In this document: positions 1 through 64,000 of the stretch, in pieces
Position numbering within the stretch: the first letter of the stretch is position 1
How the letters are laid out: each line of letters begins with the position of its first letter
Assembly: GCA_000720995.1 (NCBI GenBank)
Contig: JOEL01000005.1
Location: forward strand, 124,001 to 188,000
Origin: Streptomyces celluloflavus
GTDB taxonomy: Bacteria; Actinomycetota; Actinomycetes; Streptomycetales; Streptomycetaceae
DNA: 64,000 nucleotides
Direction of reading: 5' to 3'
Notes under the pieces: generated by a model
What the model saw: the letters and a program-made list of their open reading frames with translations, nothing else
What the model was told of the DNA's origin: nothing
Databases searched by the model: none
Translations under genes and position numbers: made by a program

Positions 1-145
1 TTCGGAGGGCGATCCGACCGGGGGCGGCGGTCCGCACCCGAATCGGTGGGTGATAACGACGGCCGACAACGGTGCCGCGGGCGTGATGAAGGACAGCGAC
101 ATCATCAGCGAGACCGACTCGCTGCCCGCTTGCGGAATCTCCTGA
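1..145 (+). CDS. C-terminal fragment of a small secreted-type protein (paralogue of next gene)
   Basis: An open frame runs from the left edge to TGA at 143-145; the start lies outside the window. The visible 47 residues resemble the C terminus of the protein encoded at 519-950: both carry a proline-histidine-proline/arginine-tryptophan stretch, an acidic alanine-rich turn, a basic residue before an aspartate, then ISETD or YSETD and a terminal Cys-containing tail. The two genes therefore look like tandem paralogues (SH3-like fold suspected). No catalytic motif is visible and the function is unknown. Confidence 0.6.
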   Translation, partial: SEGDPTGGGGPHPNRWVITTADNGAAGVMKDSDIISETDSLPACGIS

Positions 146-518
146 CCGTGCGCGCGCTCACGGGCTGGCTGCCGCCGGTGACATCGACGGCGGCGGACCG
201 TCCCGGTTGCCGGCCCGCCGACCTGAGCGGCGGCGCCATTGCGGACCGCCGCGGCGTTGCCGGGCGCCGTCGGCTTCGGCTCCCGGCAACGCCCGTACGC
301 ACCACGGCACTTGACCCTTGCGTGACGTGATCGAAATCGAACGGGGCGGGGTGACGATTACGCACCGGGAGCGGGACGCGCACCCGCGTTCCGTCCCGTC
401 CCGCTCCGCCTCGTGAAGATCACGGCCGCACCCATGACCGCCCCGTGACGCTGCCGCACGACGGCAGCGGACCTCGGCCCCCGGAACAGATCGGACCCCG
501 GAACAGAAAGGAAACAGC
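146..518. other. Intergenic region upstream of the 143-aa secreted protein
   Basis: 373 bases without a convincing gene; the overlapping open frames are arginine/proline-rich shadows. A TTGACC hexamer at 311-316 could be a -35 element for the downstream gene, but no clear -10 follows at 17-18 bases. A purine-rich ribosome-binding site (AGAAAGGAA) lies just before the ATG at 519. Confidence 0.4.
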
Positions 519-950
519 ATGCACCTTCACCGAAAGCTCGCACCGCTCGCGGCCACCGCCCTGGCCGCCGCCGCCCTGGCCCTGCTCCCGCCCGCGGCGG
601 CCCACGCAACGGCCCGCCCCGCCGCCGCGGAGGGGGCCAACGCCGCGCCGGCCTGCTCGGACGCCGGGTTCACCAGGACGAGCCCTTACGGCAAGACCTT
701 CGAGGTGTACTGGTGCGACAACGTCGCACCGACCCCGGTACACGCCGATGAGGGCGACGGTTCGACCATCGTGGGAACGCTGAAGACGAGCCACAGCTGG
801 TTCGCCTGCCGGATCGACAACGGCCCCGACAACGGGAGTTCCGTCCACCCGCACCGGTGGCTGATGACCGAGGCGGACGATACGCACGCGTGGGGAATGG
901 TCCCCGACAAGCACATCTACAGCGAAACCGATCCCGTACCGAGCTGCTGA
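519..950 (+). CDS. Small secreted SH3-like protein
   Basis: 143 residues. The N terminus is a classic Sec signal peptide: basic HLHRK, then an alanine/leucine hydrophobic core to about residue 30 with an AHA-type cleavage region. The mature part has four cysteines, an aspartate/histidine-rich middle and a repeated WxxxxxD pattern, and resembles extracellular bacterial SH3-type domains. AGAAAGGAA precedes the ATG at good spacing, fixing the start. It is a paralogue of the truncated gene at the left edge, so small secreted proteins were duplicated in tandem here. The molecular role is unknown; cell-wall or extracellular binding is only an inference from size and export signal. Confidence 0.7.
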   Translation: MHLHRKLAPLAATALAAAALALLPPAAAHATARPAAAEGANAAPACSDAGFTRTSPYGKTFEVYWCDNVAPTPVHADEGDGSTIVGTLKTSHSWFACRIDNGPDNGSSVHPHRWLMTEADDTHAWGMVPDKHIYSETDPVPSC

Positions 951-1403
951 CGGCCAAGACCGGCCGGTGACAAGGGCGTCACTCCGGGCCCCGTCACCAT
1001 CGACCAGCGATTGCCGACCGGCCGGCCCGCCCCGGCAAGGCGCCCCGGAGCCCTGTGGCGCGGACCGCGGGCCTCGCCGCCCCTGGACTCCTGGGCGGCG
1101 AGGCCCGCCGTACCGGATGCGGCCCGGCGTCGGCCGCTACCGGGCGGGATCGTCCCGCACCACGTTCCCGCCCGGCCCGCGATCAGTCGGACCCACCGGA
1201 CCCACCGGACCCACCGGACCCACCGGACCAGGCGTCCGCACCGGCACCGGGCGCCCGGTAATTCGAGGGCGCAAAACTCATGATTCACGTACGGTCGTAG
1301 TAGAGGTGATAGGTCTTCCCGGTTGTGTTGCTGACCGCGCCGGCGCGACCTCGAACCCGAGCGTCACCACCCCCTTTGGCCGTACCGAGCGGAAGGCGCC
1401 GCC
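951..1403. other. Intergenic region with a 9-bp tandem repeat
   Basis: No convincing gene. The frames that cross it read as low-complexity repeats (Gly-Pro-Thr or Asp-Pro-Pro) because of the tandem repeat at 1188-1232. An AT-richer stretch at about 1265-1310 is the likeliest place for the promoter of the downstream acetyltransferase, but I could not fix hexamers. Confidence 0.4.
1188..1232. repeat. 9-bp tandem repeat (CGGACCCAC), 4 perfect copies plus a partial one
   Basis: Perfect copies begin at 1188, 1197, 1206 and 1215, followed by a diverged copy. Length is a multiple of three, so frames stay open across it, which explains the collagen-like shadow reading. Confidence 0.9.
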
Positions 1404-2144
1404 TTGTTCTCCCCCGTGTTCACCGACCTCTGGCTCTCTCCCTACGCTCAAGGAGAGATCCTCCACAGTGACGACGCGTTCGTCCTCACCGTGAACCCCG
1501 ACCTGGACGAGGACACCCCCGTCATGGTGCTGGAGACGCTCGACGGGAAGGTCTCCGTCGCCCTGACGCCCGAGATGGCCGCCGCGGCCGGTCTCAAGCC
1601 GGGGGAGGACCTGAACGAGGAGTCGTTCCGCCGGCATCTCGGACAAGCGGGGATCGCGCTGCACGGGGCCGACTACCTCTTCACCTTCCTGGGCGAGGAA
1701 AGAGACGCGCTGCTGCGGGAGGCGACGGGTGACGGCATCCGGCAGCTGACCGCGCGGGACGCGGAGGTCTTCGCCGCCTTCGAAGCTTCGGCGTCGGAAC
1801 AGGACCGGGACAGCGCGTACGTGGAACTGGACCACTGGCTGGTGTACGGAGCCTTCGAGGACGGGCGCCTCGTCTGCGCCGCGAGCATGTACCCGTGGAA
1901 CGACTCGACCGTCGCGGACCTCGGCGTGCTGACCCTGCCGCCCGCCCGGGGGAAGGGACACGCCCGCCGCGTCGTCCGCGCCATCTGCCGCCATGCCGCC
2001 GGGCAGGGTTATGAGTCCCAGTACCGGTGCCAGCTCGACAACCATGCTTCCACGGCACTGGCCAAGTCGGCCGGACTGACGTTGTTCGCGAAGTGGGATG
2101 CCGTGTTCGTCGAGCCCGAGGACTCCGAGGACTCCGAGGACTGA
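1404..2144 (+). CDS. GNAT-family N-acetyltransferase
   Basis: 246 residues. The N-terminal 110 residues form an acidic alpha/beta region; the C-terminal half (about 125-235) is a GNAT domain. The acetyl-CoA pyrophosphate-binding motif is visible near residues 172-190 as LGVLTLPPARGKGHA, matching the V-x-P-x-R-G-x-G-x-A/G pattern. A tail of three Glu-Asp-Ser units comes from a 9-bp repeat (GAGGACTCC, 2118-2143). This two-part architecture is common in Streptomyces proteins that acetylate small amines, but the substrate cannot be read from sequence. The gene converges on the next one and shares a strong terminator hairpin with it. Confidence 0.8.
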   Translation: MFSPVFTDLWLSPYAQGEILHSDDAFVLTVNPDLDEDTPVMVLETLDGKVSVALTPEMAAAAGLKPGEDLNEESFRRHLGQAGIALHGADYLFTFLGEERDALLREATGDGIRQLTARDAEVFAAFEASASEQDRDSAYVELDHWLVYGAFEDGRLVCAASMYPWNDSTVADLGVLTLPPARGKGHARRVVRAICRHAAGQGYESQYRCQLDNHASTALAKSAGLTLFAKWDAVFVEPEDSEDSED

Positions 2145-2162
2145 GCCGGGCGGTTGGGCCGA

Positions 2163-2198
2163 CCGCGGCCACCTGCCCTCCGGGCACGGTGGCCGCGG
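2163..2198. terminator. Bidirectional hairpin terminator between convergent acetyltransferase genes
   Basis: An 11-bp perfect outer stem (2163-2173 with 2188-2198) and a 5-bp inner stem (2174-2178 with 2182-2186) with a TCC loop and one bulged C. It lies 19 bases after the plus-strand stop and 80 bases beyond the minus-strand stop. U-tracts are lacking, as is usual in high-GC actinomycetes. Confidence 0.75.
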
Positions 2199-2277
2199 CG
2201 GCATCATCCGAGAGACCTCCCCGGCTCCCGGCTCCCGCACCGCGGCCCCGCCCGTCGGCAGCTCAAGTGACCGCCGG

Positions 2278-3354
2278 CTAGAAGGACTTGATCAGGCTGA
2301 CCGAGCGCCGGACCGTGCGGAAGCCGAGGCGTTCGTAGAGGCCGACGGCTCCGGTGAGGCTCTCGGAGTCGACGTCGAGGAGTGCCTTGTCGAAGCCCGC
2401 GTCCCGGTATGTGTGCAGGACCCGGGTGAGGAGGGCGCGGGCGAGCCCCCGGCCCCGCCACTCGGGGCGCACGCCCACGGTGCCCACGTAGCCGAAGGAG
2501 TAGCCCTGCGCCTCCCAGTCCTCCTTGGTGACCGAGCTGGTGACGAGCGCGACGACCTGGTCGACCCCGTTCGCGTCGGGAGCGACCGCGACGAGTGAGA
2601 GGTCGGGCCGGAAGTCCTCCAGTGTTTCGCCCTCCGCCCACTCCCTGGCGGTGCTGGGCTGGGACCCCCAGTGGTCGCGGAACGCGGCGTTGCACGCCAG
2701 CCGTGCCGGCTCCGTCCACCGCTGCCCATAGCTCTCCAGCCGCACCGCGGGGTCGAGCGGAATCTCGGGAATCGGGTCGGCGAGGTCGCGTTCGAGCTCC
2801 AGCCACCACCGCGCCGTCTCGTATCCGTGGGCGTGCAGCAGGTGGATGGTCGCGGTGGTGCTCTCCTCTGCGCCGGAGACCAGCCAGCCGGGGAGCGTCT
2901 CTTCGCAGGCCGCGAGGTGTTGCCGCCCGCGGGCTTCCTGCCAGGCGAGGAGCGCCGTACCGATGCCCTCGCCGCGCCGCTGCGGATGCACGCAGCCGTC
3001 GAGCGAGACCTGCACCAGAGTCTCCCGCACCTCGTCCAGGGTCGCGGCACCGTAGGCGACGGCGCGACCGGACGGGTCGAGCGCGAGCATCATGTCGCGA
3101 TCCGGCGTGAAGTTCGGTGCGTTGAATGCCAGCTCGATCTCTTGGCGGGTGATGCTGCTCGTGGGGTGATCGACCGCACCCGCGGCACGCATCAGTTCAT
3201 GGAGGATCGGGATGTCGGCGTGACCGGCCGTGCGCCAGTGCAGATCGGCGCCGGCCGTGGGAAGCGGGAGCTCGCGCGGTGCGCTGATCCGCTCGCTGAG
3301 TGGGGCGAGCTGAGCCGGCTCGGCCGCGGCCGAGCCGAAAACGGCCTCCGACAT
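2278..3354 (-). CDS. Tandem double-GNAT acetyltransferase
   Basis: 358 residues from ATG at 3354, preceded by AAAGGAG. A longer open frame exists upstream but runs through repeat DNA, so the RBS-supported start is preferred. Two GNAT domains are visible: the first (about 40-190) has VHPQRRGEGIGTALL; the second (about 200-355) has VRPEWRGRGLARALL followed by the NxxAxxxYxxxGF-like segment VGLYERLGFRTVRR. Tandem GNAT proteins include mycothiol synthase and aminoglycoside- or peptide-modifying enzymes; this one is not obviously any of those. The substrate is unknown. Confidence 0.8.
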   Translation of the reverse strand: MSEAVFGSAAAEPAQLAPLSERISAPRELPLPTAGADLHWRTAGHADIPILHELMRAAGAVDHPTSSITRQEIELAFNAPNFTPDRDMMLALDPSGRAVAYGAATLDEVRETLVQVSLDGCVHPQRRGEGIGTALLAWQEARGRQHLAACEETLPGWLVSGAEESTTATIHLLHAHGYETARWWLELERDLADPIPEIPLDPAVRLESYGQRWTEPARLACNAAFRDHWGSQPSTAREWAEGETLEDFRPDLSLVAVAPDANGVDQVVALVTSSVTKEDWEAQGYSFGYVGTVGVRPEWRGRGLARALLTRVLHTYRDAGFDKALLDVDSESLTGAVGLYERLGFRTVRRSVSLIKSF

Positions 3355-3370
3355 GGAAGGTCTCCTTTGA

Positions 3371-3397
3371 GTAACGATCGATGTTGTAACGATCATA
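3371..3397 (-). promoter_or_regulatory. Candidate promoter/operator of the double-GNAT gene
   Basis: A TATGAT -10-like hexamer on the minus strand (3392-3397) lies about 38 bases before the start codon. Two exact 9-bp direct repeats (GTAACGATC, 3371-3379 and 3386-3394, 15-bp spacing) overlap and follow it, as expected for a repressor site. No good -35 is visible. Confidence 0.4.
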
Positions 3398-3440
3398 GTT
3401 GATTCATTAGATCGAGGTCGGGGAATTTCTGCGGCGACAG

Positions 3441-3489
3441 TCCGGCGTGCGGCGTCCCGCATCCCGTATCCGGCGTCCCGCATCCCGCC
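3441..3489. repeat. Heptameric tandem array (TCCSGCR), seven units
   Basis: Seven contiguous 7-bp units: TCCGGCG, TGCGGCG, TCCCGCA, TCCCGTA, TCCGGCG, TCCCGCA, TCCCGCC. They are followed at about 3491-3518 by three units of a 9-bp repeat (CGCCAAGGG-like). Comparable 7-bp arrays occur at 35507-35548 and 35687-35721. Confidence 0.85.
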
Positions 3490-3696
3490 GACGCCAAGGG
3501 CGCCAAGGGCCTCAAGGGTGGCGCCATCCAGGCCCACGGCGATACGGCGGAAGATGTGGCCGCGCATCCCGAACGCGCGGCGGGCCGGCTCCCCGAACGG
3601 GTCGGACGCCCGCCCGTCGAGCCAACCGGAGGTGCGGAGTGAGCGCCGCCATGCCCCGTGCAATGACCGCCCCATGGCGGACCTTCAGCGGCGGCT

Positions 3697-3758
3697 GGAG
3701 CGGTGAAGGGGCGGTGGGAGCGGCGTAGGGGGCGGTGGGAGCGGCGAAAGGGCGGCTG
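3697..3758. repeat. 20-21-bp tandem repeat, three units
   Basis: Units beginning GGAGCGG start at 3697 (20 bp), 3717 (21 bp) and 3738 (21 bp). Each has the form GGAGCGG, then CGWARGG-like, then GCGGYTG. The array ends eight bases before the perfect hairpin at 3767. Confidence 0.8.
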
Positions 3759-3766
3759 AAATGGCG

Positions 3767-3799
3767 AAGGTCCCCGCACTCGCTGAGTGCGGGGACCTT
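3767..3799. terminator. Perfect 15-bp inverted repeat with 3-nt loop
   Basis: Arm 3767-3781 pairs perfectly with 3785-3799 around a GCT loop (AGC on the minus strand). It is a strong transcription terminator in either direction. On the minus strand it directly follows the candidate structured RNA at 3800-3904. Confidence 0.8.
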
Positions 3800-3904
3800 C
3801 TTCGTGGAGCGCCCGGCAGGCCTTGCACCTGCATTTCCCGCCGGCAGGCGGACGTCTTTCCTTGGACCACAGACGCGTGACTCCCGTGCTGTGCACCGAA
3901 GTTG
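3767..3904 (-). ncRNA. Candidate small structured RNA with cloverleaf-like fold
   Basis: Read on the minus strand, a TATGAT -10 (3911-3916) precedes about 135 bases that contain three successive short hairpins: GGA/TCC, CCGCC/GGCGG, and a 5-bp GCAGG/CCTGC stem with a 7-base TGCAAGG loop like a T-arm. They are flanked by GTGG and CCAC, and a 3' segment ending in CTCCA follows the T-arm-like hairpin. The 15-bp terminator hairpin comes next. It is not a canonical tRNA: the loop lacks the TTC signature and the acceptor strands do not pair fully. Function unknown; a degenerate tRNA-like sequence or regulatory RNA are both possible. Confidence 0.4.
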
Positions 3905-4298
3905 TACATGATCATACAGGACCCGGAGGGCGCCGGTGTCCACCCGCGGCCTGGGCGGACAGCCCCAGCTTCAACCCCGGGCCGGGTCCGGTTCGGCGAG
4001 GCGTCGGAGCTCCGGGCGCGGCCGCTGCCGGGTGCCGGTCGCGCGCAGCCAAATTGCTGGACTTCCGTAGCCAGCCCCTGATAGATCTGCTGGCCAAGTC
4101 GGTCCGCAGGTCTGCCGAGACCGGTTCGGACGCTTCCCCCTCTCCGCATCCTCTCCGGGACGCTCTCGGACACCGACCGGCTCCGACCGTGCGACCACGC
4201 CGGTGAACGCCACACCGCCGGGCCGCGGATCACCGCCGTCACGGCGGTCCGGCGCGCACCGGCGCTGCCCCGTCCCACCGCCGCTATGAGGTGCACCC
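3905..4298. other. Intergenic region upstream of the M28 peptidase gene
   Basis: Apart from the minus-strand -10 at 3911-3916, I see no gene or clear signal. A TGAGGTG ribosome-binding sequence at 4287-4293 lies before the GTG at 4299. Confidence 0.4.
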
Positions 4299-6602
4299 GT
4301 GCAGGTCCTGACCACGATGCGCAGACGGATACCGGCCCTGGCCGTTCTCCTGCTGCTGTTGTTCACCGGTATCGCGACCATGCTGCCGCTGCATACCGCC
4401 GAACCCCGGCCGGCCTCCGCCGCCACCGGCGACTTCTCGGCGGCCCGCGCGCTCGCCCGGCTCGACGGCATCGCGAAGGTCCCGCACCCGGCGGGTTCGG
4501 CCGCCCAGGCGGACGTACGCAAGTACCTCGTCGGTGAGCTGCGGAAGCTGGGGCTGCGGCCCGAGAGCCGGACCCGGGTCGTCCCCTCCCACGACGACAG
4601 CCCGGCCCTCCTCGGGTCCGTCGCCAACATCCACACCACGATCCCCGGCAAGGAATCCACCGGCCGGGTCCTCCTCGTCGCCCACTACGACTCCGTGCCG
4701 ATCGCCCCGGGCGCCGCCGACGACGGCTCCGGCGTCGCCACGATCCTCGAACTCGCCCGCGTCCTCAAGGCCGGACCCCAGCACCGCAACGACATCGAAC
4801 TCCTCTTCACCGACGGCGAGGAGCAAGGGCTGCTCGGCGCGAAGGCGTTCGCCGAGGCGGAGGCCGGTACGCACCGGGCCGCCGACCCCGAGCGGACCGT
4901 CGTGGTGAACCTGGAGAGCCGGGGCCCCTCCGGGCCCGCCGTGATGTTCCAGATGGCGGGCACCGGTCTCACCCCCGCCGTACGGGCCTCCGGCGCGCTC
5001 ACCACGTCGTTCTCCGCTGCGTTTTACGATCACCTGCCCAACGACACCGACCTGACCGCCCTCGGCGAGGCCGGTATGCGAGGCATCAACTTCGCCTTCA
5101 TGGACGGCTCCGGGCACTACCACACCGGTCACGACAGCATCGACCGGCTCGATGCCGCGAGCGTGCAGGACATGGGAGAGGCGGCACTCGGCGCGGTCCG
5201 CCAGCTCGGCGGGGCGGACCTCGCCGAGAGCGGCTCGGACGCCACGTACTTCTCCCTGTTCGGCACGGTTGTGTCGTATCCGGCATGGCTGAACCTGCCG
5301 CTCGCCGTGGCGGCTGCGCTGGGCGTGGCCCTGCTGCTGTGGTGCGGCCGACGCCGCGGACTGTCCCCGGGCGGGGCCGGGCGGGCGGCCGCGACCTTCC
5401 CGCTCACGCTGATCGGCGCGGCGGCGATCGGCCTGGCCGGGTGGTGGGTACTGAGCCTGGTCCGGCCGGACTTCGTGCTCGGCGAGGGCAGCGTCTACCA
5501 CCTCGGCCGGTACGCGTGGGGCGAGGTGCTGCTGCTCCTGGTACTGCTCGTCGCCTGGTACCGCTGGGCCCGTCGCACGGCGTCACCGCTGGACATCGTG
5601 GTGGGGGTGCTCGGCTGGTTCGCGCTGCTCGCGGTGGTCTGCGCGGTGCTGCTGCCCGGGGGCGCCTACCTCTTCACCTGGCCGGCGCTGATCGGACTGG
5701 CCGTCGTCGCCGTGACGCTGCGGCTCACGCCCGCCGACTCCCCATGGCGGGCGGTGGCCGCAGCGGTGACCGCGGTACCGGCCGTGCCGCTCCTCCTGCC
5801 GGTCGTCCTCCTGCTGCTGCCCGCCCTGGGACTGACGCGCACCGCCGCCCCGCTGCTCCTCGCCGCGCTGCTCACCGCCGTACTGCTCAGCCTCCTGGAA
5901 CCGCTTCCCGCGCGCCGGAAGATCACCGCCGGGATGCTCGCGGTGGCGGTGGCAGGCGCGGGCACCCTGGTCGTGGGCACCGCCCTCGACGACTACAGCG
6001 CCGACGAACCCCGGCCGGTCAGCCTCGGATACGCCCTGGAGACGGACACGGGCAAGGCCACCTGGGTCAGCTCCGGCGACACCTCCCAGCCCGCCGTCGG
6101 CAAGCTGCTCACCGGCGAGCCGGCGCACTACGACGACCGCATCCCCGACCTGGGCGGCGAAGCGCTCGCGAACGGACCGGCCAAGGCCGCCACCCTGGAC
6201 GCCCCGCGCACCGAGAACACCTCGACCACCGAGGCCGACGGCGTACGCACCATCCGGGTCCGCATCAAGGCCCCCGTCGGCGCCCACACCCTCGCCGTCT
6301 ACGCCGGCACCCACGCCCACCGGATCCTCGACGCCACCGTCGAAGGCGCCGAGCTCACCGGCGGACCCCAGGACCCGCAGGACGACTGGGGCTGGAGCTT
6401 CAGCTACGCCGCCCCGCCCGCCGACGGCCTCGACCTCGTCATCCGCACCCGCGGCAAGGGCCCCCTGCCGCTCCGCGTGGTATCCACCGCGGTCGGCCTG
6501 CCCGACGGCGTCGGCGCACCCGCCCTGACCGCGGACCAGAGCTGGGCGAGCTGGCCCTCGGTCGCCGGTCAGACCTTCGTCGTACGGACCTTCCGGCTCT
6601 GA
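4299..6602 (+). CDS. M28-family zinc metallopeptidase with multi-pass membrane C terminus
   Basis: 767 residues. An N-terminal hydrophobic segment (about 9-30) is a signal anchor. Residues about 50-310 form an extracytoplasmic M28 aminopeptidase domain: zinc-site motifs HYDS, ADDGSG and EEQGLLG are all present in order, with a later H in SGHYHTGHDS. About eight hydrophobic helices follow (residues 325-560), then an extracytoplasmic beta-rich C-terminal domain. This is the architecture of ER metallopeptidase 1-like M28 proteins. The enzyme should cleave N-terminal residues of extracellular peptides. GTG 4299 has TGAGGTG in front; ATG at 4317 is an alternative start. It stands alone. Confidence 0.85.
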   Translation: MQVLTTMRRRIPALAVLLLLLFTGIATMLPLHTAEPRPASAATGDFSAARALARLDGIAKVPHPAGSAAQADVRKYLVGELRKLGLRPESRTRVVPSHDDSPALLGSVANIHTTIPGKESTGRVLLVAHYDSVPIAPGAADDGSGVATILELARVLKAGPQHRNDIELLFTDGEEQGLLGAKAFAEAEAGTHRAADPERTVVVNLESRGPSGPAVMFQMAGTGLTPAVRASGALTTSFSAAFYDHLPNDTDLTALGEAGMRGINFAFMDGSGHYHTGHDSIDRLDAASVQDMGEAALGAVRQLGGADLAESGSDATYFSLFGTVVSYPAWLNLPLAVAAALGVALLLWCGRRRGLSPGGAGRAAATFPLTLIGAAAIGLAGWWVLSLVRPDFVLGEGSVYHLGRYAWGEVLLLLVLLVAWYRWARRTASPLDIVVGVLGWFALLAVVCAVLLPGGAYLFTWPALIGLAVVAVTLRLTPADSPWRAVAAAVTAVPAVPLLLPVVLLLLPALGLTRTAAPLLLAALLTAVLLSLLEPLPARRKITAGMLAVAVAGAGTLVVGTALDDYSADEPRPVSLGYALETDTGKATWVSSGDTSQPAVGKLLTGEPAHYDDRIPDLGGEALANGPAKAATLDAPRTENTSTTEADGVRTIRVRIKAPVGAHTLAVYAGTHAHRILDATVEGAELTGGPQDPQDDWGWSFSYAAPPADGLDLVIRTRGKGPLPLRVVSTAVGLPDGVGAPALTADQSWASWPSVAGQTFVVRTFRL

Positions 6603-7117
6603 CGGCACGAGGCGAAAGCCGGGCCATGCGGATCCGTCCGTGCCGGCGGCGGTCGGCTCGCCGTACGCCGGCCCCGGCACCGTCTCCCGCCACCTGGGCA
6701 TCCCGCCCGAGCGGGACCGGCGACCCGTCTCCGCGTCGGCACGCGCGTCCCGTACCGGCGGACCGGTCGCGTCGACGGCGTCCTGACCGGCGGCACTTGG
6801 CACTGACGGGCCGTCAGCCACGCCCCGTACACGCCCTGTCGACGGGAGCCGGGGCGGAGCCGCGCCGCGCAGCGTCCCGCACCCACACCGCCCCGGATGC
6901 GCCACCGGACACCTTCCGGGCCGGGTCGGACCCGCGGTTCCGGGGTCTCCGTGGCTATCGCTCTCCGCGGGTGGGGCGGCCGTTTCGGGTGGGTATTCGA
7001 GAATGGGCGGGGCGCCGCCGGTGCGGAGAAAGGCGGAATTTAGGCGGCCCTTTTCGCCGGGGCCGCGGGTATCGTCTTGCGGGAACCGCCGAATAGGAGA
7101 CTGGGGGCGGAGTTCTG
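6603..7117. other. Intergenic region before the aromatic-compound locus
   Basis: 515 bases with only arginine/proline-rich shadow frames. AT content rises from about 7020, the likely promoter zone for the VOC dioxygenase gene, whose GGGGGCGGAG ribosome-binding site is at 7102-7111. No definite -35/-10 pair was found. Confidence 0.4.
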
Positions 7118-8032
7118 ATGATTACCCATGTCCGGAGTGTGGCGCTCGGTGTGCCCGACATCGGCGCCGCGCGGGAATTCTTCGAGAAGCACTGGCAATT
7201 GGACCTCGTCGGCGCCGACTCGGACCGGGTGTTCCTGGGCGCCGGGTGCCAGGACGGTCACGTACTGCGCCTGCGGGCCACCGCCGAGCCCCGGGTGGAC
7301 CTGCTGTGCCTGGCCGCGGCCACCGACGCCGATGTGGACGAGATCGCCGAACGGGTGGCGGCGCACCCGCTCGGCCGCCTCCTCAGTACGCCCGCCACCA
7401 GCACCGATGCGGGTGGGGGATACCGGTTCCGGTTCCTCGACTGCGAAGGGCGCACCGTCGAGGTGTCCTCCGGGGTGGCGGCGCGGGCGTTCCGGGCCGT
7501 CGAACCGGGCGAGAGCAGACCCACCGGTATCAGCCACGTGGTGCTCAACACCGCGGACCTGCCGGCCGCATTGGCGTTCTACCAATCGGTTTTCGGTCTC
7601 AAGGTGAGCGACTGGGTGGAGGACATCATGGTATTCCTCCGCGCCGGGACGACCCATCACCTGCTCGCGTTCACCCGCGCACCGCACGTTTCACTGAATC
7701 ACGTCGCATTCGAATTGCGGGGAATCGACGAATTCATGCGGGCGACCGGTGACATGGTGCGGAAGGGGTACGCACCACTGTGGGGACCCGGCCGCCACGG
7801 GGTCGGTGCGAACACTTTCACCTACTTCCAGGAACCGACATCGAGCTTCGTCGCGGAATACACCACAGGAATGCTGCGGATCGATCCCGACCACGAGTGG
7901 ACGCCCCGCGTCTACCCGGGCAACGCGCAGACCAGCGACACCTGGGGAGTGGCGTCGCCGCGCGACGACGCGGTGTCGGCCCAGCTGCGGGGCTGCCCGG
8001 ACACGGGCCTGTGGCAGCCGCCGCCGGTGTGA
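7118..8032 (+). CDS. Extradiol-type VOC dioxygenase (BphC-like)
   Basis: 304 residues, two vicinal-oxygen-chelate domains, the usual size of type I extradiol ring-cleavage dioxygenases. The predicted Fe(II) ligands are present: His140 (GISHVVLNT), His195 (SLNHVAFEL) and Glu247 (FVAEYTT). His180/181 and His227 sit where the second-sphere histidines of BphC lie. It should open a catecholic ring next to its two hydroxyls. It is followed 16 bases later by an SDR resembling dihydrodiol dehydrogenases, and faces the Rieske dioxygenase operon, which fits dioxygenation, rearomatisation and meta-cleavage. Which catechol it uses is unknown. Confidence 0.8.
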   Translation: MITHVRSVALGVPDIGAAREFFEKHWQLDLVGADSDRVFLGAGCQDGHVLRLRATAEPRVDLLCLAAATDADVDEIAERVAAHPLGRLLSTPATSTDAGGGYRFRFLDCEGRTVEVSSGVAARAFRAVEPGESRPTGISHVVLNTADLPAALAFYQSVFGLKVSDWVEDIMVFLRAGTTHHLLAFTRAPHVSLNHVAFELRGIDEFMRATGDMVRKGYAPLWGPGRHGVGANTFTYFQEPTSSFVAEYTTGMLRIDPDHEWTPRVYPGNAQTSDTWGVASPRDDAVSAQLRGCPDTGLWQPPPV

Positions 8033-8048
8033 GGGGGAGGACCGGCCG

Positions 8049-8873
8049 ATGGAGCAACCAGTGGGCGGAGAGGGCGGTATGGCCGTAGACGGTGGGCGGC
8101 GGGCGGCACGGGAACCGGTCGCCGTGGTGACGGGCGGCGCCTCCGGGATCGGCCGCGCCGTCGTGGCCGACCTGGCGGCGCACGGCTACCGCATCGCGGT
8201 ACTCGACCGCGACCTCCCCGAGGACCACGGCATCCCCGAGGACCGCGACGGCGACCGGGTGCGGTGGGTGGCCGGCGACGTCCGCGACCCCGACGCGCAC
8301 GACCGGGTGGTCGACCTCGCACACTCCCGCTTCGGAGGGCTGGACCTGTTCGTCGGCAACGCCGGGGTGCACGACGGCGGGATCGGGGTGCGCGACCTCG
8401 ACGGCGCCGCGCTCGCCGAAGTGGCCCGGCACGTCCTCGACGTGGACGTCGTCGGCTATCTGCTCGGCGCACGGGCCGCCGCCGGGCCGCTCACCGACAG
8501 CGGGGGATCGATGGTCTTCACCCTGTCCGACGCGTCCTACCTCGTACGCGGCAACGGCGCGGGCATCGCCTACGCCGCGGCCAAGCACGCCGCACTGGGG
8601 GTGGTGCGCCACCTGGCCGCCGACCTCGCGCCCGCGGTCCGGGTCAACGCCGTCGCCCCGGGCGGCGTCGTGACCGGGCTGCGCACCACGGACGGCCGCC
8701 ACGTGTTCGCCGGCGCCGACGAGATCACCGCGGCGGTACGGGAGCTCAACCCCCTGGGCGTGGTGCTGCGCCCCGAGCAGATCGCGCCGCTCTACCGGCT
8801 CCTGGCGTCCCCCGCGGCGGCCGGAATGACCGGCGAGGTGCTGCGGCCCGACGGCGGCCTGAGCGTGCGGTAG
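8049..8873 (+). CDS. SDR oxidoreductase, cis-dihydrodiol dehydrogenase-like
   Basis: 274 residues from ATG 8049, preceded by GAGGGGGAGG; upstream in-frame codons belong to the previous gene's region. Nucleotide motif TGGASGIGRA near residue 26, NAG motif as GNAGVHDGG, and catalytic Tyr/Lys in IAYAAAKHAA are all present, so it is a classical active SDR. The sequence after NAG and the wide substrate loop resemble dihydrodiol dehydrogenases that rearomatise the Rieske dioxygenase product using NAD+. Co-transcribed with the VOC dioxygenase. Alternative: a different alcohol dehydrogenase in the neighbouring peptide pathway. Confidence 0.75.
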   Translation: MEQPVGGEGGMAVDGGRRAAREPVAVVTGGASGIGRAVVADLAAHGYRIAVLDRDLPEDHGIPEDRDGDRVRWVAGDVRDPDAHDRVVDLAHSRFGGLDLFVGNAGVHDGGIGVRDLDGAALAEVARHVLDVDVVGYLLGARAAAGPLTDSGGSMVFTLSDASYLVRGNGAGIAYAAAKHAALGVVRHLAADLAPAVRVNAVAPGGVVTGLRTTDGRHVFAGADEITAAVRELNPLGVVLRPEQIAPLYRLLASPAAAGMTGEVLRPDGGLSVR

Positions 8874-8881
8874 GGCCCGGC

Positions 8882-10465
8882 TCACCCGTCCACCACCACC
8901 TCCAGCACATACGGGCCCGAGGCGGTGAGCGCGGTACGCAGCGCGGGGACCAGCGCGGCCGGGTCGTCGACCCGGCCGCCCGCGCACCCCTGGGCGGTGG
9001 CGAGCGCGGCGAAGTCCAGCCCGTCGAGCGCCGTGCCCACCGGCTTCGCCATGCCGAACCGCTCGGCGAAGGCGTCCACCGTGGCGTACCGGCCGTTGTT
9101 CACCACGATGACGGTGACCGGCAGGCGCAGCCGGGCGGCCGACCACAGCGCCTGGATGGCGTACATGGCGGAGCCGTCCCCCACGACGGCCACCACCCGC
9201 GTCCCCGGCCTGCCCAGCGCGATACCGACCGCCGCGGGAACTCCGTGCCCCAGCGCACCGCTCGCGGTGGTGTAGAAGGTCTCGGGCCCCAGGTTGGGCA
9301 GGTGCTCGCACATCACCGGCCGGGTGCCGGGGGCCTCCTCGACCAGGACGCACCCCGCGGGGCGCTCCCCGGCCAGGGCGTGCACCAGGTGCGCCTGGGT
9401 GATCCCGTTCGCGGCGGGCGTGGGCGGCCCGGGGCGGCGGCGGGCCGGCGGCGGGGTGCGCGGCCCCTTGGGCGGGTGGGCGCCGAGCATCCGCAGCGCG
9501 GGCGCCAGGCTGGTGATGACGGCGGTGCCGCTCGGGCACCAGGACGCCTGCTCGGGATCGTCGGTGAGCAGGTAGAGGTCGGCCCCGGGCGGGAGGTGCG
9601 GGCCGCTGCCCGGGACGTGGTAGGTGAACACCGGCGCGCCCACCGACAGCACCAGGTCGTGCCCCGTCAGTGTGCGCACGATGTCCTCGCGCACCGGCGG
9701 CAGGAACCCGGCGAACAGCGGGTGCAGTTCGGGGAAGGCGCAGCGGTGCGACATCGGCTCCGCCCAGACCGGCGCCCGGTGCGCCTCGGCCAGCGCCACC
9801 AGATCGGGCACGGCCCCCTCGCGGTCGACCCCCGACCCCGCGATCAGCACGGGCGAGGCGGCGCGTGCCAGCGCCTCGCCGGCGCGGGCGAGCAGCGCGG
9901 GGTCCGCGGCGACGGTGGTACTCGCCCGCCGGATGGCGACGGGTGCGGCCGGGCGGTCCCAGTCGTCGCTCGGGACGGAGACGAGTACGGGCCCGGCGGG
10001 CGGCGCGGTCGCCAGGTGCCGGGCGCGGGCGATGGCCGCCGGGACGTCCTCGGCGCGGGCCGGCTCGCGGCTGAGCTTGACGTACGGGCGCGGCAGCACG
10101 GTCGCGTCCTCCGACAGGAGGTAGGGGTGGCCCTCCAGCAGCGAGCGCGCCTGCTGGCCCGCGACGACCACCAGCGGGGTGCGGTTGCGGCGCGCGGTGA
10201 ACAGGGCGCCCATCGCGTGGCCCACCCCGGCCGCCGAGTGCAGGTTGACCAGCACGGGGCGGTGGGTGGCCTGCGCGTACCCGTCCGCCATCGCCACCAC
10301 CACCGACTCCTGGAGGCCCAGCACGTACCGGAAGTCGTCGGGGAAGTCGCGCAGCATGGGCAGTTCCAGCGAGCCGGGGTTGCCGAAGACGGTGGTCATG
10401 CCCTCCGCGCGCAGCAGGCCGAACACCGCCTCGCGTACCGTCTCCGTCTCGTGCGACCGGGTCAT
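8882..10465 (-). CDS. mdlC: Benzoylformate decarboxylase (ThDP-dependent)
   Basis: 527 residues, the usual length. It follows the Pseudomonas putida enzyme closely through VFGNPGSLELPML, LQES and VNLHSAAG. The catalytic Ser, Glu and first His of that enzyme are matched by Ser32, Glu53 and His76, and the second catalytic His lies in APVFTYH. The thiamine-diphosphate motif GDGSAMY...NN is intact. It should convert benzoylformate (or a substituted aryl glyoxylate) to the aldehyde and CO2. The start overlaps the upstream Mo-subunit stop (ATGA), so it is translationally coupled as the last gene of the dioxygenase/hydroxylase operon. The product could feed the aldehyde dehydrogenase at 18456. Confidence 0.85.
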   Translation of the reverse strand: MTRSHETETVREAVFGLLRAEGMTTVFGNPGSLELPMLRDFPDDFRYVLGLQESVVVAMADGYAQATHRPVLVNLHSAAGVGHAMGALFTARRNRTPLVVVAGQQARSLLEGHPYLLSEDATVLPRPYVKLSREPARAEDVPAAIARARHLATAPPAGPVLVSVPSDDWDRPAAPVAIRRASTTVAADPALLARAGEALARAASPVLIAGSGVDREGAVPDLVALAEAHRAPVWAEPMSHRCAFPELHPLFAGFLPPVREDIVRTLTGHDLVLSVGAPVFTYHVPGSGPHLPPGADLYLLTDDPEQASWCPSGTAVITSLAPALRMLGAHPPKGPRTPPPARRRPGPPTPAANGITQAHLVHALAGERPAGCVLVEEAPGTRPVMCEHLPNLGPETFYTTASGALGHGVPAAVGIALGRPGTRVVAVVGDGSAMYAIQALWSAARLRLPVTVIVVNNGRYATVDAFAERFGMAKPVGTALDGLDFAALATAQGCAGGRVDDPAALVPALRTALTASGPYVLEVVVDG

Positions 10466-12849
10466 CGGATACCGCCTTCCGCCGTGATGCCCGCCGCCCG
10501 CAGCGCCGCGCGTACGCGCGAGGGGGTGAGCGGGAGCGAGGTGAGGGTGTGTGCGATCTCGGGGACCGCGGCGGCGACCGCGCACGCGACCGCCGCGGGC
10601 GGCAGGATCGCGCCGCCCTCGCCGAGTCCCTTGAAACCGCCGGGAATGACCGTGCTGGGGGTGCACAGGTGCTCGACGACGAGGTCCTCGGGGATGTCCT
10701 GGGCCGCGGGGAGGGTGTACTCGCGGAACGACCGGGTCACGGGCAGGCCCGCACCGTCCACCCTGGCCTCCTCGGTGAGCGCCTGTCCCAGCCCCTGGGC
10801 GATCCCCCCGGTGATCTGCCCGTGCGCGATCAGCGGGTTGACCAGTACACCGCTGTCGTGCACGGCCCAGTAGCCCGTCACCTCGACGCGGCCGGTTCCC
10901 AGATCGACCGCGACCTCGGCGGCGTGCGCGCCGTGGGCGAAGGTGAGCTGCGGCGGGTCGAAGTCCACCGACTCCTCCAGCCGGATCCGGTCGGTGCGGT
11001 GCGCCCTTCCCCATCCCCGGTAGCCGCGGTGGGCGGTCTCGCGCCAGGTGATCCGCGCACCGCCGGCGCCGTGGAAGGCCGCCTCCGGGGACGAGGGGTC
11101 CGCGGTCGCGGCGATCCGCAAGGTCACCTGCTCGGGTTCGGCCTTCAGGAACCCGGCGGCCAGCGCCCGCATCCGGCCGGCGAGTTGCCGCGCGGCGATG
11201 ACCAGCGCGCCGCCCGCGAGCGTCAGCGCCCGGCTGGCCTGCGCGGACAGGTCGGAGTGCGGGGCGGTGTCGGTGTCCCCGAGTTCGACCCGCACCCAGT
11301 CCAGGGGCACCCCCAGCCCCTCCGCCGCGATCTGCGCCAGGCTGGTCTCGATGCCCTGGCCGACCGCGATCACCCCGGAGTGCACGGTGACGGTCCCGTC
11401 GTGGTTGATCCGCAGCCGTACGCCCTCCCAGCCGCTCCACGCGATCCCGAACGCCTCCAGCAGCGCCGTGGGCGCGAACGCGCTGATCTCCACCGCGGCC
11501 ACGACGGCGGTGGCCCGGCGCACCCACGGCGGGTCGTCCGGCGGGGGCGGCCGTTCGGCCAGCGCGGCGGCCCGGCGCAGTACGGCGCCGTAGTCACCGC
11601 TGTCATAGGTCAGCCCGGTGTGCGTGGTGTGCGGCAGATCCTGCGGCCGGATCAGATTGCGCAGCCGCAACTCCACGGGGGACAGGCCGAGTTCGCGGGC
11701 GGCCTCGTCGACGAGCCGTTCGCGGATGAACGCCGCCTCCTGCATGCCGTAGCCGCGGTAGGCGCCGGTGGGGACGCGGGTCGTGTACACCCCGCGGACG
11801 GTGGCCGCCGCGGCGTCCGCGTGGTACGGGCCCTGGAGGGTCAGGGCGGTCACCTGATGCGGCCCGGCGCCCGCCTGGGTCGCGTATGCGCCCAGGTCCG
11901 CGAGGAGGTCCGCGTCGAAGGCGAGGAACCGGCCCTCGCCGCTGACGGCGAGACGGGCGGTGGCCTGCTGGGCCCGGCCCTGGTAGGCGCCGGTGAAGTT
12001 CTCCGCGCGGGACTCCACCCAGCGCACCGCGCCGCCCAGCGCGACCGCCGCCGCGCACACCATCGCCTCGTCCGGGTAGAGGAAGACCTTGCTGCCGAAC
12101 GAACCGCCCACATCGGGCGCGATGACCCGTACCTGGTCCGCCCGCAGCCCCAGTACGGCGCACAGGTCCTGGCGCATCGCGTGCGGGGACTGGCTGCTGG
12201 CGTGCACGGTCAGCAGCCCGGTGCCCGCCTCGTACGCGGCCAGCACACCCCGCGGCTCCAGGGGGGAGTGGTGCACCCGCGGCAGGGTGAACTCGCGCTC
12301 CACGACCACCGCCGCGCGCGCGAGGGCCGCGGCGATCTCCTCGGCGGGGGAGCCGAAGCGGATGCGGCCCGCCTCGTTGCCCGCCGCGCCCGGCACGACG
12401 GGCGGAGCGTGCTCGGCCAGTGCGTCGGCGACCGTGGGCACCGGCGGCAGCGGGGCGAGGTCGAGCCGCACGGCTTCGGCCAGGTCCAGGGCCGCGGTGG
12501 GCGTGCGGGCGACGACGATACCCAGCGGCTGCCCGGCGTAGCGGGCGGTGTGCACGGCGACGGGGATGCTCTCCTGCGGCTGGCCGGGCAGCCGCCAGAC
12601 GGTGGGGATCGCCGCCGTGCGCCCGGCGAGGTCGTCGGGGCCCAGCACCAGGGCGCAGCGCGGATCGCGCCGGGCGGCGGTGGCGTCGAAGCCGGCAACG
12701 GCGGCGTGCGCGAGCGGACTCCGTACGAACGCCGCGTGCAGCACGTCCGCCGCGCGCAGATCGGCGAGGAAGCGGCCGCCGCCGCGCACCAGCCGCTCGT
12801 GGTGGCGGGGCGGCACGGGCCGGCCGATGTGGCGGTGCTCCCCGGTCAC
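10462..12849 (-). CDS. Molybdenum hydroxylase large (Mo-cofactor) subunit, xanthine dehydrogenase family
   Basis: 795 residues. N-terminal aldehyde oxidase/xanthine dehydrogenase hammerhead domain (about 15-130), followed by the two-part molybdopterin-binding domain. The GGSFGSK loop and GAYRGYGMQE segment are visible, as is a C-terminal GGFKGLGEGG that carries the expected active-site glutamate. It forms a three-subunit complex with the next two genes, oxidising an aromatic aldehyde or hydroxylating an N-heterocycle or aryl-CoA with water as oxygen source. GTG start overlaps the TGA of the [2Fe-2S] gene. Substrate not readable; benzaldehyde-type or heteroaromatic substrates fit the context. 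Confidence 0.85.
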   Translation of the reverse strand: MTGEHRHIGRPVPPRHHERLVRGGGRFLADLRAADVLHAAFVRSPLAHAAVAGFDATAARRDPRCALVLGPDDLAGRTAAIPTVWRLPGQPQESIPVAVHTARYAGQPLGIVVARTPTAALDLAEAVRLDLAPLPPVPTVADALAEHAPPVVPGAAGNEAGRIRFGSPAEEIAAALARAAVVVEREFTLPRVHHSPLEPRGVLAAYEAGTGLLTVHASSQSPHAMRQDLCAVLGLRADQVRVIAPDVGGSFGSKVFLYPDEAMVCAAAVALGGAVRWVESRAENFTGAYQGRAQQATARLAVSGEGRFLAFDADLLADLGAYATQAGAGPHQVTALTLQGPYHADAAAATVRGVYTTRVPTGAYRGYGMQEAAFIRERLVDEAARELGLSPVELRLRNLIRPQDLPHTTHTGLTYDSGDYGAVLRRAAALAERPPPPDDPPWVRRATAVVAAVEISAFAPTALLEAFGIAWSGWEGVRLRINHDGTVTVHSGVIAVGQGIETSLAQIAAEGLGVPLDWVRVELGDTDTAPHSDLSAQASRALTLAGGALVIAARQLAGRMRALAAGFLKAEPEQVTLRIAATADPSSPEAAFHGAGGARITWRETAHRGYRGWGRAHRTDRIRLEESVDFDPPQLTFAHGAHAAEVAVDLGTGRVEVTGYWAVHDSGVLVNPLIAHGQITGGIAQGLGQALTEEARVDGAGLPVTRSFREYTLPAAQDIPEDLVVEHLCTPSTVIPGGFKGLGEGGAILPPAAVACAVAAAVPEIAHTLTSLPLTPSRVRAALRAAGITAEGGIR

Positions 12850-13310
12850 CGGCCGGCCCCCGCGTCACCGGCGCTGCGGCGCACCGCGGCGCGGATGCCG
12901 ACGTAGCCGGTGCACCGGCACAAGTGCCCCGCCAGCACGCCCTCTTCGCCGCCGCCTCGGCCGGCGGCGTGCGCCATCCGCACCAGCAGACCGGGGGTGC
13001 AGAATCCGCACTGGAGCCCGTGCTCCTCGATGAGGGCGCGCTGCTCCCGCGTCAGGCCGCCACCGCCCGCGAGGCCCTCGACCGTGGTGACCTCCCGGCC
13101 GTCGGCCTGCACCGCGAGCACCAGGCAGGAGCAGACCGGCTCACCGTCGAGCAGCACCACACAGGCGCCGCAGTCACCGCTGCCGCAGCCGATGTGCGTA
13201 CCGGTCAACCGCAGCGCGGTACGCAGGTGTTCGGCCAGGGTGGTGTGGTGCTCGCTTTCCTCGGTGCGCACGACACCGTTGACCCGCACCGTGACCGTCC
13301 GCGCGCTCAT
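12846..13310 (-). CDS. Molybdenum hydroxylase small [2Fe-2S] subunit
   Basis: 154 residues, standard length. N-terminal plant-type ferredoxin cluster motif IGCGSGDCGACVVLLDG with a further CSC, and the C-terminal second cluster motif CGFCTPG...CRCTGY. Both [2Fe-2S] clusters should be present, carrying electrons from the Mo subunit to the FAD subunit. ATG 13310 overlaps the upstream FAD-subunit stop, and its own stop overlaps the Mo-subunit GTG. Confidence 0.9.
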   Translation of the reverse strand: MSARTVTVRVNGVVRTEESEHHTTLAEHLRTALRLTGTHIGCGSGDCGACVVLLDGEPVCSCLVLAVQADGREVTTVEGLAGGGGLTREQRALIEEHGLQCGFCTPGLLVRMAHAAGRGGGEEGVLAGHLCRCTGYVGIRAAVRRSAGDAGAGR

Positions 13311-14173
13311 CGCCCCTCCCGGCCGGCCCGCGCCGCCAGCGCCCGCACCAGCAACACCCCGGCCACCTCGGCCCGGTACTCCCGGTCCTCGGGCCCGGTA
13401 CTCCCGGGCCTCGTCGCCTCCGCGACGACCGAGGCGACCAGACCCGGATGCGGCCCGGCGACGGCCCGGCCCACCAGCGCGGCCTCCACGCCCGGCAGGC
13501 GGACGGGGACCGGGCCGCACCCGGCCACCACCACCCGCGCGGCCCGGACGAGACCGCCGTCGGCCCGCAGCCCCAGGCACACACCGGCGACGGGATAGCC
13601 AGTACTGCCGCGCGTGCACAGCTCGCTGAACTCGTAGGTGAAGGGGCCGGTACGGGGGAAGACGATCTCGGTCACCACCTCGTCGGGCGCGCGGACGGTG
13701 GTCCCCGCACCGGTGGCGAACCGGCCCGCGGGGACCGACCGCACCCCGCGCGCCGAGCGCAGCACCACCTGCGCGCCGAGCGCGAGTGCGACCGCCGGCA
13801 GCTCGGCGGCCGGGGCCGCATGGCACAGCGAACCGCCCAGCGTGGACCGCACCCGGATATGCGGGTGGGCGACCGCGGCGGCGGCGGACGCCAGCACCGG
13901 CAGCGCGGCGGCCAGCCCCCGGTGCCGTTCCACCTCGCGCAGCCTGGTCATCGCGCCGATCCTGACCCGGTCGGCGCCGATGCCGATCCCCGCGAGACCG
14001 GCGACCCCGTTCAGGTCCACGACCACGTCCGGCCGCACCTGACGGCTGGTCAGCAGCGGGACCAGGCTCTGCCCGCCCGCCAGCAGCGCCACCGTCCGCC
14101 CGGGGGCGTCCAGCGCGCCCAGGGCGCCGTCGAGGGTCGTGGGCGCGGTGTAGTCGAACGCCACCGCGCTCAT
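13307..14173 (-). CDS. Molybdenum hydroxylase medium FAD-binding subunit
   Basis: 288 residues. FAD-binding motif LLAGGQSLVPLL near residue 36, and TLGGSLCHAAPAAELP near residue 112 (the T-[IL]-G-G-x-[IL]-x-x loop), then the CO dehydrogenase flavoprotein C-terminal domain. It passes electrons from the [2Fe-2S] subunit to the external acceptor. Gene order FAD, Fe-S, Mo is the CoxM-S-L type. ATG 14173 overlaps the stop of the 84-aa protein by four bases. Confidence 0.9.
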   Translation of the reverse strand: MSAVAFDYTAPTTLDGALGALDAPGRTVALLAGGQSLVPLLTSRQVRPDVVVDLNGVAGLAGIGIGADRVRIGAMTRLREVERHRGLAAALPVLASAAAAVAHPHIRVRSTLGGSLCHAAPAAELPAVALALGAQVVLRSARGVRSVPAGRFATGAGTTVRAPDEVVTEIVFPRTGPFTYEFSELCTRGSTGYPVAGVCLGLRADGGLVRAARVVVAGCGPVPVRLPGVEAALVGRAVAGPHPGLVASVVAEATRPGSTGPEDREYRAEVAGVLLVRALAARAGREGR

Positions 14174-14424
14174 CGGCGCACCTCCTCCTGCACGGCGGCG
14201 CGCACCAGGGCGGTGGCCGCCGACGGGGTCAGGGCGCACAACGCGTCCAGGACCGTGGCGTCGAGCAGCGCCCGGTGCCCCGTGCGCTCGGACACCAGCA
14301 GCAGCCGCAGGCCGTTGCCGGTCGGGTGCAGCAGGACGGCGACCGACGCCGACTCGCACGAGACCCTGCACAGCGGCACGTCCTCCCGGTGCCCGGCTTC
14401 AGAAGATGACGGAGAGTTGTTCAT
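14170..14424 (-). CDS. 84-aa protein of unknown function inside the dioxygenase operon
   Basis: From ATG 14424 the protein is 84 residues; a longer frame from 14574 lies wholly within the dioxygenase beta gene and is rejected. It overlaps the beta-subunit stop by 26 bases and the FAD-subunit start by four, so it is firmly embedded in the operon. The sequence has two cysteines in LCRVSCES, a hydrophobic strand SVAVLLH, LRLLLVSERTG and an alpha-helical C terminus. I do not recognise the family. An accessory role (substrate handling or assembly) is inferred from position only. Confidence 0.55.
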   Translation of the reverse strand: MNNSPSSSEAGHREDVPLCRVSCESASVAVLLHPTGNGLRLLLVSERTGHRALLDATVLDALCALTPSAATALVRAAVQEEVRR

Positions 14425-14986
14425 GGGTGGCGACCTCCACATCGAGCAGGACACGCCGGCGCAGCAGCACCCAGCGCCCGTGGCGCTCGCGGAGCAGATC
14501 GTGGCGCGCGGCGCTGACGAGCACGGTATGCCCGGCCCCCCGGCCGGCGGTGACCAACACGTTGGCGTCGGCACGCACCACCCCGGCGGCGGGCGCGTCG
14601 AACACCCGCACCGAGCCCAGGAAGTGGCGCGTCGTGGTGCCGGGCCGGTCCGACCACGCCTGGAGCAGACCGGCCCGGCCGAACTTCAGCTCCAGCACCC
14701 GCTTGGTCGCCTCGAACAGCACGGCGGAGCGGCTGTGCCGTTCCAGCGCGGGGTCCTCCCGCAGCAGCGGCACCGGGATCTCGTAGCGGAACGCGGGATC
14801 GAGCAGGTCCAGCCAGCGCCGGTGCTCGCCCTCGTCCAGCGCGGCGCCCTCCTCCGTGAGCACGGCGGTGATCTCCGCATCGAGGCGGGCGAGACGGGCA
14901 CCGCGGCCGGGAAACGGGCCGTCGGCCAGACCCTCGGGGGAGGTGGCGGGCCGCGCCGGGGGGTGCGGATCGCTCCGGTCGGTCAT
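14399..14986 (-). CDS. Aromatic-ring-hydroxylating dioxygenase beta subunit
   Basis: 195 residues, the usual size. It shows the NTF2-like cone fold signature of this family: an N-terminal helix with EEGAALDEGEHRRWLDLL, then FRYEIPVPLLRED, and late strands RRRVLLDVE. This subunit is structural and caps the alpha trimer. Start ATG 14986 overlaps the alpha-subunit stop. A ferredoxin and reductase, needed by most three-component systems, are not in this operon. Confidence 0.85.
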   Translation of the reverse strand: MTDRSDPHPPARPATSPEGLADGPFPGRGARLARLDAEITAVLTEEGAALDEGEHRRWLDLLDPAFRYEIPVPLLREDPALERHSRSAVLFEATKRVLELKFGRAGLLQAWSDRPGTTTRHFLGSVRVFDAPAAGVVRADANVLVTAGRGAGHTVLVSAARHDLLRERHGRWVLLRRRVLLDVEVATHEQLSVIF

Positions 14987-16305
14987 GGCAGCTCACCCAC
15001 CAGTGCGGACCAACGCCGGTAGAAGGCCCGCTGGTTGTGCTCGCTGAGGGTGGCGACCTCGGCCCGCGCGGGGCCCGGGAAATCCCGCGCCGGCGTTCCC
15101 AGGCCGGCACCGAGGGTCAGGTCCACGGGCCCGCCCCGCCCCGGCGCCGAGCGGGCCAGCGCGTCATCGATCCGGGCGAAGTTCTCGAAGTCGTCCATCT
15201 CGAACAGGATCCCGCCCGCCGACTGGGTCCGGGCCTGGAAGCGGTAGGAGCGCCGCCGCCACTGCGGGTCCATCGCGGTGGGCACGAGCGTCCAGTACAG
15301 GCACTCCGTCTCCCGGGCGCTGACCGGCACATGGGAGCGGACCACCAGATAGCGCGTCAGCGGATCGCTCTCCTCGCCCACCGCGCGGTCGTGCGCGACG
15401 CTGAGGAAGACGGTGTTGGGGAACACCACCCCGTGCGCGACCTCGCAGTGCGAGGTGAACCGCACCTGCTCCGGGGTCTGCGCCGCGGCCAGTTCGGCCC
15501 ACCGCTCGGGCGGATAGCCGGGGAACTGCGGCGCGGCGAGATCCCGGTCCTCCAGGGAGCTCCCGCTGTCGATGACATAGCCCGCGCGCACGCTGTGCCC
15601 CGCCGGGGTGGCGATGTTGACCGCGGTCAGGTCGGTGCCCGCGCGCCCCCGGGTGCCGTTGGCCAGCGTGTCACCGTAGATCCCCTGGTCGAGCGCGATC
15701 TGGTGGGTGGTCCGCATGTGGTAGCCGTCGCCCGCGAAGTTGTCCGTGGGGATCTTCCAGTTGCCCTGGGCGCGCACCCGCTGCGGCGGGCCGCAGACCT
15801 CCCATTCCCCGCCCCCGCAGTCGAGGAGGGCGTCGAGGTACCAGGCGATCTCGCCGAGATACTCCTCCAGATCGGGGGCGTGCGGATCCCAGGTGGCGAA
15901 CAGGAATCCCCGCCGGCTCGTCACCCGCGTGGCGGGCAGGCCGTGCCCGGCGTGGTCGAAGTCCGGCGGGTAGCCCGACCGGAGCGCGGGCACCCCGACC
16001 AGCCTGCCGTCGTTGGCGAAGGTCCACCCGTGGTAACTGCACCGCAGATGCGCGGTGTTGCCCAGACTCGCACGGCACAGACGGGTGCCCCGATGGGTGC
16101 ACGAATTGTGCAGTGCGCGTACCTCACCGTCCTCCCCGCGTATGACGACGACCTCGTCCCGGCCGAGCATCCGCACGACGTAATCGCCTGGTTCACGCAC
16201 CTCGCCGGCAAACCCGAGAAATTGCCAGGACGGATGGAAAACACGATCGAACTCGATATCGAGAACGCTGTTGTCGATAAATGCGCGACGGTCGATCGTG
16301 TGCAC
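14983..16305 (-). CDS. Aromatic-ring-hydroxylating Rieske dioxygenase alpha subunit
   Basis: About 440 residues from GTG 16305 (GGAG 11 bases upstream; a TTG at 16365 would extend it by 20 residues). The Rieske cluster motif is complete: Cys69-x-His71 and Cys89-x-x-His92. The mononuclear iron site follows in NFAGDGYHMRTTH: bridging Asp193, ligands His196 and His201, with a later Asp. It should add O2 across an aromatic ring to give a cis-dihydrodiol or, from a benzoate, a diol acid. First gene of a tightly overlapping seven-gene minus-strand operon. Electron partners must come from elsewhere. Confidence 0.85.
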   Translation of the reverse strand: MHTIDRRAFIDNSVLDIEFDRVFHPSWQFLGFAGEVREPGDYVVRMLGRDEVVVIRGEDGEVRALHNSCTHRGTRLCRASLGNTAHLRCSYHGWTFANDGRLVGVPALRSGYPPDFDHAGHGLPATRVTSRRGFLFATWDPHAPDLEEYLGEIAWYLDALLDCGGGEWEVCGPPQRVRAQGNWKIPTDNFAGDGYHMRTTHQIALDQGIYGDTLANGTRGRAGTDLTAVNIATPAGHSVRAGYVIDSGSSLEDRDLAAPQFPGYPPERWAELAAAQTPEQVRFTSHCEVAHGVVFPNTVFLSVAHDRAVGEESDPLTRYLVVRSHVPVSARETECLYWTLVPTAMDPQWRRRSYRFQARTQSAGGILFEMDDFENFARIDDALARSAPGRGGPVDLTLGAGLGTPARDFPGPARAEVATLSEHNQRAFYRRWSALVGELP

Positions 16306-17172
16306 TGAACTATCGACTCCGAATGGCAAAGATCCCTCCCTGAGGGCAGTTTCACGGCAGCACAAACCGCGCCATGCATTCTGAGACCACCATCACCGGA
16401 AGCCGCAGCGCGCGACAGCATGTGAGGACACGGCAGACACGCGGGCCCCACCGGGCAACCACGTAGGGAAAAACCACTGCCGGACGAGGAAACCGGGTCC
16501 CGCCAGACCATGAAGTCCGCTCGTCGGTGGACCAGCCGCGGTGTACGCCGTGACAGTGGCGCACACCGATGATCGCGGCTGGTGGCAATACCACGCTACG
16601 CACGGCGACTTCGGCGCGCAAGGCCCGCAGCACACGTCGCCAATGCCCACGGCCGGCCGTCCGCCACCCACCCGCGCCGCCCGCAACGGCCGGGCAGCCG
16701 GCCCGTTCCACCAGGTCAGCAGGCATCCCCGCCAAGACCCCACGCGTGCGCAGGCGCCCCCCGGCCGCAGCCGGCCGACCCGCGTACACGAAACGGCAAC
16801 AACCTGTAATTCAGCCAGAAAAACAAGCCCTACGGTGGCAATATCCAGCCCCCGTTCACCACGGCCGGCACCCCGCCGCGAAATTCCGGCAGCGCACCCG
16901 GCAGCGTCCCCGGCATCACCGCCAGGCGCCCCCACACCCCGTTCACACCGCGCGAGGCCACGTCCGAAAGCCCGCCCCACCTGGCCGAAAAAAATGGCCG
17001 CATCGGTATCCACATTCCCGTCCGGAACCCAGAATGGAAAACTGATGCAGCCTGGAGATCTTGAGGTGCCGCCGAAAGCCACCTTACGATGACACCGAGA
17101 GAGCCACGGATTCTCACTCCGACAACATCGGCTGTCCCCGCACCTCCCAACGACTTCACGGGAGTCCCTGCC
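16306..17172. other. 867-bp divergent intergenic region between dioxygenase and P450 genes
   Basis: No convincing gene in either strand. Base composition is less GC-rich around 16800-16830 and 16980-17045. It must hold the promoters of the minus-strand dioxygenase operon and the plus-strand P450 gene. Only the latter could be proposed (17061-17090). No regulator gene is present here. Confidence 0.5.
17061..17090 (+). promoter_or_regulatory. Candidate promoter of the P450 gene
   Basis: TTGAGG (17061-17066) and TACGAT (17085-17090) are separated by 18 bases, a good match to the vegetative actinomycete consensus. The predicted leader to ATG 17173 is about 75 bases. Confidence 0.5.
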
Positions 17173-18423
17173 ATGTCACTCGATCTCGTCTCCGTCGAAG
17201 ACTTCTCCCACAACCAGTTCCAGTACATCGAGGACCCGTTCTCCTTCTACGCACTGATGCGCGAACGCAGCCCCGCCCACCTGTCCGGAACGATCTACGG
17301 CGGCACCTGGCTGATGTTCCGCTACGCCGACTGCGCACGCCTGATGCGCGACGAGCGGCTGTCCAACGCCCGCTCCGCCGTCCCGCTGCGCTTCCTCCCC
17401 GCCGAACAGCGCGAGGAGTTCGCGGACATGCTCGACATCTACGCCCGCTGGCTGGCGTTCCACGACGGCAGGGAACACACCCGCAACCGCCGCCAGGCCA
17501 ACAAGGGCTACGTACCGTTCACCGACGAGTACCTCGAACCCCGCATCCAGGGCCTCGTCGACCAACTGCTCGACCAGGTCGACCCCACCGGCTTCGACCT
17601 CATGTCGCAGTTCGCCTTCCCGCTCCCCGCGATGGTGATCGCCGACGTCCTCGGCGTCCCCGTCGAAGCACACGCCGAACTCAACCGCTGGACCGACGAC
17701 ATCGCCCACCTCTTCGGCTCGACCTCCGTCTCGGTGGAGCACCTGCGCCGCACCAGGGAGAGCACCCGGCAACTCGCCGCATTCCTCGCCTCCGAGGACA
17801 ACGCACGCCGCTCGCGCGCCGAGGGCGGACTGCTGCACCAGCTGCGGGAGGCCGAGGTACGCGGCCGCCGCTTCTCCGAGCGCGACGTGGTCGCACAGGC
17901 GGCACTGCTGCTGTTCGCGGGCGTGGCCTCCATCCGCTACCTCATCGGCAACAGCGTGCGCGCCCTGACCGCCGTCCCCGCCACCGAGCGGGAACTGCTG
18001 CTGCACCCCGCCACGGCGGGCCCCGCCGTCGAAGAACTCCTGCGCCTGTGCACCCCGGTCTCCTTCGTCGGACGCGTCGCGGGCGAGGACTTCGAGTACA
18101 CCGCCTCCGACGGCACCGTCGTCCCCCTGCGCAAGGGACAGCCCCTGCTGCTGTACGTGGCGTCGGCCAACCGCGACCCCGCCGTCTTCGACCGCCCCGA
18201 CGAACTGGTCCTGGACCGGCCGCTGCCCAACCGGCACCTCACCTTCGGCACCGGCCGGCACCTGTGCTTCGGCGACCCGCTCGTACGCCAGACCACCCGC
18301 ATCGCACTGAGCAGCCTCTACCGCAGGTGGCCGGAGCTGCACGTGCCACCGCAGGAGAACAACTGGAACAACAACCTCGGCTTCCACGGCATCACCTCGC
18401 TCCAGGTCACCGGCGACGCCTGA
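17173..18423 (+). CDS. Cytochrome P450
   Basis: 416 residues from ATG 17173 with GGGAG eight bases before it. The haem loop FGTGRHLCFG (Cys365) and the K-helix ExxR in EELLR are intact. In the I helix the usual A/G-G-x-D/E-T is replaced by AGVASI, so the acid/alcohol pair that normally helps O-O cleavage is missing; such P450s often rely on a substrate group or do non-standard chemistry. It is close to an A-T didomain protein, as are P450s that hydroxylate carrier-bound amino acids (the NovH/NovI arrangement). Ferredoxin partner not in window. Confidence 0.9.
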   Translation: MSLDLVSVEDFSHNQFQYIEDPFSFYALMRERSPAHLSGTIYGGTWLMFRYADCARLMRDERLSNARSAVPLRFLPAEQREEFADMLDIYARWLAFHDGREHTRNRRQANKGYVPFTDEYLEPRIQGLVDQLLDQVDPTGFDLMSQFAFPLPAMVIADVLGVPVEAHAELNRWTDDIAHLFGSTSVSVEHLRRTRESTRQLAAFLASEDNARRSRAEGGLLHQLREAEVRGRRFSERDVVAQAALLLFAGVASIRYLIGNSVRALTAVPATERELLLHPATAGPAVEELLRLCTPVSFVGRVAGEDFEYTASDGTVVPLRKGQPLLLYVASANRDPAVFDRPDELVLDRPLPNRHLTFGTGRHLCFGDPLVRQTTRIALSSLYRRWPELHVPPQENNWNNNLGFHGITSLQVTGDA

Positions 18424-18455
18424 CCACCCGGACCGGACACAAGGGGAACACCACA

Positions 18456-19877
18456 GTGACAGCACCCACTGTTCGCAATGTCATCAACGGCGAGCGGGTC
18501 GCATCCGCCCCCGGCACCGAGCACCTCGACATCCTCGACCCGTGTACCGGCGAAGCCCATCTGAGCGTGCCCTGTACCGGGGCCGAGGACGTCGACCGCG
18601 CCATGAGCGCGGCGACCTCGGCCTTCGACACGTGGTCCCGCACCACCCCCGGCGCACGCCAGGCCGCGCTGCTGGAACTCGCCGACGCCGTCGCCGCGCA
18701 GGCCGCCGCGTTCGGCGAGGCCGAACTCCGCGACACCGGAAGCCGGGACGCCGCCGGCGAGATCGACGGCGTCGTCGACGAACTGCGCTTCTTCGCCGGC
18801 ACCGCGCGGCTGCTCGACGGCGTGGCCGGCGGCGAGTACGCACCGGAACACACCTCCTACACCCGGCGCGAACCCGTGGGAGTCTGCGCGCAGATCGCCC
18901 CGTGGAACTTCCCGCTGCTGATGGCCGTACTGAAGTCCGCCTCGCCGATCGCCGCCGGCAACACCGTCGTGCTCAAGCCCGCGCAGACCACCCCCTCCTC
19001 GGCGCTCCTGCTGGCCGACCTCGCCGCGCAGATCCTGCCGCCCGGCGTCCTCAACGTGGTCTGCGGCGGTCCCGCCACCGGACGGCTCATGGTCGAACAC
19101 CCGGCGCCCGCCGCGGTCTCACTGACCGGCTCGGTCGCCGCCGGGGTGGACGTGGCCACCCGCGCCGCCGCCACCCTCAAGCGCACCCACCTCGAACTCG
19201 GCGGCAAGACCCCGGTCCTCGTCTGCGCCGACGCCGACCTCGCCGACGCCGCGCGCACCATCGTCACCGGAGCACTCGCCAACGCCGGGCAGGACTGCAC
19301 CGCCGCCAGCCGGGTCCTGGTCGCCGACGCGGTGCACGACGCGCTGCTGGATGCGCTCGTGACCGAGGCATCCGCCCGCCGCCCCGGCCCGCCCTCGGAG
19401 CCCGACGCCGCCTACGGACCGCTGAACAACCCCGAACACCTGGCACGCGTACAGGCGAACATCGGCGCGCTCCCGCCGCACGCACAGGTCGTCACCGGCG
19501 GCCACCAGGTGGGTGAACGGGGGTTCTTCTACGCCCCCACCGTCATCGCCGGTGTGCGCGAGGACGACGCCATCACCCGCACGGAGATCTTCGGCCCCGT
19601 GATCACCGTCGAGCGGTGCACCGATGAGGCCGACGCCCTGCGCCGCGCCAACTCCTCACCGTACGGCCTCGCTTCGGCCGTGTGGACCACCGATCACCGC
19701 AGGGCGATGCGGCTTTCGAGGGACCTGGACTTCGGTACCGTATGGGTGAACACCCATCTGCAGTTCCCCTCGGAACTGCCGCACGGCGGCTTCCGCCAGT
19801 CCGGCGGCGGCAAAGACCTCTCACGGTACGGTTTCGAGGCGTACACGCGGATCAAGCATGTGACGCACCGCCTGTAG
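18456..19877 (+). CDS. NAD(P)+-dependent aldehyde dehydrogenase
   Basis: 473 residues from GTG 18456 with AAGGGG upstream, 32 bases after the P450 stop, so the two are probably co-transcribed. Family landmarks are complete: PWNFP, LELGGKTP with the general-base Glu, catalytic Cys in NAGQDCTAAS, and EIFGPV. It is closest in feel to betaine/aminobutyraldehyde-type dehydrogenases. In context it could oxidise the aryl aldehyde made by the benzoylformate decarboxylase, or an aldehyde derived from cysteine sulfinate. Both are inferences. Confidence 0.85.
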   Translation: MTAPTVRNVINGERVASAPGTEHLDILDPCTGEAHLSVPCTGAEDVDRAMSAATSAFDTWSRTTPGARQAALLELADAVAAQAAAFGEAELRDTGSRDAAGEIDGVVDELRFFAGTARLLDGVAGGEYAPEHTSYTRREPVGVCAQIAPWNFPLLMAVLKSASPIAAGNTVVLKPAQTTPSSALLLADLAAQILPPGVLNVVCGGPATGRLMVEHPAPAAVSLTGSVAAGVDVATRAAATLKRTHLELGGKTPVLVCADADLADAARTIVTGALANAGQDCTAASRVLVADAVHDALLDALVTEASARRPGPPSEPDAAYGPLNNPEHLARVQANIGALPPHAQVVTGGHQVGERGFFYAPTVIAGVREDDAITRTEIFGPVITVERCTDEADALRRANSSPYGLASAVWTTDHRRAMRLSRDLDFGTVWVNTHLQFPSELPHGGFRQSGGGKDLSRYGFEAYTRIKHVTHRL

Positions 19878-19979
19878 CGCGCCGCCGCACAGGAACACCA
19901 AGGACTACGAGAGCGGCCGGCGCGGCACCGGACCGGTTGCGGACTCCGGCCGGCCGCAGAGCTTCACGGGTTGGAGATC

Positions 19980-21356
19980 ATGGAGCGTTCCCCCGGCGTT
20001 TTCGCGCCGCAGTGGCGGCTCACCAGCATCGGCATCGCCGTCGCCATCAGCCTTTTCGCGTTCGAGGGCATCGCGGTCGCCACCGCGATGCCCGCGGTGG
20101 TGCGCGATCTCGACGGGCTCGCCTTCTTCGGCTGGCCCTACAGCGCCTTCCTGGTCATGAACCTGGTGGGCCTCGGCGTGGCGGGCCAGTGGTGCGACCG
20201 CGTCGGGCAGCGCACACCGCTGCTCACCGGCATCGGCGTGTTCACCCTCGGCCTGCTGACCGCGGGATCCGCCGGGCACATGGCGGTGTTCGTCCTGGGC
20301 CGGGGCGCGCAGGGCATCGGCGTCGGGCTGGCCTCGGTCGCGGTGTTCCAGCTCGTGGCCACCGCCTATCCCGCCCACCTGCGCCCCAAGGCGCTGGCCA
20401 TCATCTCCGCGGCCTACGTCCTGCCGGCGCTGATCGGACCGGTCGTCTCGGGCACCATCACCGCGCACCTCGGCTGGCGCTGGGTGTTCCTCGGCCTGGT
20501 ACCGCTGGTCCTGGCCGGCGGACTGACACTGCTCCCCGTCCTGCGCACCTCGACCGCACCGGGCCGCACCAGCGCGGGCGGGTCCCGCAAGCCCCTGTTC
20601 GCGCTGCTCGCCGGAATCGGCGTCGTCGTGCTCCAGTCGGGCGGCAACGCCGTGGTCGCCGGGCGGACGACGCTGGCCGTACTCCTGCTGGGAGCGGGGC
20701 TGCTGGCGCTGGTTGCCGGACTGCGGGAACTGCTGCCCCAGGGCTCGACGCGGCTGCGCCGGGGCGTGCCCTCCGTGGTCGCGGTGCGCGGCCTGCTGGC
20801 GGGGTCGTTCTACGCCGTGGAGTCCGTCGTACCGCTGACCCTCGTCACGCTCCACGGTTTCGGGACCGCGGCCTCCGGCCTGCCCCTGCTGGCGGGCGCC
20901 CTCGGCTGGTGGGCGGGGGCGCAGGCGCAGGGCAGGATCACCACGGTGGCCAGGCCCTTGCTGCTGCGGTGGGGCCTCGCCGCCCTGGCCTGCTGCTTCG
21001 TGGGCATGGCGGCCCTGTGCCTGCCGGGGGCGCCGGGGTGGCCGGTGTACCTGCTGTGGATCGTGGGCGGACTGGGCATGGGCGTATGCGTCCCCACCAC
21101 CGGCGTCCTCGTCCTCGACCAGTCCGCCGAGGACGAGACGGGCACCAACTCGTCGGCCCTCCAGATCAGCGATGTGACCGCCGCCGGGCTGGGCACCAGC
21201 GGCGCCGGGGTGCTCGTGGGCGCCACCGCCGCCGGGAACCTGGCGTTCGGCGCCGGGATGGCGGTACTGGGCCTGCTGGCCATGGCCGTCTGCGCCGCCG
21301 CGGCGGTGGGCGCCTCCCGTACGGCCCCGGCGGAGGAGTGCGCCGCCGTGGGCTGA
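19980..21356 (+). CDS. MFS drug/metabolite exporter
   Basis: 458 residues with about 12-14 hydrophobic helices. The motif-A region reads GQWCDRVGQRTPLL after TM2, and motif C (antiporter signature) appears around ALIGPVVSGTI in TM5. Start taken as ATG 19980 (GGAG only three bases upstream; TTG 19971 is a less likely alternative). It follows the aldehyde dehydrogenase by about 100 bases and is the natural candidate exporter of the peptide product. Confidence 0.85.
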   Translation: MERSPGVFAPQWRLTSIGIAVAISLFAFEGIAVATAMPAVVRDLDGLAFFGWPYSAFLVMNLVGLGVAGQWCDRVGQRTPLLTGIGVFTLGLLTAGSAGHMAVFVLGRGAQGIGVGLASVAVFQLVATAYPAHLRPKALAIISAAYVLPALIGPVVSGTITAHLGWRWVFLGLVPLVLAGGLTLLPVLRTSTAPGRTSAGGSRKPLFALLAGIGVVVLQSGGNAVVAGRTTLAVLLLGAGLLALVAGLRELLPQGSTRLRRGVPSVVAVRGLLAGSFYAVESVVPLTLVTLHGFGTAASGLPLLAGALGWWAGAQAQGRITTVARPLLLRWGLAALACCFVGMAALCLPGAPGWPVYLLWIVGGLGMGVCVPTTGVLVLDQSAEDETGTNSSALQISDVTAAGLGTSGAGVLVGATAAGNLAFGAGMAVLGLLAMAVCAAAAVGASRTAPAEECAAVG

Positions 21357-21503
21357 CCCCGGCCCGTGAACACGACGCACTCCCTGCTCCATCCCGCTCG
21401 CCGGCCGCCGGTATGACCCGCACGCCAACTCCGAGGGCATACCGGCGACTTCACCCCGAACCAGGAGACAGGACTGCCGTCAGGAACTCACGGAGTGCCT
21501 CCC

Positions 21504-21826
21504 ATGACGACCGTACGGAACGACGAGGTGCGGGCCGGCGCGCGGCTGCCGCCGCCGGACGCCGCCTTCCCCTCGCCCCCGGTGACCGGATCGCCCTCGC
21601 CGGGCGCGACGGGGCCGGCGACACCGCGCTCCCGCGCCCGGCGACGGCCGGCGAACCGCGCCCCGCCGGCGGGAACATCAACGCAACGGGACCCGCCGGG
21701 TACTTCGCACAGGACCTGCGCGGAGCCGGCCGGGACCAGACCGCCACCGGCCGGGCCCGCACCCTCCCCGACGGGACGGCGGACCCGTGGGGCGACGACT
21801 GCGCCGCCCCGGTCTCCCCGGCTTGA
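21504..21826 (+). pseudogene. Small ORF apparently interrupted by a -1 frameshift in a C tract
   Basis: ATG 21504 has GGAG eight bases upstream and opens an actinomycete-like frame (MTTVRNDEVRAGARLPPPD...) with good codon bias. From about 21569 the codon bias moves to the -1 frame, which continues LAPGDRIALAGRDG and ends DPWGDDCAAPVSPA with TGA at 21824-21826. A -1 shift at TTCCCCTC (21567-21574), or one missing C, joins them into about 107 residues. Either a programmed shift, a decayed gene or a sequence error is possible. No family recognised; it lies between the exporter and an SDR of the peptide locus. Confidence 0.45.
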
Positions 21827-21913
21827 CCCACGCCGCACCGGCCCCCCTTCCCGCCCGCACCACGACCGGCCCTCCCGGTCTTCCCGGACCGGCCCTACGT
21901 TCAAGGGAGCACC

Positions 21914-22696
21914 ATGCCCGACCTGACAGGCCGCACCGCACTGGTCACCGGTTCCTCACGCGGGATCGGCCGCGGTATCGCCGAACGGCTGGCGGCGAAC
22001 GGTGCGCGCGTGGCCGTCCACTACGGACACGACGAACAGGCCGCCACGTCGACCGTGGCGCACATCCGCGAACGCGGCGGAGCGGCGTTCGCCGTCGGCG
22101 CCGACCTCTCGACGGTCGCCGGGGTGGACGAACTCCTCGCCGAGGCCGGCGCCCGGTTCGCCGACGGCGGCCGGGACCGGCTCGATGTGCTGGTCAACAA
22201 CGCGGGCTTCAGCACGACATTCTTCGAGGCCACCACGCCCGAGATCTTCGACCGGCTGTTCGCGGTGAACGCCCGCGCCCCCTTCTTCCTGGTGCAGCGC
22301 GCGCTGCCGCTGCTCGCCGACGGCGGCAGGGTGGTGTCGGTCTCCTCCGCGGCGGTCCGCGTCGCGGTGCCGGACGTCGCCTACACGATGGCCAAGGCCG
22401 CGGTGGAGGCGATGAACCGGACGCTGGCGCACCTGCTGGGCGAGCGCGGCATCACGGTGAACACCGTGGCCCCCGGCGCCGTGGACACCGATCTGACCGC
22501 CGAGGCTCGGCGGGAGCAGCCGGAGGCCAGGCAGGTCATGATCGACATGACCGCGCTCGGCCGGATCGGCACCCCCGCCGATGTCGCCGACGTCGTCGCG
22601 TTCCTCGCCTCGGACGACGCGAGGTGGGTCACCGGGCAGCTCATCGAGGTCAGCGGCGGCCTGTTCCTGGGGCTGCCCCCGGAGCTCGCGCACTGA
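21914..22696 (+). CDS. SDR-family oxidoreductase (3-oxoacyl reductase-like)
   Basis: 260 residues from ATG 21914, with AAGGGAGC before it. Cofactor motif TGSSRGIGRG, NNAG as VNNAGFS, catalytic Ser in SVSSAAV and Tyr/Lys in AYTMAKAAVEA are all present; the C terminus has the typical VTGQLIEVSGG. It is an active classical SDR, probably NADP(H)-dependent. It sits in the peptide locus and may reduce or oxidise a hydroxyl on the building block or product. Substrate unknown. Confidence 0.85.
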   Translation: MPDLTGRTALVTGSSRGIGRGIAERLAANGARVAVHYGHDEQAATSTVAHIRERGGAAFAVGADLSTVAGVDELLAEAGARFADGGRDRLDVLVNNAGFSTTFFEATTPEIFDRLFAVNARAPFFLVQRALPLLADGGRVVSVSSAAVRVAVPDVAYTMAKAAVEAMNRTLAHLLGERGITVNTVAPGAVDTDLTAEARREQPEARQVMIDMTALGRIGTPADVADVVAFLASDDARWVTGQLIEVSGGLFLGLPPELAH

Positions 22697-22736
22697 CCCC
22701 GCCCACCCCAGCGACGAAGCGGAGGGGCCTGTGGTC

Positions 22737-23930
22737 CTAGTGGGACTCGCCGAGCCAGCTCGCGTCCGACGGCGCGTCACAGCCGACGAAGGTGTTCACG
22801 AACGCCGCGACGGCCTGCTCGTCGGCGGCGGTTTGGGCCAAGTCGTCGAGGAATTCGGCGCCGAAAGGGCGCAACTCGGCTTGTTCGCAGGTGTAGTTGA
22901 AGGTATCGAGGCGCTGCGCGTCGCGGGCCGCGGCGTAGCCCGCCAGCGCCTCGTCGAGTCCGACGGAGCCCGAGAGGGCGGCGTCGAGGGCGTCGGCGAG
23001 CACCTCGGCGTCGGCGAAGGCGTCGGAAATCCCCTGCGCCGAGACGGGATCCTTGTGGTGGCCGGCGTCCCCGGCCAGGACCCACCCCGGGCCGTACGCC
23101 TGCCTGCGGGCATTGCGCACGGCCGCGGCCTGCGGCTGCGAGACCAAGTCCGCGCCCGCCAGGGCCCGTTCGACCTCCGGCACCTCCCGCAGCGCGGACA
23201 CGTAGAACTCCGCCAGTGCCGACCGCCCCGGACCGGGGGCCTCCTCGGGCGGGAAGACCAGCGACACCACGGTGAGACCGTCGTTCGTCGGCCACAGGGA
23301 GATACCGCGCCTGCCGCGGAACACCACCCGCACCCCCCGTTCCGCGACCCCCGACCAGTAGCCGTAGAGGCTGCGCGCGAGCACCCCCCGGTCCTCCACC
23401 ACCGGGGACTTCACCAGACGGGCGACCGTCGAATTGCGGCCGTCGGCCCCGACGACCACCCGCGCGCGCAGAGCGGCGGGCCCGTCCGGTCCGGTTCCCC
23501 GCACCCCCGTGACCTGGCCGTCGGCGACGAGGAGGCCGGTGACCGCGAAGCGCTCCCGCAGCCGCGCCCCCTGGGCGCGGGCCTCGGCCACCAGCAGTGC
23601 GTCCAGCGCGGTCCGCCGGGGTGCGTAGGTCGCGGCCTGTGTCCCCGCGGCCATCGGTCCGCCCGCCAGTACATGGCCCTCGAAATCGAGCGAGGCGCTG
23701 ACGATAGGCGGGCATCCCGTTTTCTCCAGTGCCGGGAGAAGACCCCATGCGCGGAGCTGCTGAACACCCGGCCATCTAATCCAATGAGTGGATACCGTGT
23801 CGCTTCCCGCGGCGTTTCGGTCAACCATTTCCACCGCATAGCCACGCTGGGCCAACAGCATTCCCAGTGAAGCACCGGCGCATCGCGCGCCCACGATTAC
23901 CACGTCGTAAAGATCATTTCCCGTGCCCAT
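22737..23930 (-). CDS. FAD-dependent oxidoreductase/monooxygenase (geranylgeranyl-reductase-like fold)
   Basis: 397 residues from ATG 23930 (ATG 23954 would add eight). N-terminal dinucleotide-binding motif VVIVGARCAGASLG, mid-protein VVGADGRNSTVARL (the DG motif of group A monooxygenases), and C-terminal GDAGHHKDPVSAQGISDA for the FAD ribityl contact. The VGARCAG form is common in FAD hydroxylases and reductases of actinomycete secondary metabolism. It converges with the SDR gene and is read towards it. Could hydroxylate or halogenate an aromatic or N-containing group; no halogenase-specific tryptophan motif was noticed. Confidence 0.8.
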   Translation of the reverse strand: MGTGNDLYDVVIVGARCAGASLGMLLAQRGYAVEMVDRNAAGSDTVSTHWIRWPGVQQLRAWGLLPALEKTGCPPIVSASLDFEGHVLAGGPMAAGTQAATYAPRRTALDALLVAEARAQGARLRERFAVTGLLVADGQVTGVRGTGPDGPAALRARVVVGADGRNSTVARLVKSPVVEDRGVLARSLYGYWSGVAERGVRVVFRGRRGISLWPTNDGLTVVSLVFPPEEAPGPGRSALAEFYVSALREVPEVERALAGADLVSQPQAAAVRNARRQAYGPGWVLAGDAGHHKDPVSAQGISDAFADAEVLADALDAALSGSVGLDEALAGYAAARDAQRLDTFNYTCEQAELRPFGAEFLDDLAQTAADEQAVAAFVNTFVGCDAPSDASWLGESH

Positions 23931-24072
23931 TTCGCCGGGGTTCACAAAACACATCCACTTCTCTGCGGCGACGGCCCACACCTCGGTATTTGTGCAGCTC
24001 ACAGGCGGTCAAGAGGCGCGTGGCAATCGCATCGCAGGGGCCTAGATCCGGATTATCGGCCGGTTTCGTCAT

Positions 24073-24100
24073 GCGGCTGAATCACGGCGGCTGAATCACG
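24073..24100. repeat. Perfect 14-bp tandem repeat (GCGGCTGAATCACG x2)
   Basis: Two adjacent exact copies, 24073-24086 and 24087-24100, about 100 bases upstream of the leaderless promoter and 143 bases upstream of the divergent FAD gene start. The spacing fits a cooperative activator or repressor site. Confidence 0.7.
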
Positions 24101-24201
24101 CCCATGAAGCAAGCCAGTGTTCGATCATAGTTACCCGCCTGCTCGCACATTACGCGCATCGCATCGATTCTTGTCAAAGCCGCCGAACCCTTCAATGGGC
24201 G

Positions 24202-24231
24202 TTGACACCCTTCGACGGACCGCCCTAGCAT
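24202..24231 (+). promoter_or_regulatory. Strong promoter giving a leaderless mRNA
   Basis: TTGACA (24202-24207) is a perfect -35. TAGCAT (24226-24231) is a good -10 at 18-bp spacing. The start codon ATG is at 24238, seven bases after the -10, so transcription should start at or next to the A of the ATG. There is no Shine-Dalgarno sequence. Confidence 0.75.
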
Positions 24232-24237
24232 AAAATC

Positions 24238-25119
24238 ATGATCAGTGATTCGATCCCCTTAATCGCCTCGCGATGTCATCAGGCGGGGGACCCCGTACAT
24301 TTGCTCTGCTATTTCGCGCCCGAGGCCGATGAGGAGTTCACCTCCGCGGGACTCGAGCCGGGGCACATGGGGTACTTCGCCGGCCGCGTCGCCGCCCTGG
24401 GCCGCACCTCGTCCGCCGCGGTGGCGGCCCTGCTCTACAACTTCAACCCCGCCCTCATCGCCCGCTACCTGCCCGCGGCATGGGACCTGGCCGCACCCGA
24501 GCGCGTGACCGAGGCCCGCCTGACCGCCGTGGACCGCGCACTGCGCCGCGTCCTGGGCGACGAGGCGGTCAAGAGCCCGGAGGTCGCCGAGGCGGCCGGG
24601 CTCGCCCGAGTTGCCGCCGAGGCATGCGCCCCCGAGGGCCGGCCCCTGTACGCCGCGCACGCCGAACTGCCCTGGCCCCAGGAACCCCACCTGGCGCTCT
24701 GGCACGCCCTCACCCTGCTGCGCGAGCACCGGGGCGACGGCCACATCGCCGCGCTGGTCGGCCACGGCGTCGGCGCCATAGCGGCGCTGGTCACCGATTG
24801 CGCCACCGGGAAAAGCCTCTTCAGCGCCCAGCAGGTCCGCGAGCACCGCGACTGGTCCGAAGCGGACTGGGACGCCGAGGTGACCGCCCTCACCGCAGCG
24901 GGCCTGCTGGACGCCGCCGGACGGCTGACCGAGGCGGGCACCCGGCTGCGCTCCCGGATCGAGGACGCGACGGATGCCGCCGCGGCCCCTCCCTACCGCG
25001 CCCTGGGAGCCGAACGCGCCGAACGGCTCATCGCCCTGTGCGAGCCGCTGCGCGACGTCGTCGCCGCCTCCGGGGAACTGCCGCACAACGACACGGCGGA
25101 CCGGCCCGCCCAGGGGTGA
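24238..25119 (+). CDS. SCO6745-like winged-helix family protein, leaderless, with TTA codon
   Basis: 293 residues. It resembles the actinomycete SCO6745-type family: an N-terminal helical region with CYFAPEADEEF and YFAGRVAALG, and a C-terminal half (about 185-260) that looks like a winged helix (WSEADWDAEVTALTAAGLLD). Members are often described as DNA-binding-like proteins of unknown function. Codon 8 is TTA (24259-24261), the bldA-dependent codon, and the gene has a consensus promoter with no leader. This suggests developmentally gated expression, and a regulatory role is an inference. It heads the block containing the cysteine dioxygenase and NRPS genes. Confidence 0.65.
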   Translation: MISDSIPLIASRCHQAGDPVHLLCYFAPEADEEFTSAGLEPGHMGYFAGRVAALGRTSSAAVAALLYNFNPALIARYLPAAWDLAAPERVTEARLTAVDRALRRVLGDEAVKSPEVAEAAGLARVAAEACAPEGRPLYAAHAELPWPQEPHLALWHALTLLREHRGDGHIAALVGHGVGAIAALVTDCATGKSLFSAQQVREHRDWSEADWDAEVTALTAAGLLDAAGRLTEAGTRLRSRIEDATDAAAAPPYRALGAERAERLIALCEPLRDVVAASGELPHNDTADRPAQG

Positions 25120-25605
25120 GCCGCGCACCCACCACCGCCCCGCGCACCGGTGGATCCCGCCGGCCCCGGTGCAGACCGGAAGGAGAAACCCGCGCCGCCC
25201 GCCAGGCGCCCCTCCCACACCCCCGCCCGCCGCCGACGAGCCCGGCAACCGTGCGGTGAGCGCCCGCGTGGGCGCACGCCCCGTCCCCGTCCCGCCGCGG
25301 GCGCCGTGTCCGGACCGCCATCCGGACCCGCGCCGCCCCACGCGGGACGGGGAGCCGGGCCCCGTCCCGACCGCCGTGCACACGCCGAAGACCGCAGCAG
25401 ACCCGCCACGCCGCGACCACACCGCGGAGCACCTCGCCGATCCCTCCTCCGCCGGGCGCGCGACCGGTGAACGCCCGCGCGCGGTCCGCCCGCCCCGCCG
25501 CGGGCGAACGGAGACGCTCCGGCGGACCGGGGCGCGCCGCCACCGCCGGCGCGCCCACCCGCGCTCCCGCACCTCGCCATACGACTACCCCAGTGGAAGT
25601 GACCC
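25120..25605. other. 486-bp gap before the cysteine dioxygenase gene
   Basis: Very GC-rich with several long open frames that read as arginine/proline-rich shadows in all frames; I do not support a gene here. A GGAAGTG sequence precedes the ATG at 25606. No terminator or promoter could be fixed. Confidence 0.4.
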
Positions 25606-26205
25606 ATGGACGTCACGGCACTCATCGATGCGGTCTCACGGATCAAGAACAAGGCAGACGAGCTCACCCGCGAAGAGACCATCGATCAGCTCTCCGGCGC
25701 GCTCGCGGAGTTCACCACCTCGACGCCGAACCAGCACTTCGCCGAGGAGTACCACCCGAGCGGGAACTACACGCGGCTGCTGCTGAACTCCCCCCAGGAC
25801 GCCTACCAGGTCGTCCTCGTGTTCTGGGGCCCAGGCAAGGGGAGCCCCATACATGACCACGACGACACCATCGGCGCGGTCAGCGCGCTCACCGGCGAGA
25901 CGCGGGAGATCAAGTACGTCGTCACCCGGCACGAGGGGGAGTGGGTCCGGCTCACCGAGGCCGGCGAGTTCACCATCGCACCCGGCCGGATCACCCCGAT
26001 CCTGCCCGAGGACGACAAACAACTGCACCTGATGGTCAACGAGAAGGCGCACTGGGCGGCCACCGTCCACGTCTACCTCACCGCGATCCACCGCTACCGG
26101 CAGTACGAGGCAGCGCCGGGCGGCGCCTTCCGCACGGCCGAAACCCGGCTGTGGTTCGACGCGTGGGGCGTCGGACGCCAGATGCCCACGAGCGCCCGTT
26201 CCTGA
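25606..26205 (+). CDS. Cysteine dioxygenase-type cupin
   Basis: 199 residues, normal for bacterial type I cysteine dioxygenases. The Fe(II) ligands His83, His85 (SPIHDHDD) and His141 (QLHLMVN) are present. Arg57 in NYTR corresponds to the carboxylate-binding Arg60 of the mammalian enzyme, and Tyr157 to its active-site Tyr. The crosslink cysteine is Gly90, as in most bacterial homologues. It should oxidise L-cysteine to cysteine sulfinate. Next to an A-T didomain and NRPS it probably supplies a sulfur-oxidised amino acid (cysteine sulfinate, hypotaurine/taurine or sulfonamide-type unit). A role in general sulfur metabolism is the alternative. Confidence 0.85.
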   Translation: MDVTALIDAVSRIKNKADELTREETIDQLSGALAEFTTSTPNQHFAEEYHPSGNYTRLLLNSPQDAYQVVLVFWGPGKGSPIHDHDDTIGAVSALTGETREIKYVVTRHEGEWVRLTEAGEFTIAPGRITPILPEDDKQLHLMVNEKAHWAATVHVYLTAIHRYRQYEAAPGGAFRTAETRLWFDAWGVGRQMPTSARS

Positions 26206-26279
26206 TCCCGCCGGCCCGCCCCGGCCACCGGAGCACGCCACGCCCCCGTGCGCGCCCGGTCCCACAGAAAAGGGTAGCG

Positions 26280-27986
26280 ATGCACTTGCTGAACGCCGTG
26301 GCCCGCCAAGTACGCCGGGCACCGGACGCCGTGGCGCTGACCGACCACCGGGGCACCCGGCTGACCTACGCCGAACTCGACTCCCGCGCCCGCGCGGCGG
26401 CGGGCGCCCTGAGGGCCCTCGGCATCGGACCCGGGGACCGCGTCGGGCTCGTACTGCCCCGCACCACGGACCTGTTCGTCCTCGAACTCGCCGTACTGCT
26501 CGCGGGCGCCTGCTTCACACCGCTGGACGCGGCCCAGCCACCGGACCGGCTCCGCACGCTGCTGACCCGCGCCTCGGTGGCGCTGCTGATCACCGACGAC
26601 CAGGAACTGGCCGAAGCCGCCGGCGTCCCCGCCCGCCGCCCCGAGGCACTGCCCACCCCCGGCGCCCCCGCCCCCCGCGACCCCGGCGCCCGGCCCGACG
26701 ACCCCGCCTACTGCCTGTTCACCTCCGGATCGACGGGCACCCCCGTGGGCACCCTCATCAGCCGCGCCGCGATGGACGTCTACGTGGCCGCGTACGCCCG
26801 GCTGGTCGGCGCCTCACCACGCGAGCGCGGAGCGCAGCTCGGCTCGCCCGGCTTCGACGTCACCATCGACGAACTCTGGCCCTTCCTGAGCACCGGCGCA
26901 TCCGTGCACATCGCCTCCGACACCGACCGCTCCGCACCCCGCGCACTCGCCGACTGGCTGCGCGCCCACCGGATCACCCAGACCTACATCCCCCCGCTGC
27001 TGCTGGAGTCGGTATTCCACCTCGACGGCGCGGACCTGGGCGACGTACGGCTCATCCGCACCGGCGGCGAACGCCTCGCCGCCTACCCGCCACCGGACTT
27101 CCCCAGCCGCGTCCTCAACGAGTACGGGCCCACCGAGACCGTCGCCGGCGCGGTCTTCTGCGACGTCTCCGCCTGGCCCGACCGCACCATCCTGCCGCCG
27201 ATCGGGAAACCGCTGCCGCACATCAGGGCGAGCGTCCGCGACCCGGAGGGAGAGCCCGTCACCCCGGGCACACCGGGCGAGCTCTACCTGGGCGGCCCGA
27301 CCGTCGGCATCGGCTACCTCGGCGACGACGCGCGCACCGCACGCAAATTCGTCGAGGTGGACGGGGAGCGCTGCTTCCGCACCGGCGACCTGGTCCGCGA
27401 ACTGCCCTCCGGCGACCTGGAGTTCCTGCGACGCCTCGACGACCAGGTGCAACTCCTGGGCAAACGCGTCGAGTTGGGCGAGGTGGAGAGCGCCGCCGCC
27501 ACCCACCCCGCGGTCCGGCGGGCGGCGGTGACCGCCCCGACCGACGACGCGGGCCGCGCGGAGCGCCTGGTGTGCTTCGTGGAATGGCACCCCCGGCACA
27601 CCGACGCCCACGCCGCCGCCCTGCGCACCCACCTGAGCGCACTGCTGCCCGCCTACATGGTGCCCACCGAGATCCACACCGCCGACCGGCTCCCCACCAC
27701 CCCCTCGGGCAAGATCGACCGCAGGGCGCTCCTGCGCTCCCGCCGCCGTCCGCCGCACCCGGCACCGACCCCGCAGGCACTGGTACAGGTGTGGGAGCAC
27801 GTACTGGGCGTCACCGGCCTGACCGTCCACTCCGACTTCTTCCTGCACGGCGGCGACTCCACCCGCGCGGTGACCGCGGTCACCGAGATCGGCCGACGGC
27901 TGGGCCTGCACGTCACCGCACGCGACGTGTTCGTCCACCCCACCCCCGCCGAACTGGCCAAGCGGCTGACGGAGGAGACCCGGTGA
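26280..27986 (+). CDS. NRPS adenylation-carrier didomain protein
   Basis: 568 residues from ATG 26280 (AAAAGGG upstream). Adenylation domain about 5-485: A3 LFTSGSTGTP, A4 GFDVTIDELW (the Asp that holds the alpha-amino group is present), A5 NEYGPTE, A7 RTGDLV, A10 TPSGKIDR with the catalytic Lys. Note PKG is PVG in A3. Carrier domain with GGDST, phosphopantetheine Ser at about 527. No condensation or thioesterase domain. Such didomain proteins load an amino acid that is then oxidised on the carrier or passed to another module. It is translationally coupled to the large NRPS (GTG inside its stop). Specificity not assigned. Confidence 0.9.
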   Translation: MHLLNAVARQVRRAPDAVALTDHRGTRLTYAELDSRARAAAGALRALGIGPGDRVGLVLPRTTDLFVLELAVLLAGACFTPLDAAQPPDRLRTLLTRASVALLITDDQELAEAAGVPARRPEALPTPGAPAPRDPGARPDDPAYCLFTSGSTGTPVGTLISRAAMDVYVAAYARLVGASPRERGAQLGSPGFDVTIDELWPFLSTGASVHIASDTDRSAPRALADWLRAHRITQTYIPPLLLESVFHLDGADLGDVRLIRTGGERLAAYPPPDFPSRVLNEYGPTETVAGAVFCDVSAWPDRTILPPIGKPLPHIRASVRDPEGEPVTPGTPGELYLGGPTVGIGYLGDDARTARKFVEVDGERCFRTGDLVRELPSGDLEFLRRLDDQVQLLGKRVELGEVESAAATHPAVRRAAVTAPTDDAGRAERLVCFVEWHPRHTDAHAAALRTHLSALLPAYMVPTEIHTADRLPTTPSGKIDRRALLRSRRRPPHPAPTPQALVQVWEHVLGVTGLTVHSDFFLHGGDSTRAVTAVTEIGRRLGLHVTARDVFVHPTPAELAKRLTEETR

Positions 27987-30900
27987 GCGCGAGCCCCGTC
28001 CTCGACATGGTCACCACCACGGCGACCGCCCACCCCGAAGCGACGGCCATCACCCAGGGCGAACGGTCCCTGACCTACCGCGAACTGGCCGCGGCCATCC
28101 CCCCCTTCGCCGACGCGCTCGCCGCCGCCGGCGCGTCCCCGGGCACCCACGTCCTGCTCGTCCTGGACAACCGGCCCGAGTTCGCCGTCGCCTACTTCGC
28201 CACCGCCGAGGCGGGCTGCACGGTCGAGGCCATCGACCCGGACCAGCCACCGCAGGCACTGCGACGCAGACTGGCCGACAGCCGCCCCGCGGTGGTCGTC
28301 ACCACCGAGGGACACCCCGTGGCCACGCTCACCGACCGCCCCGTCCTCACCGTCGACACCCCCCGCACCCCGCCCCCGGCGGACACCCCCCGCCGGCCGG
28401 CCCGCGCGAACGGCCCCTGGGTGACCGCGCTCTCCTCCGGCAGCACCGGCGAACCCAAACGCATCCTCCGCACCCAGGCCCACCAGGTCGCCGAGGCGGA
28501 CCACCTCACCACCACGGCGGGCATCACCGCCGCCGACGTCCTGCTCTGCCCGGTGCCGCTGCACCACGCACTCGGCCAGTTCTGCTGCCTGCTGGCCGCG
28601 GTCCGCTCCGGCGCCACACTCGTGCTCCCCGACCGCAGCGCGGGCACCTCCTCCGTGGACGCCGTCCGCCACGCGCTGGCCCGCCACCCCGTCACCCTCC
28701 TGATCGCCGTACCCCAGCTCTTCGACGCCCTCGCCGACCTGCCCCCCACCACACCGGCCGAACTCGGCACGGTCCGCCTGTGCCTGTCCGGAAGCAACTT
28801 CCTCGACCCGGCCGTGGCACGGCGCTTCACCACCCGCCACGGCCTCCCCGTACGCCAGACCTACGGCAGCACGGAAGCCGGCAGCGTCTGCTGGGACGTC
28901 GGCACCGAGCCCTCACCCGGCACCGTCGGCACACCACTGGACGGCACCCGCGTCCAGATCACCGACGAACACGGCACCCCCCTGCCACCGGGCGCGACCG
29001 GCGAGATCGTGGTATCCGGCCCCGCCGTGGTCAACGACCCCGGAACCGGCCACCACCGAACCGGCGACCTCGGCACCCTCGACACACAGGGCCGGCTCAC
29101 CGTCATCGGACGCTCCCGCGTACTGATCGACACCGGCGGACACAAAGTCAACCCCGTCGAAGTCGAACGGATACTGACCGACCACCCCCTGGTCGCCGAC
29201 GCCGGAGTGACCGGCATCCCCCTGCCCGGCCGAGGCGCACTCCTGGTCGCCGCGGTACGACTGCACGACGGCGCACACGCGGAGCCGGCCGACCTCCTCA
29301 CCCACTGCGCACACCACCTGCCCTCCCACGCGGTACCCCAGCGGGTACGCCTGGTGACCGAGGTACCCCGCACCCCCCTGGGCAAAGTCCGCCGCGCGGA
29401 ACTCGCCGCCCAACTCGCCGACGAACCAAGCGACATGGAGACCGGGACGCGCGAGCGGCTCACCGCCCTCCCCCCGGACCGACGCCGCACCGAAGTCACC
29501 CGCCACCTGCGCCGCAAGGTGGCCGAAGTGGTCGGCACCACACCCGCGGCGGTGGACCCCGACGCCCCGCCCCGCGCGGCCGGCGTGGACTCCCTGGCCG
29601 CACTGCGCCTGCGCCTGACCCTCCACCGGGAACTGGGCACCAGACTCCCACTGCCCGCCATCCTGGGCCCCCGCACCCTGACGGAACTGGCCGGCGAACT
29701 CACCGCACACCTCGACGGACCCCCAGACGACACCGACCCCCCACCCCACGGACCGGCCGAGGGCCGCTTCCCCCTCGCCCCCAACCAACTGTCGCTCTGG
29801 CACGCCGAACACCTCGACCTGAGCGGATCGGCCTACGTCGTCGCCTTCGCCGCGACCCTCACCGGCGACTGCGACCTCGCCGCACTGCGACGGGCCTTCA
29901 CCACCCTCGCCCACCGCCACCCGGCCCTGCGCACCACCTTCCCCGTACACGACGGCATCCCCGTACAACAGGTCGCCGCCGACGCACAGCTGGACTTCGC
30001 GACCGTAGCGGTACCACCGGACTGGCACCGCACCCACCGCCAGGACCTGATCCGCTCGGCCTTCGCACCCTTCGACCTGACCGCCCGGCCACCCCTGCGC
30101 ATCCGGCTCCACACCGGACCGCCCGACGGCCCGGTCATGGTGGTCTCCCAGCACCACCTCATCACCGACCACTGGTCCACGCTCACCATGCTGCGGGAAC
30201 TGGCACTGCTCTACGCGGCCGAGTCCACCGGCACCGAGGCGTACCTCCCCGCACCCGCACACGGCTACGCCGACTACGCGGCATGGGCCCTCGCACGGAC
30301 CCGCACCCCCCTCGGCGCTGCCGAACTCGACCACTGGGTACGCCACCTGACACCCCCGCCCCCACCCGCGGACCTCCCCACCGACCGGCCCCGCCCGGCG
30401 GTCCGCGGACAACGTGGCGCAACCCTGCGCAGGGACCTGCCACCGGCCCGCGCCGCCGCCGTCCGCGCATACGCCCACGCCACCGGAACCACCCCGTTCG
30501 CCGTCCTGCTGGCGGTCCTGCACGTACTGCTGCACACCTACACCGCCCGCGCCGACAGCGCCGTAGGAGTGAACACCGCCAACCGCGAACGCCCCGAATT
30601 CGCCGACGTACTCGGCTACTTCACCAACCCCGTCGTCCACCGGGTCCACCTCACCCCGCACCAGTCGTTCGCCGCCCTGCTCGCCACGGTCACCGAAACA
30701 CTCCTGGCCGGGCTCGAACACAGCGGCGTCACCTTCGAAAGCCTCCTGGGCCCCGTCGGCGTCCCCCGCGACCGCGGCCGCGCCCCGCTGGTGGAGGTCG
30801 GCTTCGGACAGAACACCGCGCACGACCCCGCCCTGGGCACCGTCGGCGAGCTGCTCTCCGCCGACCGCGACGGCGTACGAGTCCCCCTGGGCCCGCTGAC

Positions 30901-33900
30901 CCTGGAAACGGTCGCCCTGCACCGCACCGGGGCCGTCTACGACCTGGCCGGCGCGGTCTTCGAAGGCGACGACTCGATCTCCCTCGTCTGGGAGTATGCC
31001 GCGGACCTGTTCACCGAGGCCGCGGTGAGCCGCTGGGCGGCCCGCTTCGACGACCTGACCGACACCCTGCTCGCCGCCCCCGACACCCACCTGGGCACCC
31101 TCTCCGCCCCCGCCCCACCCACGACCGGGCCCACCGCAACACGCCCGGACGCGCCGGTCACCGACCGCGTACGGCGATGGGCCGCGGCACACCCCACGGC
31201 GCCGGCGGTCATCGACGGCACCGGCACGGAGACCTACGGCGACCTCGACCGGGCCGCCGACCGAGCGGCGGCCGCACTCCTCACCCACCCCGGCCTCAAC
31301 CCCGCGGCCCTCGTGGCCGTACGGGCCGAACGGCCCGCCGACCTGGCCGCCGCCTGCCTGGGAGCACTCCGCGCCGGCCTGCTCTGCGCCCCCCTCACCA
31401 CCCAGGACGACGCCGTACCCGCCGAACTGTCCGAGCTGGGAGCCGCCGCCCTGCTGGACATGACCGGGTCCGCGGACCCCCCGGACACACCCGTCGTACG
31501 CGTCGAGGCCACACCAGCACCCCCCGCAACACGCCCCACCGACCCCCACGCGCCCGCACTGGTGGTACGCACCAGCGGCACCACCGGGCCCCGACGCCCC
31601 ATGGTGCTCACACACCAGGCACTCGCACGCGCCGTACGCGACGACGAACGGGGCGAGGTACTGATCGCCCGCGGCACGGCCGACCGGCTCGCCCTCGACC
31701 TGCTCATTACCCTCGCCGCGGGCAACACCGCGGTACCCCTGCCCCCCGCCACCCGGCTGGAACACCTGGCACACGGCCGCCAGGCCGCCTCCGTCACCCT
31801 CACCCCCACCGAACTGGCCACCCTCCTCACCCGCCTGGACGAGAACGGCGCCACCCCCGCGCTACGGACCCTGGTCGTCAGCGGTGAGACCCTCGGCCCC
31901 GACCTCGTCCACCGATGGCGCTCCCACGCACCCGGCGGCCGCCTCGTGCACACCTACGGCGGCATCGAATGGGGACTCGCCGCAGCCCAGGAGGACGTGC
32001 CCGCCGCCCCCACCGAACACACCGCACCACCGGCCACCGGCACCGTGCCCGTGGGCAGCCCCCCGGCCGGCTCACTGCTGTGCGTGGTGGACCCGTGGGG
32101 CCGCGTCTGCCCGCCCGGCGTACCCGGGGAGATCTGCGTCGCCACCACGGAGGCAGCCACCCCCCTCGGCACCCCGCCGCAACACCCCGCACTCGTGCAT
32201 CCGCTGGCAGCCGACACCCGGATCCGGCGGACGGGAGACGCGGGCCTGCTCCTCCCCGACGGGCGACTCGTCGTCCTCGGCCGCCTCACGGAGATCCACT
32301 CCGAACACGGCTACCACCACGCCCCCGCACGCATCGAGCACCTGCTGCGCACCCATCCCGCCGTACGGGCAGCCGCAGCCCCGGGCGGAGGCGCGGGCGG
32401 ACCCACCGCGCTGGTCGAGACGGACGGCACCGTGACCGAGACCGAGCTGATGGACCGGCTGCGCCACGAACTGCCCGCCCACCTGCTCCCCGCACAACTA
32501 CGGTGCGAGACCACGCTGCCGACGACACCGGACGGCAAGACCTCACGGATCCCCCCACCACCGGCCACCACCCCCGCCACCCCCGCCACGCCCGAACCCG
32601 CCCAGGACATGACCGAGACCGAGGCCGCACTGGCGGGCATCTGGCGCGAACTCCTCGGCGTCGCCCACATCGGCCTGGACGACGACTACTACGCCCTGGG
32701 CGGCGACTCCGTGCAGGCCGTACGCATCGCCACGAAGGCCGCAGAGAAGGGCCTGCAGGTCACCCGGCGGCATCTGTTCACCCACCCGACCATCCGGTCG
32801 CTGGCCCGCGTCACCACCTCCGCCACCAGGGCGGCCACGGTGGGCGAGAGCTTCGCCCGGCGCCGGGCCATCCCGCTCACCCCCATTCAACGCTGGTTCT
32901 TCGAGCGGCAGTTGCCCGACCCGGGACACTGGAACCAGTCGACCGCACTGCGCGTACCCCGCGCACTGCCCTCCGAGGCGCTGCTGGCCGCCGTCCAGGC
33001 CGTGGCCGACCACCACGCCGTACTGCGCCACCGCTTCCGCCGGCGCGCGGCGGACTGGGAGCAGGTCAGCGACCCGACCGCACAGACCGTGGCGATCGAG
33101 GAGGCGACCGCCCACGGCGACGACGCCCTCGCCGCCGCGACCGACCGGGCCAGACGAGGCGTCGACCTCACCGCCGGCCCACTGCTGCGCGCCACGCTGA
33201 TCCACGACGGGACCGACCGGCGCCTGCTGGTCCTGACCGCACACCACCTCGTGATGGACATCCTGTCCTGGGGCGTGCTGCTCGACGACCTGCGCACCGC
33301 CTGCGCCCACCGCACCACCGAAGACCCCGTCCCACTGCCCCCGGTGCCCGTCACCTACCACCAGTGGGCGCGGTCCCTGCGCGAGCACGCCGACGACCTC
33401 GCCCAACGCACCCCCCTCCCCGCACCCGACGACACCACCACAGCCCTACCCGGCCCGCCGCCCACGACGTACGAGAGCGCCACCCGCGTCGACGAGCGCA
33501 CCCTCGGCCCGGCACCCACCCACGCCCTCCTCACCGGACTGCGGGGGAGGGGCGCCCACCCCGCCGACGCGGTACTGGCGGCCGCGGCCGGCGCGGCAGC
33601 TGCCGCCCTCGGCCGCCCCGCGGTCCGCATCGCGATGGAACTGCACGGCCGCGACGAGGAGATGGCCGACGGCGCGGACCTGTCGCGGACCGTGGGCTGG
33701 TTCACAGCCCTGGCACCCGTACTGGTCGACGCCCCACCGGACACCGCCCCGCACGAGAGGCTCCAGGCCGCACAGGCGGCCCGGTCGCGCGCCGGCCTCA
33801 CCCACGGCCTGCTGCGCTACGGCACCTCGGACACCACCGCCCGCGCCCGGCACACGGAAGCGGACCACCCCTGGGTGAGCGTCAACTACCTCGGCAGGCT

Positions 33901-34165
33901 CGGATCGCTGTTCGCCGGCACGGCGGAGTGCGGCGACGGCCACCTCACCGAAGTCCCGCTGCCGGACCGCGGCGACCGGGGCCCGGACAACCCCCGGCCG
34001 TTCCACTGGGAGTTCAGCGCCTACACCAAGGGCGACGAGCTGACCCTGCGACTGGCGCACGCGGACGACCGGGACCGGGCGGCACGCCTGCTGGACGCCG
34101 CCTGCGACCACCTCCGCGCCCTCGCCGCCGCCCTGGACACCGCACAGCGGGAGGAGTCGCGATGA
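27983..34165 (+). CDS. Non-ribosomal peptide synthetase A-T-C-A*-T-E
   Basis: 2060 residues from GTG 27983. A1 (about 10-475) is acyl-ligase-like: SSGSTGEPKR, then PLHHALGQ where amino-acid A domains have the alpha-amino-binding Asp, QTYGSTEAG, and LGKVRR. It probably activates a carboxylic acid, not an amino acid. T1 has Ser at about 536 (GVDSLAA). C (about 593-1030) has HHLITDHWS. A2 (about 1060-1520) is degenerate: A3 ends in RRP, A4 FDxS is missing, A5 is HTYGGIE and A8 is lost. T2 has GGDSV at about 1575. E (about 1630-2060) has HHLVMDILSW, RTVGWFT and VNYLG, so epimerisation looks intact. One C domain implies one amide bond. Confidence 0.9.
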   Translation: MSASPVLDMVTTTATAHPEATAITQGERSLTYRELAAAIPPFADALAAAGASPGTHVLLVLDNRPEFAVAYFATAEAGCTVEAIDPDQPPQALRRRLADSRPAVVVTTEGHPVATLTDRPVLTVDTPRTPPPADTPRRPARANGPWVTALSSGSTGEPKRILRTQAHQVAEADHLTTTAGITAADVLLCPVPLHHALGQFCCLLAAVRSGATLVLPDRSAGTSSVDAVRHALARHPVTLLIAVPQLFDALADLPPTTPAELGTVRLCLSGSNFLDPAVARRFTTRHGLPVRQTYGSTEAGSVCWDVGTEPSPGTVGTPLDGTRVQITDEHGTPLPPGATGEIVVSGPAVVNDPGTGHHRTGDLGTLDTQGRLTVIGRSRVLIDTGGHKVNPVEVERILTDHPLVADAGVTGIPLPGRGALLVAAVRLHDGAHAEPADLLTHCAHHLPSHAVPQRVRLVTEVPRTPLGKVRRAELAAQLADEPSDMETGTRERLTALPPDRRRTEVTRHLRRKVAEVVGTTPAAVDPDAPPRAAGVDSLAALRLRLTLHRELGTRLPLPAILGPRTLTELAGELTAHLDGPPDDTDPPPHGPAEGRFPLAPNQLSLWHAEHLDLSGSAYVVAFAATLTGDCDLAALRRAFTTLAHRHPALRTTFPVHDGIPVQQVAADAQLDFATVAVPPDWHRTHRQDLIRSAFAPFDLTARPPLRIRLHTGPPDGPVMVVSQHHLITDHWSTLTMLRELALLYAAESTGTEAYLPAPAHGYADYAAWALARTRTPLGAAELDHWVRHLTPPPPPADLPTDRPRPAVRGQRGATLRRDLPPARAAAVRAYAHATGTTPFAVLLAVLHVLLHTYTARADSAVGVNTANRERPEFADVLGYFTNPVVHRVHLTPHQSFAALLATVTETLLAGLEHSGVTFESLLGPVGVPRDRGRAPLVEVGFGQNTAHDPALGTVGELLSADRDGVRVPLGPLTLETVALHRTGAVYDLAGAVFEGDDSISLVWEYAADLFTEAAVSRWAARFDDLTDTLLAAPDTHLGTLSAPAPPTTGPTATRPDAPVTDRVRRWAAAHPTAPAVIDGTGTETYGDLDRAADRAAAALLTHPGLNPAALVAVRAERPADLAAACLGALRAGLLCAPLTTQDDAVPAELSELGAAALLDMTGSADPPDTPVVRVEATPAPPATRPTDPHAPALVVRTSGTTGPRRPMVLTHQALARAVRDDERGEVLIARGTADRLALDLLITLAAGNTAVPLPPATRLEHLAHGRQAASVTLTPTELATLLTRLDENGATPALRTLVVSGETLGPDLVHRWRSHAPGGRLVHTYGGIEWGLAAAQEDVPAAPTEHTAPPATGTVPVGSPPAGSLLCVVDPWGRVCPPGVPGEICVATTEAATPLGTPPQHPALVHPLAADTRIRRTGDAGLLLPDGRLVVLGRLTEIHSEHGYHHAPARIEHLLRTHPAVRAAAAPGGGAGGPTALVETDGTVTETELMDRLRHELPAHLLPAQLRCETTLPTTPDGKTSRIPPPPATTPATPATPEPAQDMTETEAALAGIWRELLGVAHIGLDDDYYALGGDSVQAVRIATKAAEKGLQVTRRHLFTHPTIRSLARVTTSATRAATVGESFARRRAIPLTPIQRWFFERQLPDPGHWNQSTALRVPRALPSEALLAAVQAVADHHAVLRHRFRRRAADWEQVSDPTAQTVAIEEATAHGDDALAAATDRARRGVDLTAGPLLRATLIHDGTDRRLLVLTAHHLVMDILSWGVLLDDLRTACAHRTTEDPVPLPPVPVTYHQWARSLREHADDLAQRTPLPAPDDTTTALPGPPPTTYESATRVDERTLGPAPTHALLTGLRGRGAHPADAVLAAAAGAAAAALGRPAVRIAMELHGRDEEMADGADLSRTVGWFTALAPVLVDAPPDTAPHERLQAAQAARSRAGLTHGLLRYGTSDTTARARHTEADHPWVSVNYLGRLGSLFAGTAECGDGHLTEVPLPDRGDRGPDNPRPFHWEFSAYTKGDELTLRLAHADDRDRAARLLDAACDHLRALAAALDTAQREESR

Positions 34166-34899
34166 GCGCGCACTGGCTGGTGGACCTCGTACCCGCCGAG
34201 CGGCCGAAACGGGTGGCGTACCTCTTCCCGCACGCGGGCGCGGGCGTCAGCGCGGTGCTGGCACTGGGCCGGGCCCTGGCACCCGACCCGCACCCGGTGG
34301 CCATCCGGCTGCCCGGGAGGGAAGCACTGCTCGACGAACCCCCGGTCGCCGACCTCCCGGCACTGGCCCGGCAGTTGGCCGACGCCATCCGCACCCACGC
34401 GGACGGAGCGCAGATCATCCTCTACGGCCACTCCTCGGGGTCGGTACTGGCCTACGAGACGGCCCGCGCACTGGAACCGCGGACCGCCGTCCTGCTGGCG
34501 GCCTCGGCACAACAGGCACCGGGCACCTCCGTCCGCACGGCCGCCGGGTGCTGGGACCGCCCCGACGACGAGTTCTTCGCCCAGGTCGTCGCGGACGGCT
34601 ACCTGCCCGCCGACCTGCTCGACGCCCCCGACATCCTGGAGATGGTGGCCCCGGCGCTGCGCGCGGACTACCGGGCCACCCACGAACACCTCACAGGAGC
34701 GGCAGGCTGGACCCCCGTGGCCTCCCCGATCCTCACCATCCGTGGCACCCAGGACCACACCGTCGCCGAGGAGGACATCGCGGCCTGGTCGGCGCTGACC
34801 ACACGCGGCCACACGACCGCGCAGATCACCGCGGGCCACAACCTGCTGCGCGATTGCCCGGCGGAACTGGCCGACGTCCTGCGCCACGCGCTGCCCTGA
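34162..34899 (+). CDS. Type II thioesterase
   Basis: 245 residues. Alpha/beta-hydrolase with GHSSGS nucleophile elbow (Ser91), a late Asp in TQDHTV and His in ITAGHNLL; the early FPHAGAG motif is diagnostic of external NRPS/PKS thioesterases. ATG overlaps the NRPS stop (ATGA). It should clear misprimed carrier domains. Because the NRPS ends in an E domain with no integral thioesterase, it might also release the final product. Confidence 0.9.
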   Translation: MSAHWLVDLVPAERPKRVAYLFPHAGAGVSAVLALGRALAPDPHPVAIRLPGREALLDEPPVADLPALARQLADAIRTHADGAQIILYGHSSGSVLAYETARALEPRTAVLLAASAQQAPGTSVRTAAGCWDRPDDEFFAQVVADGYLPADLLDAPDILEMVAPALRADYRATHEHLTGAAGWTPVASPILTIRGTQDHTVAEEDIAAWSALTTRGHTTAQITAGHNLLRDCPAELADVLRHALP

Positions 34900-34926
34900 C
34901 CGCCGGCCGGCGGCGCGCGGTCAGGG
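34894..34926. terminator. Bidirectional terminator overlapping both stop codons
   Basis: Ten-base perfect inverted repeat, 34894-34903 with 34917-34926, GC-rich loop of 13 bases. It contains the thioesterase TGA and the methyltransferase TGA on opposite strands, ending the NRPS operon. Confidence 0.8.
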
Positions 34927-35463
34927 TTTGCGGTGCACCGAGACGGCGTAGTCCCCGTCGGCGAAAGGGGCCCGGGACCAGGTCGCGTACCGGGCTTCCA
35001 GGGCGAGCCCCGCCGCCCGGCAGTGCGCGTCGTAGTCGGCCAGTGTGTAACCGCGGTCCAGGGAGAACCCCGCGACGAGGCGGCCGCCCGGCCGGACATG
35101 GCCCGCCACCCCGGCGACCAGGGCCGCCTCCGTACCCGGCGCGGTGAACAGGGGGACATTGCCCGCCATCACCACGACGTCGAACAACAAACCCAGGTCG
35201 AGACCGGCCAGATCGTGCCGGTGCCAGCGGATCTGCGGTGCCCGGCGCCGGGCGGTGGCGAGCATCGCCTCGTCGACGTCCACGCCCACCACGGCGATCT
35301 CGTGGCGGGCCAGCTCGATGGCCACCCGGCCGGTGCCGCAGCCCGCGTCGAGGACGGTGGCGGGCGCGAACGAGCGCACCAGCGCCGCCTCACCGTGGAC
35401 ATCCCCTCCTTCGGCGGCGATGCGGTCGAACCGGGCCTGGTACTCGTCACCGTTCCACGTCAT
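34921..35463 (-). CDS. Class I SAM-dependent methyltransferase
   Basis: 180 residues from ATG 35463. SAM-binding motif I is VLDAGCGTGRVA, motif II VGVDVDEAMLA, and post-motif LFDVVVMAGNVPLF follows. It is a small stand-alone methyltransferase of the methyltransf_25 type common in actinomycetes. It converges on the NRPS operon and is separated by the shared terminator, so it may not belong to that pathway. Substrate unknown. Confidence 0.8.
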   Translation of the reverse strand: MTWNGDEYQARFDRIAAEGGDVHGEAALVRSFAPATVLDAGCGTGRVAIELARHEIAVVGVDVDEAMLATARRRAPQIRWHRHDLAGLDLGLLFDVVVMAGNVPLFTAPGTEAALVAGVAGHVRPGGRLVAGFSLDRGYTLADYDAHCRAAGLALEARYATWSRAPFADGDYAVSVHRKP

Positions 35464-35506
35464 GCGATCACCGTGACACACGCCCCGCTCCGGCGGCAGG
35501 CCGACG

Positions 35507-35548
35507 TCCGGTACCCGATGTCCGATACCCGGCCTCCGGTACCCGCGG
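35507..35548. repeat. Heptameric tandem array (YCCGRTA-like), six units
   Basis: Six contiguous 7-bp units: TCCGGTA, CCCGATG, TCCGATA, CCCGGCC, TCCGGTA, CCCGCGG. It lies 43 bases upstream of the methyltransferase start and resembles the array at 3441-3489 in unit length and core. Confidence 0.75.
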
Positions 35549-35686
35549 ACTCCTCCCCGCCACGGGGCGCCGGCCGGCCGCCGGCAGTACCGTCTTTTTC
35601 CGGACCGAGGCCCCCACCACGAGGCGAGCCCGAGTGCCACGGTGGCCACTGCGCGGCATGACTTCTCGCCTACATTGGCGACCGAC

Positions 35687-35723
35687 CACGAAGTACGAAG
35701 CACGAAGTACGCATCACGAAGCA
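35687..35723. repeat. Heptameric tandem array (YACGAAG), five units
   Basis: CACGAAG, TACGAAG, CACGAAG, TACGCAT, CACGAAG, then CA. It ends just before the ribosome-binding region of the dienelactone hydrolase gene, so it should be transcribed in that gene's leader or overlap its promoter. Confidence 0.85.
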
Positions 35724-35741
35724 ATGGAAGGAAGATCCGCC

Positions 35742-36491
35742 ATGCCCACCAAAACGCTGCAGATTCCCACCGCGGACGGCCAGGCCGACGCTTTCGCCGT
35801 CTTCCCCGACGGCGGCGAGCGGCACCCGGGAGTGCTGCTGTACCCGGACGCCTTGGGCATCCGGCCCGTACTGAAGGAGATGGCCCGCCAACTGGCCGAG
35901 CACGGGTACTACGTGCTCGTCCCCAACATCTTCTACCGGCACGGCCCGGCACCGGTGGTCGAACTTCCCGAGTACATCGGAGAAGAGGCCCGGCCCACGG
36001 TCATCGCCCAGCTGATGCCCATGATCCAGGCGCACACCGCCGAACGCGCCCTGCGCGACGCCGACGCCTACCTCACGTTCCTCACCGCCCAGCCCGAGGT
36101 CAGTGCCGGACCGGTCGCCACGATCGGCTACTGCATGGGCGCCGTCTCGGCGATGCGCACCGCAACGGCCCACCCCGACAAGGTGGCCGCCGTCGCCGGA
36201 TTCCACCCCGGCCCCCTGGTCACCGACGCACCCGACAGCCCGCACCACCGCGTCCCCGAACTCACCGCCCAGGTCCACCTCGGCCTCGCCGAAGGCGATA
36301 TGTCACCCGAGGCCCTCACCGAACTCAACCGGGCCCTGGACACCGCAGGCGTCGGCTACACCACCGAGATCTACCCCGGCACCGTCCACGGCTTCACCAT
36401 GTCCGACACCGAAGCCTTCAACCCCGCCGCACTGCAACACCACTGGGACTGCCTGCTCCCCCTCCTCGACCGCACCCTGGCCAACCGCTGA
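35742..36491 (+). CDS. Dienelactone hydrolase family protein
   Basis: 249 residues from ATG 35742 with GGAAGGAAG upstream; an in-frame ATG 18 bases earlier would put the RBS inside the gene. Nucleophile elbow GYCMGA places Cys131 as catalytic residue, with an Asp in LAEGDMSPE and His in VHGFTM completing the Cys-Asp-His triad of dienelactone hydrolases. Such enzymes open enol-lactones after ring cleavage, but many homologues have other ester or detoxification roles. It is not part of the aromatic operon, which lies about 20 kb away. Confidence 0.85.
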   Translation: MPTKTLQIPTADGQADAFAVFPDGGERHPGVLLYPDALGIRPVLKEMARQLAEHGYYVLVPNIFYRHGPAPVVELPEYIGEEARPTVIAQLMPMIQAHTAERALRDADAYLTFLTAQPEVSAGPVATIGYCMGAVSAMRTATAHPDKVAAVAGFHPGPLVTDAPDSPHHRVPELTAQVHLGLAEGDMSPEALTELNRALDTAGVGYTTEIYPGTVHGFTMSDTEAFNPAALQHHWDCLLPLLDRTLANR

Positions 36492-36630
36492 GGCTCCGGC
36501 CCGCACCCCACACCTGACGTACCCGGCCCGGAGCCCCCGGCCCGCCCGCCGGCCGCACAGCGGCGGCCGGGGCCCGGTGATCGTGGTCCTACGCGCTCCG
36601 CCGCCGCAGCCCGTCCGCCGCGCTCGCGCA

Positions 36631-36652
36631 GCATCCGCATCGCATCCGCATC
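36631..36652. repeat. 11-bp tandem repeat (GCATCCGCATC x2)
   Basis: Two adjacent exact copies, 36631-36641 and 36642-36652, about 110 bases before the Nudix gene. Confidence 0.7.
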
Positions 36653-36762
36653 ATGGTTGTGGGGGAGGGGCGCGCGGCGCCGCCCCTTCCGACCAGGGGA
36701 AAGCCCTGCCGGTGGTGCGAAACCCAACGGCCCCTCGGCGTCGCCCCGATTACGCTGCCAGC

Positions 36763-37269
36763 ATGTCTGATGAGGGAAGTTATCGCCGCGAATCCGCTCG
36801 CGTGCTGTTGATCGACGAGCTGGACCGCCTGCTCCTGCTGAAGTTCCACGTCGATCCGGACGCTCCCGAGAGCGGTCACGGATGGTGCACGCCCGGCGGT
36901 GGTGTCGAGGACGGGGAGACCCTGGCCCAGGCGGCAGCCCGCGAGCTGCGCGAAGAGACGGGCCTGTCCGTGGAGCCGGAGGCCCTGGGGGCAGCAGTCG
37001 CAATGACCTCTGGATACGCGGATGTCGGATGGGCTGAAGGGCTCTTCCGGGACGTCTTTTTTCATCTTCGCGTCACGACCCACCAGGTTGATGTGACCGG
37101 CCTGGAAGCGAATGAGCGCAAGTACCACGCCGGATACCGCTGGTGGCCCCTCGCCGACCTGGCAGCCACTGATGAGACCGTCCATCCCCTCGGCCTGGCC
37201 ACGCTGGCGGCCGATCTCGTGGCCGGGCACACCCCTGCTGATCCGATCCAACTGCCCTGGCACCACTGA
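36763..37269 (+). CDS. Nudix hydrolase
   Basis: 168 residues from ATG 36763. The Nudix box is complete: GGGVEDGETLAQAAARE followed by LREETGL, matching Gx5Ex7REUxEExGU. It hydrolyses a nucleoside diphosphate linked to another moiety; substrate unknown. A TACGCT -10-like hexamer ends about seven bases before the ATG and no Shine-Dalgarno is visible, so the mRNA may be leaderless. A 12-bp perfect hairpin follows the gene. Confidence 0.85.
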   Translation: MSDEGSYRRESARVLLIDELDRLLLLKFHVDPDAPESGHGWCTPGGGVEDGETLAQAAARELREETGLSVEPEALGAAVAMTSGYADVGWAEGLFRDVFFHLRVTTHQVDVTGLEANERKYHAGYRWWPLADLAATDETVHPLGLATLAADLVAGHTPADPIQLPWHH

Positions 37270-37344
37270 GGGCCGCCCGGGGCATGTCCCTCGGCCGGGG
37301 CTTCCCGAAGCTCCTAGCGGGTACTTCTGTGATCGGTCTGAGAG

Positions 37345-37375
37345 AGCCCCGTCCGGAGATGGCCCGGACGGGGCT
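37345..37375 (+). terminator. Hairpin terminator after the Nudix gene
   Basis: Perfect 12-bp stem (37345-37356 with 37364-37375) and a 7-base loop, 75 bases past the Nudix stop and just beyond the end of the convergent small gene. Confidence 0.75.
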
Positions 37376-37400
37376 GATCACCACCACGCCCGGGATGGGG

Positions 37401-37751
37401 TCATTCGTCAGCGAACGCGCTGCCGGCCAGAACAGCGACCAGCCCCGCCCGCTCGCCGCGCAAGCAGCGTACGGACGGGGCGATACGAGTAGTCAGTTGT
37501 CCTCGGGCGGGATGATGAAGCCGCGTAGGGCCTGCCTGGGGCTTCCCGGGCGGCTCCGGGTCGGCCTCGCGGAACTTCGCCACGAAAGCGGCGAGGACAT
37601 CAGCGGTGATGTCCTCGCGGATCGCGGGATCGGCACCGTCGTACACCCGCCACGCGCCCGCCGCGTTCTCCGGATCCTCCGGGGCGACCACTCCCGGGAT
37701 GCCGAGCCGCCGGAGCGTGGCGTCCACCTGCCGAGCTTGATCCGCGTTCAT
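37401..37751 (-). CDS. Small hypothetical protein, probably frameshifted near its 3' end
   Basis: 116 residues as read. The first 80 residues (MNADQARQVDATLRRLGIPGVV...AFVAKFREADPEPPGKP) have normal codon bias. The remainder (TRLHHPARGQL...) is less convincing. In the +1 frame the same bases read RQALRGFIIPPEDN and stop at 37493-37495, which looks like a natural C terminus for a protein of about 85 residues. So a one-base change around 37540-37555 is suspected. It is coupled to the upstream 67-aa gene by a TGA/ATG overlap. No known family recognised. Confidence 0.5.
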   Translation of the reverse strand: MNADQARQVDATLRRLGIPGVVAPEDPENAAGAWRVYDGADPAIREDITADVLAAFVAKFREADPEPPGKPQAGPTRLHHPARGQLTTRIAPSVRCLRGERAGLVAVLAGSAFADE

Positions 37752-37951
37752 GCCATCACCCTTCCGCCGTGCGTTCCCGGAGCCTGGCTACCGCCACCGC
37801 CGTGCGTGGCACAGCTCCCGGGGTTGATCGGTCCGCAGCCGCCGGGCTTCGGGGTGTGGGAGCGGTTGGCCCCTACTGCCACCAGAGCGTCGGTCGGACC
37901 GGTCCACAGTTCGTGGTCGACCTGGTGCCCGGCTTCCTCGATCAGGGCCAC
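37748..37951 (-). CDS. Small hypothetical protein (67 aa)
   Basis: GTG start at 37951; the stop overlaps the ATG of the next gene (ATGA). Composition changes from an acidic/hydrophobic N-terminal half (MALIEEAGHQVDHELWTG) to a glycine/histidine/proline-rich C-terminal half with two cysteines. No Shine-Dalgarno is clear and the upstream region looks rearranged, so the true N terminus may be missing. Function unknown. Confidence 0.4.
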   Translation of the reverse strand: MALIEEAGHQVDHELWTGPTDALVAVGANRSHTPKPGGCGPINPGSCATHGGGGSQAPGTHGGRVMA

Positions 37952-37956
37952 CGTAG

Positions 37957-38145
37957 CCCGAGCAGGCGTGCCAGTACGCGCTCCTCGCCCTCGACCAGCT
38001 GGACATCACCTGGTACGCCACGGGCATGGAACGGATCCGGGACGTGCGGCGAGCACTTGCCCCACATCAGCAGAAGCAGTGCGTGCAGGACCTCGATGAG
38101 CGCCTGTACGGATGGGCGACGACCGTCAGCGCTCTTGCCCGTTGA
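37957..38145 (+). pseudogene. Truncated plus-strand gene remnant
   Basis: Between an in-frame TAG at 37954-37956 and TGA at 38143-38145 the frame reads as ordinary protein (ALLALDQLDITWYATGMERIRDV and DLDERLYGWATTVSALAR) with good codon bias. There is no plausible start except an internal ATG at 38026, and the 5' part is absent, abutting the opposite-strand 67-aa gene. It looks like the 3' end of a gene left after a deletion or rearrangement. Its end overlaps the HAD gene by 20 bases. Confidence 0.4.
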
Positions 38146-38788
38146 ACTTCCGGATGCCCGACGGCAGTTCCGCAAGGGACTCGACACGGAACGTCGGCAG
38201 GTCTCGCGCGTCGGCGGTCCTCCACTGAATTGTCGCCCACGGACCCCGGTGCACCAGAGCCGTCCGCATGCCCGCGGCCACGGCCGGCCGCAGGTCATTG
38301 TCGACGCGGTCACCGACGTACAAGATCTCCCGAATATCGAAGGGCACTGCATCGGCAACCCGTTGGAAGAAGAGGGGGTCCGGCTTACTGACGCCCCAGT
38401 CGTCGGATGTGCCGATCAAGTCGACATCGTCCGCGAACAAACTGCGCAGAATCCTGCCGGCGCGAACGGTCTGGTTCCCTGCAATACCAAGCCACAACCC
38501 ATCGCTACGCAGCTCCGAGAGCGCCGGCCGGACGTCCGGGTACAGGTCTGACTCATTGAAGTGCTCAGGCTTCCCCGCCTGGGCACGTGCCTCCCGCTGC
38601 GCGTCCAGGTCGAAACCCGGTTGGAACTCCTGGAATACCTCTCGATAGTCCCGCCCCTGCGCGATCACCGCTCCGAACATCGCCGCGAACGTGTGCCGCG
38701 GAACACCGAGCCAGTCGGCCCACGTTCCGTACTCCCGAGTCTCATCGACCAGACACTCACCGACATCGAAGATCACCGCGCGAATCAT
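38126..38788 (-). CDS. HAD-superfamily hydrolase
   Basis: 220 residues from ATG 38788. Motif I is FDVGECLVDE: nucleophile Asp present, but the +2 Asp of DxD phosphatases is Gly, as in many HAD proteins with the DVGETL form. Motif II sits in GIAGNQT, motif III Lys in GVSKPDP, and motif IV is GDRVDNDL. Subclass I cap inserted after motif I. Likely a phosphatase or dehalogenase-type hydrolase acting on a small molecule; substrate unknown. Confidence 0.85.
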   Translation of the reverse strand: MIRAVIFDVGECLVDETREYGTWADWLGVPRHTFAAMFGAVIAQGRDYREVFQEFQPGFDLDAQREARAQAGKPEHFNESDLYPDVRPALSELRSDGLWLGIAGNQTVRAGRILRSLFADDVDLIGTSDDWGVSKPDPLFFQRVADAVPFDIREILYVGDRVDNDLRPAVAAGMRTALVHRGPWATIQWRTADARDLPTFRVESLAELPSGIRKFNGQER

Positions 38789-38989
38789 GCGAACACCCTA
38801 CTGACCGGCGTGATTCTGGCTTCGTTCACTTCTGGGGACAGCGTGTGTCGACGGGTTCCGTCCTGTCTCCACGAGGCTGGTCGTTCGCAGGACGGTGGCC
38901 TGCGTGGACCGAGTTGGATGAGACAGATCGGCCCGGTTCGCCGAGACGAAAGGCCGGAGCCGACCCGTGGGGACTGAGCGGACCTCTCG

Positions 38990-39017
38990 GTGGGGCCTCA
39001 CTCACGCGAGGCCCCAC
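38990..39017 (-). terminator. Terminator downstream of the quinone-reductase-like gene
   Basis: Ten-base perfect stem (38990-38999 with 39008-39017), 8-base loop, seven bases beyond the minus-strand stop. Confidence 0.75.
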
Positions 39018-39024
39018 GACGGGA

Positions 39025-39957
39025 TCAGATGGTGAGGACGAGCTTGCCCTGGAGGTGGCCGCCGTCGAGCAGCCGGTGCGCGTCGGCGACGCGCTCGAAG
39101 GGGAACGTCTCCTGCACGTGGATCCGGAGCCTGCCCTGTTCGACGAGTTCGACGAGCCCTCGCAGGGCGACCGGATCGGGGTCGACCGCGATGCCGCTGA
39201 AGCGCATGCCGGCCGCCGTGTACTTGGCGGCGAGGGCCGAATCCCCCTCGGCGACCGCCGTCACCAGGTGACCGCCTGGGCGGAGTACGTCGAGCGACCG
39301 CTCGACGGTGTCGCCGCCGATCGTGTCGAGCACGACGTCGATGTCGCGGACCGCCTCGGTGAAGTCGACCGCCGTGTAGTCGATCACCTCGTCCGCGCCG
39401 AACTCCTCGACGAACTTCCGCTTGCCCCCGCTGGCAGTCGCGATCACGTGCGCACCGAGCGCTTTCGCGATCTGGATCGCGACGTGGCCGACCCCGCCAC
39501 CACCGCCGTGGATCAGGACGCGGTCGCCCTCGGTCACGCCGGCGAGGTCGACGAGCCCCTGCCACGCCGTCAGCCCGACGACCGGCAGGGCCGCCGCCTC
39601 GACGTGCGAGAGCGACGCAGGCTTGCGTGCCAGGTGCAACGCCGGCGCAGAGACGACCTCGGCGTAAGCGTTCCCCGCCCGCGGGAACAGTGGCATCCCG
39701 AACACCTCGTCGCCGGGCCTGAACCGATACGTCAGCGACCCCTCCTCGACCACGCCGCTGATGTCCCAGCCGAGGATGAACGGCGGCCGGCCGAGCAACG
39801 GGGGGAACTCGCCGGCGCGCAGGAGCGCCTCCAGCGGGTTCAGCCCGATCGCCTTGACGCGGACGAGAACCTCGGTGGGGAGGGGCTGGGGCTCGGGCGC
39901 GTCCACGATGGTGAGCACCTCGGGACCGCCGAACGCCTGCTGGGTGATGACTCGCAT
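39025..39957 (-). CDS. NADP-dependent zinc-less medium-chain reductase (quinone reductase-like)
   Basis: 310 residues from ATG 39957, with AGGAGAG before it. MDR fold: GroES-like N-terminal half (GWDISGVV), nucleotide-binding GGGGGVGHVAIQIAKALGA, and no structural or catalytic zinc cysteines, which marks the quinone oxidoreductase branch. It is divergent from an HxlR regulator 88 bases away, the usual arrangement for redox- or aldehyde/quinone-responsive pairs. Confidence 0.85.
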   Translation of the reverse strand: MRVITQQAFGGPEVLTIVDAPEPQPLPTEVLVRVKAIGLNPLEALLRAGEFPPLLGRPPFILGWDISGVVEEGSLTYRFRPGDEVFGMPLFPRAGNAYAEVVSAPALHLARKPASLSHVEAAALPVVGLTAWQGLVDLAGVTEGDRVLIHGGGGGVGHVAIQIAKALGAHVIATASGGKRKFVEEFGADEVIDYTAVDFTEAVRDIDVVLDTIGGDTVERSLDVLRPGGHLVTAVAEGDSALAAKYTAAGMRFSGIAVDPDPVALRGLVELVEQGRLRIHVQETFPFERVADAHRLLDGGHLQGKLVLTI

Positions 39958-40014
39958 GACTCTCCTGGCTCTGGAGGGGGAGAGAACCCAGGCTATGAAT
40001 CCGATAGGAACCGG

Positions 40015-40044
40015 CAGGTACCTTCGGCGCAGGTACCTTTGGCG
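40015..40044. promoter_or_regulatory. Tandem AGGTACCT palindromes, likely HxlR operator
   Basis: A 15-bp unit (CAGGTACCTTCGGCG / CAGGTACCTTTGGCG, 14 of 15 identical) is repeated directly. Each copy holds the perfect palindrome AGGTACCT (40016-40023 and 40031-40038). It lies immediately upstream of the HxlR start in the divergent promoter region. Confidence 0.65.
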
Positions 40045-40045
40045 C

Positions 40046-40426
40046 ATGAGCGGTTTCCGTCCCGGCGATCCCTTTCTCGCCGACTGTCCGGCGCGGCTGG
40101 CGGTCGAGGTGATCGCCGACAAGTGGACGGTGGTCGTGCTCTACGGCCTCAGCGAGGGCCCGGTGCGCCACGGCGAGCTGATCGAGCTGATCGGTGGCAT
40201 CTCCCGCAAGATGCTCACCCAGACGCTCCGACGGCTAGAGGCGCACGGACTCATCCGCCGCCACGCCTACGCCGAGGCGCCGCCCCGCGTCGAGTACGAG
40301 CTCACCTCGCTCGGGGCCACGCTGATCGAGCCGATCCACATGCTGACCGAGTGGGCCAGGGCGAACGGCGACGCAGTGCTCGATGCGCTCGACGCCGGCC
40401 CTGTGCCGGTCGCCCATAGCGACTGA
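40046..40426 (+). CDS. HxlR-family transcriptional regulator
   Basis: 126 residues from ATG 40046. Typical HxlR winged helix: N-terminal Cys in ADCPARLAVEVI, DKWTVVVLYGLSEGPVRHGEL, the recognition region ISRKMLTQTLRRLEAHGLI, and the wing with RVEYELTSLG. HxlR proteins bind as dimers and often sense aldehydes, quinones or oxidants, using the N-terminal Cys. Likely controls itself and the divergent reductase through the tandem palindromes directly upstream. The Shine-Dalgarno is weak. Confidence 0.9.
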   Translation: MSGFRPGDPFLADCPARLAVEVIADKWTVVVLYGLSEGPVRHGELIELIGGISRKMLTQTLRRLEAHGLIRRHAYAEAPPRVEYELTSLGATLIEPIHMLTEWARANGDAVLDALDAGPVPVAHSD

Positions 40427-40502
40427 GACCCCGCCAGGGACCGCCCCTTCAGATGCACCCCAGCCGGTACGGCCATCCGGCACCCCAGGTGGCGCGGGCC
40501 GG

Positions 40503-41717
40503 TCAGCGGTGGTGGGGGAGAGGGGGAGCGAGCGCGGCACCGGTGTCCTCTCCCTTCGGACGCGCCGTCGCCTCGGGCCGCGCCACGGCGGGTTCGGGCA
40601 GGGTGTGGAAGAGCAGCCAGCTCAGTACCGGCATCAGGATGAGAGGTGCCAGGGCGGTCCGCAGGGACGTCGCGTCGGCGAGGCCGCCGATCATCGGGCT
40701 CGTCAGACCGCCGATGCTGACCGTCAGGCCGAGCGTGATCCCGCTGGCGGTGCCGACCCGCGAGGGCAGGTAGTCCTGGCCGAGGGTGACCTGGAGCGAG
40801 AAGGGCACATACAGGCCGACCGAGGTCAGGGCCAGGAACAGATACAGGGCCGGGCCCGGTACGAACACCACGCCCGCGACCGCCGCGATGGTGATCAGGT
40901 ACGACCAGCGGCAGATCGCCACCCGGCTCCACCGGTTGGCCAGCGCCCCGCCCAGCACCGAGCCGACCGCGCCGCCGAGGTAGAGCACGACCAGGGCCGT
41001 GGTGCCCGCGGCCGTGCCGCCGCCCATGCGCTGCCCGGCGTACAGCGAGATGAAGGTGCTCAGACCGACGAAGACGATCGACCGGAACACCACGGCCAGC
41101 GACAGCCGCACGAAGGACGCGGTGTCGCCGCGCCCCGCCGGCACCGCCGTACCCGCCCCGGTGGACCGCTTCCGTTCCAGGGCACGCAGCACGGGCAGAC
41201 ACAGCGCGGTGCCGGCGAGCGCCGGCAGCACCAGCAGCGGCGTCCAGCGCAGCCCTCCGGTGGCCACGACGACGGCGACCATGAGCGGTGCCAGCGCGAA
41301 GCCGACATTGCCGCCCGTGGAGAACCATCCCATGGCGCTGTGACTGCCCTGGCTGGCGAGCCGGGCGACCCGGGCGGACTCGGGGTGGTAGGCGGCCACA
41401 CCGATTCCCGAGACCGCGACGAACACCAGGGTGAGCCCGTAGGAGCCGCTCAGCCCGCTCAGGGCGATGCCCACACCGCCCAGCAGCGTGCTGACCGGCA
41501 GCAGCCAGGGCATCGCCCACCGGTCGGTGAGCGCGCCGAACACCGGCTGCGCCACCGATGACAGCAGCGAGGCGGCCAGCACGATGCCCGAGACGGCGGC
41601 GTAGGTATAGGCGCGCTCGGCGACGAAGAACGGCACCAGGGCCGCCACAGCGCCCTGATAGATGTCTATGCAGGCATGGCCGACGGACAGCAGGGTGATC
41701 GATGTATTCCTTCGCAC
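40503..41717 (-). CDS. FSR-type MFS efflux transporter (fosmidomycin-resistance family)
   Basis: About 404 residues from GTG 41717; a 455-aa frame extends upstream but its N-terminal addition is hydrophilic and not membrane-like. Signature LLSVGHACIDIYQGAVAALVP in TM1 is typical of FSR proteins, then motif A as GALTDRWAMPWLLP and AYHPESARVA. Twelve transmembrane helices expected. A drug exporter; substrate unknown. Monocistronic, converging on the HxlR gene. Confidence 0.85.
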   Translation of the reverse strand: MRRNTSITLLSVGHACIDIYQGAVAALVPFFVAERAYTYAAVSGIVLAASLLSSVAQPVFGALTDRWAMPWLLPVSTLLGGVGIALSGLSGSYGLTLVFVAVSGIGVAAYHPESARVARLASQGSHSAMGWFSTGGNVGFALAPLMVAVVVATGGLRWTPLLVLPALAGTALCLPVLRALERKRSTGAGTAVPAGRGDTASFVRLSLAVVFRSIVFVGLSTFISLYAGQRMGGGTAAGTTALVVLYLGGAVGSVLGGALANRWSRVAICRWSYLITIAAVAGVVFVPGPALYLFLALTSVGLYVPFSLQVTLGQDYLPSRVGTASGITLGLTVSIGGLTSPMIGGLADATSLRTALAPLILMPVLSWLLFHTLPEPAVARPEATARPKGEDTGAALAPPLPHHR

Positions 41718-41897
41718 CCCGCCATGGTCCGAGCCCGGCTCGCGCTTTCGATAAACCGCCAAAACATAACGGAAATCCGCCACGATCCGGTCGCCCCGTT
41801 TCGCCCTGCGCCCAGTGGCTGGCGCCCGGCACATCATCGGCATGCGCCAACTAGCCAACTCGCCATCCACACCGACGACTTGACGAAGCCTTAGGGA

Positions 41898-42602
41898 CTA
41901 CCCGGCCCGCCCCCGTGCGTCGGTGTGCCCGGATTCCGTTCCGTACAGGCGCAGGAAGGTGTGCACTCCGCTCGTCACGATGGCGGCCGTCTCGGATTCC
42001 GGCATCGGGATGGCGCCGTAGAACGTGCGCTGATTGAGGTCCGTGATCGTCAGCAGATTGAAGTGGTTCGCGGCGCTGTCGGCGTCGTCGAAGGTGAGCA
42101 GGCCGCGGTCGGCGATGCGTTGGAGATACGGCGCGAGCCGGAGGTGGCCGGACGGCGGGCCGGCCGCTTTCCAGTCTTCCAGCAGCGCGGGCGGAATCCG
42201 CGTGACCTCCGCCTCGATCGTCCGGACCAGTGCGAAGTGGTCCGGGAAATCCGTCACCGCCGCCGCCCGCTCGATGCCGAAGGCGACGAGGTCGTCCCGC
42301 AGGTTCACGATCTTCCGCAGATGCCGTTCCATGATCTCCGCGACGGCCGCGGACACCTGGTGCGCGCCTTCCAGGGCCACCGAGTGGAACAGGTGCTCCT
42401 TGTCGTCGAAGTGGTTGTAGATCGTCCGCTTGGAGACACCGGCCTCGACGGCGATGGCGTCGACGCTGGCGCGGGAGTAGCCCTCGCGCCCGAAGACGAC
42501 ACGGGCCGCCTGTGCGATCGCCCTGCGCTTCTCCGGCATCCCGCGCCGTTGTTCGGGCATCCCGTCCCGCACGCTCTGCCTCACTGTCTCCCTTTCCGCC
42601 AT
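41898..42602 (-). CDS. TetR-family transcriptional repressor
   Basis: 234 residues from ATG 42602. N-terminal HTH: IAQAARVVFGREGYSRASVDAIAVEAGVSKRTIYNHF, the standard TetR core, ending with DDKEHLFHSV. The C-terminal ligand domain (about 80-220) resembles the AefR-like TetR_C group. Divergent from the adjacent DHA2 efflux gene, so it most likely represses that pump and perhaps itself. Confidence 0.9.
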   Translation of the reverse strand: MAERETVRQSVRDGMPEQRRGMPEKRRAIAQAARVVFGREGYSRASVDAIAVEAGVSKRTIYNHFDDKEHLFHSVALEGAHQVSAAVAEIMERHLRKIVNLRDDLVAFGIERAAAVTDFPDHFALVRTIEAEVTRIPPALLEDWKAAGPPSGHLRLAPYLQRIADRGLLTFDDADSAANHFNLLTITDLNQRTFYGAIPMPESETAAIVTSGVHTFLRLYGTESGHTDARGRAG

Positions 42603-42688
42603 CGCCCGGCGCCGCCCGCCTCGGGGGACCGGGCGCCGCGGCGGGCTGTGCGTCTCCGGACCTGGGTCCCCGGCCCCAACTTACACCA

Positions 42689-42722
42689 AACGGTTTACCA
42701 GTTGCCCTGCACGGTGTAGTTT
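42689..42722 (+). promoter_or_regulatory. Promoter with overlapping TetR-type operator
   Basis: TTTACC (42694-42699) and TAGTTT (42717-42722) at 17-bp spacing form a plausible promoter for the efflux gene. The -35 lies inside AACGGTTTACCAGTT (42689-42703), an imperfect palindrome with a perfect GGT/ACC core, a likely operator for the divergent TetR protein. Confidence 0.5.
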
Positions 42723-42760
42723 CATCTCCGCTCCGGCCGGCACACCTCAAGGAGGCACCG

Positions 42761-44044
42761 ATGACACATGTGGCCAGCGACGACGCGTCCACCACCCCGA
42801 ACTCCCCGCATTCCGCGCGCAGTTCACCACCCCCCGGCACCACATCCCCGGCCCCGCCCCGCGCGCGCCGGCACCCCTACGGGGTACCCGCGCTCTTACT
42901 CGGCCTGCTGGCCACGCCCTCCGCCCTGAGCGCCAACAGCGTCACGACAACACTCCCGGACATCGGCGCGGACCTCGGCGTGCCGGTGAGCTCGGCGACG
43001 TGGATCGCCACCACCTTCGGCCTGCTGATGGCCGTGTGCACCCCGCTGATGGCCACGCTGCTCAAACGCCGCGGGGTACGAACCGTCGTACTGGTCTGCG
43101 CCGCCATAGTGGCCGCCGGCACCCTCCTGGTCGTCGTGGCCCCGTCGATGCCGCTGCTGATCCTCGGCCGCGGCGCCCAGGCCATCGGCGGCAGCGGACT
43201 GGTCACCACGGCCATCAACCTCGCGGGCACCCCCCGCCGCATGGGCGTGGTGACCGCCGGCAGCGGCATCCTCGGCGCCCTCGGCCCCCTCGCGGGCTCC
43301 CTGCTCACCGAGCACGTGTCCTGGCGCGCGGCGCTGTCACTGTCCGCCCTCGCCCTGCTGGCCGTACCCGGCGTCATACGCACCGCGCCGGCGCTCCCCA
43401 CCCAGGACCCGCGCACCCCCTTCGACACCGTCGGCGCCGTCGTCCTGATGGCACTGGTCAGCGCGCTGGTGTTCATCCCCCGCTTCCCCCTCCCGGCGCT
43501 CGTCTGCGCCGCGGTCATCGCCGCGGTTCTGGTGCTGCGCGTCCGCACCCGCCCGGACGGCTTCGTCCCCGTGGCCGTCCTGCGCACCCCGGTCTTCCTG
43601 AGCGCGAGCGCCGTCGTGTGCGCCCTGTCGACCTCGTACTTCTCACTGCTCTACATCGTCCCGCGGGTCCTGAAGGACAGCGAGGGCTGGGATGCCGGGC
43701 TCGTCGGCACGGGAACCCTCCTCGCGCTGCTGATCGGCTCGGCCGCGTCCTGGCTCCTGGCGGCGTACTCCACGCGCATGAGCCGCGCCGCGGTCCTCGC
43801 CGTCCTCCTCACCCTCGGCGTACTCGCCCCCGTCACGGCGGCCGTCGCACCCTGGGCGGCGCTGATGCTCGTCGCAGCCGGCGTATCGGTCTTCGTCAGC
43901 TCCTCGGGCCAGGCGACGCTCTCGGTGTACGCCGCCCACTCCGTCCCGGAAAGCCAACGCCCCACTTCCATCGGCCTGTTCACCCTCTGCTACCAACTCG
44001 GCGGCGCCTTCGGCCCCGCCCTGGCCGCCCTCCTCGTCACCTGA
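42761..44044 (+). CDS. DHA2/EmrB-type MFS efflux transporter with TTA codon
   Basis: 427 residues from ATG 42761, with AAGGAGGC ahead. A proline/serine-rich cytoplasmic N terminus (about 40 residues) is followed by about 12 helices; motif A is LLKRRGVRTVVL, and motif C-like GSGILGALGPLAGSLL in TM5 marks a drug:H+ antiporter. Codon 46 is TTA (42896-42898), which would make translation dependent on the bldA tRNA, unusual for a resistance pump. Controlled by the divergent TetR gene. A long hairpin terminator follows the stop. Confidence 0.85.
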   Translation: MTHVASDDASTTPNSPHSARSSPPPGTTSPAPPRARRHPYGVPALLLGLLATPSALSANSVTTTLPDIGADLGVPVSSATWIATTFGLLMAVCTPLMATLLKRRGVRTVVLVCAAIVAAGTLLVVVAPSMPLLILGRGAQAIGGSGLVTTAINLAGTPRRMGVVTAGSGILGALGPLAGSLLTEHVSWRAALSLSALALLAVPGVIRTAPALPTQDPRTPFDTVGAVVLMALVSALVFIPRFPLPALVCAAVIAAVLVLRVRTRPDGFVPVAVLRTPVFLSASAVVCALSTSYFSLLYIVPRVLKDSEGWDAGLVGTGTLLALLIGSAASWLLAAYSTRMSRAAVLAVLLTLGVLAPVTAAVAPWAALMLVAAGVSVFVSSSGQATLSVYAAHSVPESQRPTSIGLFTLCYQLGGAFGPALAALLVT

Positions 44045-44047
44045 CTC

Positions 44048-44105
44048 CGCCCACCCCACAACGGGCCGCCGGCCGGTGGGCGGAGACCCGTTGTGGGGGT
44101 GGGCG
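44048..44105 (+). terminator. Long-stem terminator after the efflux gene
   Basis: An 18-bp stem, 44048-44065 with 44087-44105, interrupted only by one bulged G; the loop can form a small internal hairpin. It begins three bases after the stop. Confidence 0.8.
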
Positions 44106-44387
44106 CACCACGGACCGGCCCGGCCGCGTACGGGACGAACCCGGAGGCGGGAGCCGTGACCGGGTACGGGACCGCAGACCGGCTCGGGCGAACGCCGGCC
44201 GCCAGGGGCCCACGGCGCAGGCGCGGCACGGCCTGTCCCAGCCATCGCAAGAGGCGCCTCCGTGCGCCGAAGACGTATCCCGTCACGTACGCGACGCACC
44301 CCGCAACCGCGCACAGCGGCCGCGCCGCCCCGCGTTCCGGCGGCCGGGCCGCACGCAGCCGGCCCGGCCAGTGGTCCAGCCGTACGG
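44106..44387. other. Boundary region before the second biosynthetic locus
   Basis: About 280 bases with no convincing gene; open frames are arginine-rich shadows. It separates the TetR-controlled pump from the last gene of the minus-strand series. Confidence 0.4.
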
Positions 44388-45413
44388 TCAGCCGTCCAGC
44401 CGCACGGGCACTTCCTTGGCGGCGGACGCGAAGAGCGCCTCGATGACGCGGGCCTGCTCCACGGCATCCGCGCGGCCGTACGGGAAAGGCGTGCCGTTGG
44501 CGATCGCCGTCGACAGCGCGTCGAACTGGATGCGGGAGACCGCGTACTGCTCACCGCAGCGGTAGGCGCCCTCCGGGTCCACGTCCACGTACTCGCTGAC
44601 CGGGTCCAGATGCGGCGGCGGGCCCTGCCGCTGCACCTCGATGCGGGTGACGTCGCGGCAGAACCACGGGTCCTGGAAGACCAGGCGTCCGGTGGTGCCG
44701 ACGACCTCCAGGGTGTCGCCCCGGCACACCTCCTGACCCACCTCGAACTGGGCCAGCACGTCGCCCGGCATCCGCAGCGTGGCCGCGAAGTGGTGGTCGC
44801 AGGCGCCCTCCCGGCGGACCTCCTCGGCGTAGACGCGCTCCGGTGCCCCGCCGAACAGCCGGATCGCGGTCAGCGCGAAGGAGCCCAGGTCCAGCAGACC
44901 GCCGCCGCCGCGCTCGGGAAAGCGGCGGAAGTAGTCCGCCGGCAGACTGGCGGTGCAGGCGGCGTAGATATGGCGCAGCTCGCCGATATGGCCCTCCTCC
45001 ACAAGCTTCTTGGCCAGCAGGAACTGCGGATGGTGACGGGGCATCACCCCCTCGATGCACTGCCGGCCCGCGGCCTCGGCCGCGTCGAAGACCCGCTCGG
45101 TGTCGGCGGTGCCGAGCGCGAACGGCTTCTCCACCAGCACATGCTTACCGGCCTCCAGCGCCCTGACCGCCCACTCGGCATGGTCGACCGGGTCCAGGGC
45201 GACGAAGACGGCCTCCACTTCGTCGTCCTCCAGCAGCTCCGCGTAGCTGCCGTAGGACCGGGCGACGGCGTGGGTCCGGGCGTAGGCGCGGGCCGTCTCC
45301 GCGTCGTCCTGCGCGACGGCGACGAACTCGGTCGTGGTGGAGGCCGCCTTGGCCTTCATCGCGACGTCCGCGTAGCCGCCGGTGACCAGCAGCCCCCAGC
45401 TCACCTCTCTCAT
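44388..45413 (-). CDS. Gfo/Idh/MocA-family oxidoreductase
   Basis: 341 residues from ATG 45413 (GGAAAGGACC upstream). N-terminal Rossmann fold with WGLLVTGGYADVAMKAK (a variant of GxGxxG), the family hallmark VEKPFAL, and C-terminal alpha/beta domain with GGGGLLDLGSFA. Reduces or oxidises a carbonyl/alcohol of a sugar-like or cyclic substrate with NAD(P). Its ATG overlaps the stop of the preceding small gene, so it is the distal gene of the series. Substrate unknown. Confidence 0.85.
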   Translation of the reverse strand: MREVSWGLLVTGGYADVAMKAKAASTTTEFVAVAQDDAETARAYARTHAVARSYGSYAELLEDDEVEAVFVALDPVDHAEWAVRALEAGKHVLVEKPFALGTADTERVFDAAEAAGRQCIEGVMPRHHPQFLLAKKLVEEGHIGELRHIYAACTASLPADYFRRFPERGGGGLLDLGSFALTAIRLFGGAPERVYAEEVRREGACDHHFAATLRMPGDVLAQFEVGQEVCRGDTLEVVGTTGRLVFQDPWFCRDVTRIEVQRQGPPPHLDPVSEYVDVDPEGAYRCGEQYAVSRIQFDALSTAIANGTPFPYGRADAVEQARVIEALFASAAKEVPVRLDG

Positions 45414-45768
45414 GAACACGGTCCTTTCCGGGCCCGGAGGCCCTCGCACAGTCGGGGTTCAGGGGTTCCGGCTCCGGGGAGCCGGTCGATGCCGTCCCGG
45501 AAGCGGAGCTTGGCGGCCGCGCCGGTCCGCGCGACCCCGGGCCCGCCGAGGATCAGGGCGCCGGGACGGCCGGGGGAGAGCTCGGGCCACCGGGGCGCGT
45601 ACGCGCTGCGGGGCCCCGCAGCGCGCGAAGGACGCCACGAGGCCGGTGAAGGTGTCCGGCACCCGCCGCTGCGGCGGACCGTCGCCGAACTCCCGGACGG
45701 CGGCGCGCAGTTCGCCGTCGTCGGCGGGCGGGCCGGAACGTGACGGGAGAGGCGGCACCGGCCGTCAT
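45410..45768 (-). pseudogene. Small operon gene broken by two frame changes
   Basis: ATG 45768 overlaps the LLM-gene stop (ATGA) and a TGA at 45410-45412 overlaps the Gfo/Idh ATG, both marks of a real coupled gene. The 359-bp interval is not a multiple of three. Codon bias follows three frames in turn: MTAGAASPVTFRPA, then DDGELRAAVREFGDG through FTGLVASFARCGAP, then YAPRWPELSPGRPGAL to the stop. The second change falls at a perfect 22-bp palindrome (45603-45624). Intact length would be about 118 residues. Decay or sequencing/assembly errors at GC palindromes are both possible. No family recognised. Confidence 0.5.
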
Positions 45769-46712
45769 CGGGCGGCCACCCCCTCGTCGAGCAGCAGGGA
45801 ACGGATCTGCGCGAACAGGTCGTACTGCCGGCGGGTGTCCGCGCCGAACGGCACCAGTACGAGGGTCCCGGCGCCCGCGTCCGCGTACTCCCGCAGGCGC
45901 TCCGCCACCTGCCGCGGGCCGCCGCCGAGGGCGAGCGCGGCGGCCCGCTCGCGGTCCAGCCCCTGTGCCTTGACGAGATAGTCGACGACCGGCCCGGCCG
46001 CCGCGGCGGACGGCCGCTCGGTCGCCCGGACAAAGGTCACAAGGCCGGTGCGGGGGACCGGCACGCCGCGCTCGGCGGCCAGTTCGGCCAACCGCGCCGC
46101 GCCCGCCGCCAGCTGCTCCGGCGTCTTCAGCGCCGCCAGCCAGCCCTGGCCGTATGCCGCGGCGCGGCGCAGGGACGCCTCGGCCCCGCCGCCGATCCAG
46201 ACCTCCGGCACCGGAGCGGACGGCGCCAGCGCCACCCGCGCCCCCCGGGGCGCACCGGCCAGTGCGGTGGGCCGCCCGGCGAGCAGATCCGGCAGCGCCC
46301 GGAGGAACCGGTCGGTGCGCCGGCCGCGCTCCTTCGGGGAGAAACCGGCCGCCGCCCACTCCCCGGCCTCACCCGACCCCACGGCCACGCCCAGCAGGAC
46401 GCGGCCGCCGGAGAGGTGCTGCAGCGTGGCGATCTGTTTCGCCGCCCAGGCCGGCGCCCGCAGAGCCGGCAGCATGACGCCGTAGCCCACGCGGATCCGC
46501 CGGGTCGCGGCCGCCGCCGTCGCGAGCACCATCGAGCTGTCCAGGACGGGGAAGCCCGACGCCAGCCGGTCACCCGTCCACATCGAGTCCAGGCCCGCCT
46601 CCTCCGCGTGCCGGGCGAGCCGCGCGATGTCGACGGCCCCGTCGTGACTTTCTTCGCCGGGCTCGAAGTTGACCGGCAGCTGCACACCTATGTGGAGCGT
46701 CACGAGACTCAC
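45765..46712 (-). CDS. LLM-class flavin/F420-dependent oxidoreductase
   Basis: 315 residues from GTG 46712, which overlaps the stop of the FAD monooxygenase (GTGA). Luciferase-like TIM barrel: IGVQLPV strand, AEEAGLDSMWTGDRL, GVMLPALRAPAWAAKQIATL, and LLGVAVGSGEAGEW. Such proteins are F420-dependent reductases/dehydrogenases or FMNH2-dependent monooxygenases. The two FMN reductases in this locus could supply FMNH2. Alkanesulfonate-monooxygenase-like chemistry is a possibility given the sulfur-amino-acid genes nearby. Confidence 0.8.
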   Translation of the reverse strand: MSLVTLHIGVQLPVNFEPGEESHDGAVDIARLARHAEEAGLDSMWTGDRLASGFPVLDSSMVLATAAAATRRIRVGYGVMLPALRAPAWAAKQIATLQHLSGGRVLLGVAVGSGEAGEWAAAGFSPKERGRRTDRFLRALPDLLAGRPTALAGAPRGARVALAPSAPVPEVWIGGGAEASLRRAAAYGQGWLAALKTPEQLAAGAARLAELAAERGVPVPRTGLVTFVRATERPSAAAAGPVVDYLVKAQGLDRERAAALALGGGPRQVAERLREYADAGAGTLVLVPFGADTRRQYDLFAQIRSLLLDEGVAAR

Positions 46713-48292
46713 CGGCTCCGGTGGAGTGCGACGCCCAGCTCCTGCTCCAGGCGGTCCAGATCCTTCTCGTGGCCATGGGCCGCCAGGTGGCCGTCCGGAC
46801 GTACGAGGTGGTACCCGGGGCGGTGGCAGCCGGTGGCGGCCGCCGCGTCCCGCGGCGACATCGACACGACACGCACCCGCTGCCGCAGCGCCGCGATGTG
46901 CTCGACCTGGGCGATCCAAGCGGTGTCGTGCGCGGGTTCACTGACGGCGACCGTCCAGGCGAGCGGGTCGGCGCCGGGGCCCGAAATCCCGTACGCGAGC
47001 GCCAGTTTGCGGGGGAGGAGACCACCCGGCCGCACACCCCCGGGGAGCTTGCCCAGACCCCGGCAGGCGGCCGGACCCGACGGCGACTGCGCGGCGCGCC
47101 GGGGGGTGTACGACTGGCGGCGCCCGGCCAGGACGGGGGCGTAGAGGCGGGCCGCCGCGCCGGTGCGGTCGGCGAGCCGGAAGCCGGCGTCGCGGGCCCA
47201 CACCTTGGCCCGGCCGCTGACCATCCAGGCCCGGGTGTGCAGGTCGGTGTCGCGCACGGTGCGCCGGGTGGCCTCGGCGCGCTCCGGCCCGTACGTGGCC
47301 AGCAGCGAGGACGGCGACACGCCCTTGAGCACCGAGGCCAGCTTCCAGCCGAGGTTGTTCGCGTCCTGCAGACCATTGTTCATGCCCTGGCCGCCGGCCG
47401 GGCTGTGCACATGGGCGGCGTCGCCGATCAGGAACACCCGGCCCAGCTGGAAGTCGGCGGCCAGCCGGGCGTGCACCCGGAAGACCGTGGTCCACACCGG
47501 CTCGGTGATGCGGATGCCGCGCGGGCCGCGCTCGTCCACGATCTCCTGCATCATCTCGACGCCCGCCGAGCTCGAACCGCGCGGCAGCACCGACAGGAAA
47601 CGGAAGACGCCGTCCGGCTGCGGCACCACCGCCAGCGTGCCGCCGGCTCCCTGGTAGTAGAGGATCTCCTCGGGCGACAGATCGCCGTCCACCCTCGCGT
47701 CGACCAGCGCGAACTCCAGCCCGTAGGTGGACCCCTGGAAGCCGATGCCCAGCTGCCCGCGCACCGCGCTGCCCGCCCCGTCGGCACCGACGACGAACGG
47801 CGCGAAAGCCCGCTCGACCACACCGTCCGCCGTCTCCAGGACGGCCCGCACGCCGGAGGTGGCCTCGATCCTGCCGGAGTGGTCCACACCCTCCAGGGCC
47901 AGCAGGCGGACGCCACGCTCCACCTTGCCGCCCAGGGACTCCAGCTTCTCGGTGAGGATGCGCTCCGTCTCGTACTGCGGCAGCACACGCGGCGCGTGCT
48001 CGGCGGGCAGCCGGAACGAGGCGAGGTGGTTGCGGTCCGAGAAATAGCTCAGCGTGCGCACCGTGCCCGACACCCCGAGCACCTCGTCCCGCAGCCCCCG
48101 GTCCTCCAGGATGTCGAAGGCCCGCGGATAGACCGACAGCGCCCTGGGGACCCGCATCGGCTCGGGCAGCGCGTCGACGATCCGGACCCGGACCCCGCGG
48201 TCGAGCAGCTCGCAGGCGAGGAGCAGACCGGACGGCCCCGCCCCGACGACGAGTACATCGAAAACCACATCGGATGGTGTGCTGCTCTTCAT
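46709..48292 (-). CDS. Group A FAD-dependent aromatic monooxygenase (MhpA/rifampicin-monooxygenase type)
   Basis: 527 residues from ATG 48292, AGAAGG upstream. VLVVGAGPSGLLLACELL at the N terminus, VVGADGAGSAVR in the middle, and GDAAHVHSPAGGQGMNNGLQ for the ribityl contact; the C-terminal 130 residues form the thioredoxin-like third domain of the longer phenol-hydroxylase class. Expected to hydroxylate an aromatic or enolised ring with NAD(P)H and O2. Confidence 0.85.
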   Translation of the reverse strand: MKSSTPSDVVFDVLVVGAGPSGLLLACELLDRGVRVRIVDALPEPMRVPRALSVYPRAFDILEDRGLRDEVLGVSGTVRTLSYFSDRNHLASFRLPAEHAPRVLPQYETERILTEKLESLGGKVERGVRLLALEGVDHSGRIEATSGVRAVLETADGVVERAFAPFVVGADGAGSAVRGQLGIGFQGSTYGLEFALVDARVDGDLSPEEILYYQGAGGTLAVVPQPDGVFRFLSVLPRGSSSAGVEMMQEIVDERGPRGIRITEPVWTTVFRVHARLAADFQLGRVFLIGDAAHVHSPAGGQGMNNGLQDANNLGWKLASVLKGVSPSSLLATYGPERAEATRRTVRDTDLHTRAWMVSGRAKVWARDAGFRLADRTGAAARLYAPVLAGRRQSYTPRRAAQSPSGPAACRGLGKLPGGVRPGGLLPRKLALAYGISGPGADPLAWTVAVSEPAHDTAWIAQVEHIAALRQRVRVVSMSPRDAAAATGCHRPGYHLVRPDGHLAAHGHEKDLDRLEQELGVALHRSR

Positions 48293-48367
48293 CGCCTTCA
48301 ACCTTCTGACTTCTCTTCGCGGACGGCGGACGCCGGGCGGGGCGCGGGCAAGGGCTCGAAGGATGCG

Positions 48368-48394
48368 CGGGCGCCGCTCAGGAAGCGGCGCCCG
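48368..48394 (-). terminator. Hairpin overlapping the N-acetyltransferase stop
   Basis: Perfect 11-bp stem (48368-48378 with 48384-48394) with a 5-base loop; the stop codon lies at 48378-48380. It may attenuate transcription into the downstream monooxygenase genes, splitting the series into two transcripts. Confidence 0.6.
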
Positions 48395-49175
48395 CCGGCA
48401 TCGGGGGCAGCGCGGGCAACCGGTCCAGCTCGATGCCGAACCACCGCTTGACGGCGGCGGGGAACGCCTCGTCGTCGAGCACCTCCTTGATCCGCCGGCC
48501 GTCCTCGTAACGGGTCAGCGTGCGGTCCAGCAGGGAGGCACGGCCCTCCGGCCGCACCAGCGAGGCCCAGATGGTGCCGCCGGTGACCGGCGAGTCCGCA
48601 GAGGTGCAAAACCACCACATCGTCGGAACGAAGTCGCCGATCTCGCGCACCCGGGTCTCCAGCCGGACCCGGTGGACCCCGTCGTGCACGATCTCCACAT
48701 CGCCGTCGGGCGTATCGACGATGCGGTACTCGCCGTTCTCGTCCTTCTGCGGCGAACGCTCGGCGAACCGCAGCGGACGCCAGCTCGCCCAGCGGAAGCC
48801 GACGTCGACGAGCCAGCACTCGCCGTCGATCTCCACCCGCAGCATCATGTGCCCGAAGAAGGCGCCCACCAGCGGCTCCTTGCCGTTGTGCAGGCTGCGC
48901 CCCGCCAGCAGGCTCACCCGGTAGCCGAGCGCCGTCAGCAGCGCGGCGAACGAGGTGTTGAGCTCATAGCAGCCGCCTCCCCGGCGCCGGTCGACGATCT
49001 TCTCCACCGCGCCCTCGCCGATCCTGATCGGTACGTCGAGGTTGAAGTCGAACGTCTCGAAGGGGACGGACTTCAAGTGCCGTTCCTGCAAGTACGCCAG
49101 GGCCGCCAGGTCTGCCTTCGCGGGGCGCTCGGCCCCGATCCGCTCCAGGTAGGCGTCCACGTTCACTGAGGTCAT
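48378..49175 (-). CDS. Arylamine N-acetyltransferase homologue
   Basis: 265 residues from ATG 49175. The catalytic triad of the NAT family is intact: Cys69 (RGGGCYELN), His109 (FFGHMMLRV) and Asp124 (WLVDVGF). Family members acetylate arylamines or hydrazines from acetyl-CoA; in biosynthetic clusters homologues form amides with other acyl thioesters, including ring closure in ansamycins. Next to a KAS III gene it may transfer a carrier- or CoA-bound acyl chain to an amine in this pathway. Confidence 0.85.
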   Translation of the reverse strand: MTSVNVDAYLERIGAERPAKADLAALAYLQERHLKSVPFETFDFNLDVPIRIGEGAVEKIVDRRRGGGCYELNTSFAALLTALGYRVSLLAGRSLHNGKEPLVGAFFGHMMLRVEIDGECWLVDVGFRWASWRPLRFAERSPQKDENGEYRIVDTPDGDVEIVHDGVHRVRLETRVREIGDFVPTMWWFCTSADSPVTGGTIWASLVRPEGRASLLDRTLTRYEDGRRIKEVLDDEAFPAAVKRWFGIELDRLPALPPMPAGAAS

Positions 49176-49319
49176 CTCTCCCGTGCTCCCTACTGTGCTT
49201 GTGCCGCTCTCGCGCTCCGGGTGCCCTTCCGCGCCCTCTCGCGCCGTCAAGTCCGGCCGGTCCGCGGTGCTTTCACCGGCCGGCCGGTGCCGCCGAGGCT
49301 GCGCCCCGGGCGGCCGGGC

Positions 49320-50336
49320 TCACCAATCGATCAGGACGAACCCGAACGTGAACCCGCCGCCGAACGCGGTGAGGAGGACCTTCCCGCCCTCCCGCAGGGC
49401 CCCCGCCCGCGCCGCATCGTCCAGCGTGATCGGAATCGACGCCGCGCCGGTGTTCCCGTAACCGGCCACCGTGGTGTGCATCCGGGCCCGGGGGAAGGCC
49501 AGATCCTGCTCCAGCGTCCGCAGCATCATGCCGTTCCCCTGGTGCGGCACGATGTGCGCGATGTCCTCCCTGGACACCCCGGCCTCGTCGAGGAAGTCGG
49601 ACAGCAGACCCGGCAGCTTCGAACGGACGATGTCCACGACACCACGGCCGTCCATGGCGAAATAGTGCAGCCGGTCGTCCACGGTGGCGTGCGAGGTGCC
49701 CAGCCGGGTACCGCCCGCCGGGACCTTCACCAGGTCCAGGCCCTCGCTGAAGTTCAGCAGCCGGGTGGCCAGCACCCGCCCCGGACCATGGCCCGGCCCG
49801 ATGACGACGGCCCCCGCCCCGTCACCGAGGAGCACCCGGGTCCGGCGGTCGGCGGGGTCGGTGTACCGGCTGTACATGTCGGCACCGATGACCAGCGCGT
49901 AGCCGCCACCGGCGGCCGCCACCCGGTGGGCCGTGGCGAGCGCGTAAGTGAAGCCGCTGCACACGGCGTTGAGATCGAAGGCGGCCGCGGTCGGGGGAGC
50001 GTCGAGCTGGTGCGCCACATGCGCCGCCGTGGCCGGCTGCGGGGAGTCGGGCGTGGACGTCGCGACGATGATCTGCGAGAGCTGCGCGGCGCTCACCCCC
50101 GCATCCTCCAGCGCCCGGCGCGCCGCCATCACCGCCATATCGGAGGTGGCCTCGTCGTTCTTCGCGAAACGCCGTTCGCGGATACCTGTCTTGCGCGTGA
50201 TCCACGCATCGTCCACGCCGGCCGGCGCGCCGATCTCGTCATTGCTCATCACGTAGGAGGGCAGATACGAACCGGTGCCCAGGACTGCCGTGGCCGTCGT
50301 ACTCGGACCTGCCTGTCGGTGGGAGTCATCGCTCAT
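49320..50336 (-). CDS. 3-oxoacyl-ACP synthase III (KAS III)-family enzyme
   Basis: 338 residues from ATG 50336, AAGGAGCC upstream. Catalytic triad of FabH-type enzymes is present: Cys126 (NAVCSGFTY), His265 (IVPHQGN) and Asn295 (GYGNTGAAS). No malonyl-ACP or acyl carrier genes are in the window, so it may act as an acyltransferase forming an ester, thioester or C-C bond on a pathway intermediate, as biosynthetic-cluster KAS III proteins often do. It is not next to other fatty-acid genes, arguing against a housekeeping FabH. Confidence 0.85.
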   Translation of the reverse strand: MSDDSHRQAGPSTTATAVLGTGSYLPSYVMSNDEIGAPAGVDDAWITRKTGIRERRFAKNDEATSDMAVMAARRALEDAGVSAAQLSQIIVATSTPDSPQPATAAHVAHQLDAPPTAAAFDLNAVCSGFTYALATAHRVAAAGGGYALVIGADMYSRYTDPADRRTRVLLGDGAGAVVIGPGHGPGRVLATRLLNFSEGLDLVKVPAGGTRLGTSHATVDDRLHYFAMDGRGVVDIVRSKLPGLLSDFLDEAGVSREDIAHIVPHQGNGMMLRTLEQDLAFPRARMHTTVAGYGNTGAASIPITLDDAARAGALREGGKVLLTAFGGGFTFGFVLIDW

Positions 50337-50533
50337 GTTCGGCTCCTTGGTTCTGCGGGCCGGCGGGACAGCGCGCCGGCGTTCCGGGCGGCTGCGCACA
50401 CCGTGCCGCGCTGCGGCGGATGCCCGCGGGGTACGGGATACGTGCGGGGGAGGTACGCGATCTCGGTGCACGGATACGGGGCATACCGCGCCCGCACCAC
50501 CGGCACCTGCGGTCTTGTGCGGTATCGCGGTGA

Positions 50534-50812
50534 TCAGGACCGGCCCAGGACGCGGGCGACGGTCTCCTGGTCGAAGTTGACGGCGCTGCACCAGCCGCCG
50601 GTGGCCAGCTCGAACCAGATGTCGCTGACGATCACGCCCCGGGGGTTCTCGCCCTCGACGACCTCATCACCCTTGGCCCAGCCCACCGCGTCGTGGCCGG
50701 TGGTTCCGTCGGGCAGGAAGAGCTGCTGGACGGGGCTGTCCAGGGAGGGGCCGGAGCGGACGTTGGAGTCGCGCCAGATGGGGCCGAGGGAGAACGTCTT
50801 GGCGGTCGGCAT
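50534..50812 (-). CDS. Small SH3-like protein (92 aa)
   Basis: 92 residues from ATG 50812 with GGAGCACTCC before it. The sequence IWRDSNVRSGPSLDSPV is a bacterial SH3 (SH3b) signature, with WFELATGGWCSAV near the C terminus. Unlike the gene at 519-950 it has no signal peptide, so it should be cytoplasmic. It lies between the KAS III and FMN-reductase genes. A binding or accessory role is possible; no catalytic residues are recognised. Confidence 0.65.
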   Translation of the reverse strand: MPTAKTFSLGPIWRDSNVRSGPSLDSPVQQLFLPDGTTGHDAVGWAKGDEVVEGENPRGVIVSDIWFELATGGWCSAVNFDQETVARVLGRS

Positions 50813-50862
50813 GGAGTGCTCCGTCGTGGTCGTGGGTGGAGTCGCCGGCGGTGTCCGGCAGG

Positions 50863-51417
50863 TCACACGGCCGCCGGGACCGGGGACAAGGTGAGGACCT
50901 GGCCGAGCATGGCGAGCAGCCGCTCGCCCTGGCCGCCCGGCGGATCGCCCGGCAGCAGGGAGCCGGCGTGCGGGACGACGACGCCCAGCGGGGTGGGCCA
51001 GGCGCGCAGCGCGTGGCTGATCGTGCGCAGCGTGGCCAGAGTGGAGGCGGTGCCCTGGGTACCGGCACCGACCGCGACGCAGCCGACGGTACGGCCGTCC
51101 AGGAACGGCCGGGGGCCGTCCAGATCGTTGACATAGTCCAAGGCGTTCTTCAGCAAGCCGGAGACCGTGCCGTGGTAAGTGGGGGAGACCAGGACGACGC
51201 CGTCGGCGCGGCCGAGTTCGTCGAGGAAGTCCCGCAGACCCGGATGGGTACCGGACAGACCGGGGCGGTAGAACGGGAAGTCGATCTCACCACCGGTGAA
51301 GGTCCGGGTGGTGGCTCCTTTTTCCTGGAGTTGCTCGGCGCACCACAGAGCGGTGCGGTCCGACGTCGATCCGACGCGGAGTGAACCGCTGATCAGCACG
51401 GTGTGTGAGGTAGGCAC
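50863..51417 (-). CDS. NADPH-dependent FMN reductase
   Basis: 184 residues from GTG 51417 (AAGGAAGG upstream). Flavodoxin-like fold: ISGSLRVGSTSDR phosphate-binding loop and SPTYHGTVSGLLKNALDY for the flavin ring. Provides reduced FMN, probably to the LLM or other flavin enzymes of this locus. A second, related gene lies at 61236-61787. Confidence 0.85.
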   Translation of the reverse strand: MPTSHTVLISGSLRVGSTSDRTALWCAEQLQEKGATTRTFTGGEIDFPFYRPGLSGTHPGLRDFLDELGRADGVVLVSPTYHGTVSGLLKNALDYVNDLDGPRPFLDGRTVGCVAVGAGTQGTASTLATLRTISHALRAWPTPLGVVVPHAGSLLPGDPPGGQGERLLAMLGQVLTLSPVPAAV

Positions 51418-51455
51418 GGGTCCGGCGACCTTCCTTACGGAGTGGGCTACGGGTC

Positions 51456-52679
51456 CTATTCGACGGTGAGCAGAGCGGAGTCGGCGGCGCTCAGACGGAT
51501 GTCCTGCGGAGTCCAGGCGACGACATCGAGGGCCGCTTCGTCCTTGCGGCCGTGGGATTTCATGAAGTCGTTGCGCGCGCGCTCCTCGGCCTGACTGGCG
51601 CCCTGGTCGAGCGAGCCCTGGCGGCGCGAATGGAGCACGACCGCCGAGACCCGCCCGATGCGCTCGCGCTCGTACGCCTTCAGCGCGGCGGGCACCTCGT
51701 CCGGGCCCGGATGGGCGCGCAGCGCGGCGGCCAGGACCACCGAGTCCTCCAGAGCCGTGTTCGCGCCCTGGCCCAGCGCCGGGACCATCGGATGGGCGGC
51801 GTCGCCGAGCAGCGCCACCCGGCCGTCCACCCAGTACGGGGCCGGGTCGCGGTCGTGGATGTCGGTGACGGCGACATCGTCCGGATCGGCCTCGCGGATC
51901 AGGCCGGCGAAGGGGGCGTGCCAGTCGGCGAGCCGCTCCAGCAGTGTGCGCAGCGCCGTCTCGCGGCCCATGGCGGGCCATTCCCCGGCCTCGGCGGTGA
52001 TCTTCGCGGCCCAGTACAGGGTGCCGCCCCCGACCGGGGCGACGAAGAGCTGGATACCCCGGCCGCCGGCGACGAACGGCTGGGGGTAGAGCGCGGAGCC
52101 GGCCGTGCGGCCGCGCACGGACGTGTAACCGCGGTACCGCGGCGGGCCGTCGCCCAGCATGCGCTGCCGCACGGCGGACCTGATGCCGTCGGCCGCGATG
52201 AGGAAACCGGCGGTACGGGTGCTCCCGTCCGACAGCCGCACGCACACCGACGCGTCGTCCGCGGTGTAATCCTCGACCGCGGTGTTCAGCAGCACCGTCA
52301 CCCCGGCGGCGGCCGCCTCGTCGAACAGCGCGTTCTGCAGGGCCGTGCGCAGGATGGGGATCTGGGGTGCGCCGAGCCGCGTGCCCACCTCGCCGATCGG
52401 CTCCTTGGAGAGCACGGCGCCGGTGGAGTCCATCAGCAGCCGCACCGCGTCGTCCGGGGTGACCCAGCCATCGGTGCGCACGCGCTCGCCGAGACGGGCG
52501 CCGAGGGCCCCGGCCGCCCGCACACCGTTCGCGTACAGCATCAGACCCGAGCCGACATCGTTGATACCCGGGGCCCGCTCGACGACCGTGACCTCGGTTC
52601 CGGCGCCCGCCAGGGCGACCGCGGCGGCGAGCCCGCCGATGCCGCCGCCTGCGACGACGGCGCTGCGCTTGGGGGACAT
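51456..52679 (-). CDS. Group A FAD-dependent monooxygenase (urate/salicylate hydroxylase-like)
   Basis: 407 residues from ATG 52679, AAGGAGCACC upstream. GGGIGGLAAAVALA N terminus, IAADGIRSAVRQ DG motif, and GDAAHPMVPALGQGANTALED for the ribityl contact. Similar proteins hydroxylate electron-rich rings such as salicylate or urate. Located between an FMN reductase and the cyclic-amide hydrolase; oxidation of a heterocycle before or after ring opening is an attractive but unproven role. Confidence 0.85.
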   Translation of the reverse strand: MSPKRSAVVAGGGIGGLAAAVALAGAGTEVTVVERAPGINDVGSGLMLYANGVRAAGALGARLGERVRTDGWVTPDDAVRLLMDSTGAVLSKEPIGEVGTRLGAPQIPILRTALQNALFDEAAAAGVTVLLNTAVEDYTADDASVCVRLSDGSTRTAGFLIAADGIRSAVRQRMLGDGPPRYRGYTSVRGRTAGSALYPQPFVAGGRGIQLFVAPVGGGTLYWAAKITAEAGEWPAMGRETALRTLLERLADWHAPFAGLIREADPDDVAVTDIHDRDPAPYWVDGRVALLGDAAHPMVPALGQGANTALEDSVVLAAALRAHPGPDEVPAALKAYERERIGRVSAVVLHSRRQGSLDQGASQAEERARNDFMKSHGRKDEAALDVVAWTPQDIRLSAADSALLTVE

Positions 52680-52759
52680 CTGGTGCTCCTTGCGGGAAGG
52701 GGAGTGGAGATCAGGGGCCGGTGCAGGAGATCCGTACGGCGACCGGCGCGGGCCCGCGG

Positions 52760-54148
52760 TCAGCGGGGCCCGGTGGCGGACAGCCGACGCCCGTCATAGG
52801 AGCCGAAGGTCTGCGTCGCCGCGTCCCAGACCGTCTGTCCGGCGCGCAGGGTGCGCTCGATACGGCCGGTCATCGTCCAGCCCTCGTACGCGGACCAGCC
52901 GCACTTGGCCCGAACACCGCGGGCGGAGAACATCCACGTGGCGTCGGGATCGAAGAACACCAGATCCGCATCGGCGCCCGGCTCTAGGCGGCCCTTGCCC
53001 GGCAGCCCGAACAGATCGGCGGGGCCGCTGCCCAGGTACCGCACGAGGCGGGCGGCGGCCGTGTCCACGTCCTCCTCGGGCCGGCGCCGCCGCATACCGG
53101 TCCACACCGCGACCGCCAGCTCCTGCACGCCCGGCAGGCCGGGCGGGGACGCCTGGACCGTGCGGGACTTCTCCTCGACGGTGTGCGGAGCGTGGTCGGA
53201 GCCGATCGTGGCCGGCTGGCCCGCGTACACCGCCTCCCACAGCCGGTCCTGGTCCGCCTGCCGGCGGATGGAGGGCGACAGGCGGGTGCGGGCGCCCAGC
53301 CGCCGGGTGTCCTCATCGGTGAACGACAGGTGGTGGCCGGTGACTTCGAAAGTGACCGGCAGCCCGGCGGCCTGCGCCGCACACATCAGATCGGCCTCCT
53401 CCGCGCTGGACAGGTGCAGGATGTGGGCCCTGGTGCCGTGCCGGCGCACCAGCTCGATGACCTTGGCCACCGCGGCGATGCCGCCGCTGCGCGGCCTGCG
53501 GGCCTCGTACTCGCGGTAGCTGCCCGGCTCGCCCCACCATTCGTCCAGGAGGGAGAAGAGCCCGCCGTCCTCGGCGTGCAGCATCAGCTGCACCCCGCCC
53601 TCGGCGGCGGCCGCGAACGCCTCCTCCAGCACGGCCGGATCGCGCACCACCGTCGGCGCGGTGTGATGCCCGGCCATGAAGAGCTTGGCGCTGGTGGCGA
53701 CGGAACGGTCCAAGGTGGCCAGCAACTTCGGGTTCTGCGGGTCCACCCCGATGTGCAAGACGTGGTCGGTCAGCGAGTGGCCCTTGACCAGATCCGCCTT
53801 CTCGGCCACGGCATGCGCGGTCAGCGTCGGCGGCACGGTGTTGGGCATGTCCATCACCGTGGTGAAGCCGCCGGTGACCGCGGCCCGGGTGCCGTGCTCC
53901 CAGTCCTCCTTGTGCGTCAGACCGGGGGTGCGGAAGTGGACGTGGGAGTCGATGAGACCCGGCAGGACGTAGTGGTCGCCGGCGTCCAGGCGGGGCACGG
54001 ACGGGGCGGCGGTGTCCTCGTCCGCGACGGCGGTGATGCGCCCGCCGGAGACCAGGACGTGGCCCGCGCGGACCCCCTGCGGGGTGACCAGCTTGCGCGC
54101 GCAGACCACCAGCTCCGGCTCGGGCGCGGGGGAGTTCAGCTCTGCCAT
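52760..54148 (-). CDS. Dihydropyrimidinase/allantoinase-type amidohydrolase
   Basis: 462 residues from ATG 54148, which overlaps the upstream acyl-CoA dehydrogenase stop by 13 bases. The binuclear metal site of cyclic amidases is complete: His69-x-His71 (DSHVHFR), Lys155 (SAKLFM, presumably carboxylated), His191 (LMLHAED), His245 (AHILHLSSAE) and Asp318 (GSDHAPHT). It should open (or in reverse close) a cyclic amide such as a dihydropyrimidine, hydantoin or allantoin-like ring. In an operon with asparagine synthase and a cysteine-synthase homologue, a cyclic ureide or imide intermediate is suggested. Confidence 0.85.
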   Translation of the reverse strand: MAELNSPAPEPELVVCARKLVTPQGVRAGHVLVSGGRITAVADEDTAAPSVPRLDAGDHYVLPGLIDSHVHFRTPGLTHKEDWEHGTRAAVTGGFTTVMDMPNTVPPTLTAHAVAEKADLVKGHSLTDHVLHIGVDPQNPKLLATLDRSVATSAKLFMAGHHTAPTVVRDPAVLEEAFAAAAEGGVQLMLHAEDGGLFSLLDEWWGEPGSYREYEARRPRSGGIAAVAKVIELVRRHGTRAHILHLSSAEEADLMCAAQAAGLPVTFEVTGHHLSFTDEDTRRLGARTRLSPSIRRQADQDRLWEAVYAGQPATIGSDHAPHTVEEKSRTVQASPPGLPGVQELAVAVWTGMRRRRPEEDVDTAAARLVRYLGSGPADLFGLPGKGRLEPGADADLVFFDPDATWMFSARGVRAKCGWSAYEGWTMTGRIERTLRAGQTVWDAATQTFGSYDGRRLSATGPR

Positions 54149-55266
54149 GTCAGGGCCACCAGCTCTCGGGCGAGGTCGTTCGTCGGTCCCATCAGCGCCA
54201 CCGCGCGGGCGTCGGCCAGCAGCAGGTTCAGCCGCGAACTGGTCACATAGCCGGCCGAGCCGAGCATGCGGGCCACCCCGAGGCAGATCTCCTCGGCCGC
54301 CGTGGACGCGTAGAGCTTGCTGTGCAGCGTGGTCGTGCCGGGGTCGGCCGAGACGCGGGCACCGGCCCGCTCGACGATGGCGCGCGCCGACTCCAGGCGG
54401 GTCGCCAGGTCCACCAGGCGGTGGCGGACCGTCGGACGCTCGGTCAGGCCACGCCGCTCGGCGTGGTCGACGGCGAGGTCGAAGGCGGCCTGGGCGGCGC
54501 CGACGGCCACGGCGCCCAGCGTCGCACCCGAGGTGCGGACCCCGGCGATGATCTCCGGCGCCCGGCCCTCGGGGCCCAGCCGGTTCCCGTCGGGCACCAC
54601 GCACCGCTCCATCGAGACGAAGCCGGTGGCCGAGCCGCGCATCCCGGCCAGGTCCAGGCTCAGGTCCGGCACCACGCCCGAGGTGTCGGCAGTGACCAGG
54701 AAGAACGTCTGCCCGGCCGCCCCGTACGTGCGGCGCGCCCCCTCATCGGGCCGCCCGGTCTGCACGAGGACGAGATAGAGGTCGGCTATGGAGACGCCGG
54801 TGGTGAAGGATTTGGCGCCGTTCAGCTCCCAGCCGCCGTCCGCGCGGCGGGTGCCGGTGCTGCTGAGGTTCTGCTTCGCCGCACCCGCACCCGTCTCGCT
54901 CCAGGCCGACGCGGCCAGATAGGTGCCGTCGGCCAGCAGCGGCAGCAGGTCCGACTTCTGCTGCTCGGTGCCCCACTCGGCGATGCGGCTGCTCACCGCG
55001 AAATGCTGGAAGGCGATGATGGCCACCGACGGGTTGACGGTCGCCAACTCCTCGACGACACGGTTGATTTCGCGGCCGTCGCCGCCCGCGCCGCCGTACC
55101 CGGCCGGGACGGCCGTGGCCGGCAGTCCCGACTTGCGGAAGTCGGTGAGGGCCTCGTGGTCGGGCTCACCGCTGCGCGCGGTCCGCTCCGCCGACTCGCG
55201 CAGCTTCGCCCGCAGGTCCGGGGTGAGACATGGCCTCACACGGAGGCCGCTGACAGTGCCAGGCAT
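54136..55266 (-). CDS. Acyl-CoA dehydrogenase-family flavoprotein
   Basis: 376 residues from ATG 55266 (GAGGAG upstream), overlapping the PrpF-like gene by 31 bases. Standard three-domain fold: FQHFAVSSRIAEWGTEQQK, the FAD/substrate loop ASAWSETGAGAAKQN, and helical C-terminal domain with RHRLVDLATRLESARA. The usual catalytic Glu position is not obvious to me. It may desaturate an acyl thioester, or act as a flavin monooxygenase/N-hydroxylase as related cluster enzymes do. Confidence 0.8.
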   Translation of the reverse strand: MPGTVSGLRVRPCLTPDLRAKLRESAERTARSGEPDHEALTDFRKSGLPATAVPAGYGGAGGDGREINRVVEELATVNPSVAIIAFQHFAVSSRIAEWGTEQQKSDLLPLLADGTYLAASAWSETGAGAAKQNLSSTGTRRADGGWELNGAKSFTTGVSIADLYLVLVQTGRPDEGARRTYGAAGQTFFLVTADTSGVVPDLSLDLAGMRGSATGFVSMERCVVPDGNRLGPEGRAPEIIAGVRTSGATLGAVAVGAAQAAFDLAVDHAERRGLTERPTVRHRLVDLATRLESARAIVERAGARVSADPGTTTLHSKLYASTAAEEICLGVARMLGSAGYVTSSRLNLLLADARAVALMGPTNDLARELVALTWQS

Positions 55267-56291
55267 TGGGCAATCTCCTCGAATTGCAGATGGGCGAGCG
55301 GTTCGAGCACGAAGGAGCCCTGGTGGGTGACGTGCTTACGGCCGACCCCGACCCAGGTGAGCGAGGGCTGTCCGCCGATCTCGTGGGTGGCGACGGTGAC
55401 CACCGTCCGGCCGCCGGGGGTGGTGATGCCCAGCGGCCCGTCGACGTGGCCCGCCTCCTCGGCGATCCGCCACGCGACGGTGCCGGGGATACGGGTCGCC
55501 GCCCCCAGGCAGACCGCCCCGGTCAGCGCGATCGTCGGGTGCCAGCCGGGCACCGAGACCGCCCGCGCCGCGATACGGCCGGATGCCTCCGGGAGGATCG
55601 CCGCGATCTTGGGGAAGGCGCCATCGGGGGACCAGCCGAGCCGGCCGGCCGCGGCCACGCGCAGCCGCGCCATCCGCGCGAACAGCTCGTCCCCGGCGGC
55701 GAACAGCTCGGTGTGGTCCCGTATCCCCAGCTCCCGTGCGTCGACGAACGTGTAGGGGTTGCCGGTGGAGACCAGCGAGACGGTGCGCGAGACGCCGTCC
55801 GACACCAGCTCGGTGCACGGCTCCGCGGTCAGCAGGAGCTCCGGCAGCGGTATGCCGACGGGCTGGACGAAGTAGACGGTGAACCGCACCTCGTTGAGGC
55901 CGGTCTCCTCCAACTCGCACACCACGCTGTCGCCGTTGTTCAGGACATTGACCCGCACCCGGCCGCCCGGCGTCAGCGCCGGCAGCATCCCGGCCCGCTC
56001 GGCCGAGACGACGGCGGAGAGGATCGAGTGCCCGCACGAGCCGCGGAAGTCGAAACGGTCGGGGCCGTCGGGCAGCGCCTGGACGAACCGGTAGTCGAGA
56101 TCGAACAGCGGATGTGCGGACGGCCGCACCAGCGCGATCTTCAGAACATGGGAGCCGCCGGCCTCGGAGAGATAGCGCCGCACCTCGGTCAGCTCCCGGC
56201 GCAGCGCTCCCTCGTCCGCCGACAGCCGGCGCGCGTCGAGCACGACCGTCGGGCACGGGCTCCCCGTCGCGTACGCAAGATGTCCGATCAC
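55236..56291 (-). CDS. PrpF/DapF-fold isomerase-like protein
   Basis: 351 residues from GTG 56291, overlapping the asparagine-synthase stop (GTGA). Features of the PrpF family: FRGSCGHSILSAVVSAERAG with a conserved Cys near residue 93, LNNGDSV, and the second half PKIAAILPE and ITTPGGRTVVTVATHE. Relatives isomerise unsaturated di/tricarboxylates (2-methylaconitate, methylitaconate, oxalomesaconate). Suggests an unsaturated polycarboxylate intermediate in this pathway. Function assignment is by fold only. Confidence 0.7.
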   Translation of the reverse strand: MIGHLAYATGSPCPTVVLDARRLSADEGALRRELTEVRRYLSEAGGSHVLKIALVRPSAHPLFDLDYRFVQALPDGPDRFDFRGSCGHSILSAVVSAERAGMLPALTPGGRVRVNVLNNGDSVVCELEETGLNEVRFTVYFVQPVGIPLPELLLTAEPCTELVSDGVSRTVSLVSTGNPYTFVDARELGIRDHTELFAAGDELFARMARLRVAAAGRLGWSPDGAFPKIAAILPEASGRIAARAVSVPGWHPTIALTGAVCLGAATRIPGTVAWRIAEEAGHVDGPLGITTPGGRTVVTVATHEIGGQPSLTWVGVGRKHVTHQGSFVLEPLAHLQFEEIAQCLALSAASV

Positions 56292-58102
56292 GCCGCTACC
56301 GCCGTGGGTTCGGACCGGCGCGCCGGCCTGCGGAACAGCTCCCGCCACACCTCGTGCACCAGCAGCGCCCACAGGGTCAGGGACGTGGTGTCGTCGGGCG
56401 TGTCGGCCTGCGCGGCGAAGAGCGCGGCGACCGCGGCCGCATCGAGCTGGCCGCCGTCCTTCAGCCGCGCGGCGGCGAGCATGTCCCGGGCGTACTCCCA
56501 CAGCCGGGTACCGGGCGCCAGCATGGCCGTGACGGGCAGGGTGAAGGGCTGCTTGGGACGGTTGAGCACCGTATCGGGCACCAGCCCGGAGGCGGCCGCG
56601 TACAGCGTCCGCTTCACGCCCCCGCCCCGGATGCGCAGCGCGTCGGGCAGGCCCCGGCCCGGGGCGATGATGCTGCGCTGGCAGAACGGCAGCCGGGCCT
56701 CGACGGAGCTGGCCATGCTCAGGTGGTCCACCCGGCGCAGGTGGTAGGCGGGCAGCCGGTGGCCCAGCTCGAACGCGCTGATCCGCTCCAGGACCGTCCC
56801 CGCACCCTCGCGCAGCCGCTCCAGGACGTCGGCGGGGAGGGGCGGCACATCCTCGACGAACGCGCGGTAGGCATCGGTGTAGAGGCCGTGGCGGCGGTGG
56901 GCGGGGAGGACGCCCAGCGCGTCCAGGTAGTCCCCGTACCACGCCTGGCCGGACCCGGCGGCCCCGGCGGCCGCGCGCATCCGTCCGTAGCCGCCGAAGA
57001 CCTCGTCGGCGGCGTCGCCGGTCAGCGCGACCTTGAAGCCCGCGTCGCGGACGGCGGCGAAGAGCGCGTGGGTGCTCAGCGTGATGGGGTCGGCGTTCGG
57101 CTGGCCCAGATGCCAGACGACGTCCTCCAGCAGACCGGGGAAGCCGGCCGGGTCGATCTCGACCTGGTGGTGCGTGGTGCCCGCGCGCTCGGCCGCCTCG
57201 CGGGCGAAGTGCCGCTCATCGAAGGGCCAGTCGCCGCCGTAGGCGATGTTGAAGGAGTGCACCGGCCCGTGCTCGGCGGCCAGGGAGGTCACCAGGCTGG
57301 AGTCCAGGCCGCCGGAGGTGATGACGGCGACCGGCACATCGGCGACGAGCAGCCGGCCGACCTCCTCACGCAGCCGCTCGCGCACCAGGGCGCCGGCCTC
57401 CTCGGCGCCGGTGAAGCCGTGGTCCTCGGGCTGCTGGGGGCGGTGCACGGTGCGCGGGGTCTCGCCGAGCTCGCAGGTCATGGTGGTGGACGGCGGCAGG
57501 ACCCGGACACCGTCGAAGAACGTCTGCTCGCCGAAGGGCGTCTTGGTGGCCAGATAGGCGTCCAGCCCGGCGTCCCAGATGCCGTCGGACATCCCGCCGA
57601 AGCCGAGCAGCGCCGACAGCTCGGAGGAGAAGTGCAGCGAGCGGCCGGCCGCGTCCCAGCGGTAGTACAGCGGCTTCATGCCGATGTGGTCGGTGGCCAG
57701 CAGCAGCCGGGGCCGTTCGCCGCGCAGGTCCACCACGGCGACGGCGTACATCCCGTCGAGGTGGTCGACGAAGCCGGCACCGTACTCGGCGTACAGGGCC
57801 GGGAGGACGCCGCCGTCACAGCGATCGGGGAAGACGTGCCCCAGCCCCCGCAGGCGGGCGCGGAGCGCGTCGTGGTTGTAGATCTCGCCGTTGAAGACGA
57901 CCCGGATGCGGCCGCCGTCACTCTCGTACGGCTGCTGCCCGCCGTCCAGGTCGACGATGGCGAGGCGGTTGCTGCCGATGCCCCAGCCGGCACCCCGGGC
58001 CGAACCGCTGGCGTCCGGGCCTCCGTGCCGTTGCAGCGCGGAGGCTGTTCTGAGGTCGTTGGGGGAGGCTGTCGCGTTGAAGTAGCCGAAGATGCGGCAC
58101 AT
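56288..58102 (-). CDS. Glutamine-hydrolysing asparagine synthase family enzyme
   Basis: 604 residues from ATG 58102; the next residue is Cys (MCRIFGYF), the N-terminal nucleophile of class II glutaminases, which fixes the start. Glutaminase domain to about residue 190 (VFNGEIYNHDALR), synthetase domain with PP-loop ITSGGLDSS. In clusters, such proteins amidate carboxylates (for example malonate to malonamate) or close beta-lactams, apart from making asparagine. Located between a cysteine-synthase homologue and PrpF-like isomerase, it probably amidates a carboxylate intermediate. Confidence 0.85.
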   Translation of the reverse strand: MCRIFGYFNATASPNDLRTASALQRHGGPDASGSARGAGWGIGSNRLAIVDLDGGQQPYESDGGRIRVVFNGEIYNHDALRARLRGLGHVFPDRCDGGVLPALYAEYGAGFVDHLDGMYAVAVVDLRGERPRLLLATDHIGMKPLYYRWDAAGRSLHFSSELSALLGFGGMSDGIWDAGLDAYLATKTPFGEQTFFDGVRVLPPSTTMTCELGETPRTVHRPQQPEDHGFTGAEEAGALVRERLREEVGRLLVADVPVAVITSGGLDSSLVTSLAAEHGPVHSFNIAYGGDWPFDERHFAREAAERAGTTHHQVEIDPAGFPGLLEDVVWHLGQPNADPITLSTHALFAAVRDAGFKVALTGDAADEVFGGYGRMRAAAGAAGSGQAWYGDYLDALGVLPAHRRHGLYTDAYRAFVEDVPPLPADVLERLREGAGTVLERISAFELGHRLPAYHLRRVDHLSMASSVEARLPFCQRSIIAPGRGLPDALRIRGGGVKRTLYAAASGLVPDTVLNRPKQPFTLPVTAMLAPGTRLWEYARDMLAAARLKDGGQLDAAAVAALFAAQADTPDDTTSLTLWALLVHEVWRELFRRPARRSEPTAVAA

Positions 58103-58135
58103 ATGGGCTATCCGTTCCGGTGACAAACGTGGGTT

Positions 58136-59098
58136 TCACTCGGTCGACAGCGACAGATACCGTTCGCCGGTGTCGGGGAAGACGGTGACGATCGTCGAGC
58201 CCGCCCAGCGCTCCCGCCGGGCCAGCAGGCGCGCGGCGTACGCGGCGGCGCCCGAGGAGATGCCGGTCAGCAGACCGGTGGCGCGGTTGACCTCGCGGGT
58301 GGTGCCGGCGGCGGCCTCGTCCGGGACGGCGATGGCCTCGTCGATCAGATCGAGGTCCATGATCTCGGAGACGTAGCCGGCACCGATGCCGGGAATGCCG
58401 TGCGGCCCCGGCGCCCCGCCGTTGAGGATCGCGGCACGGGCCGGCTCGACCGCCACCACGTGCACGTCCCGGCGCTCCTTGAGGTAGCGGGCCACACCGG
58501 TGAGCGTGCCGCCGGTGCCCACGCCGCACACCAGCACGTCGACCTGCCCGCCGGTGGCCGCCCAGATCTCGGGCCCGGTCGTCTCGTAGTGGGCACGCAG
58601 ATTCTCCGGGTTCTCGTCCTGGTGGGCGAGCCAGGAACCGGGGATGCTGCGCTGGAGCTCCTCGGCGTGACGCCAGGCGGCCGGCAGCCCGTCCTCGTGC
58701 GGGACGAGGACGACCTCGGCGCCGAACTCCCGCAGGATCTGACGGCGTTCCTCGGTGGCGTTGTCAGGCATCACGATGATGCAGCGGTGGCCGCGCCGGG
58801 CGCTGAGCGCGGCCAGGGAGATGCCGGTGCTGCCGGAGGAGCACTCGATGACCGTGCCGCCCCGCGCGGGCAGCGCCCCGCAGACCTCCGCCTGGCGCAT
58901 CATGTACAGCGCCGGGCGGTCCTTGACGTTCAGCAGCGGGTTGAACATCTCCAGCTTGGCCAGCAGCCGGACGGAGTCCGGGAGGTGCGCGAGCCGGATC
59001 TCCATGAGCGGAGTGTTGCCGACCAGTTCTTCGATCGACCGGACGATCCGGCCGGCGGCGGGGGCGATGGGGGCGGTCGCTGTTTTCAAAGGTCCCAC
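58136..59098 (-). CDS. Cysteine synthase-like PLP enzyme with altered substrate loop
   Basis: 320 residues from GTG 59098 (GAGGAA ten bases upstream). Fold-type II beta-synthase: EELVGNTPLM, PLP lysine Lys59 in NPLLNVKDR, and GVGTGGTLTGVARYLK for the phosphate. The substrate-carboxylate loop, normally TSGNTG, is CSSGSTG here: the Asn is Ser90. Its partner at 62903-63853 keeps the normal loop. This suggests a changed nucleophile or acceptor, e.g. formation of a beta-substituted alanine other than cysteine. Only 33 bases before the asparagine-synthase start. Confidence 0.8.
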   Translation of the reverse strand: MGPLKTATAPIAPAAGRIVRSIEELVGNTPLMEIRLAHLPDSVRLLAKLEMFNPLLNVKDRPALYMMRQAEVCGALPARGGTVIECSSGSTGISLAALSARRGHRCIIVMPDNATEERRQILREFGAEVVLVPHEDGLPAAWRHAEELQRSIPGSWLAHQDENPENLRAHYETTGPEIWAATGGQVDVLVCGVGTGGTLTGVARYLKERRDVHVVAVEPARAAILNGGAPGPHGIPGIGAGYVSEIMDLDLIDEAIAVPDEAAAGTTREVNRATGLLTGISSGAAAYAARLLARRERWAGSTIVTVFPDTGERYLSLSTE

Positions 59099-59213
59099 TT
59101 TCGTCGAATTCCTCGCGTCCGTCGCGGCGTTGTGGCGTCGCGGCGGCCGGGGCACTGGAAGGCCGGGGCCGGGGGAGTGCCCCGGGGCGGGGCGGCGCGG
59201 GCCGCCGTGCCGC

Positions 59214-60029
59214 TCAGGCCCGGACGGCCCCGCCCCGGGCGGCACCGAGGTGGTCGGCCGCGATCTGCTGGAGGTGGGTGATGTCGCTGGAGACCGTGGC
59301 GAAGGTGAAGTTCTCGCCCAGGCGCTCGGCCGCGGCGTCACCGGTCAGGCAATGGATGCCGCAGGCGATGCCCGCGCGCTCGGCCGCCTCGCTCACCCGC
59401 CGCAGCGCGTCCTCCAGGTCCTTCGCCACATCCGGGTCCCCGAAGTAGCGGGCGCCCAGGGCCACGGACAGATCGGCGGGACCGACGTAGACCGCGTCCA
59501 GCTCCGGCGTGGCACAGATCGCCTCCAGGTTCTCCAGCGCCGCGGCCGTCTCGATCATCACGATGCAGGCGACGGCCTCGTCGACCTCGTCCGGCACCGA
59601 CCCCAGCCGCACCTCGCCGCGGACCGGACCGCCCAGGCTGCGGGTGCCCTTGGGCTGGTGGCGGCAGGCGCGGGCGGCGACGGCGGCCTCCTCGGCGGTG
59701 CCGACCATCGGCACGATCACACCGCGGGCCCCGGTGTCCAGGGCCATGCCGATGGCGATCGGGTCGACGGAGGGGACCCGCAGGACGCCCGCGGAGCGCT
59801 GCCGGGAGTCCACCGCCAGCAGCGCCGACTGCCAGCCCGCCTGGTGCAGGATGCCGTGCTGGCCGTCGATGCCGATGTAGTCGTAGCCCAGGCCCGCGAT
59901 GCGCTCGGTGCCCGTGGGGTTGTCGCAGGCGATCCAGTAGCCGACCATCCGCTCGCGGCGGCGCAGCCGCGCGGTGAACGCGGCGGGTCCCTGGGGCTGT
60001 CGGCCCGTGCCGGGCGCGGTGGCGCTCAC
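59214..60029 (-). CDS. HpcH/HpaI-type class II aldolase
   Basis: 271 residues from GTG 60029, overlapping the TauD-like stop (GTGA). Family features: ARGVIVPMVGTAEEAAVAARACR, metal-binding Glu in IMIETAAALENL and Asp in VYVGPADLSVALG. Catalyses (retro-)aldol reaction of pyruvate or oxaloacetate-type enolates with an aldehyde. Could build or cleave a hydroxy-dicarboxylate skeleton, which fits the PrpF-like isomerase further along. Confidence 0.85.
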   Translation of the reverse strand: MSATAPGTGRQPQGPAAFTARLRRRERMVGYWIACDNPTGTERIAGLGYDYIGIDGQHGILHQAGWQSALLAVDSRQRSAGVLRVPSVDPIAIGMALDTGARGVIVPMVGTAEEAAVAARACRHQPKGTRSLGGPVRGEVRLGSVPDEVDEAVACIVMIETAAALENLEAICATPELDAVYVGPADLSVALGARYFGDPDVAKDLEDALRRVSEAAERAGIACGIHCLTGDAAAERLGENFTFATVSSDITHLQQIAADHLGAARGGAVRA

Positions 60030-60886
60030 TCGCCCTCCTCGATGACGTAGCTGGACTTGCCGTCCAGGCCGACCGGCACGTCGCCGGTGATGGAGACGCG
60101 GTGCAGGACGCGCTGGTGGCTGTCGTAGTCGTCGACGCCGTAGTGCTGGGCGCTGCGGTTGTCGAAGATCAGGACGTCCCCGGGGCGCCAGGTCCAGCGG
60201 GCGGTGTTCTCCGGGCGGAGCACATACGCCTGGAGGACGTCGATGAGGGGCCGGGACTCGCGCAGCTCCATACCGACCAGGCGCTGGGCGAAGCCGCCCA
60301 GGAGAAGACTGGGCTCACCGGACTCGGGGTGGACGCGCACGACCGGGTGCGCGGTCTCGAACCGCTTGGCCAGGAACGCCTTGCGCACCTGCTCGCCGCG
60401 CTCGGTACCCAGGCGGGGCTGCTCGGCGTGGTTGGTGTGCACTGCCCACAACCTGTCGGCGATCTCCCGCAGTTCGGCCGGGAGATCCTTGTACCCGGCG
60501 GCGGCGTTGGCGACCAGCGTGTCCCCGCCGTACGGGGGCAGGGTGACACTGCGCAGAGTGGTGCCCAGGGACGGGGCCCGGGTGAAGCTGATGTCGACGT
60601 GCCAGTGGTTGGCGCGCTGATCCGCGCCGTCGACCGGGATGACCTGCACCGCGCCGTCGACCGTGCGCATCATCGGGTGCTTCTGCGTCAGCGGCCCGAA
60701 GCGGCCGGCGAAGGCCAACTGGTCCGCGTCGTCGATGTCCTGGTCCCGGAAGAAGAGCACCTTGTGCTCCAGGAAAGCCTCGTGGATCTGGGACCACACC
60801 GAGTCCGGCAACTCGCTGCTCAGGTCGGCGCCGAGCACCTCGGCACCGATCCTGCCGCCGGTCTTGCGTATATCGAAGTGGGACAC
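60026..60886 (-). CDS. TauD/TfdA-family Fe(II)/2-oxoglutarate dioxygenase
   Basis: 286 residues from GTG 60886 (GGAAAGGA seven bases before). The 2-His-1-Asp facial triad is visible: His96-x-Asp98 in NHWHVDISF, and distal His262 in LHRVSITGD, followed by Arg263 for 2-oxoglutarate; RSVTLPPYGGDTL is typical of the clade. First gene of the minus-strand series. Could be taurine dioxygenase (sulfite release) or a hydroxylase of the pathway intermediate. The combination with CysE/CysK homologues makes either credible. Confidence 0.85.
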   Translation of the reverse strand: MSHFDIRKTGGRIGAEVLGADLSSELPDSVWSQIHEAFLEHKVLFFRDQDIDDADQLAFAGRFGPLTQKHPMMRTVDGAVQVIPVDGADQRANHWHVDISFTRAPSLGTTLRSVTLPPYGGDTLVANAAAGYKDLPAELREIADRLWAVHTNHAEQPRLGTERGEQVRKAFLAKRFETAHPVVRVHPESGEPSLLLGGFAQRLVGMELRESRPLIDVLQAYVLRPENTARWTWRPGDVLIFDNRSAQHYGVDDYDSHQRVLHRVSITGDVPVGLDGKSSYVIEEGE

Positions 60887-61235
60887 CGTGCATTCCTTTC
60901 CTGGCACGCCGGGCCCAAGGCATCCCGCGCCATTCGGCGTCAGGGATCCCTCGTTACGCCCGCGTTGGCGGAAATCCGGGATATGCGTGCACTGCCTCGC
61001 TGGAGCGCGGACCGGCAGGCCGCTGAGATGGAGGGAAGCCAAGCACGGGCGGTTCGGCCGTGGCAAGGAGATCCGGCCACGGCCGCGGCGACTTCAGGAA
61101 CTTGCCACATCTGTCACAGCACTCCGCCAAGTCCCCGAAATCGCAAGCACCCTGGAGCCCGTTGTTGTCCGGGAATACCCCGGCGTGATTGGCTCCGCGA
61201 GTCTGTGCGGAGCACGCTAGGAAAGGGTTGAAGAA
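60887..61235. other. Divergent promoter region of the second locus
   Basis: 349 bases between the TauD-like operon and the FMN-reductase gene. It is AT-richer near 61090-61190, and contains GTCCGGGAATACCCCGG-like dyad symmetry (61168-61183). A 6-bp hairpin (61193-61198 with 61207-61212) lies in the likely leader of the plus-strand gene. No gene seen; no confident hexamers. Confidence 0.5.
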
Positions 61236-61787
61236 ATGGCCAGGATTGCCCTGATCTCCGGTAGCCTGCGCGCGGAGTCCTCGAACTCCGCGGTGGTCGC
61301 CACGATCCGGAAGATCATCGAGGGGCGGGCCGGCGGCCACGAGGCCACCGTCGTGCCGCTGCACGACTTCCCGCCGTTCGACCAGGACGTGGAGCGCGCG
61401 GGCCACCCCGCGCCCCTGGAGTCCGCCCGCGGCCAGGTGTCCGGTGCCGACGCCCTGATCGTCTGTTCCCCCGCCTACAACGGCTACCCCCCGGGCGTGC
61501 TGAAGAACGCGCTGGACTGGCTCTCCCGCCCCGGCGGCGAGAGCCCGCTGACCGACCTGCCGACGGCGGTCCTGAGCGCCTCCCCGGGCCAGGCCGGCGG
61601 CGCGAACGTACAGCCGCACGTGCGCCGGATACTCGCCAACTGCGGTGCCGCCGCCGTGGAGTGCGACGAGGTCGCCGTGGGCGACGCGATCAGCCTGCGC
61701 ACCTCCGAGGGCCTCATCGAGGACCCCGCCACCGTGAGCAGGCTGGAGAAGCTGGTCGACGCGGTCCTCGCGGCGGCGGCGCGCTGA
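61236..61787 (+). CDS. NADPH-dependent FMN reductase
   Basis: 183 residues from ATG 61236, GGAAAGGG upstream. ISGSLRAESSNSA phosphate loop and SPAYNGYPPGVLKNALDW flavin-binding segment, as in the SsuE/azoreductase group. Divergent from the TauD-like operon and first of three plus-strand genes. It shares family with 50863-51417; having two reductases implies more than one reduced-flavin consumer (LLM enzyme, perhaps another beyond the edge). Confidence 0.85.
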   Translation: MARIALISGSLRAESSNSAVVATIRKIIEGRAGGHEATVVPLHDFPPFDQDVERAGHPAPLESARGQVSGADALIVCSPAYNGYPPGVLKNALDWLSRPGGESPLTDLPTAVLSASPGQAGGANVQPHVRRILANCGAAAVECDEVAVGDAISLRTSEGLIEDPATVSRLEKLVDAVLAAAAR

Positions 61788-62165
61788 CACCGTCCCGCCG
61801 AACCACCACCGCACGCCGCCGCGTCTCCTTCGGCGCCCTGTCCACCGACGCGGCCCCCGACGGCCCGCGCGGCCGCTGCCCGGCGGTCCGCCACACGTCC
61901 TGGCCGGCCGCGAAAACGGCCGCACCGGGCCTGTTCACCGCACTGCCGGTGCCGTCCCCGACAGCCACCCGGCTGCTGCCGGCCGGCGGTGCACCCCTCG
62001 GGCGCCCGCCCTTCGTCCGGCCGGAGCCGCACCTGCCCCGCCCCCCGCACCTGCCCACGGCGCGCGAGGGCGCCGGGCGGGAGCCCAGCACGGACGGCGG
62101 CCACGACCCGGGCGACGCGGACACACCACATGCCACGGCCATCCGTAGCAGGAGGAGTTGAAGCC
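61788..62165. other. Gap between FMN reductase and serine acetyltransferase genes
   Basis: 378 GC-rich bases with arginine/proline-rich shadow frames only. A good AGGAGG ribosome-binding site lies just before ATG 62166. I see no promoter or structured element I can support. Confidence 0.4.
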
Positions 62166-62774
62166 ATGCACACCGTCCCCGGACTGCTGCGCACGATGCG
62201 CGAGGACCTCGACGTGGTCATCGAGCGCGACCCGTCCATCAGCACCCGCCGCGAGGGCGTCCTGCACCCCGCGCTGCCCGCCCTGTGGGCCCACCGCGTC
62301 GCCCACCGCCTGCACCGCCGCGGCCGCCGCATGAGCGCCCGGGTCATCGCCTACTTCGCCCGCCGCCACACCGGCGTGGAGATCCACCCCGGCGCGCGGA
62401 TCGGTCGCCGCGTCTTCATCGACCACGGCTCGTCGGTCGTCATCGGCGAGACGGCGGTGGTCGGCGACGACGTCACCCTCTTCCACCAGGTCACGCTCGG
62501 TGCCGTCGGCTGGTGGAACGACAACCACCGCGCCCCGGGCGAGCGGCGGCACCCCGTCGTCGGCAACGGCGTCGTCCTGGGGGCCAACGCGACGGTGCTG
62601 GGGCCGGTGACCATCGGTGACGGCGCGCTGATCGGCTCGATGGCCACGGTGACCAAGGACATCCCGCCCGGCAGCCGGGTCTACGCACCCGCGTCCGTGG
62701 TCAAGAGCGTGGGCGGCTCCGCCGGGCCGGCCGGCGACCCCGTACGGCTCCTCGCCTCGACCGGCTCGTGGTGA
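62166..62774 (+). CDS. cysE: Serine O-acetyltransferase
   Basis: 202 residues from ATG 62166 with AGGAGGAG upstream, the size of short actinobacterial CysE. N-terminal helices (LRTMREDLDVVIERDPS) and left-handed hexapeptide-repeat beta helix: GVEIHPGARIGRRVFIDHG, catalytic His in DHGSSVVIG and HQVTLGAVG, ending GSMATVTKDIPPGSRV. Makes O-acetylserine, the acceptor for the adjacent cysteine-synthase homologue. A dedicated copy within a cluster implies local supply of O-acetylserine for cysteine or another beta-substituted alanine. Confidence 0.85.
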   Translation: MHTVPGLLRTMREDLDVVIERDPSISTRREGVLHPALPALWAHRVAHRLHRRGRRMSARVIAYFARRHTGVEIHPGARIGRRVFIDHGSSVVIGETAVVGDDVTLFHQVTLGAVGWWNDNHRAPGERRHPVVGNGVVLGANATVLGPVTIGDGALIGSMATVTKDIPPGSRVYAPASVVKSVGGSAGPAGDPVRLLASTGSW

Positions 62775-62902
62775 TCCCCCCGCCCCGCTGAGCCGAGCCA
62801 CCGCCCCCGCCCCGGCACCCCGGCCGGGCGCACCGCCTCGCCCCGCCGTCCTCCCCGCCTCTTCCGTCGCGCAGTACGCGTACAACTGACAGGAGTTCAC
62901 TC

Positions 62903-63853
62903 ATGGTTGCTCGTACCGCCGAGTGCCGGATCGCGGACGGTCTGGAGGACTTGATCGGCAACACCCCCCTGGTGCGGCTGCATCTGGAGGGCGCCCACCC
63001 GGACGTGGAGGTGCTGGCCAAGCTGGAGTCGGTCAACCCCTTCTCCAGCAGCAAGGACCGCTCGGCCCTGCACATGATGCGGGGCGCGGAGGCGCGCGGC
63101 GAACTCGTCCCCGGCGGCACGGTCGTGGAGTCCACCTCCGGCAACACCGGCGTCGCGCTGGCCGCCCTCGCCGCCGCCCGCGGCTACCGCTGCGTCATCG
63201 TCCTGCCCGACAACGCCATGCCCGAACGGATCGGGCTGCTGCGCGCGCTGGGCACCGAGGTCGTCCAGACCCCCAGCGAGGACGGCTTCCAGGGCGCCAT
63301 CGACAAGGCCGAGGAGATCAACGCCCGCACGGCCGGCTCGTGGTACGCCCGCCAGCACGAGAACGACGACAACGTGCTGGCCCACTACGAGACGACGGGC
63401 CCGGAGATCTGGGCCGACACCGCCGGGACCGTGGACGTCCTGGTCGCCGGCGTCGGCACCGGCGGCACCCTCACCGGCACCGCCCGCTACCTCAAGGAGC
63501 GCAACCCCGCCCTGGAGGCGGTGGCCGTCGAGCCGGAGTCCTCGCCCGTTCTCTCCCGCGGCTACGGCGGACTGCACCGCATCCCCGGCCTGAACGGCGG
63601 CTTCGTCGCCGCCACCACCGACCGCACGCTCATCGACCACGTCTTCACCTGCAGCGACGAGGACGCCGTCCGGGCCGCCAAGTCCCTGGCCGCCCGGCAG
63701 GGCCTGTTCGTCGGGGTCTCCTCGGGCGCAGCGGTCCACGGCGCCGCCCGGCTGGCCCGCCTGCCCCAGTACGCGGGGCGGACGATCGTGACCGTCCTGC
63801 CCGACACCGGCGAGCGCTACGTCAGCCTCTGGAACGAGGGGGCCGCCCCGTGA
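62903..63853 (+). CDS. O-acetylserine sulfhydrylase (cysteine synthase) homologue
   Basis: 316 residues from ATG 62903, AGGAG upstream. LEDLIGNTPLVRL, PLP Lys51 in NPFSSSKDR, intact substrate loop STSGNTG (Asn81), and GVGTGGTLTGTARYLK. It pairs with CysE to convert O-acetylserine plus sulfide, or another nucleophile, to the beta-substituted alanine. About half the residues match the gene at 58136-59098 by eye, pointing to duplication and divergence within the locus. Confidence 0.85.
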   Translation: MVARTAECRIADGLEDLIGNTPLVRLHLEGAHPDVEVLAKLESVNPFSSSKDRSALHMMRGAEARGELVPGGTVVESTSGNTGVALAALAAARGYRCVIVLPDNAMPERIGLLRALGTEVVQTPSEDGFQGAIDKAEEINARTAGSWYARQHENDDNVLAHYETTGPEIWADTAGTVDVLVAGVGTGGTLTGTARYLKERNPALEAVAVEPESSPVLSRGYGGLHRIPGLNGGFVAATTDRTLIDHVFTCSDEDAVRAAKSLAARQGLFVGVSSGAAVHGAARLARLPQYAGRTIVTVLPDTGERYVSLWNEGAAP

Positions 63854-63951
63854 CCGCGCCGCTCCCGCACCGCGGCGCCTTCCACGCCAACGCCTGTTCG
63901 GCCGCCCCGCGAACGCGGGTACCGGCGAAGGCCGTTCCGGACATAACATAG
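63850..63951 (+). CDS. Possible 33-aa peptide coupled to the cysteine-synthase gene
   Basis: GTG 63850 overlaps the preceding stop (GTGA) and opens MTAPLPHRGAFHANACSAAP..., ending TAG 63949-63951. Coupling is its only support; composition is basic with one Cys. It may be a chance frame. Confidence 0.2.
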   Translation: MTAPLPHRGAFHANACSAAPRTRVPAKAVPDIT

Positions 63952-63993
63952 AGGTCATTCTTTTTGTACTATTCAGAGATCGAGGACCAGCAC

Positions 63994-64000
63994 GTGGCAC
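63994..64000 (+). CDS. Possible start of a gene leaving the window
   Basis: GTG at 63994 follows GAGGA at seven-base spacing, after an AT-rich stretch (about 63940-63975) of promoter character. Only two codons are visible. Confidence 0.3.

Follow-up and report, generated by a model that had tools for sequence, protein, structure and literature searches.

A real, recurring Streptomyces gene cluster lies towards the right-hand end of the window, the 64,000-nucleotide stretch of Streptomyces celluloflavus DNA analysed here. Judging from its enzyme families and gene neighbourhoods, we tentatively propose, at a probability of roughly 0.4, that this cluster makes an unusual amino acid in which an N-heterocycle formed by a pyrimidine-like route would be joined to a serine-derived backbone.

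Extent and gene content of the cluster

Open reading frames with Pfam/NCBIfam matches define a minus-strand series of 15 genes and a divergent plus-strand arm encoding an FMN reductase, CysE and CysK2. The enzyme families, coupled series and divergent CysE-CysK arm named in an earlier note on this DNA are thus all present. In order of transcription, the minus-strand series encodes TauD, an HpcH/HpaI aldolase, CysK1, AsnB, PrpF, an acyl-CoA-dehydrogenase-like protein (ACAD), a dihydroorotase-like protein (DHOase), the monooxygenase FMO2, an FMN reductase, a 92-amino-acid protein, KAS III, NAT, the monooxygenase FMO1, a luciferase-like monooxygenase (LLM) and a Gfo/Idh/MocA protein. Genes overlap at TauD/HpaI, AsnB/PrpF, PrpF/ACAD, ACAD/DHOase and FMO1/LLM, and the other junctions are ~30 to 350 bases apart.

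Synteny with a second genome, G294, delimits a common block. It runs from a TetR-family regulator gene (41898..42539, minus strand; Pfam TetR_N and TetR_C_7; 93% identical in G294) to another TetR gene (L009:6027-6719, equal to 69.0-69.7 kb on the window scale), that is, to 5.7 kb past the window. Genes to the left of the first regulator gave no match at the G294 locus. The rightward extension and neighbourhood comparison suggested in the earlier note thereby revealed a wider unit than that note had described, together with a conserved enzyme quartet. The block also contains an MFS transporter gene (42770..44044, plus strand; Pfam MFS_1; syntenic in G294) whose product is a probable exporter. 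That the locus is free of NRPS genes, as previously stated, holds inside the syntenic block; outside it, the window does contain an NRPS, at 27572-34162 (Pfam/NCBIfam).

The distal arm of the minus-strand series encodes a KAS III-type ketosynthase (49320..50336; Pfam ACP_syn_III), a NAT-family acyltransferase proposed to perform N-acylation (48378..49175; Acetyltransf_2), the FAD aromatic-hydroxylase-type monooxygenase FMO1 (46709..48268; FAD_binding_3), the luciferase-like flavin monooxygenase LLM (45765..46712; Bac_luciferase) and the Gfo/Idh/MocA oxidoreductase (44388..45419; assigned by Pfam and syntenic in G294). Between the last two lies the remnant of a carboxylesterase gene (45470..45698, minus strand), recognised from tblastn fragments of its C-terminal part in two frames; its G294 counterpart (COesterase) is intact. 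Among the loci examined, KAS III and NAT stand beside the core in two cases, the window and G294. The earlier note had included acylation by this pair in its pathway, a view that this distribution does not support as worded; in these two genomes the pair would suggest an acyl cap. The same distribution is what one would expect if the locus comprised two neighbouring units, one made up of the core and CysE-CysK2, the other an unrelated arm (KAS III, NAT, FMO1, LLM and Gfo) with another product. We consider this improbable: in both genomes a single block comprises the arm and core together with transporter and regulators, and the genes called outside the block are without counterpart in G294. 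The two are closely related, at ~90% identity, which weakens the one-block argument.

Four enzymes form a conserved core

AsnB is encoded directly upstream of PrpF in 58 of 63 distinct PrpF loci, and AsnB-PrpF-ACAD-DHOase are contiguous and in this order in 43 of them. The neighbourhood set left out two strong PrpF loci (G325 and G367) of 42 and included 15 of 31 weaker ones; most stretches were 20 kb, absences are absences within those stretches, and L048/L057 and L115 end at contig ends. Hits to three queries from left of the locus (QOR, HxlR and MFS2), set in wrong frames, enter none of the counts. The 42 strong loci are spread over 39 of the 392 same-genus genomes, and the quartet is present in most of the strong loci whose surroundings were retrieved. 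A PrpF search at 1e-40 of 396 genomes across the phylum, a sample poor in members of the genus, returned the own genome only; one Actinosynnema PrpF locus came from a separate search.

All four core genes lie on the minus strand. AsnB (56288..58102) is a glutamine-dependent amidotransferase scoring 324 bits with TIGR01536, above the cut-off; its PP-loop is present in all 58 aligned homologues and Cys2 in 55, the remaining three rows being gapped. The PrpF-family isomerase (55236..56291; Pfam PrpF, 64 bits) has 4-oxalomesaconate tautomerase as its best NCBIfam model at 85 bits, far under the cut-off of 440. In the alignment the cysteine pair expected of a PrpF catalytic site is kept, with both residues in 43 of 43 quartet loci and the second a Cys in 55 of 66 PrpF genes overall. 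The ACAD-like flavoprotein (54136..55266; Pfam and alignments) is without the usual catalytic Glu, the C-terminal catalytic column holding Glu in none of 45 aligned sequences; some genuine acyl-CoA dehydrogenases have their catalytic base at another position. The fourth enzyme, DHOase (52760..54148), resembles cyclic amidases of the dihydroorotase/allantoinase type in NCBIfam models and motif alignment. Dihydroorotase is its best NCBIfam match (316 bits), followed by allantoinase (301 bits), both under cut-off, and it narrowly passes the pyrC_multi subfamily model (283 versus 279 bits). Its HVHFR and MPNT motifs recur in dihydroorotase 2gwn but in neither of the two aligned allantoinase entries nor in the aligned L-hydantoinase, and both motifs and the metal ligands are kept in 47 of 47 homologues. 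We take the Arg and Asn of these motifs to be the carboxylate-binding residues of the dihydroorotase type.

From these assignments a route to the ring can be sketched. AsnB would amidate an aconitate-like polycarboxylate, of which PrpF would shift the double bond, and DHOase would close the amide onto a carboxylate to give a cyclic imide, most likely a six-membered carboxylated ring. Such a ring would be a carbon analogue of dihydroorotate, for example 2,6-dihydroxypyridine-4-carboxylate; by analogy, tricarballylate monoamide corresponds to carbamoyl-aspartate with CH2 in place of NH. The ACAD-like flavoenzyme and FMO2 may then oxidise the ring. The amidation and cyclisation step foreseen in the earlier note thus coincides with the conserved core.

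Aconitate-type amides can close either way, and allantoinase, a five-ring enzyme, scores nearly level with dihydroorotase, so that the quartet might instead yield a five-membered ring of the maleimide/succinimide type, or an unsaturated amide left linear, with the remaining steps as proposed here. This appears quite unlikely in view of the invariant dihydroorotase-type residues and of the indigoidine/minimycin-type alternative that occupies the same position in related loci (see below). A further possibility, also unlikely in our estimate, is N-O chemistry, with AsnB transferring hydroxylamine or the ACAD-like enzyme N-hydroxylating. The ring would then be an N-O heterocycle or an N-hydroxy imide, and CysK would form an O-linked serine derivative in the manner of O-ureidoserine synthase in D-cycloserine biosynthesis. 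The top PDB relative of AsnB is indeed a 'hydroxyamidotransferase' (7ylz), the ACAD-like enzyme is without the usual base and has flavin reductases adjacent, and O-ureido-L-serine synthase (3x43) is among the CysK relatives. Against this, AsnB also scores above the general asparagine synthase cut-off, the O-ureidoserine synthase ranks last among the 60 CysK relatives listed, and none of the genes annotated by family was recognised as forming hydroxylamine or hydroxyurea.

The genes flanking the quartet are also on the minus strand. TauD-type 2-oxoglutarate oxygenase (60026..60886; Pfam TauD), whose nearest PDB relative is the alkylsulfatase AtsK, HpcH/HpaI-type aldolase (59214..60029; Pfam) and the variant PLP synthase CysK1 (58136..59089; Pfam PALP) accompany 19 of the 43 quartet loci within the stretches retrieved and one further quartet locus (L106) in an adjoining stretch. 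CysK1 is distinguished by its position in the tree and by its loop, which reads SSGSTG in 22 of 22 rows in place of the TSGNTG substrate loop. Because these three genes lie outside the invariant core, the ring precursor need not derive from the aldolase, and the aldolase-built polycarboxylate of the earlier note is not supported as worded; TauD-HpaI-CysK1 may produce or modify a second building block. On the other side of the quartet are FMO2 (51456..52679; FAD_binding_3), a proposed ring hydroxylase with salicylate and 6-hydroxynicotinate monooxygenases among its PDB relatives, and NADPH-dependent FMN reductase 1 (50863..51414; FMN_red). The 92-amino-acid protein (50534..50812) is conserved, with 38 invariant columns in a 13-row alignment; it has no match in Pfam and none in PDB, and an AlphaFold model based on that alignment is poor (mean pLDDT 51).

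A CysE-CysK2 module is linked to the core

The plus-strand arm encodes NADPH-dependent FMN reductase 2 (61236..61787; FMN_red), a CysE-type serine O-acetyltransferase (62166..62774) and CysK2 (62903..63853), an O-acetylserine synthase homologue proposed as the coupling enzyme. CysE, the sole match in its own genome at 1e-10, scores 173 bits with TIGR01172 (cut-off 211) and 160 bits with the EpsC model (cut-off 150). CysK2 scores above the cut-off of cysKM (349 bits) and below that of cysK (342 bits). The TSGNTG loop is present in all CysE-linked rows and a KDR motif, with the PLP lysine, in the window copy. The locus survey had a single label, CysK1, for both synthases, which gene order, loop and tree separate.

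CysE is uncommon in the genus: 316 of the 392 same-genus genomes gave no match. Of the 42 strong PrpF loci, 28 have a CysE gene no more than 30 kb away, versus 0.26 expected by random placement in an assumed 8.7-Mb genome, and the two genes co-occur at the genome level (Fisher p 1.7e-19). Being both uncommon and strongly co-localised with PrpF, CysE makes O-acetylserine a likely substrate, and gene linkage ties CysK2, rather than CysK1, to it. The proposal in the earlier note of O-acetylserine and a variant synthase is therefore supported for the substrate; as to the synthase, there are two, and the altered loop belongs to CysK1, whereas the CysE-linked CysK2 keeps TSGNTG. The other 14 strong PrpF loci lack a CysE gene inside the 30-kb limit; the quartet can therefore function in the absence of O-acetylserine. 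Stand-alone CysE-CysK2-ligase loci (L121) likewise speak against a fixed link between the two modules. In aggregate, co-occurrence far above chance, in these counts and in those for the quartet, supports the earlier description of one coherent biosynthetic locus and contradicts its counter-case, in which the genes do not co-occur.

In the proposed pathway, CysE would supply O-acetylserine, and CysK2 would attach the ring, by a nitrogen or a carbon atom, to the PLP-bound aminoacrylate to give a beta-heterocyclyl alanine. CysE-CysK2 also tracks amino-acid ligases, and L124 encodes a fusion of CysK with an L-amino-acid ligase. Relatives of the cluster probably place the heterocyclyl amino acid into peptides by means of such ligases, none of which was recognised in the window and ~40 kb to its right.

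An ordinary sulfonate/sulfate-ester scavenging regulon would give these genes another role, with TauD, LLM, FMN reductases, CysE and CysK releasing sulfite or sulfide for cysteine. In its favour, TauD is closest to AtsK, and the block encodes LLM, two FMN reductases, two CysK homologues and a CysE for which the genome search showed no second copy. We regard this reading as highly improbable: it leaves unexplained AsnB, PrpF and DHOase, the most constant genes; the transporter recognised among the genes profiled in the block is of the MFS type and not an ABC importer; and CysE-CysK2 keeps company with amino-acid ligases.

Related CysE-CysK2 loci adjoin an indigoidine/minimycin-type NRPS

At six loci (L123-L126, L130 and L131) the same type of CysE-CysK2 adjoins an NRPS of A-insert-T-TE organisation, which at some of them carries a tautomerase at its C terminus; one such NRPS matches an annotated indigoidine synthase (45% over 97%). 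The NRPS set comprised 67 rows, or 65 after two split genes were joined. The 82 CysE copies divide into 28 close to a strong PrpF locus, 15 close to an indigoidine/minimycin-type NRPS and 39 with neither partner nearby, the last group counting against the proposed link. None is near both, versus 5.1 expected (P 0.0009, a value that ignores relatedness), and the CysK2 tree intermixes quartet-linked and NRPS-linked settings. At the genome level the NRPS and strong PrpF are independent (5 of 39 versus 56 of 353 other genomes, p 0.82), and strong PrpF loci near such an NRPS number 0 versus 0.04 expected, as chance predicts; the informative test is the one on CysE copies. Fifteen of the 31 weaker PrpF loci have such an NRPS no further than 35 kb away, versus 0.14 expected, but most of these loci share one gene order and they are not independent. 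The own genome has no match to an indigoidine-type A-Ox-T-TE NRPS at 1e-60. Stand-alone 4-OT-type tautomerases accompany 15 loci in the first set of loci, and none was found in the window and the 39 kb to its right.

Discussion

D-cycloserine biosynthesis employs a serine acetyltransferase, a CysK-type O-ureidoserine synthase and an ATP-grasp enzyme. The present cluster is similar in O-acetylserine and a CysK homologue, and its relatives have ATP-grasp enzymes; it differs in its AsnB-PrpF-ACAD-DHOase core, and no ATP-grasp enzyme was recognised in the window cluster. Dapdiamide biosynthesis uses an amidotransferase, a 2-oxoglutarate oxygenase, an SbnA-type synthase and an ATP-grasp enzyme, a mix resembling the amidotransferase, TauD-type oxygenase and CysK homologue of the window and the ATP-grasp ligases of its relatives, whereas the window core has no recognised acyl-AMP ligase or SbnB-type enzyme and does have a cyclase and PrpF. 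Nybomycin biosynthesis likewise contains KAS III and NAT, side by side here with a proposed role in N-acylation, but the remaining cluster genes differ. Dapdiamide and nybomycin biosynthesis, compared by gene content, were set aside as models.

Like de novo pyrimidine synthesis, the proposed pathway has a dihydroorotase-like enzyme with carboxylate-binding residues followed by a putative flavin oxidation; unlike it, the window cluster has no recognised carbamoylation enzyme, and the nitrogen would come from the AsnB amide. In the minimycin/indigoidine system, as described in the review PMC8724604, an A-Ox-T-TE-Tau NRPS (MinA) leads to a six-membered, oxidised ring of the imide type; a tautomerase acts on the way, and the ring is then coupled. 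Such an NRPS occurs in the related CysE-CysK2 loci, whereas in the window the four-enzyme set would stand in for it and the coupling partner would be O-acetylserine, not a sugar. A bolder generalisation, possible if doubtful, is a 'carba-pyrimidine' pathway, in which Streptomyces would follow the steps of pyrimidine synthesis (amide formation, ring closure by a dihydroorotase-like enzyme, oxidation by flavin) with carbon replacing one ring nitrogen, to yield a nucleobase-like pyridine. A cysteine-synthase homologue would couple this pyridine to O-acetylserine; the products would be the amino-acid equivalents of C-nucleosides, and the ring module would be interchangeable with indigoidine/minimycin-type NRPSs.

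One open-access library, a scope that excludes MIBiG and most subscription journals, yielded no description of the quartet cluster, in keeping with the earlier note, which could name no known pathway. PMC2922099, on aminoacyl-tRNA-synthetase-like peptide systems, does not contain the term 'PrpF'. Since strong PrpF loci nevertheless occur in 39 of 392 genomes, a family of what are probably amino-acid antimetabolites may have gone unrecognised. AsnB-PrpF-ACAD-DHOase plus CysE-CysK2 offers a handle for genome mining. If the ring hypothesis is true, these clusters would provide an NRPS-free route to 2,6-dihydroxypyridine or a related imide, with ring makers exchanged behind one coupling module.

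Layout and boundaries of the locus

Profile matches bore out the enzymes that the earlier note had listed for an unrecognised biosynthetic locus in the window (coordinates G000:C5:124001-188000 of the 8.68 Mb genome). Their arrangement also stood: 15 minus-strand genes run from TauD (60886) to a Gfo/Idh/MocA oxidoreductase (Gfo; 44388), and a divergent plus-strand arm holds an FMN reductase, CysE and a CysE-linked synthase (CysK2). Within the series, genes overlap at TauD/HpaI (an HpcH/HpaI aldolase), at AsnB/PrpF, PrpF/ACAD and ACAD/DHOase (acyl-CoA-dehydrogenase-like and dihydroorotase-like proteins), and at FMO1/LLM (FAD-dependent and luciferase-like monooxygenases).

A single block is common to the window and a close relative, G294, extending from a window TetR gene (41898) to a TetR gene ending 5.7 kb past the window; its genes are 72-93% identical. 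The 57 kb of G294 that were compared hold no counterpart of any gene called outside the block, except for one weak NAT match. A carboxylesterase gene is intact between LLM and Gfo in G294, and C-terminal fragments at window 45470-45698 are its remnant. Right of the window (stretch L009), the block continues with TetR, epimerase-family, AfsA-family, DDE transposase and second TetR genes, the TetR calls being made from the look of the sequence. The AfsA-family gene (L009:2852-3793) and both TetR-like genes (L009:964-1617 and L009:6027-6719) suggest butyrolactone-type control of the cluster; they are syntenic in G294.

Just outside the block lies a 4-HFC-P synthase family gene (Pfam 4HFCP_synth; L009:6921-7745), and window 27572-34162, also outside it, encodes an NRPS whose domains are C, A and T. 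A further stretch, L010:2326-13535, is probably another biosynthetic cluster: profiles match an aminotransferase-fold PLP enzyme and a GATase-chorismate-binding fusion, with neighbours that look acyl-AMP ligase-, prenyltransferase- and P450-like.

Word searches of one open-access library (MIBiG lay outside their scope) found no description of the cluster, and one published under other names is possible. We call it an orphan biosynthetic class: its enzyme families are known, and their combination matched none that we found.

A conserved four-gene core

Thirteen related loci lie in named genomes, 12 of Streptomyces and 1 of Actinosynnema. PrpF matches occur at 1e-10 in 120 of 392 same-genus genomes; strong loci (at least 260 bits) number 42, in 39 genomes. 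Comparing neighbourhoods of 63 distinct PrpF loci within fetched stretches, as the earlier note had proposed, revealed a conserved core: AsnB is directly upstream of PrpF at 58, and AsnB-PrpF-ACAD-DHOase is contiguous at 43. Fetched stretches show TauD, HpaI and their associated synthase, CysK1, with 19 of these 43 quartets; for another quartet (G166), the three genes lie in an adjoining stretch, L106. KAS III with NAT adjoins the core solely in the window and G294 among the loci examined.

Nine compact clusters (L073, L093, L108, L109, L111, L114, L116, L117 and L118), with families assigned from the L093 copies, share a one-strand order of CysE-CysK-cupin-EamA-cupin-AsnB-PrpF-ACAD-DHOase-flavin reductase, with a ligase gene (family f19) upstream on the opposite strand. 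In L041 (15873-17647), an Rrf2-family regulator and a flavohaemoglobin-like globin/FAD/NAD protein directly follow SmallP, a 92-amino-acid protein without a Pfam match; L045 has the same families after SmallP.

PrpF also occurs in other settings. At L080-L091, AsnB-PrpF recurs with a PIG-L deacetylase, an SDR, a methionyl-tRNA-synthetase-like protein and a glycosyltransferase (Pfam families of single copies). PrpF clusters L074, L075, L092 and L113 include an ACAD-like protein; the profiled L092 copy has an MbnB/TglH/ChrH-family RiPP enzyme, and L075 encodes a repeated-motif protein, possibly a RiPP precursor.

Signature residues and a proposed pathway

Among PDB entries, the DHOase-like protein matches dihydroorotase 2gwn best. 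The two have HVHFR and MPNT in common, motifs that are missing from both allantoinase entries and the L-hydantoinase in the alignment. The motif residues, like the metal ligands, are kept in 47 of 47 homologues, and we take the dihydroorotase-type residues to be carboxylate-binding. Both PrpF cysteines are kept at 43 of 43 quartet loci, the PP-loop of AsnB is present in 58 of 58 rows and its Cys2 in 55, with gaps in the remaining 3, and the ACAD-like protein has Glu at the usual catalytic column in 0 of 45; the roles of these signature residues are assumed. Among PDB relatives, FMO2, an FAD monooxygenase, resembles ring hydroxylases, including 6-hydroxynicotinate 3-monooxygenase.

We propose that PrpF would isomerise and AsnB amidate an aconitate-type acid. 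Tricarballylate monoamide corresponds to carbamoyl-aspartate with CH2 in place of NH, and the isomerised, amidated acid would fit a dihydroorotase-like cyclase in which the carboxylate-binding residues are kept. The ring may next be oxidised by the ACAD-like enzyme and FMO2, and CysK2 may join it to aminoacrylate derived from O-acetylserine. Ligases would add amino acids in relatives of the cluster; in the window cluster, KAS III and NAT hint at an acyl cap instead.

CysE beside either the core or a probable NRPS-based ring maker

CysE matches at 1e-20 in 76 of 392 same-genus genomes, and the cluster copy is the sole match in its own genome at 1e-10. CysE is present in 32 of 39 PrpF genomes versus 44 of 353 others (Fisher p 1.7e-19); of the 42 strong PrpF loci, 28 have it within 30 kb (0.26 expected from random placement), and 14 have none nearby. 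CysK2 keeps a TSGNTG loop; in CysK1 the loop is SSGSTG in all 22 rows, and CysK1 makes up one side of a branch (90/91) in the CysK tree, where quartet, NRPS and stand-alone loci are intermixed.

Twelve fetched CysE loci have no strong PrpF neighbour. Six of them (L123-L126, L130 and L131) encode an NRPS of 1.3-1.4 kaa with A, T and TE domains, in which the A domain carries an insertion of ~500 residues; at a seventh (G023), coordinates place one 13 kb away. A C-terminal tautomerase scores above the Pfam cut-off in L131 and just below it in L130, and over 97% of its length the L123 NRPS aligns at 45% identity with an annotated indigoidine synthase. In L124 (10416-12632), an L-amino-acid ligase and a CysK-type PLP synthase are fused in one protein; in L125 and L126, the proteins matching CysK are of similar length. 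A set at L121:6385-16924 (G038) has a valyl-tRNA-synthetase-type gene, which could be a self-resistance copy, together with three ATP-grasp ligase-family genes and FMN reductase, CysE, CysK2 and MFS genes; no ring-making module was found in the L121 stretch, the CysE-CysK2-ligase set standing alone.

Across the genus, such NRPSs form 65 loci in 61 of 392 genomes, and CysE lies within 20 kb of 15 (0.12 expected). The 82 CysE copies divide into 28 near a strong PrpF locus, 15 near an NRPS of this type and 39 near neither; none lies close to both, against 5.1 expected (P 0.0009, with relatedness ignored). Indigoidine-type NRPSs also lie within 35 kb of 15 of 31 weaker PrpF loci, many of the L080-L091 kind. 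A review describes the minimycin NRPS as one that oxidises and cyclises glutamine, with a tautomerase domain that readies the ring for C-C coupling to a sugar (PMC8724604). Our reading is that the quartet supplies, without an NRPS, an imide similar to the minimycin NRPS ring.
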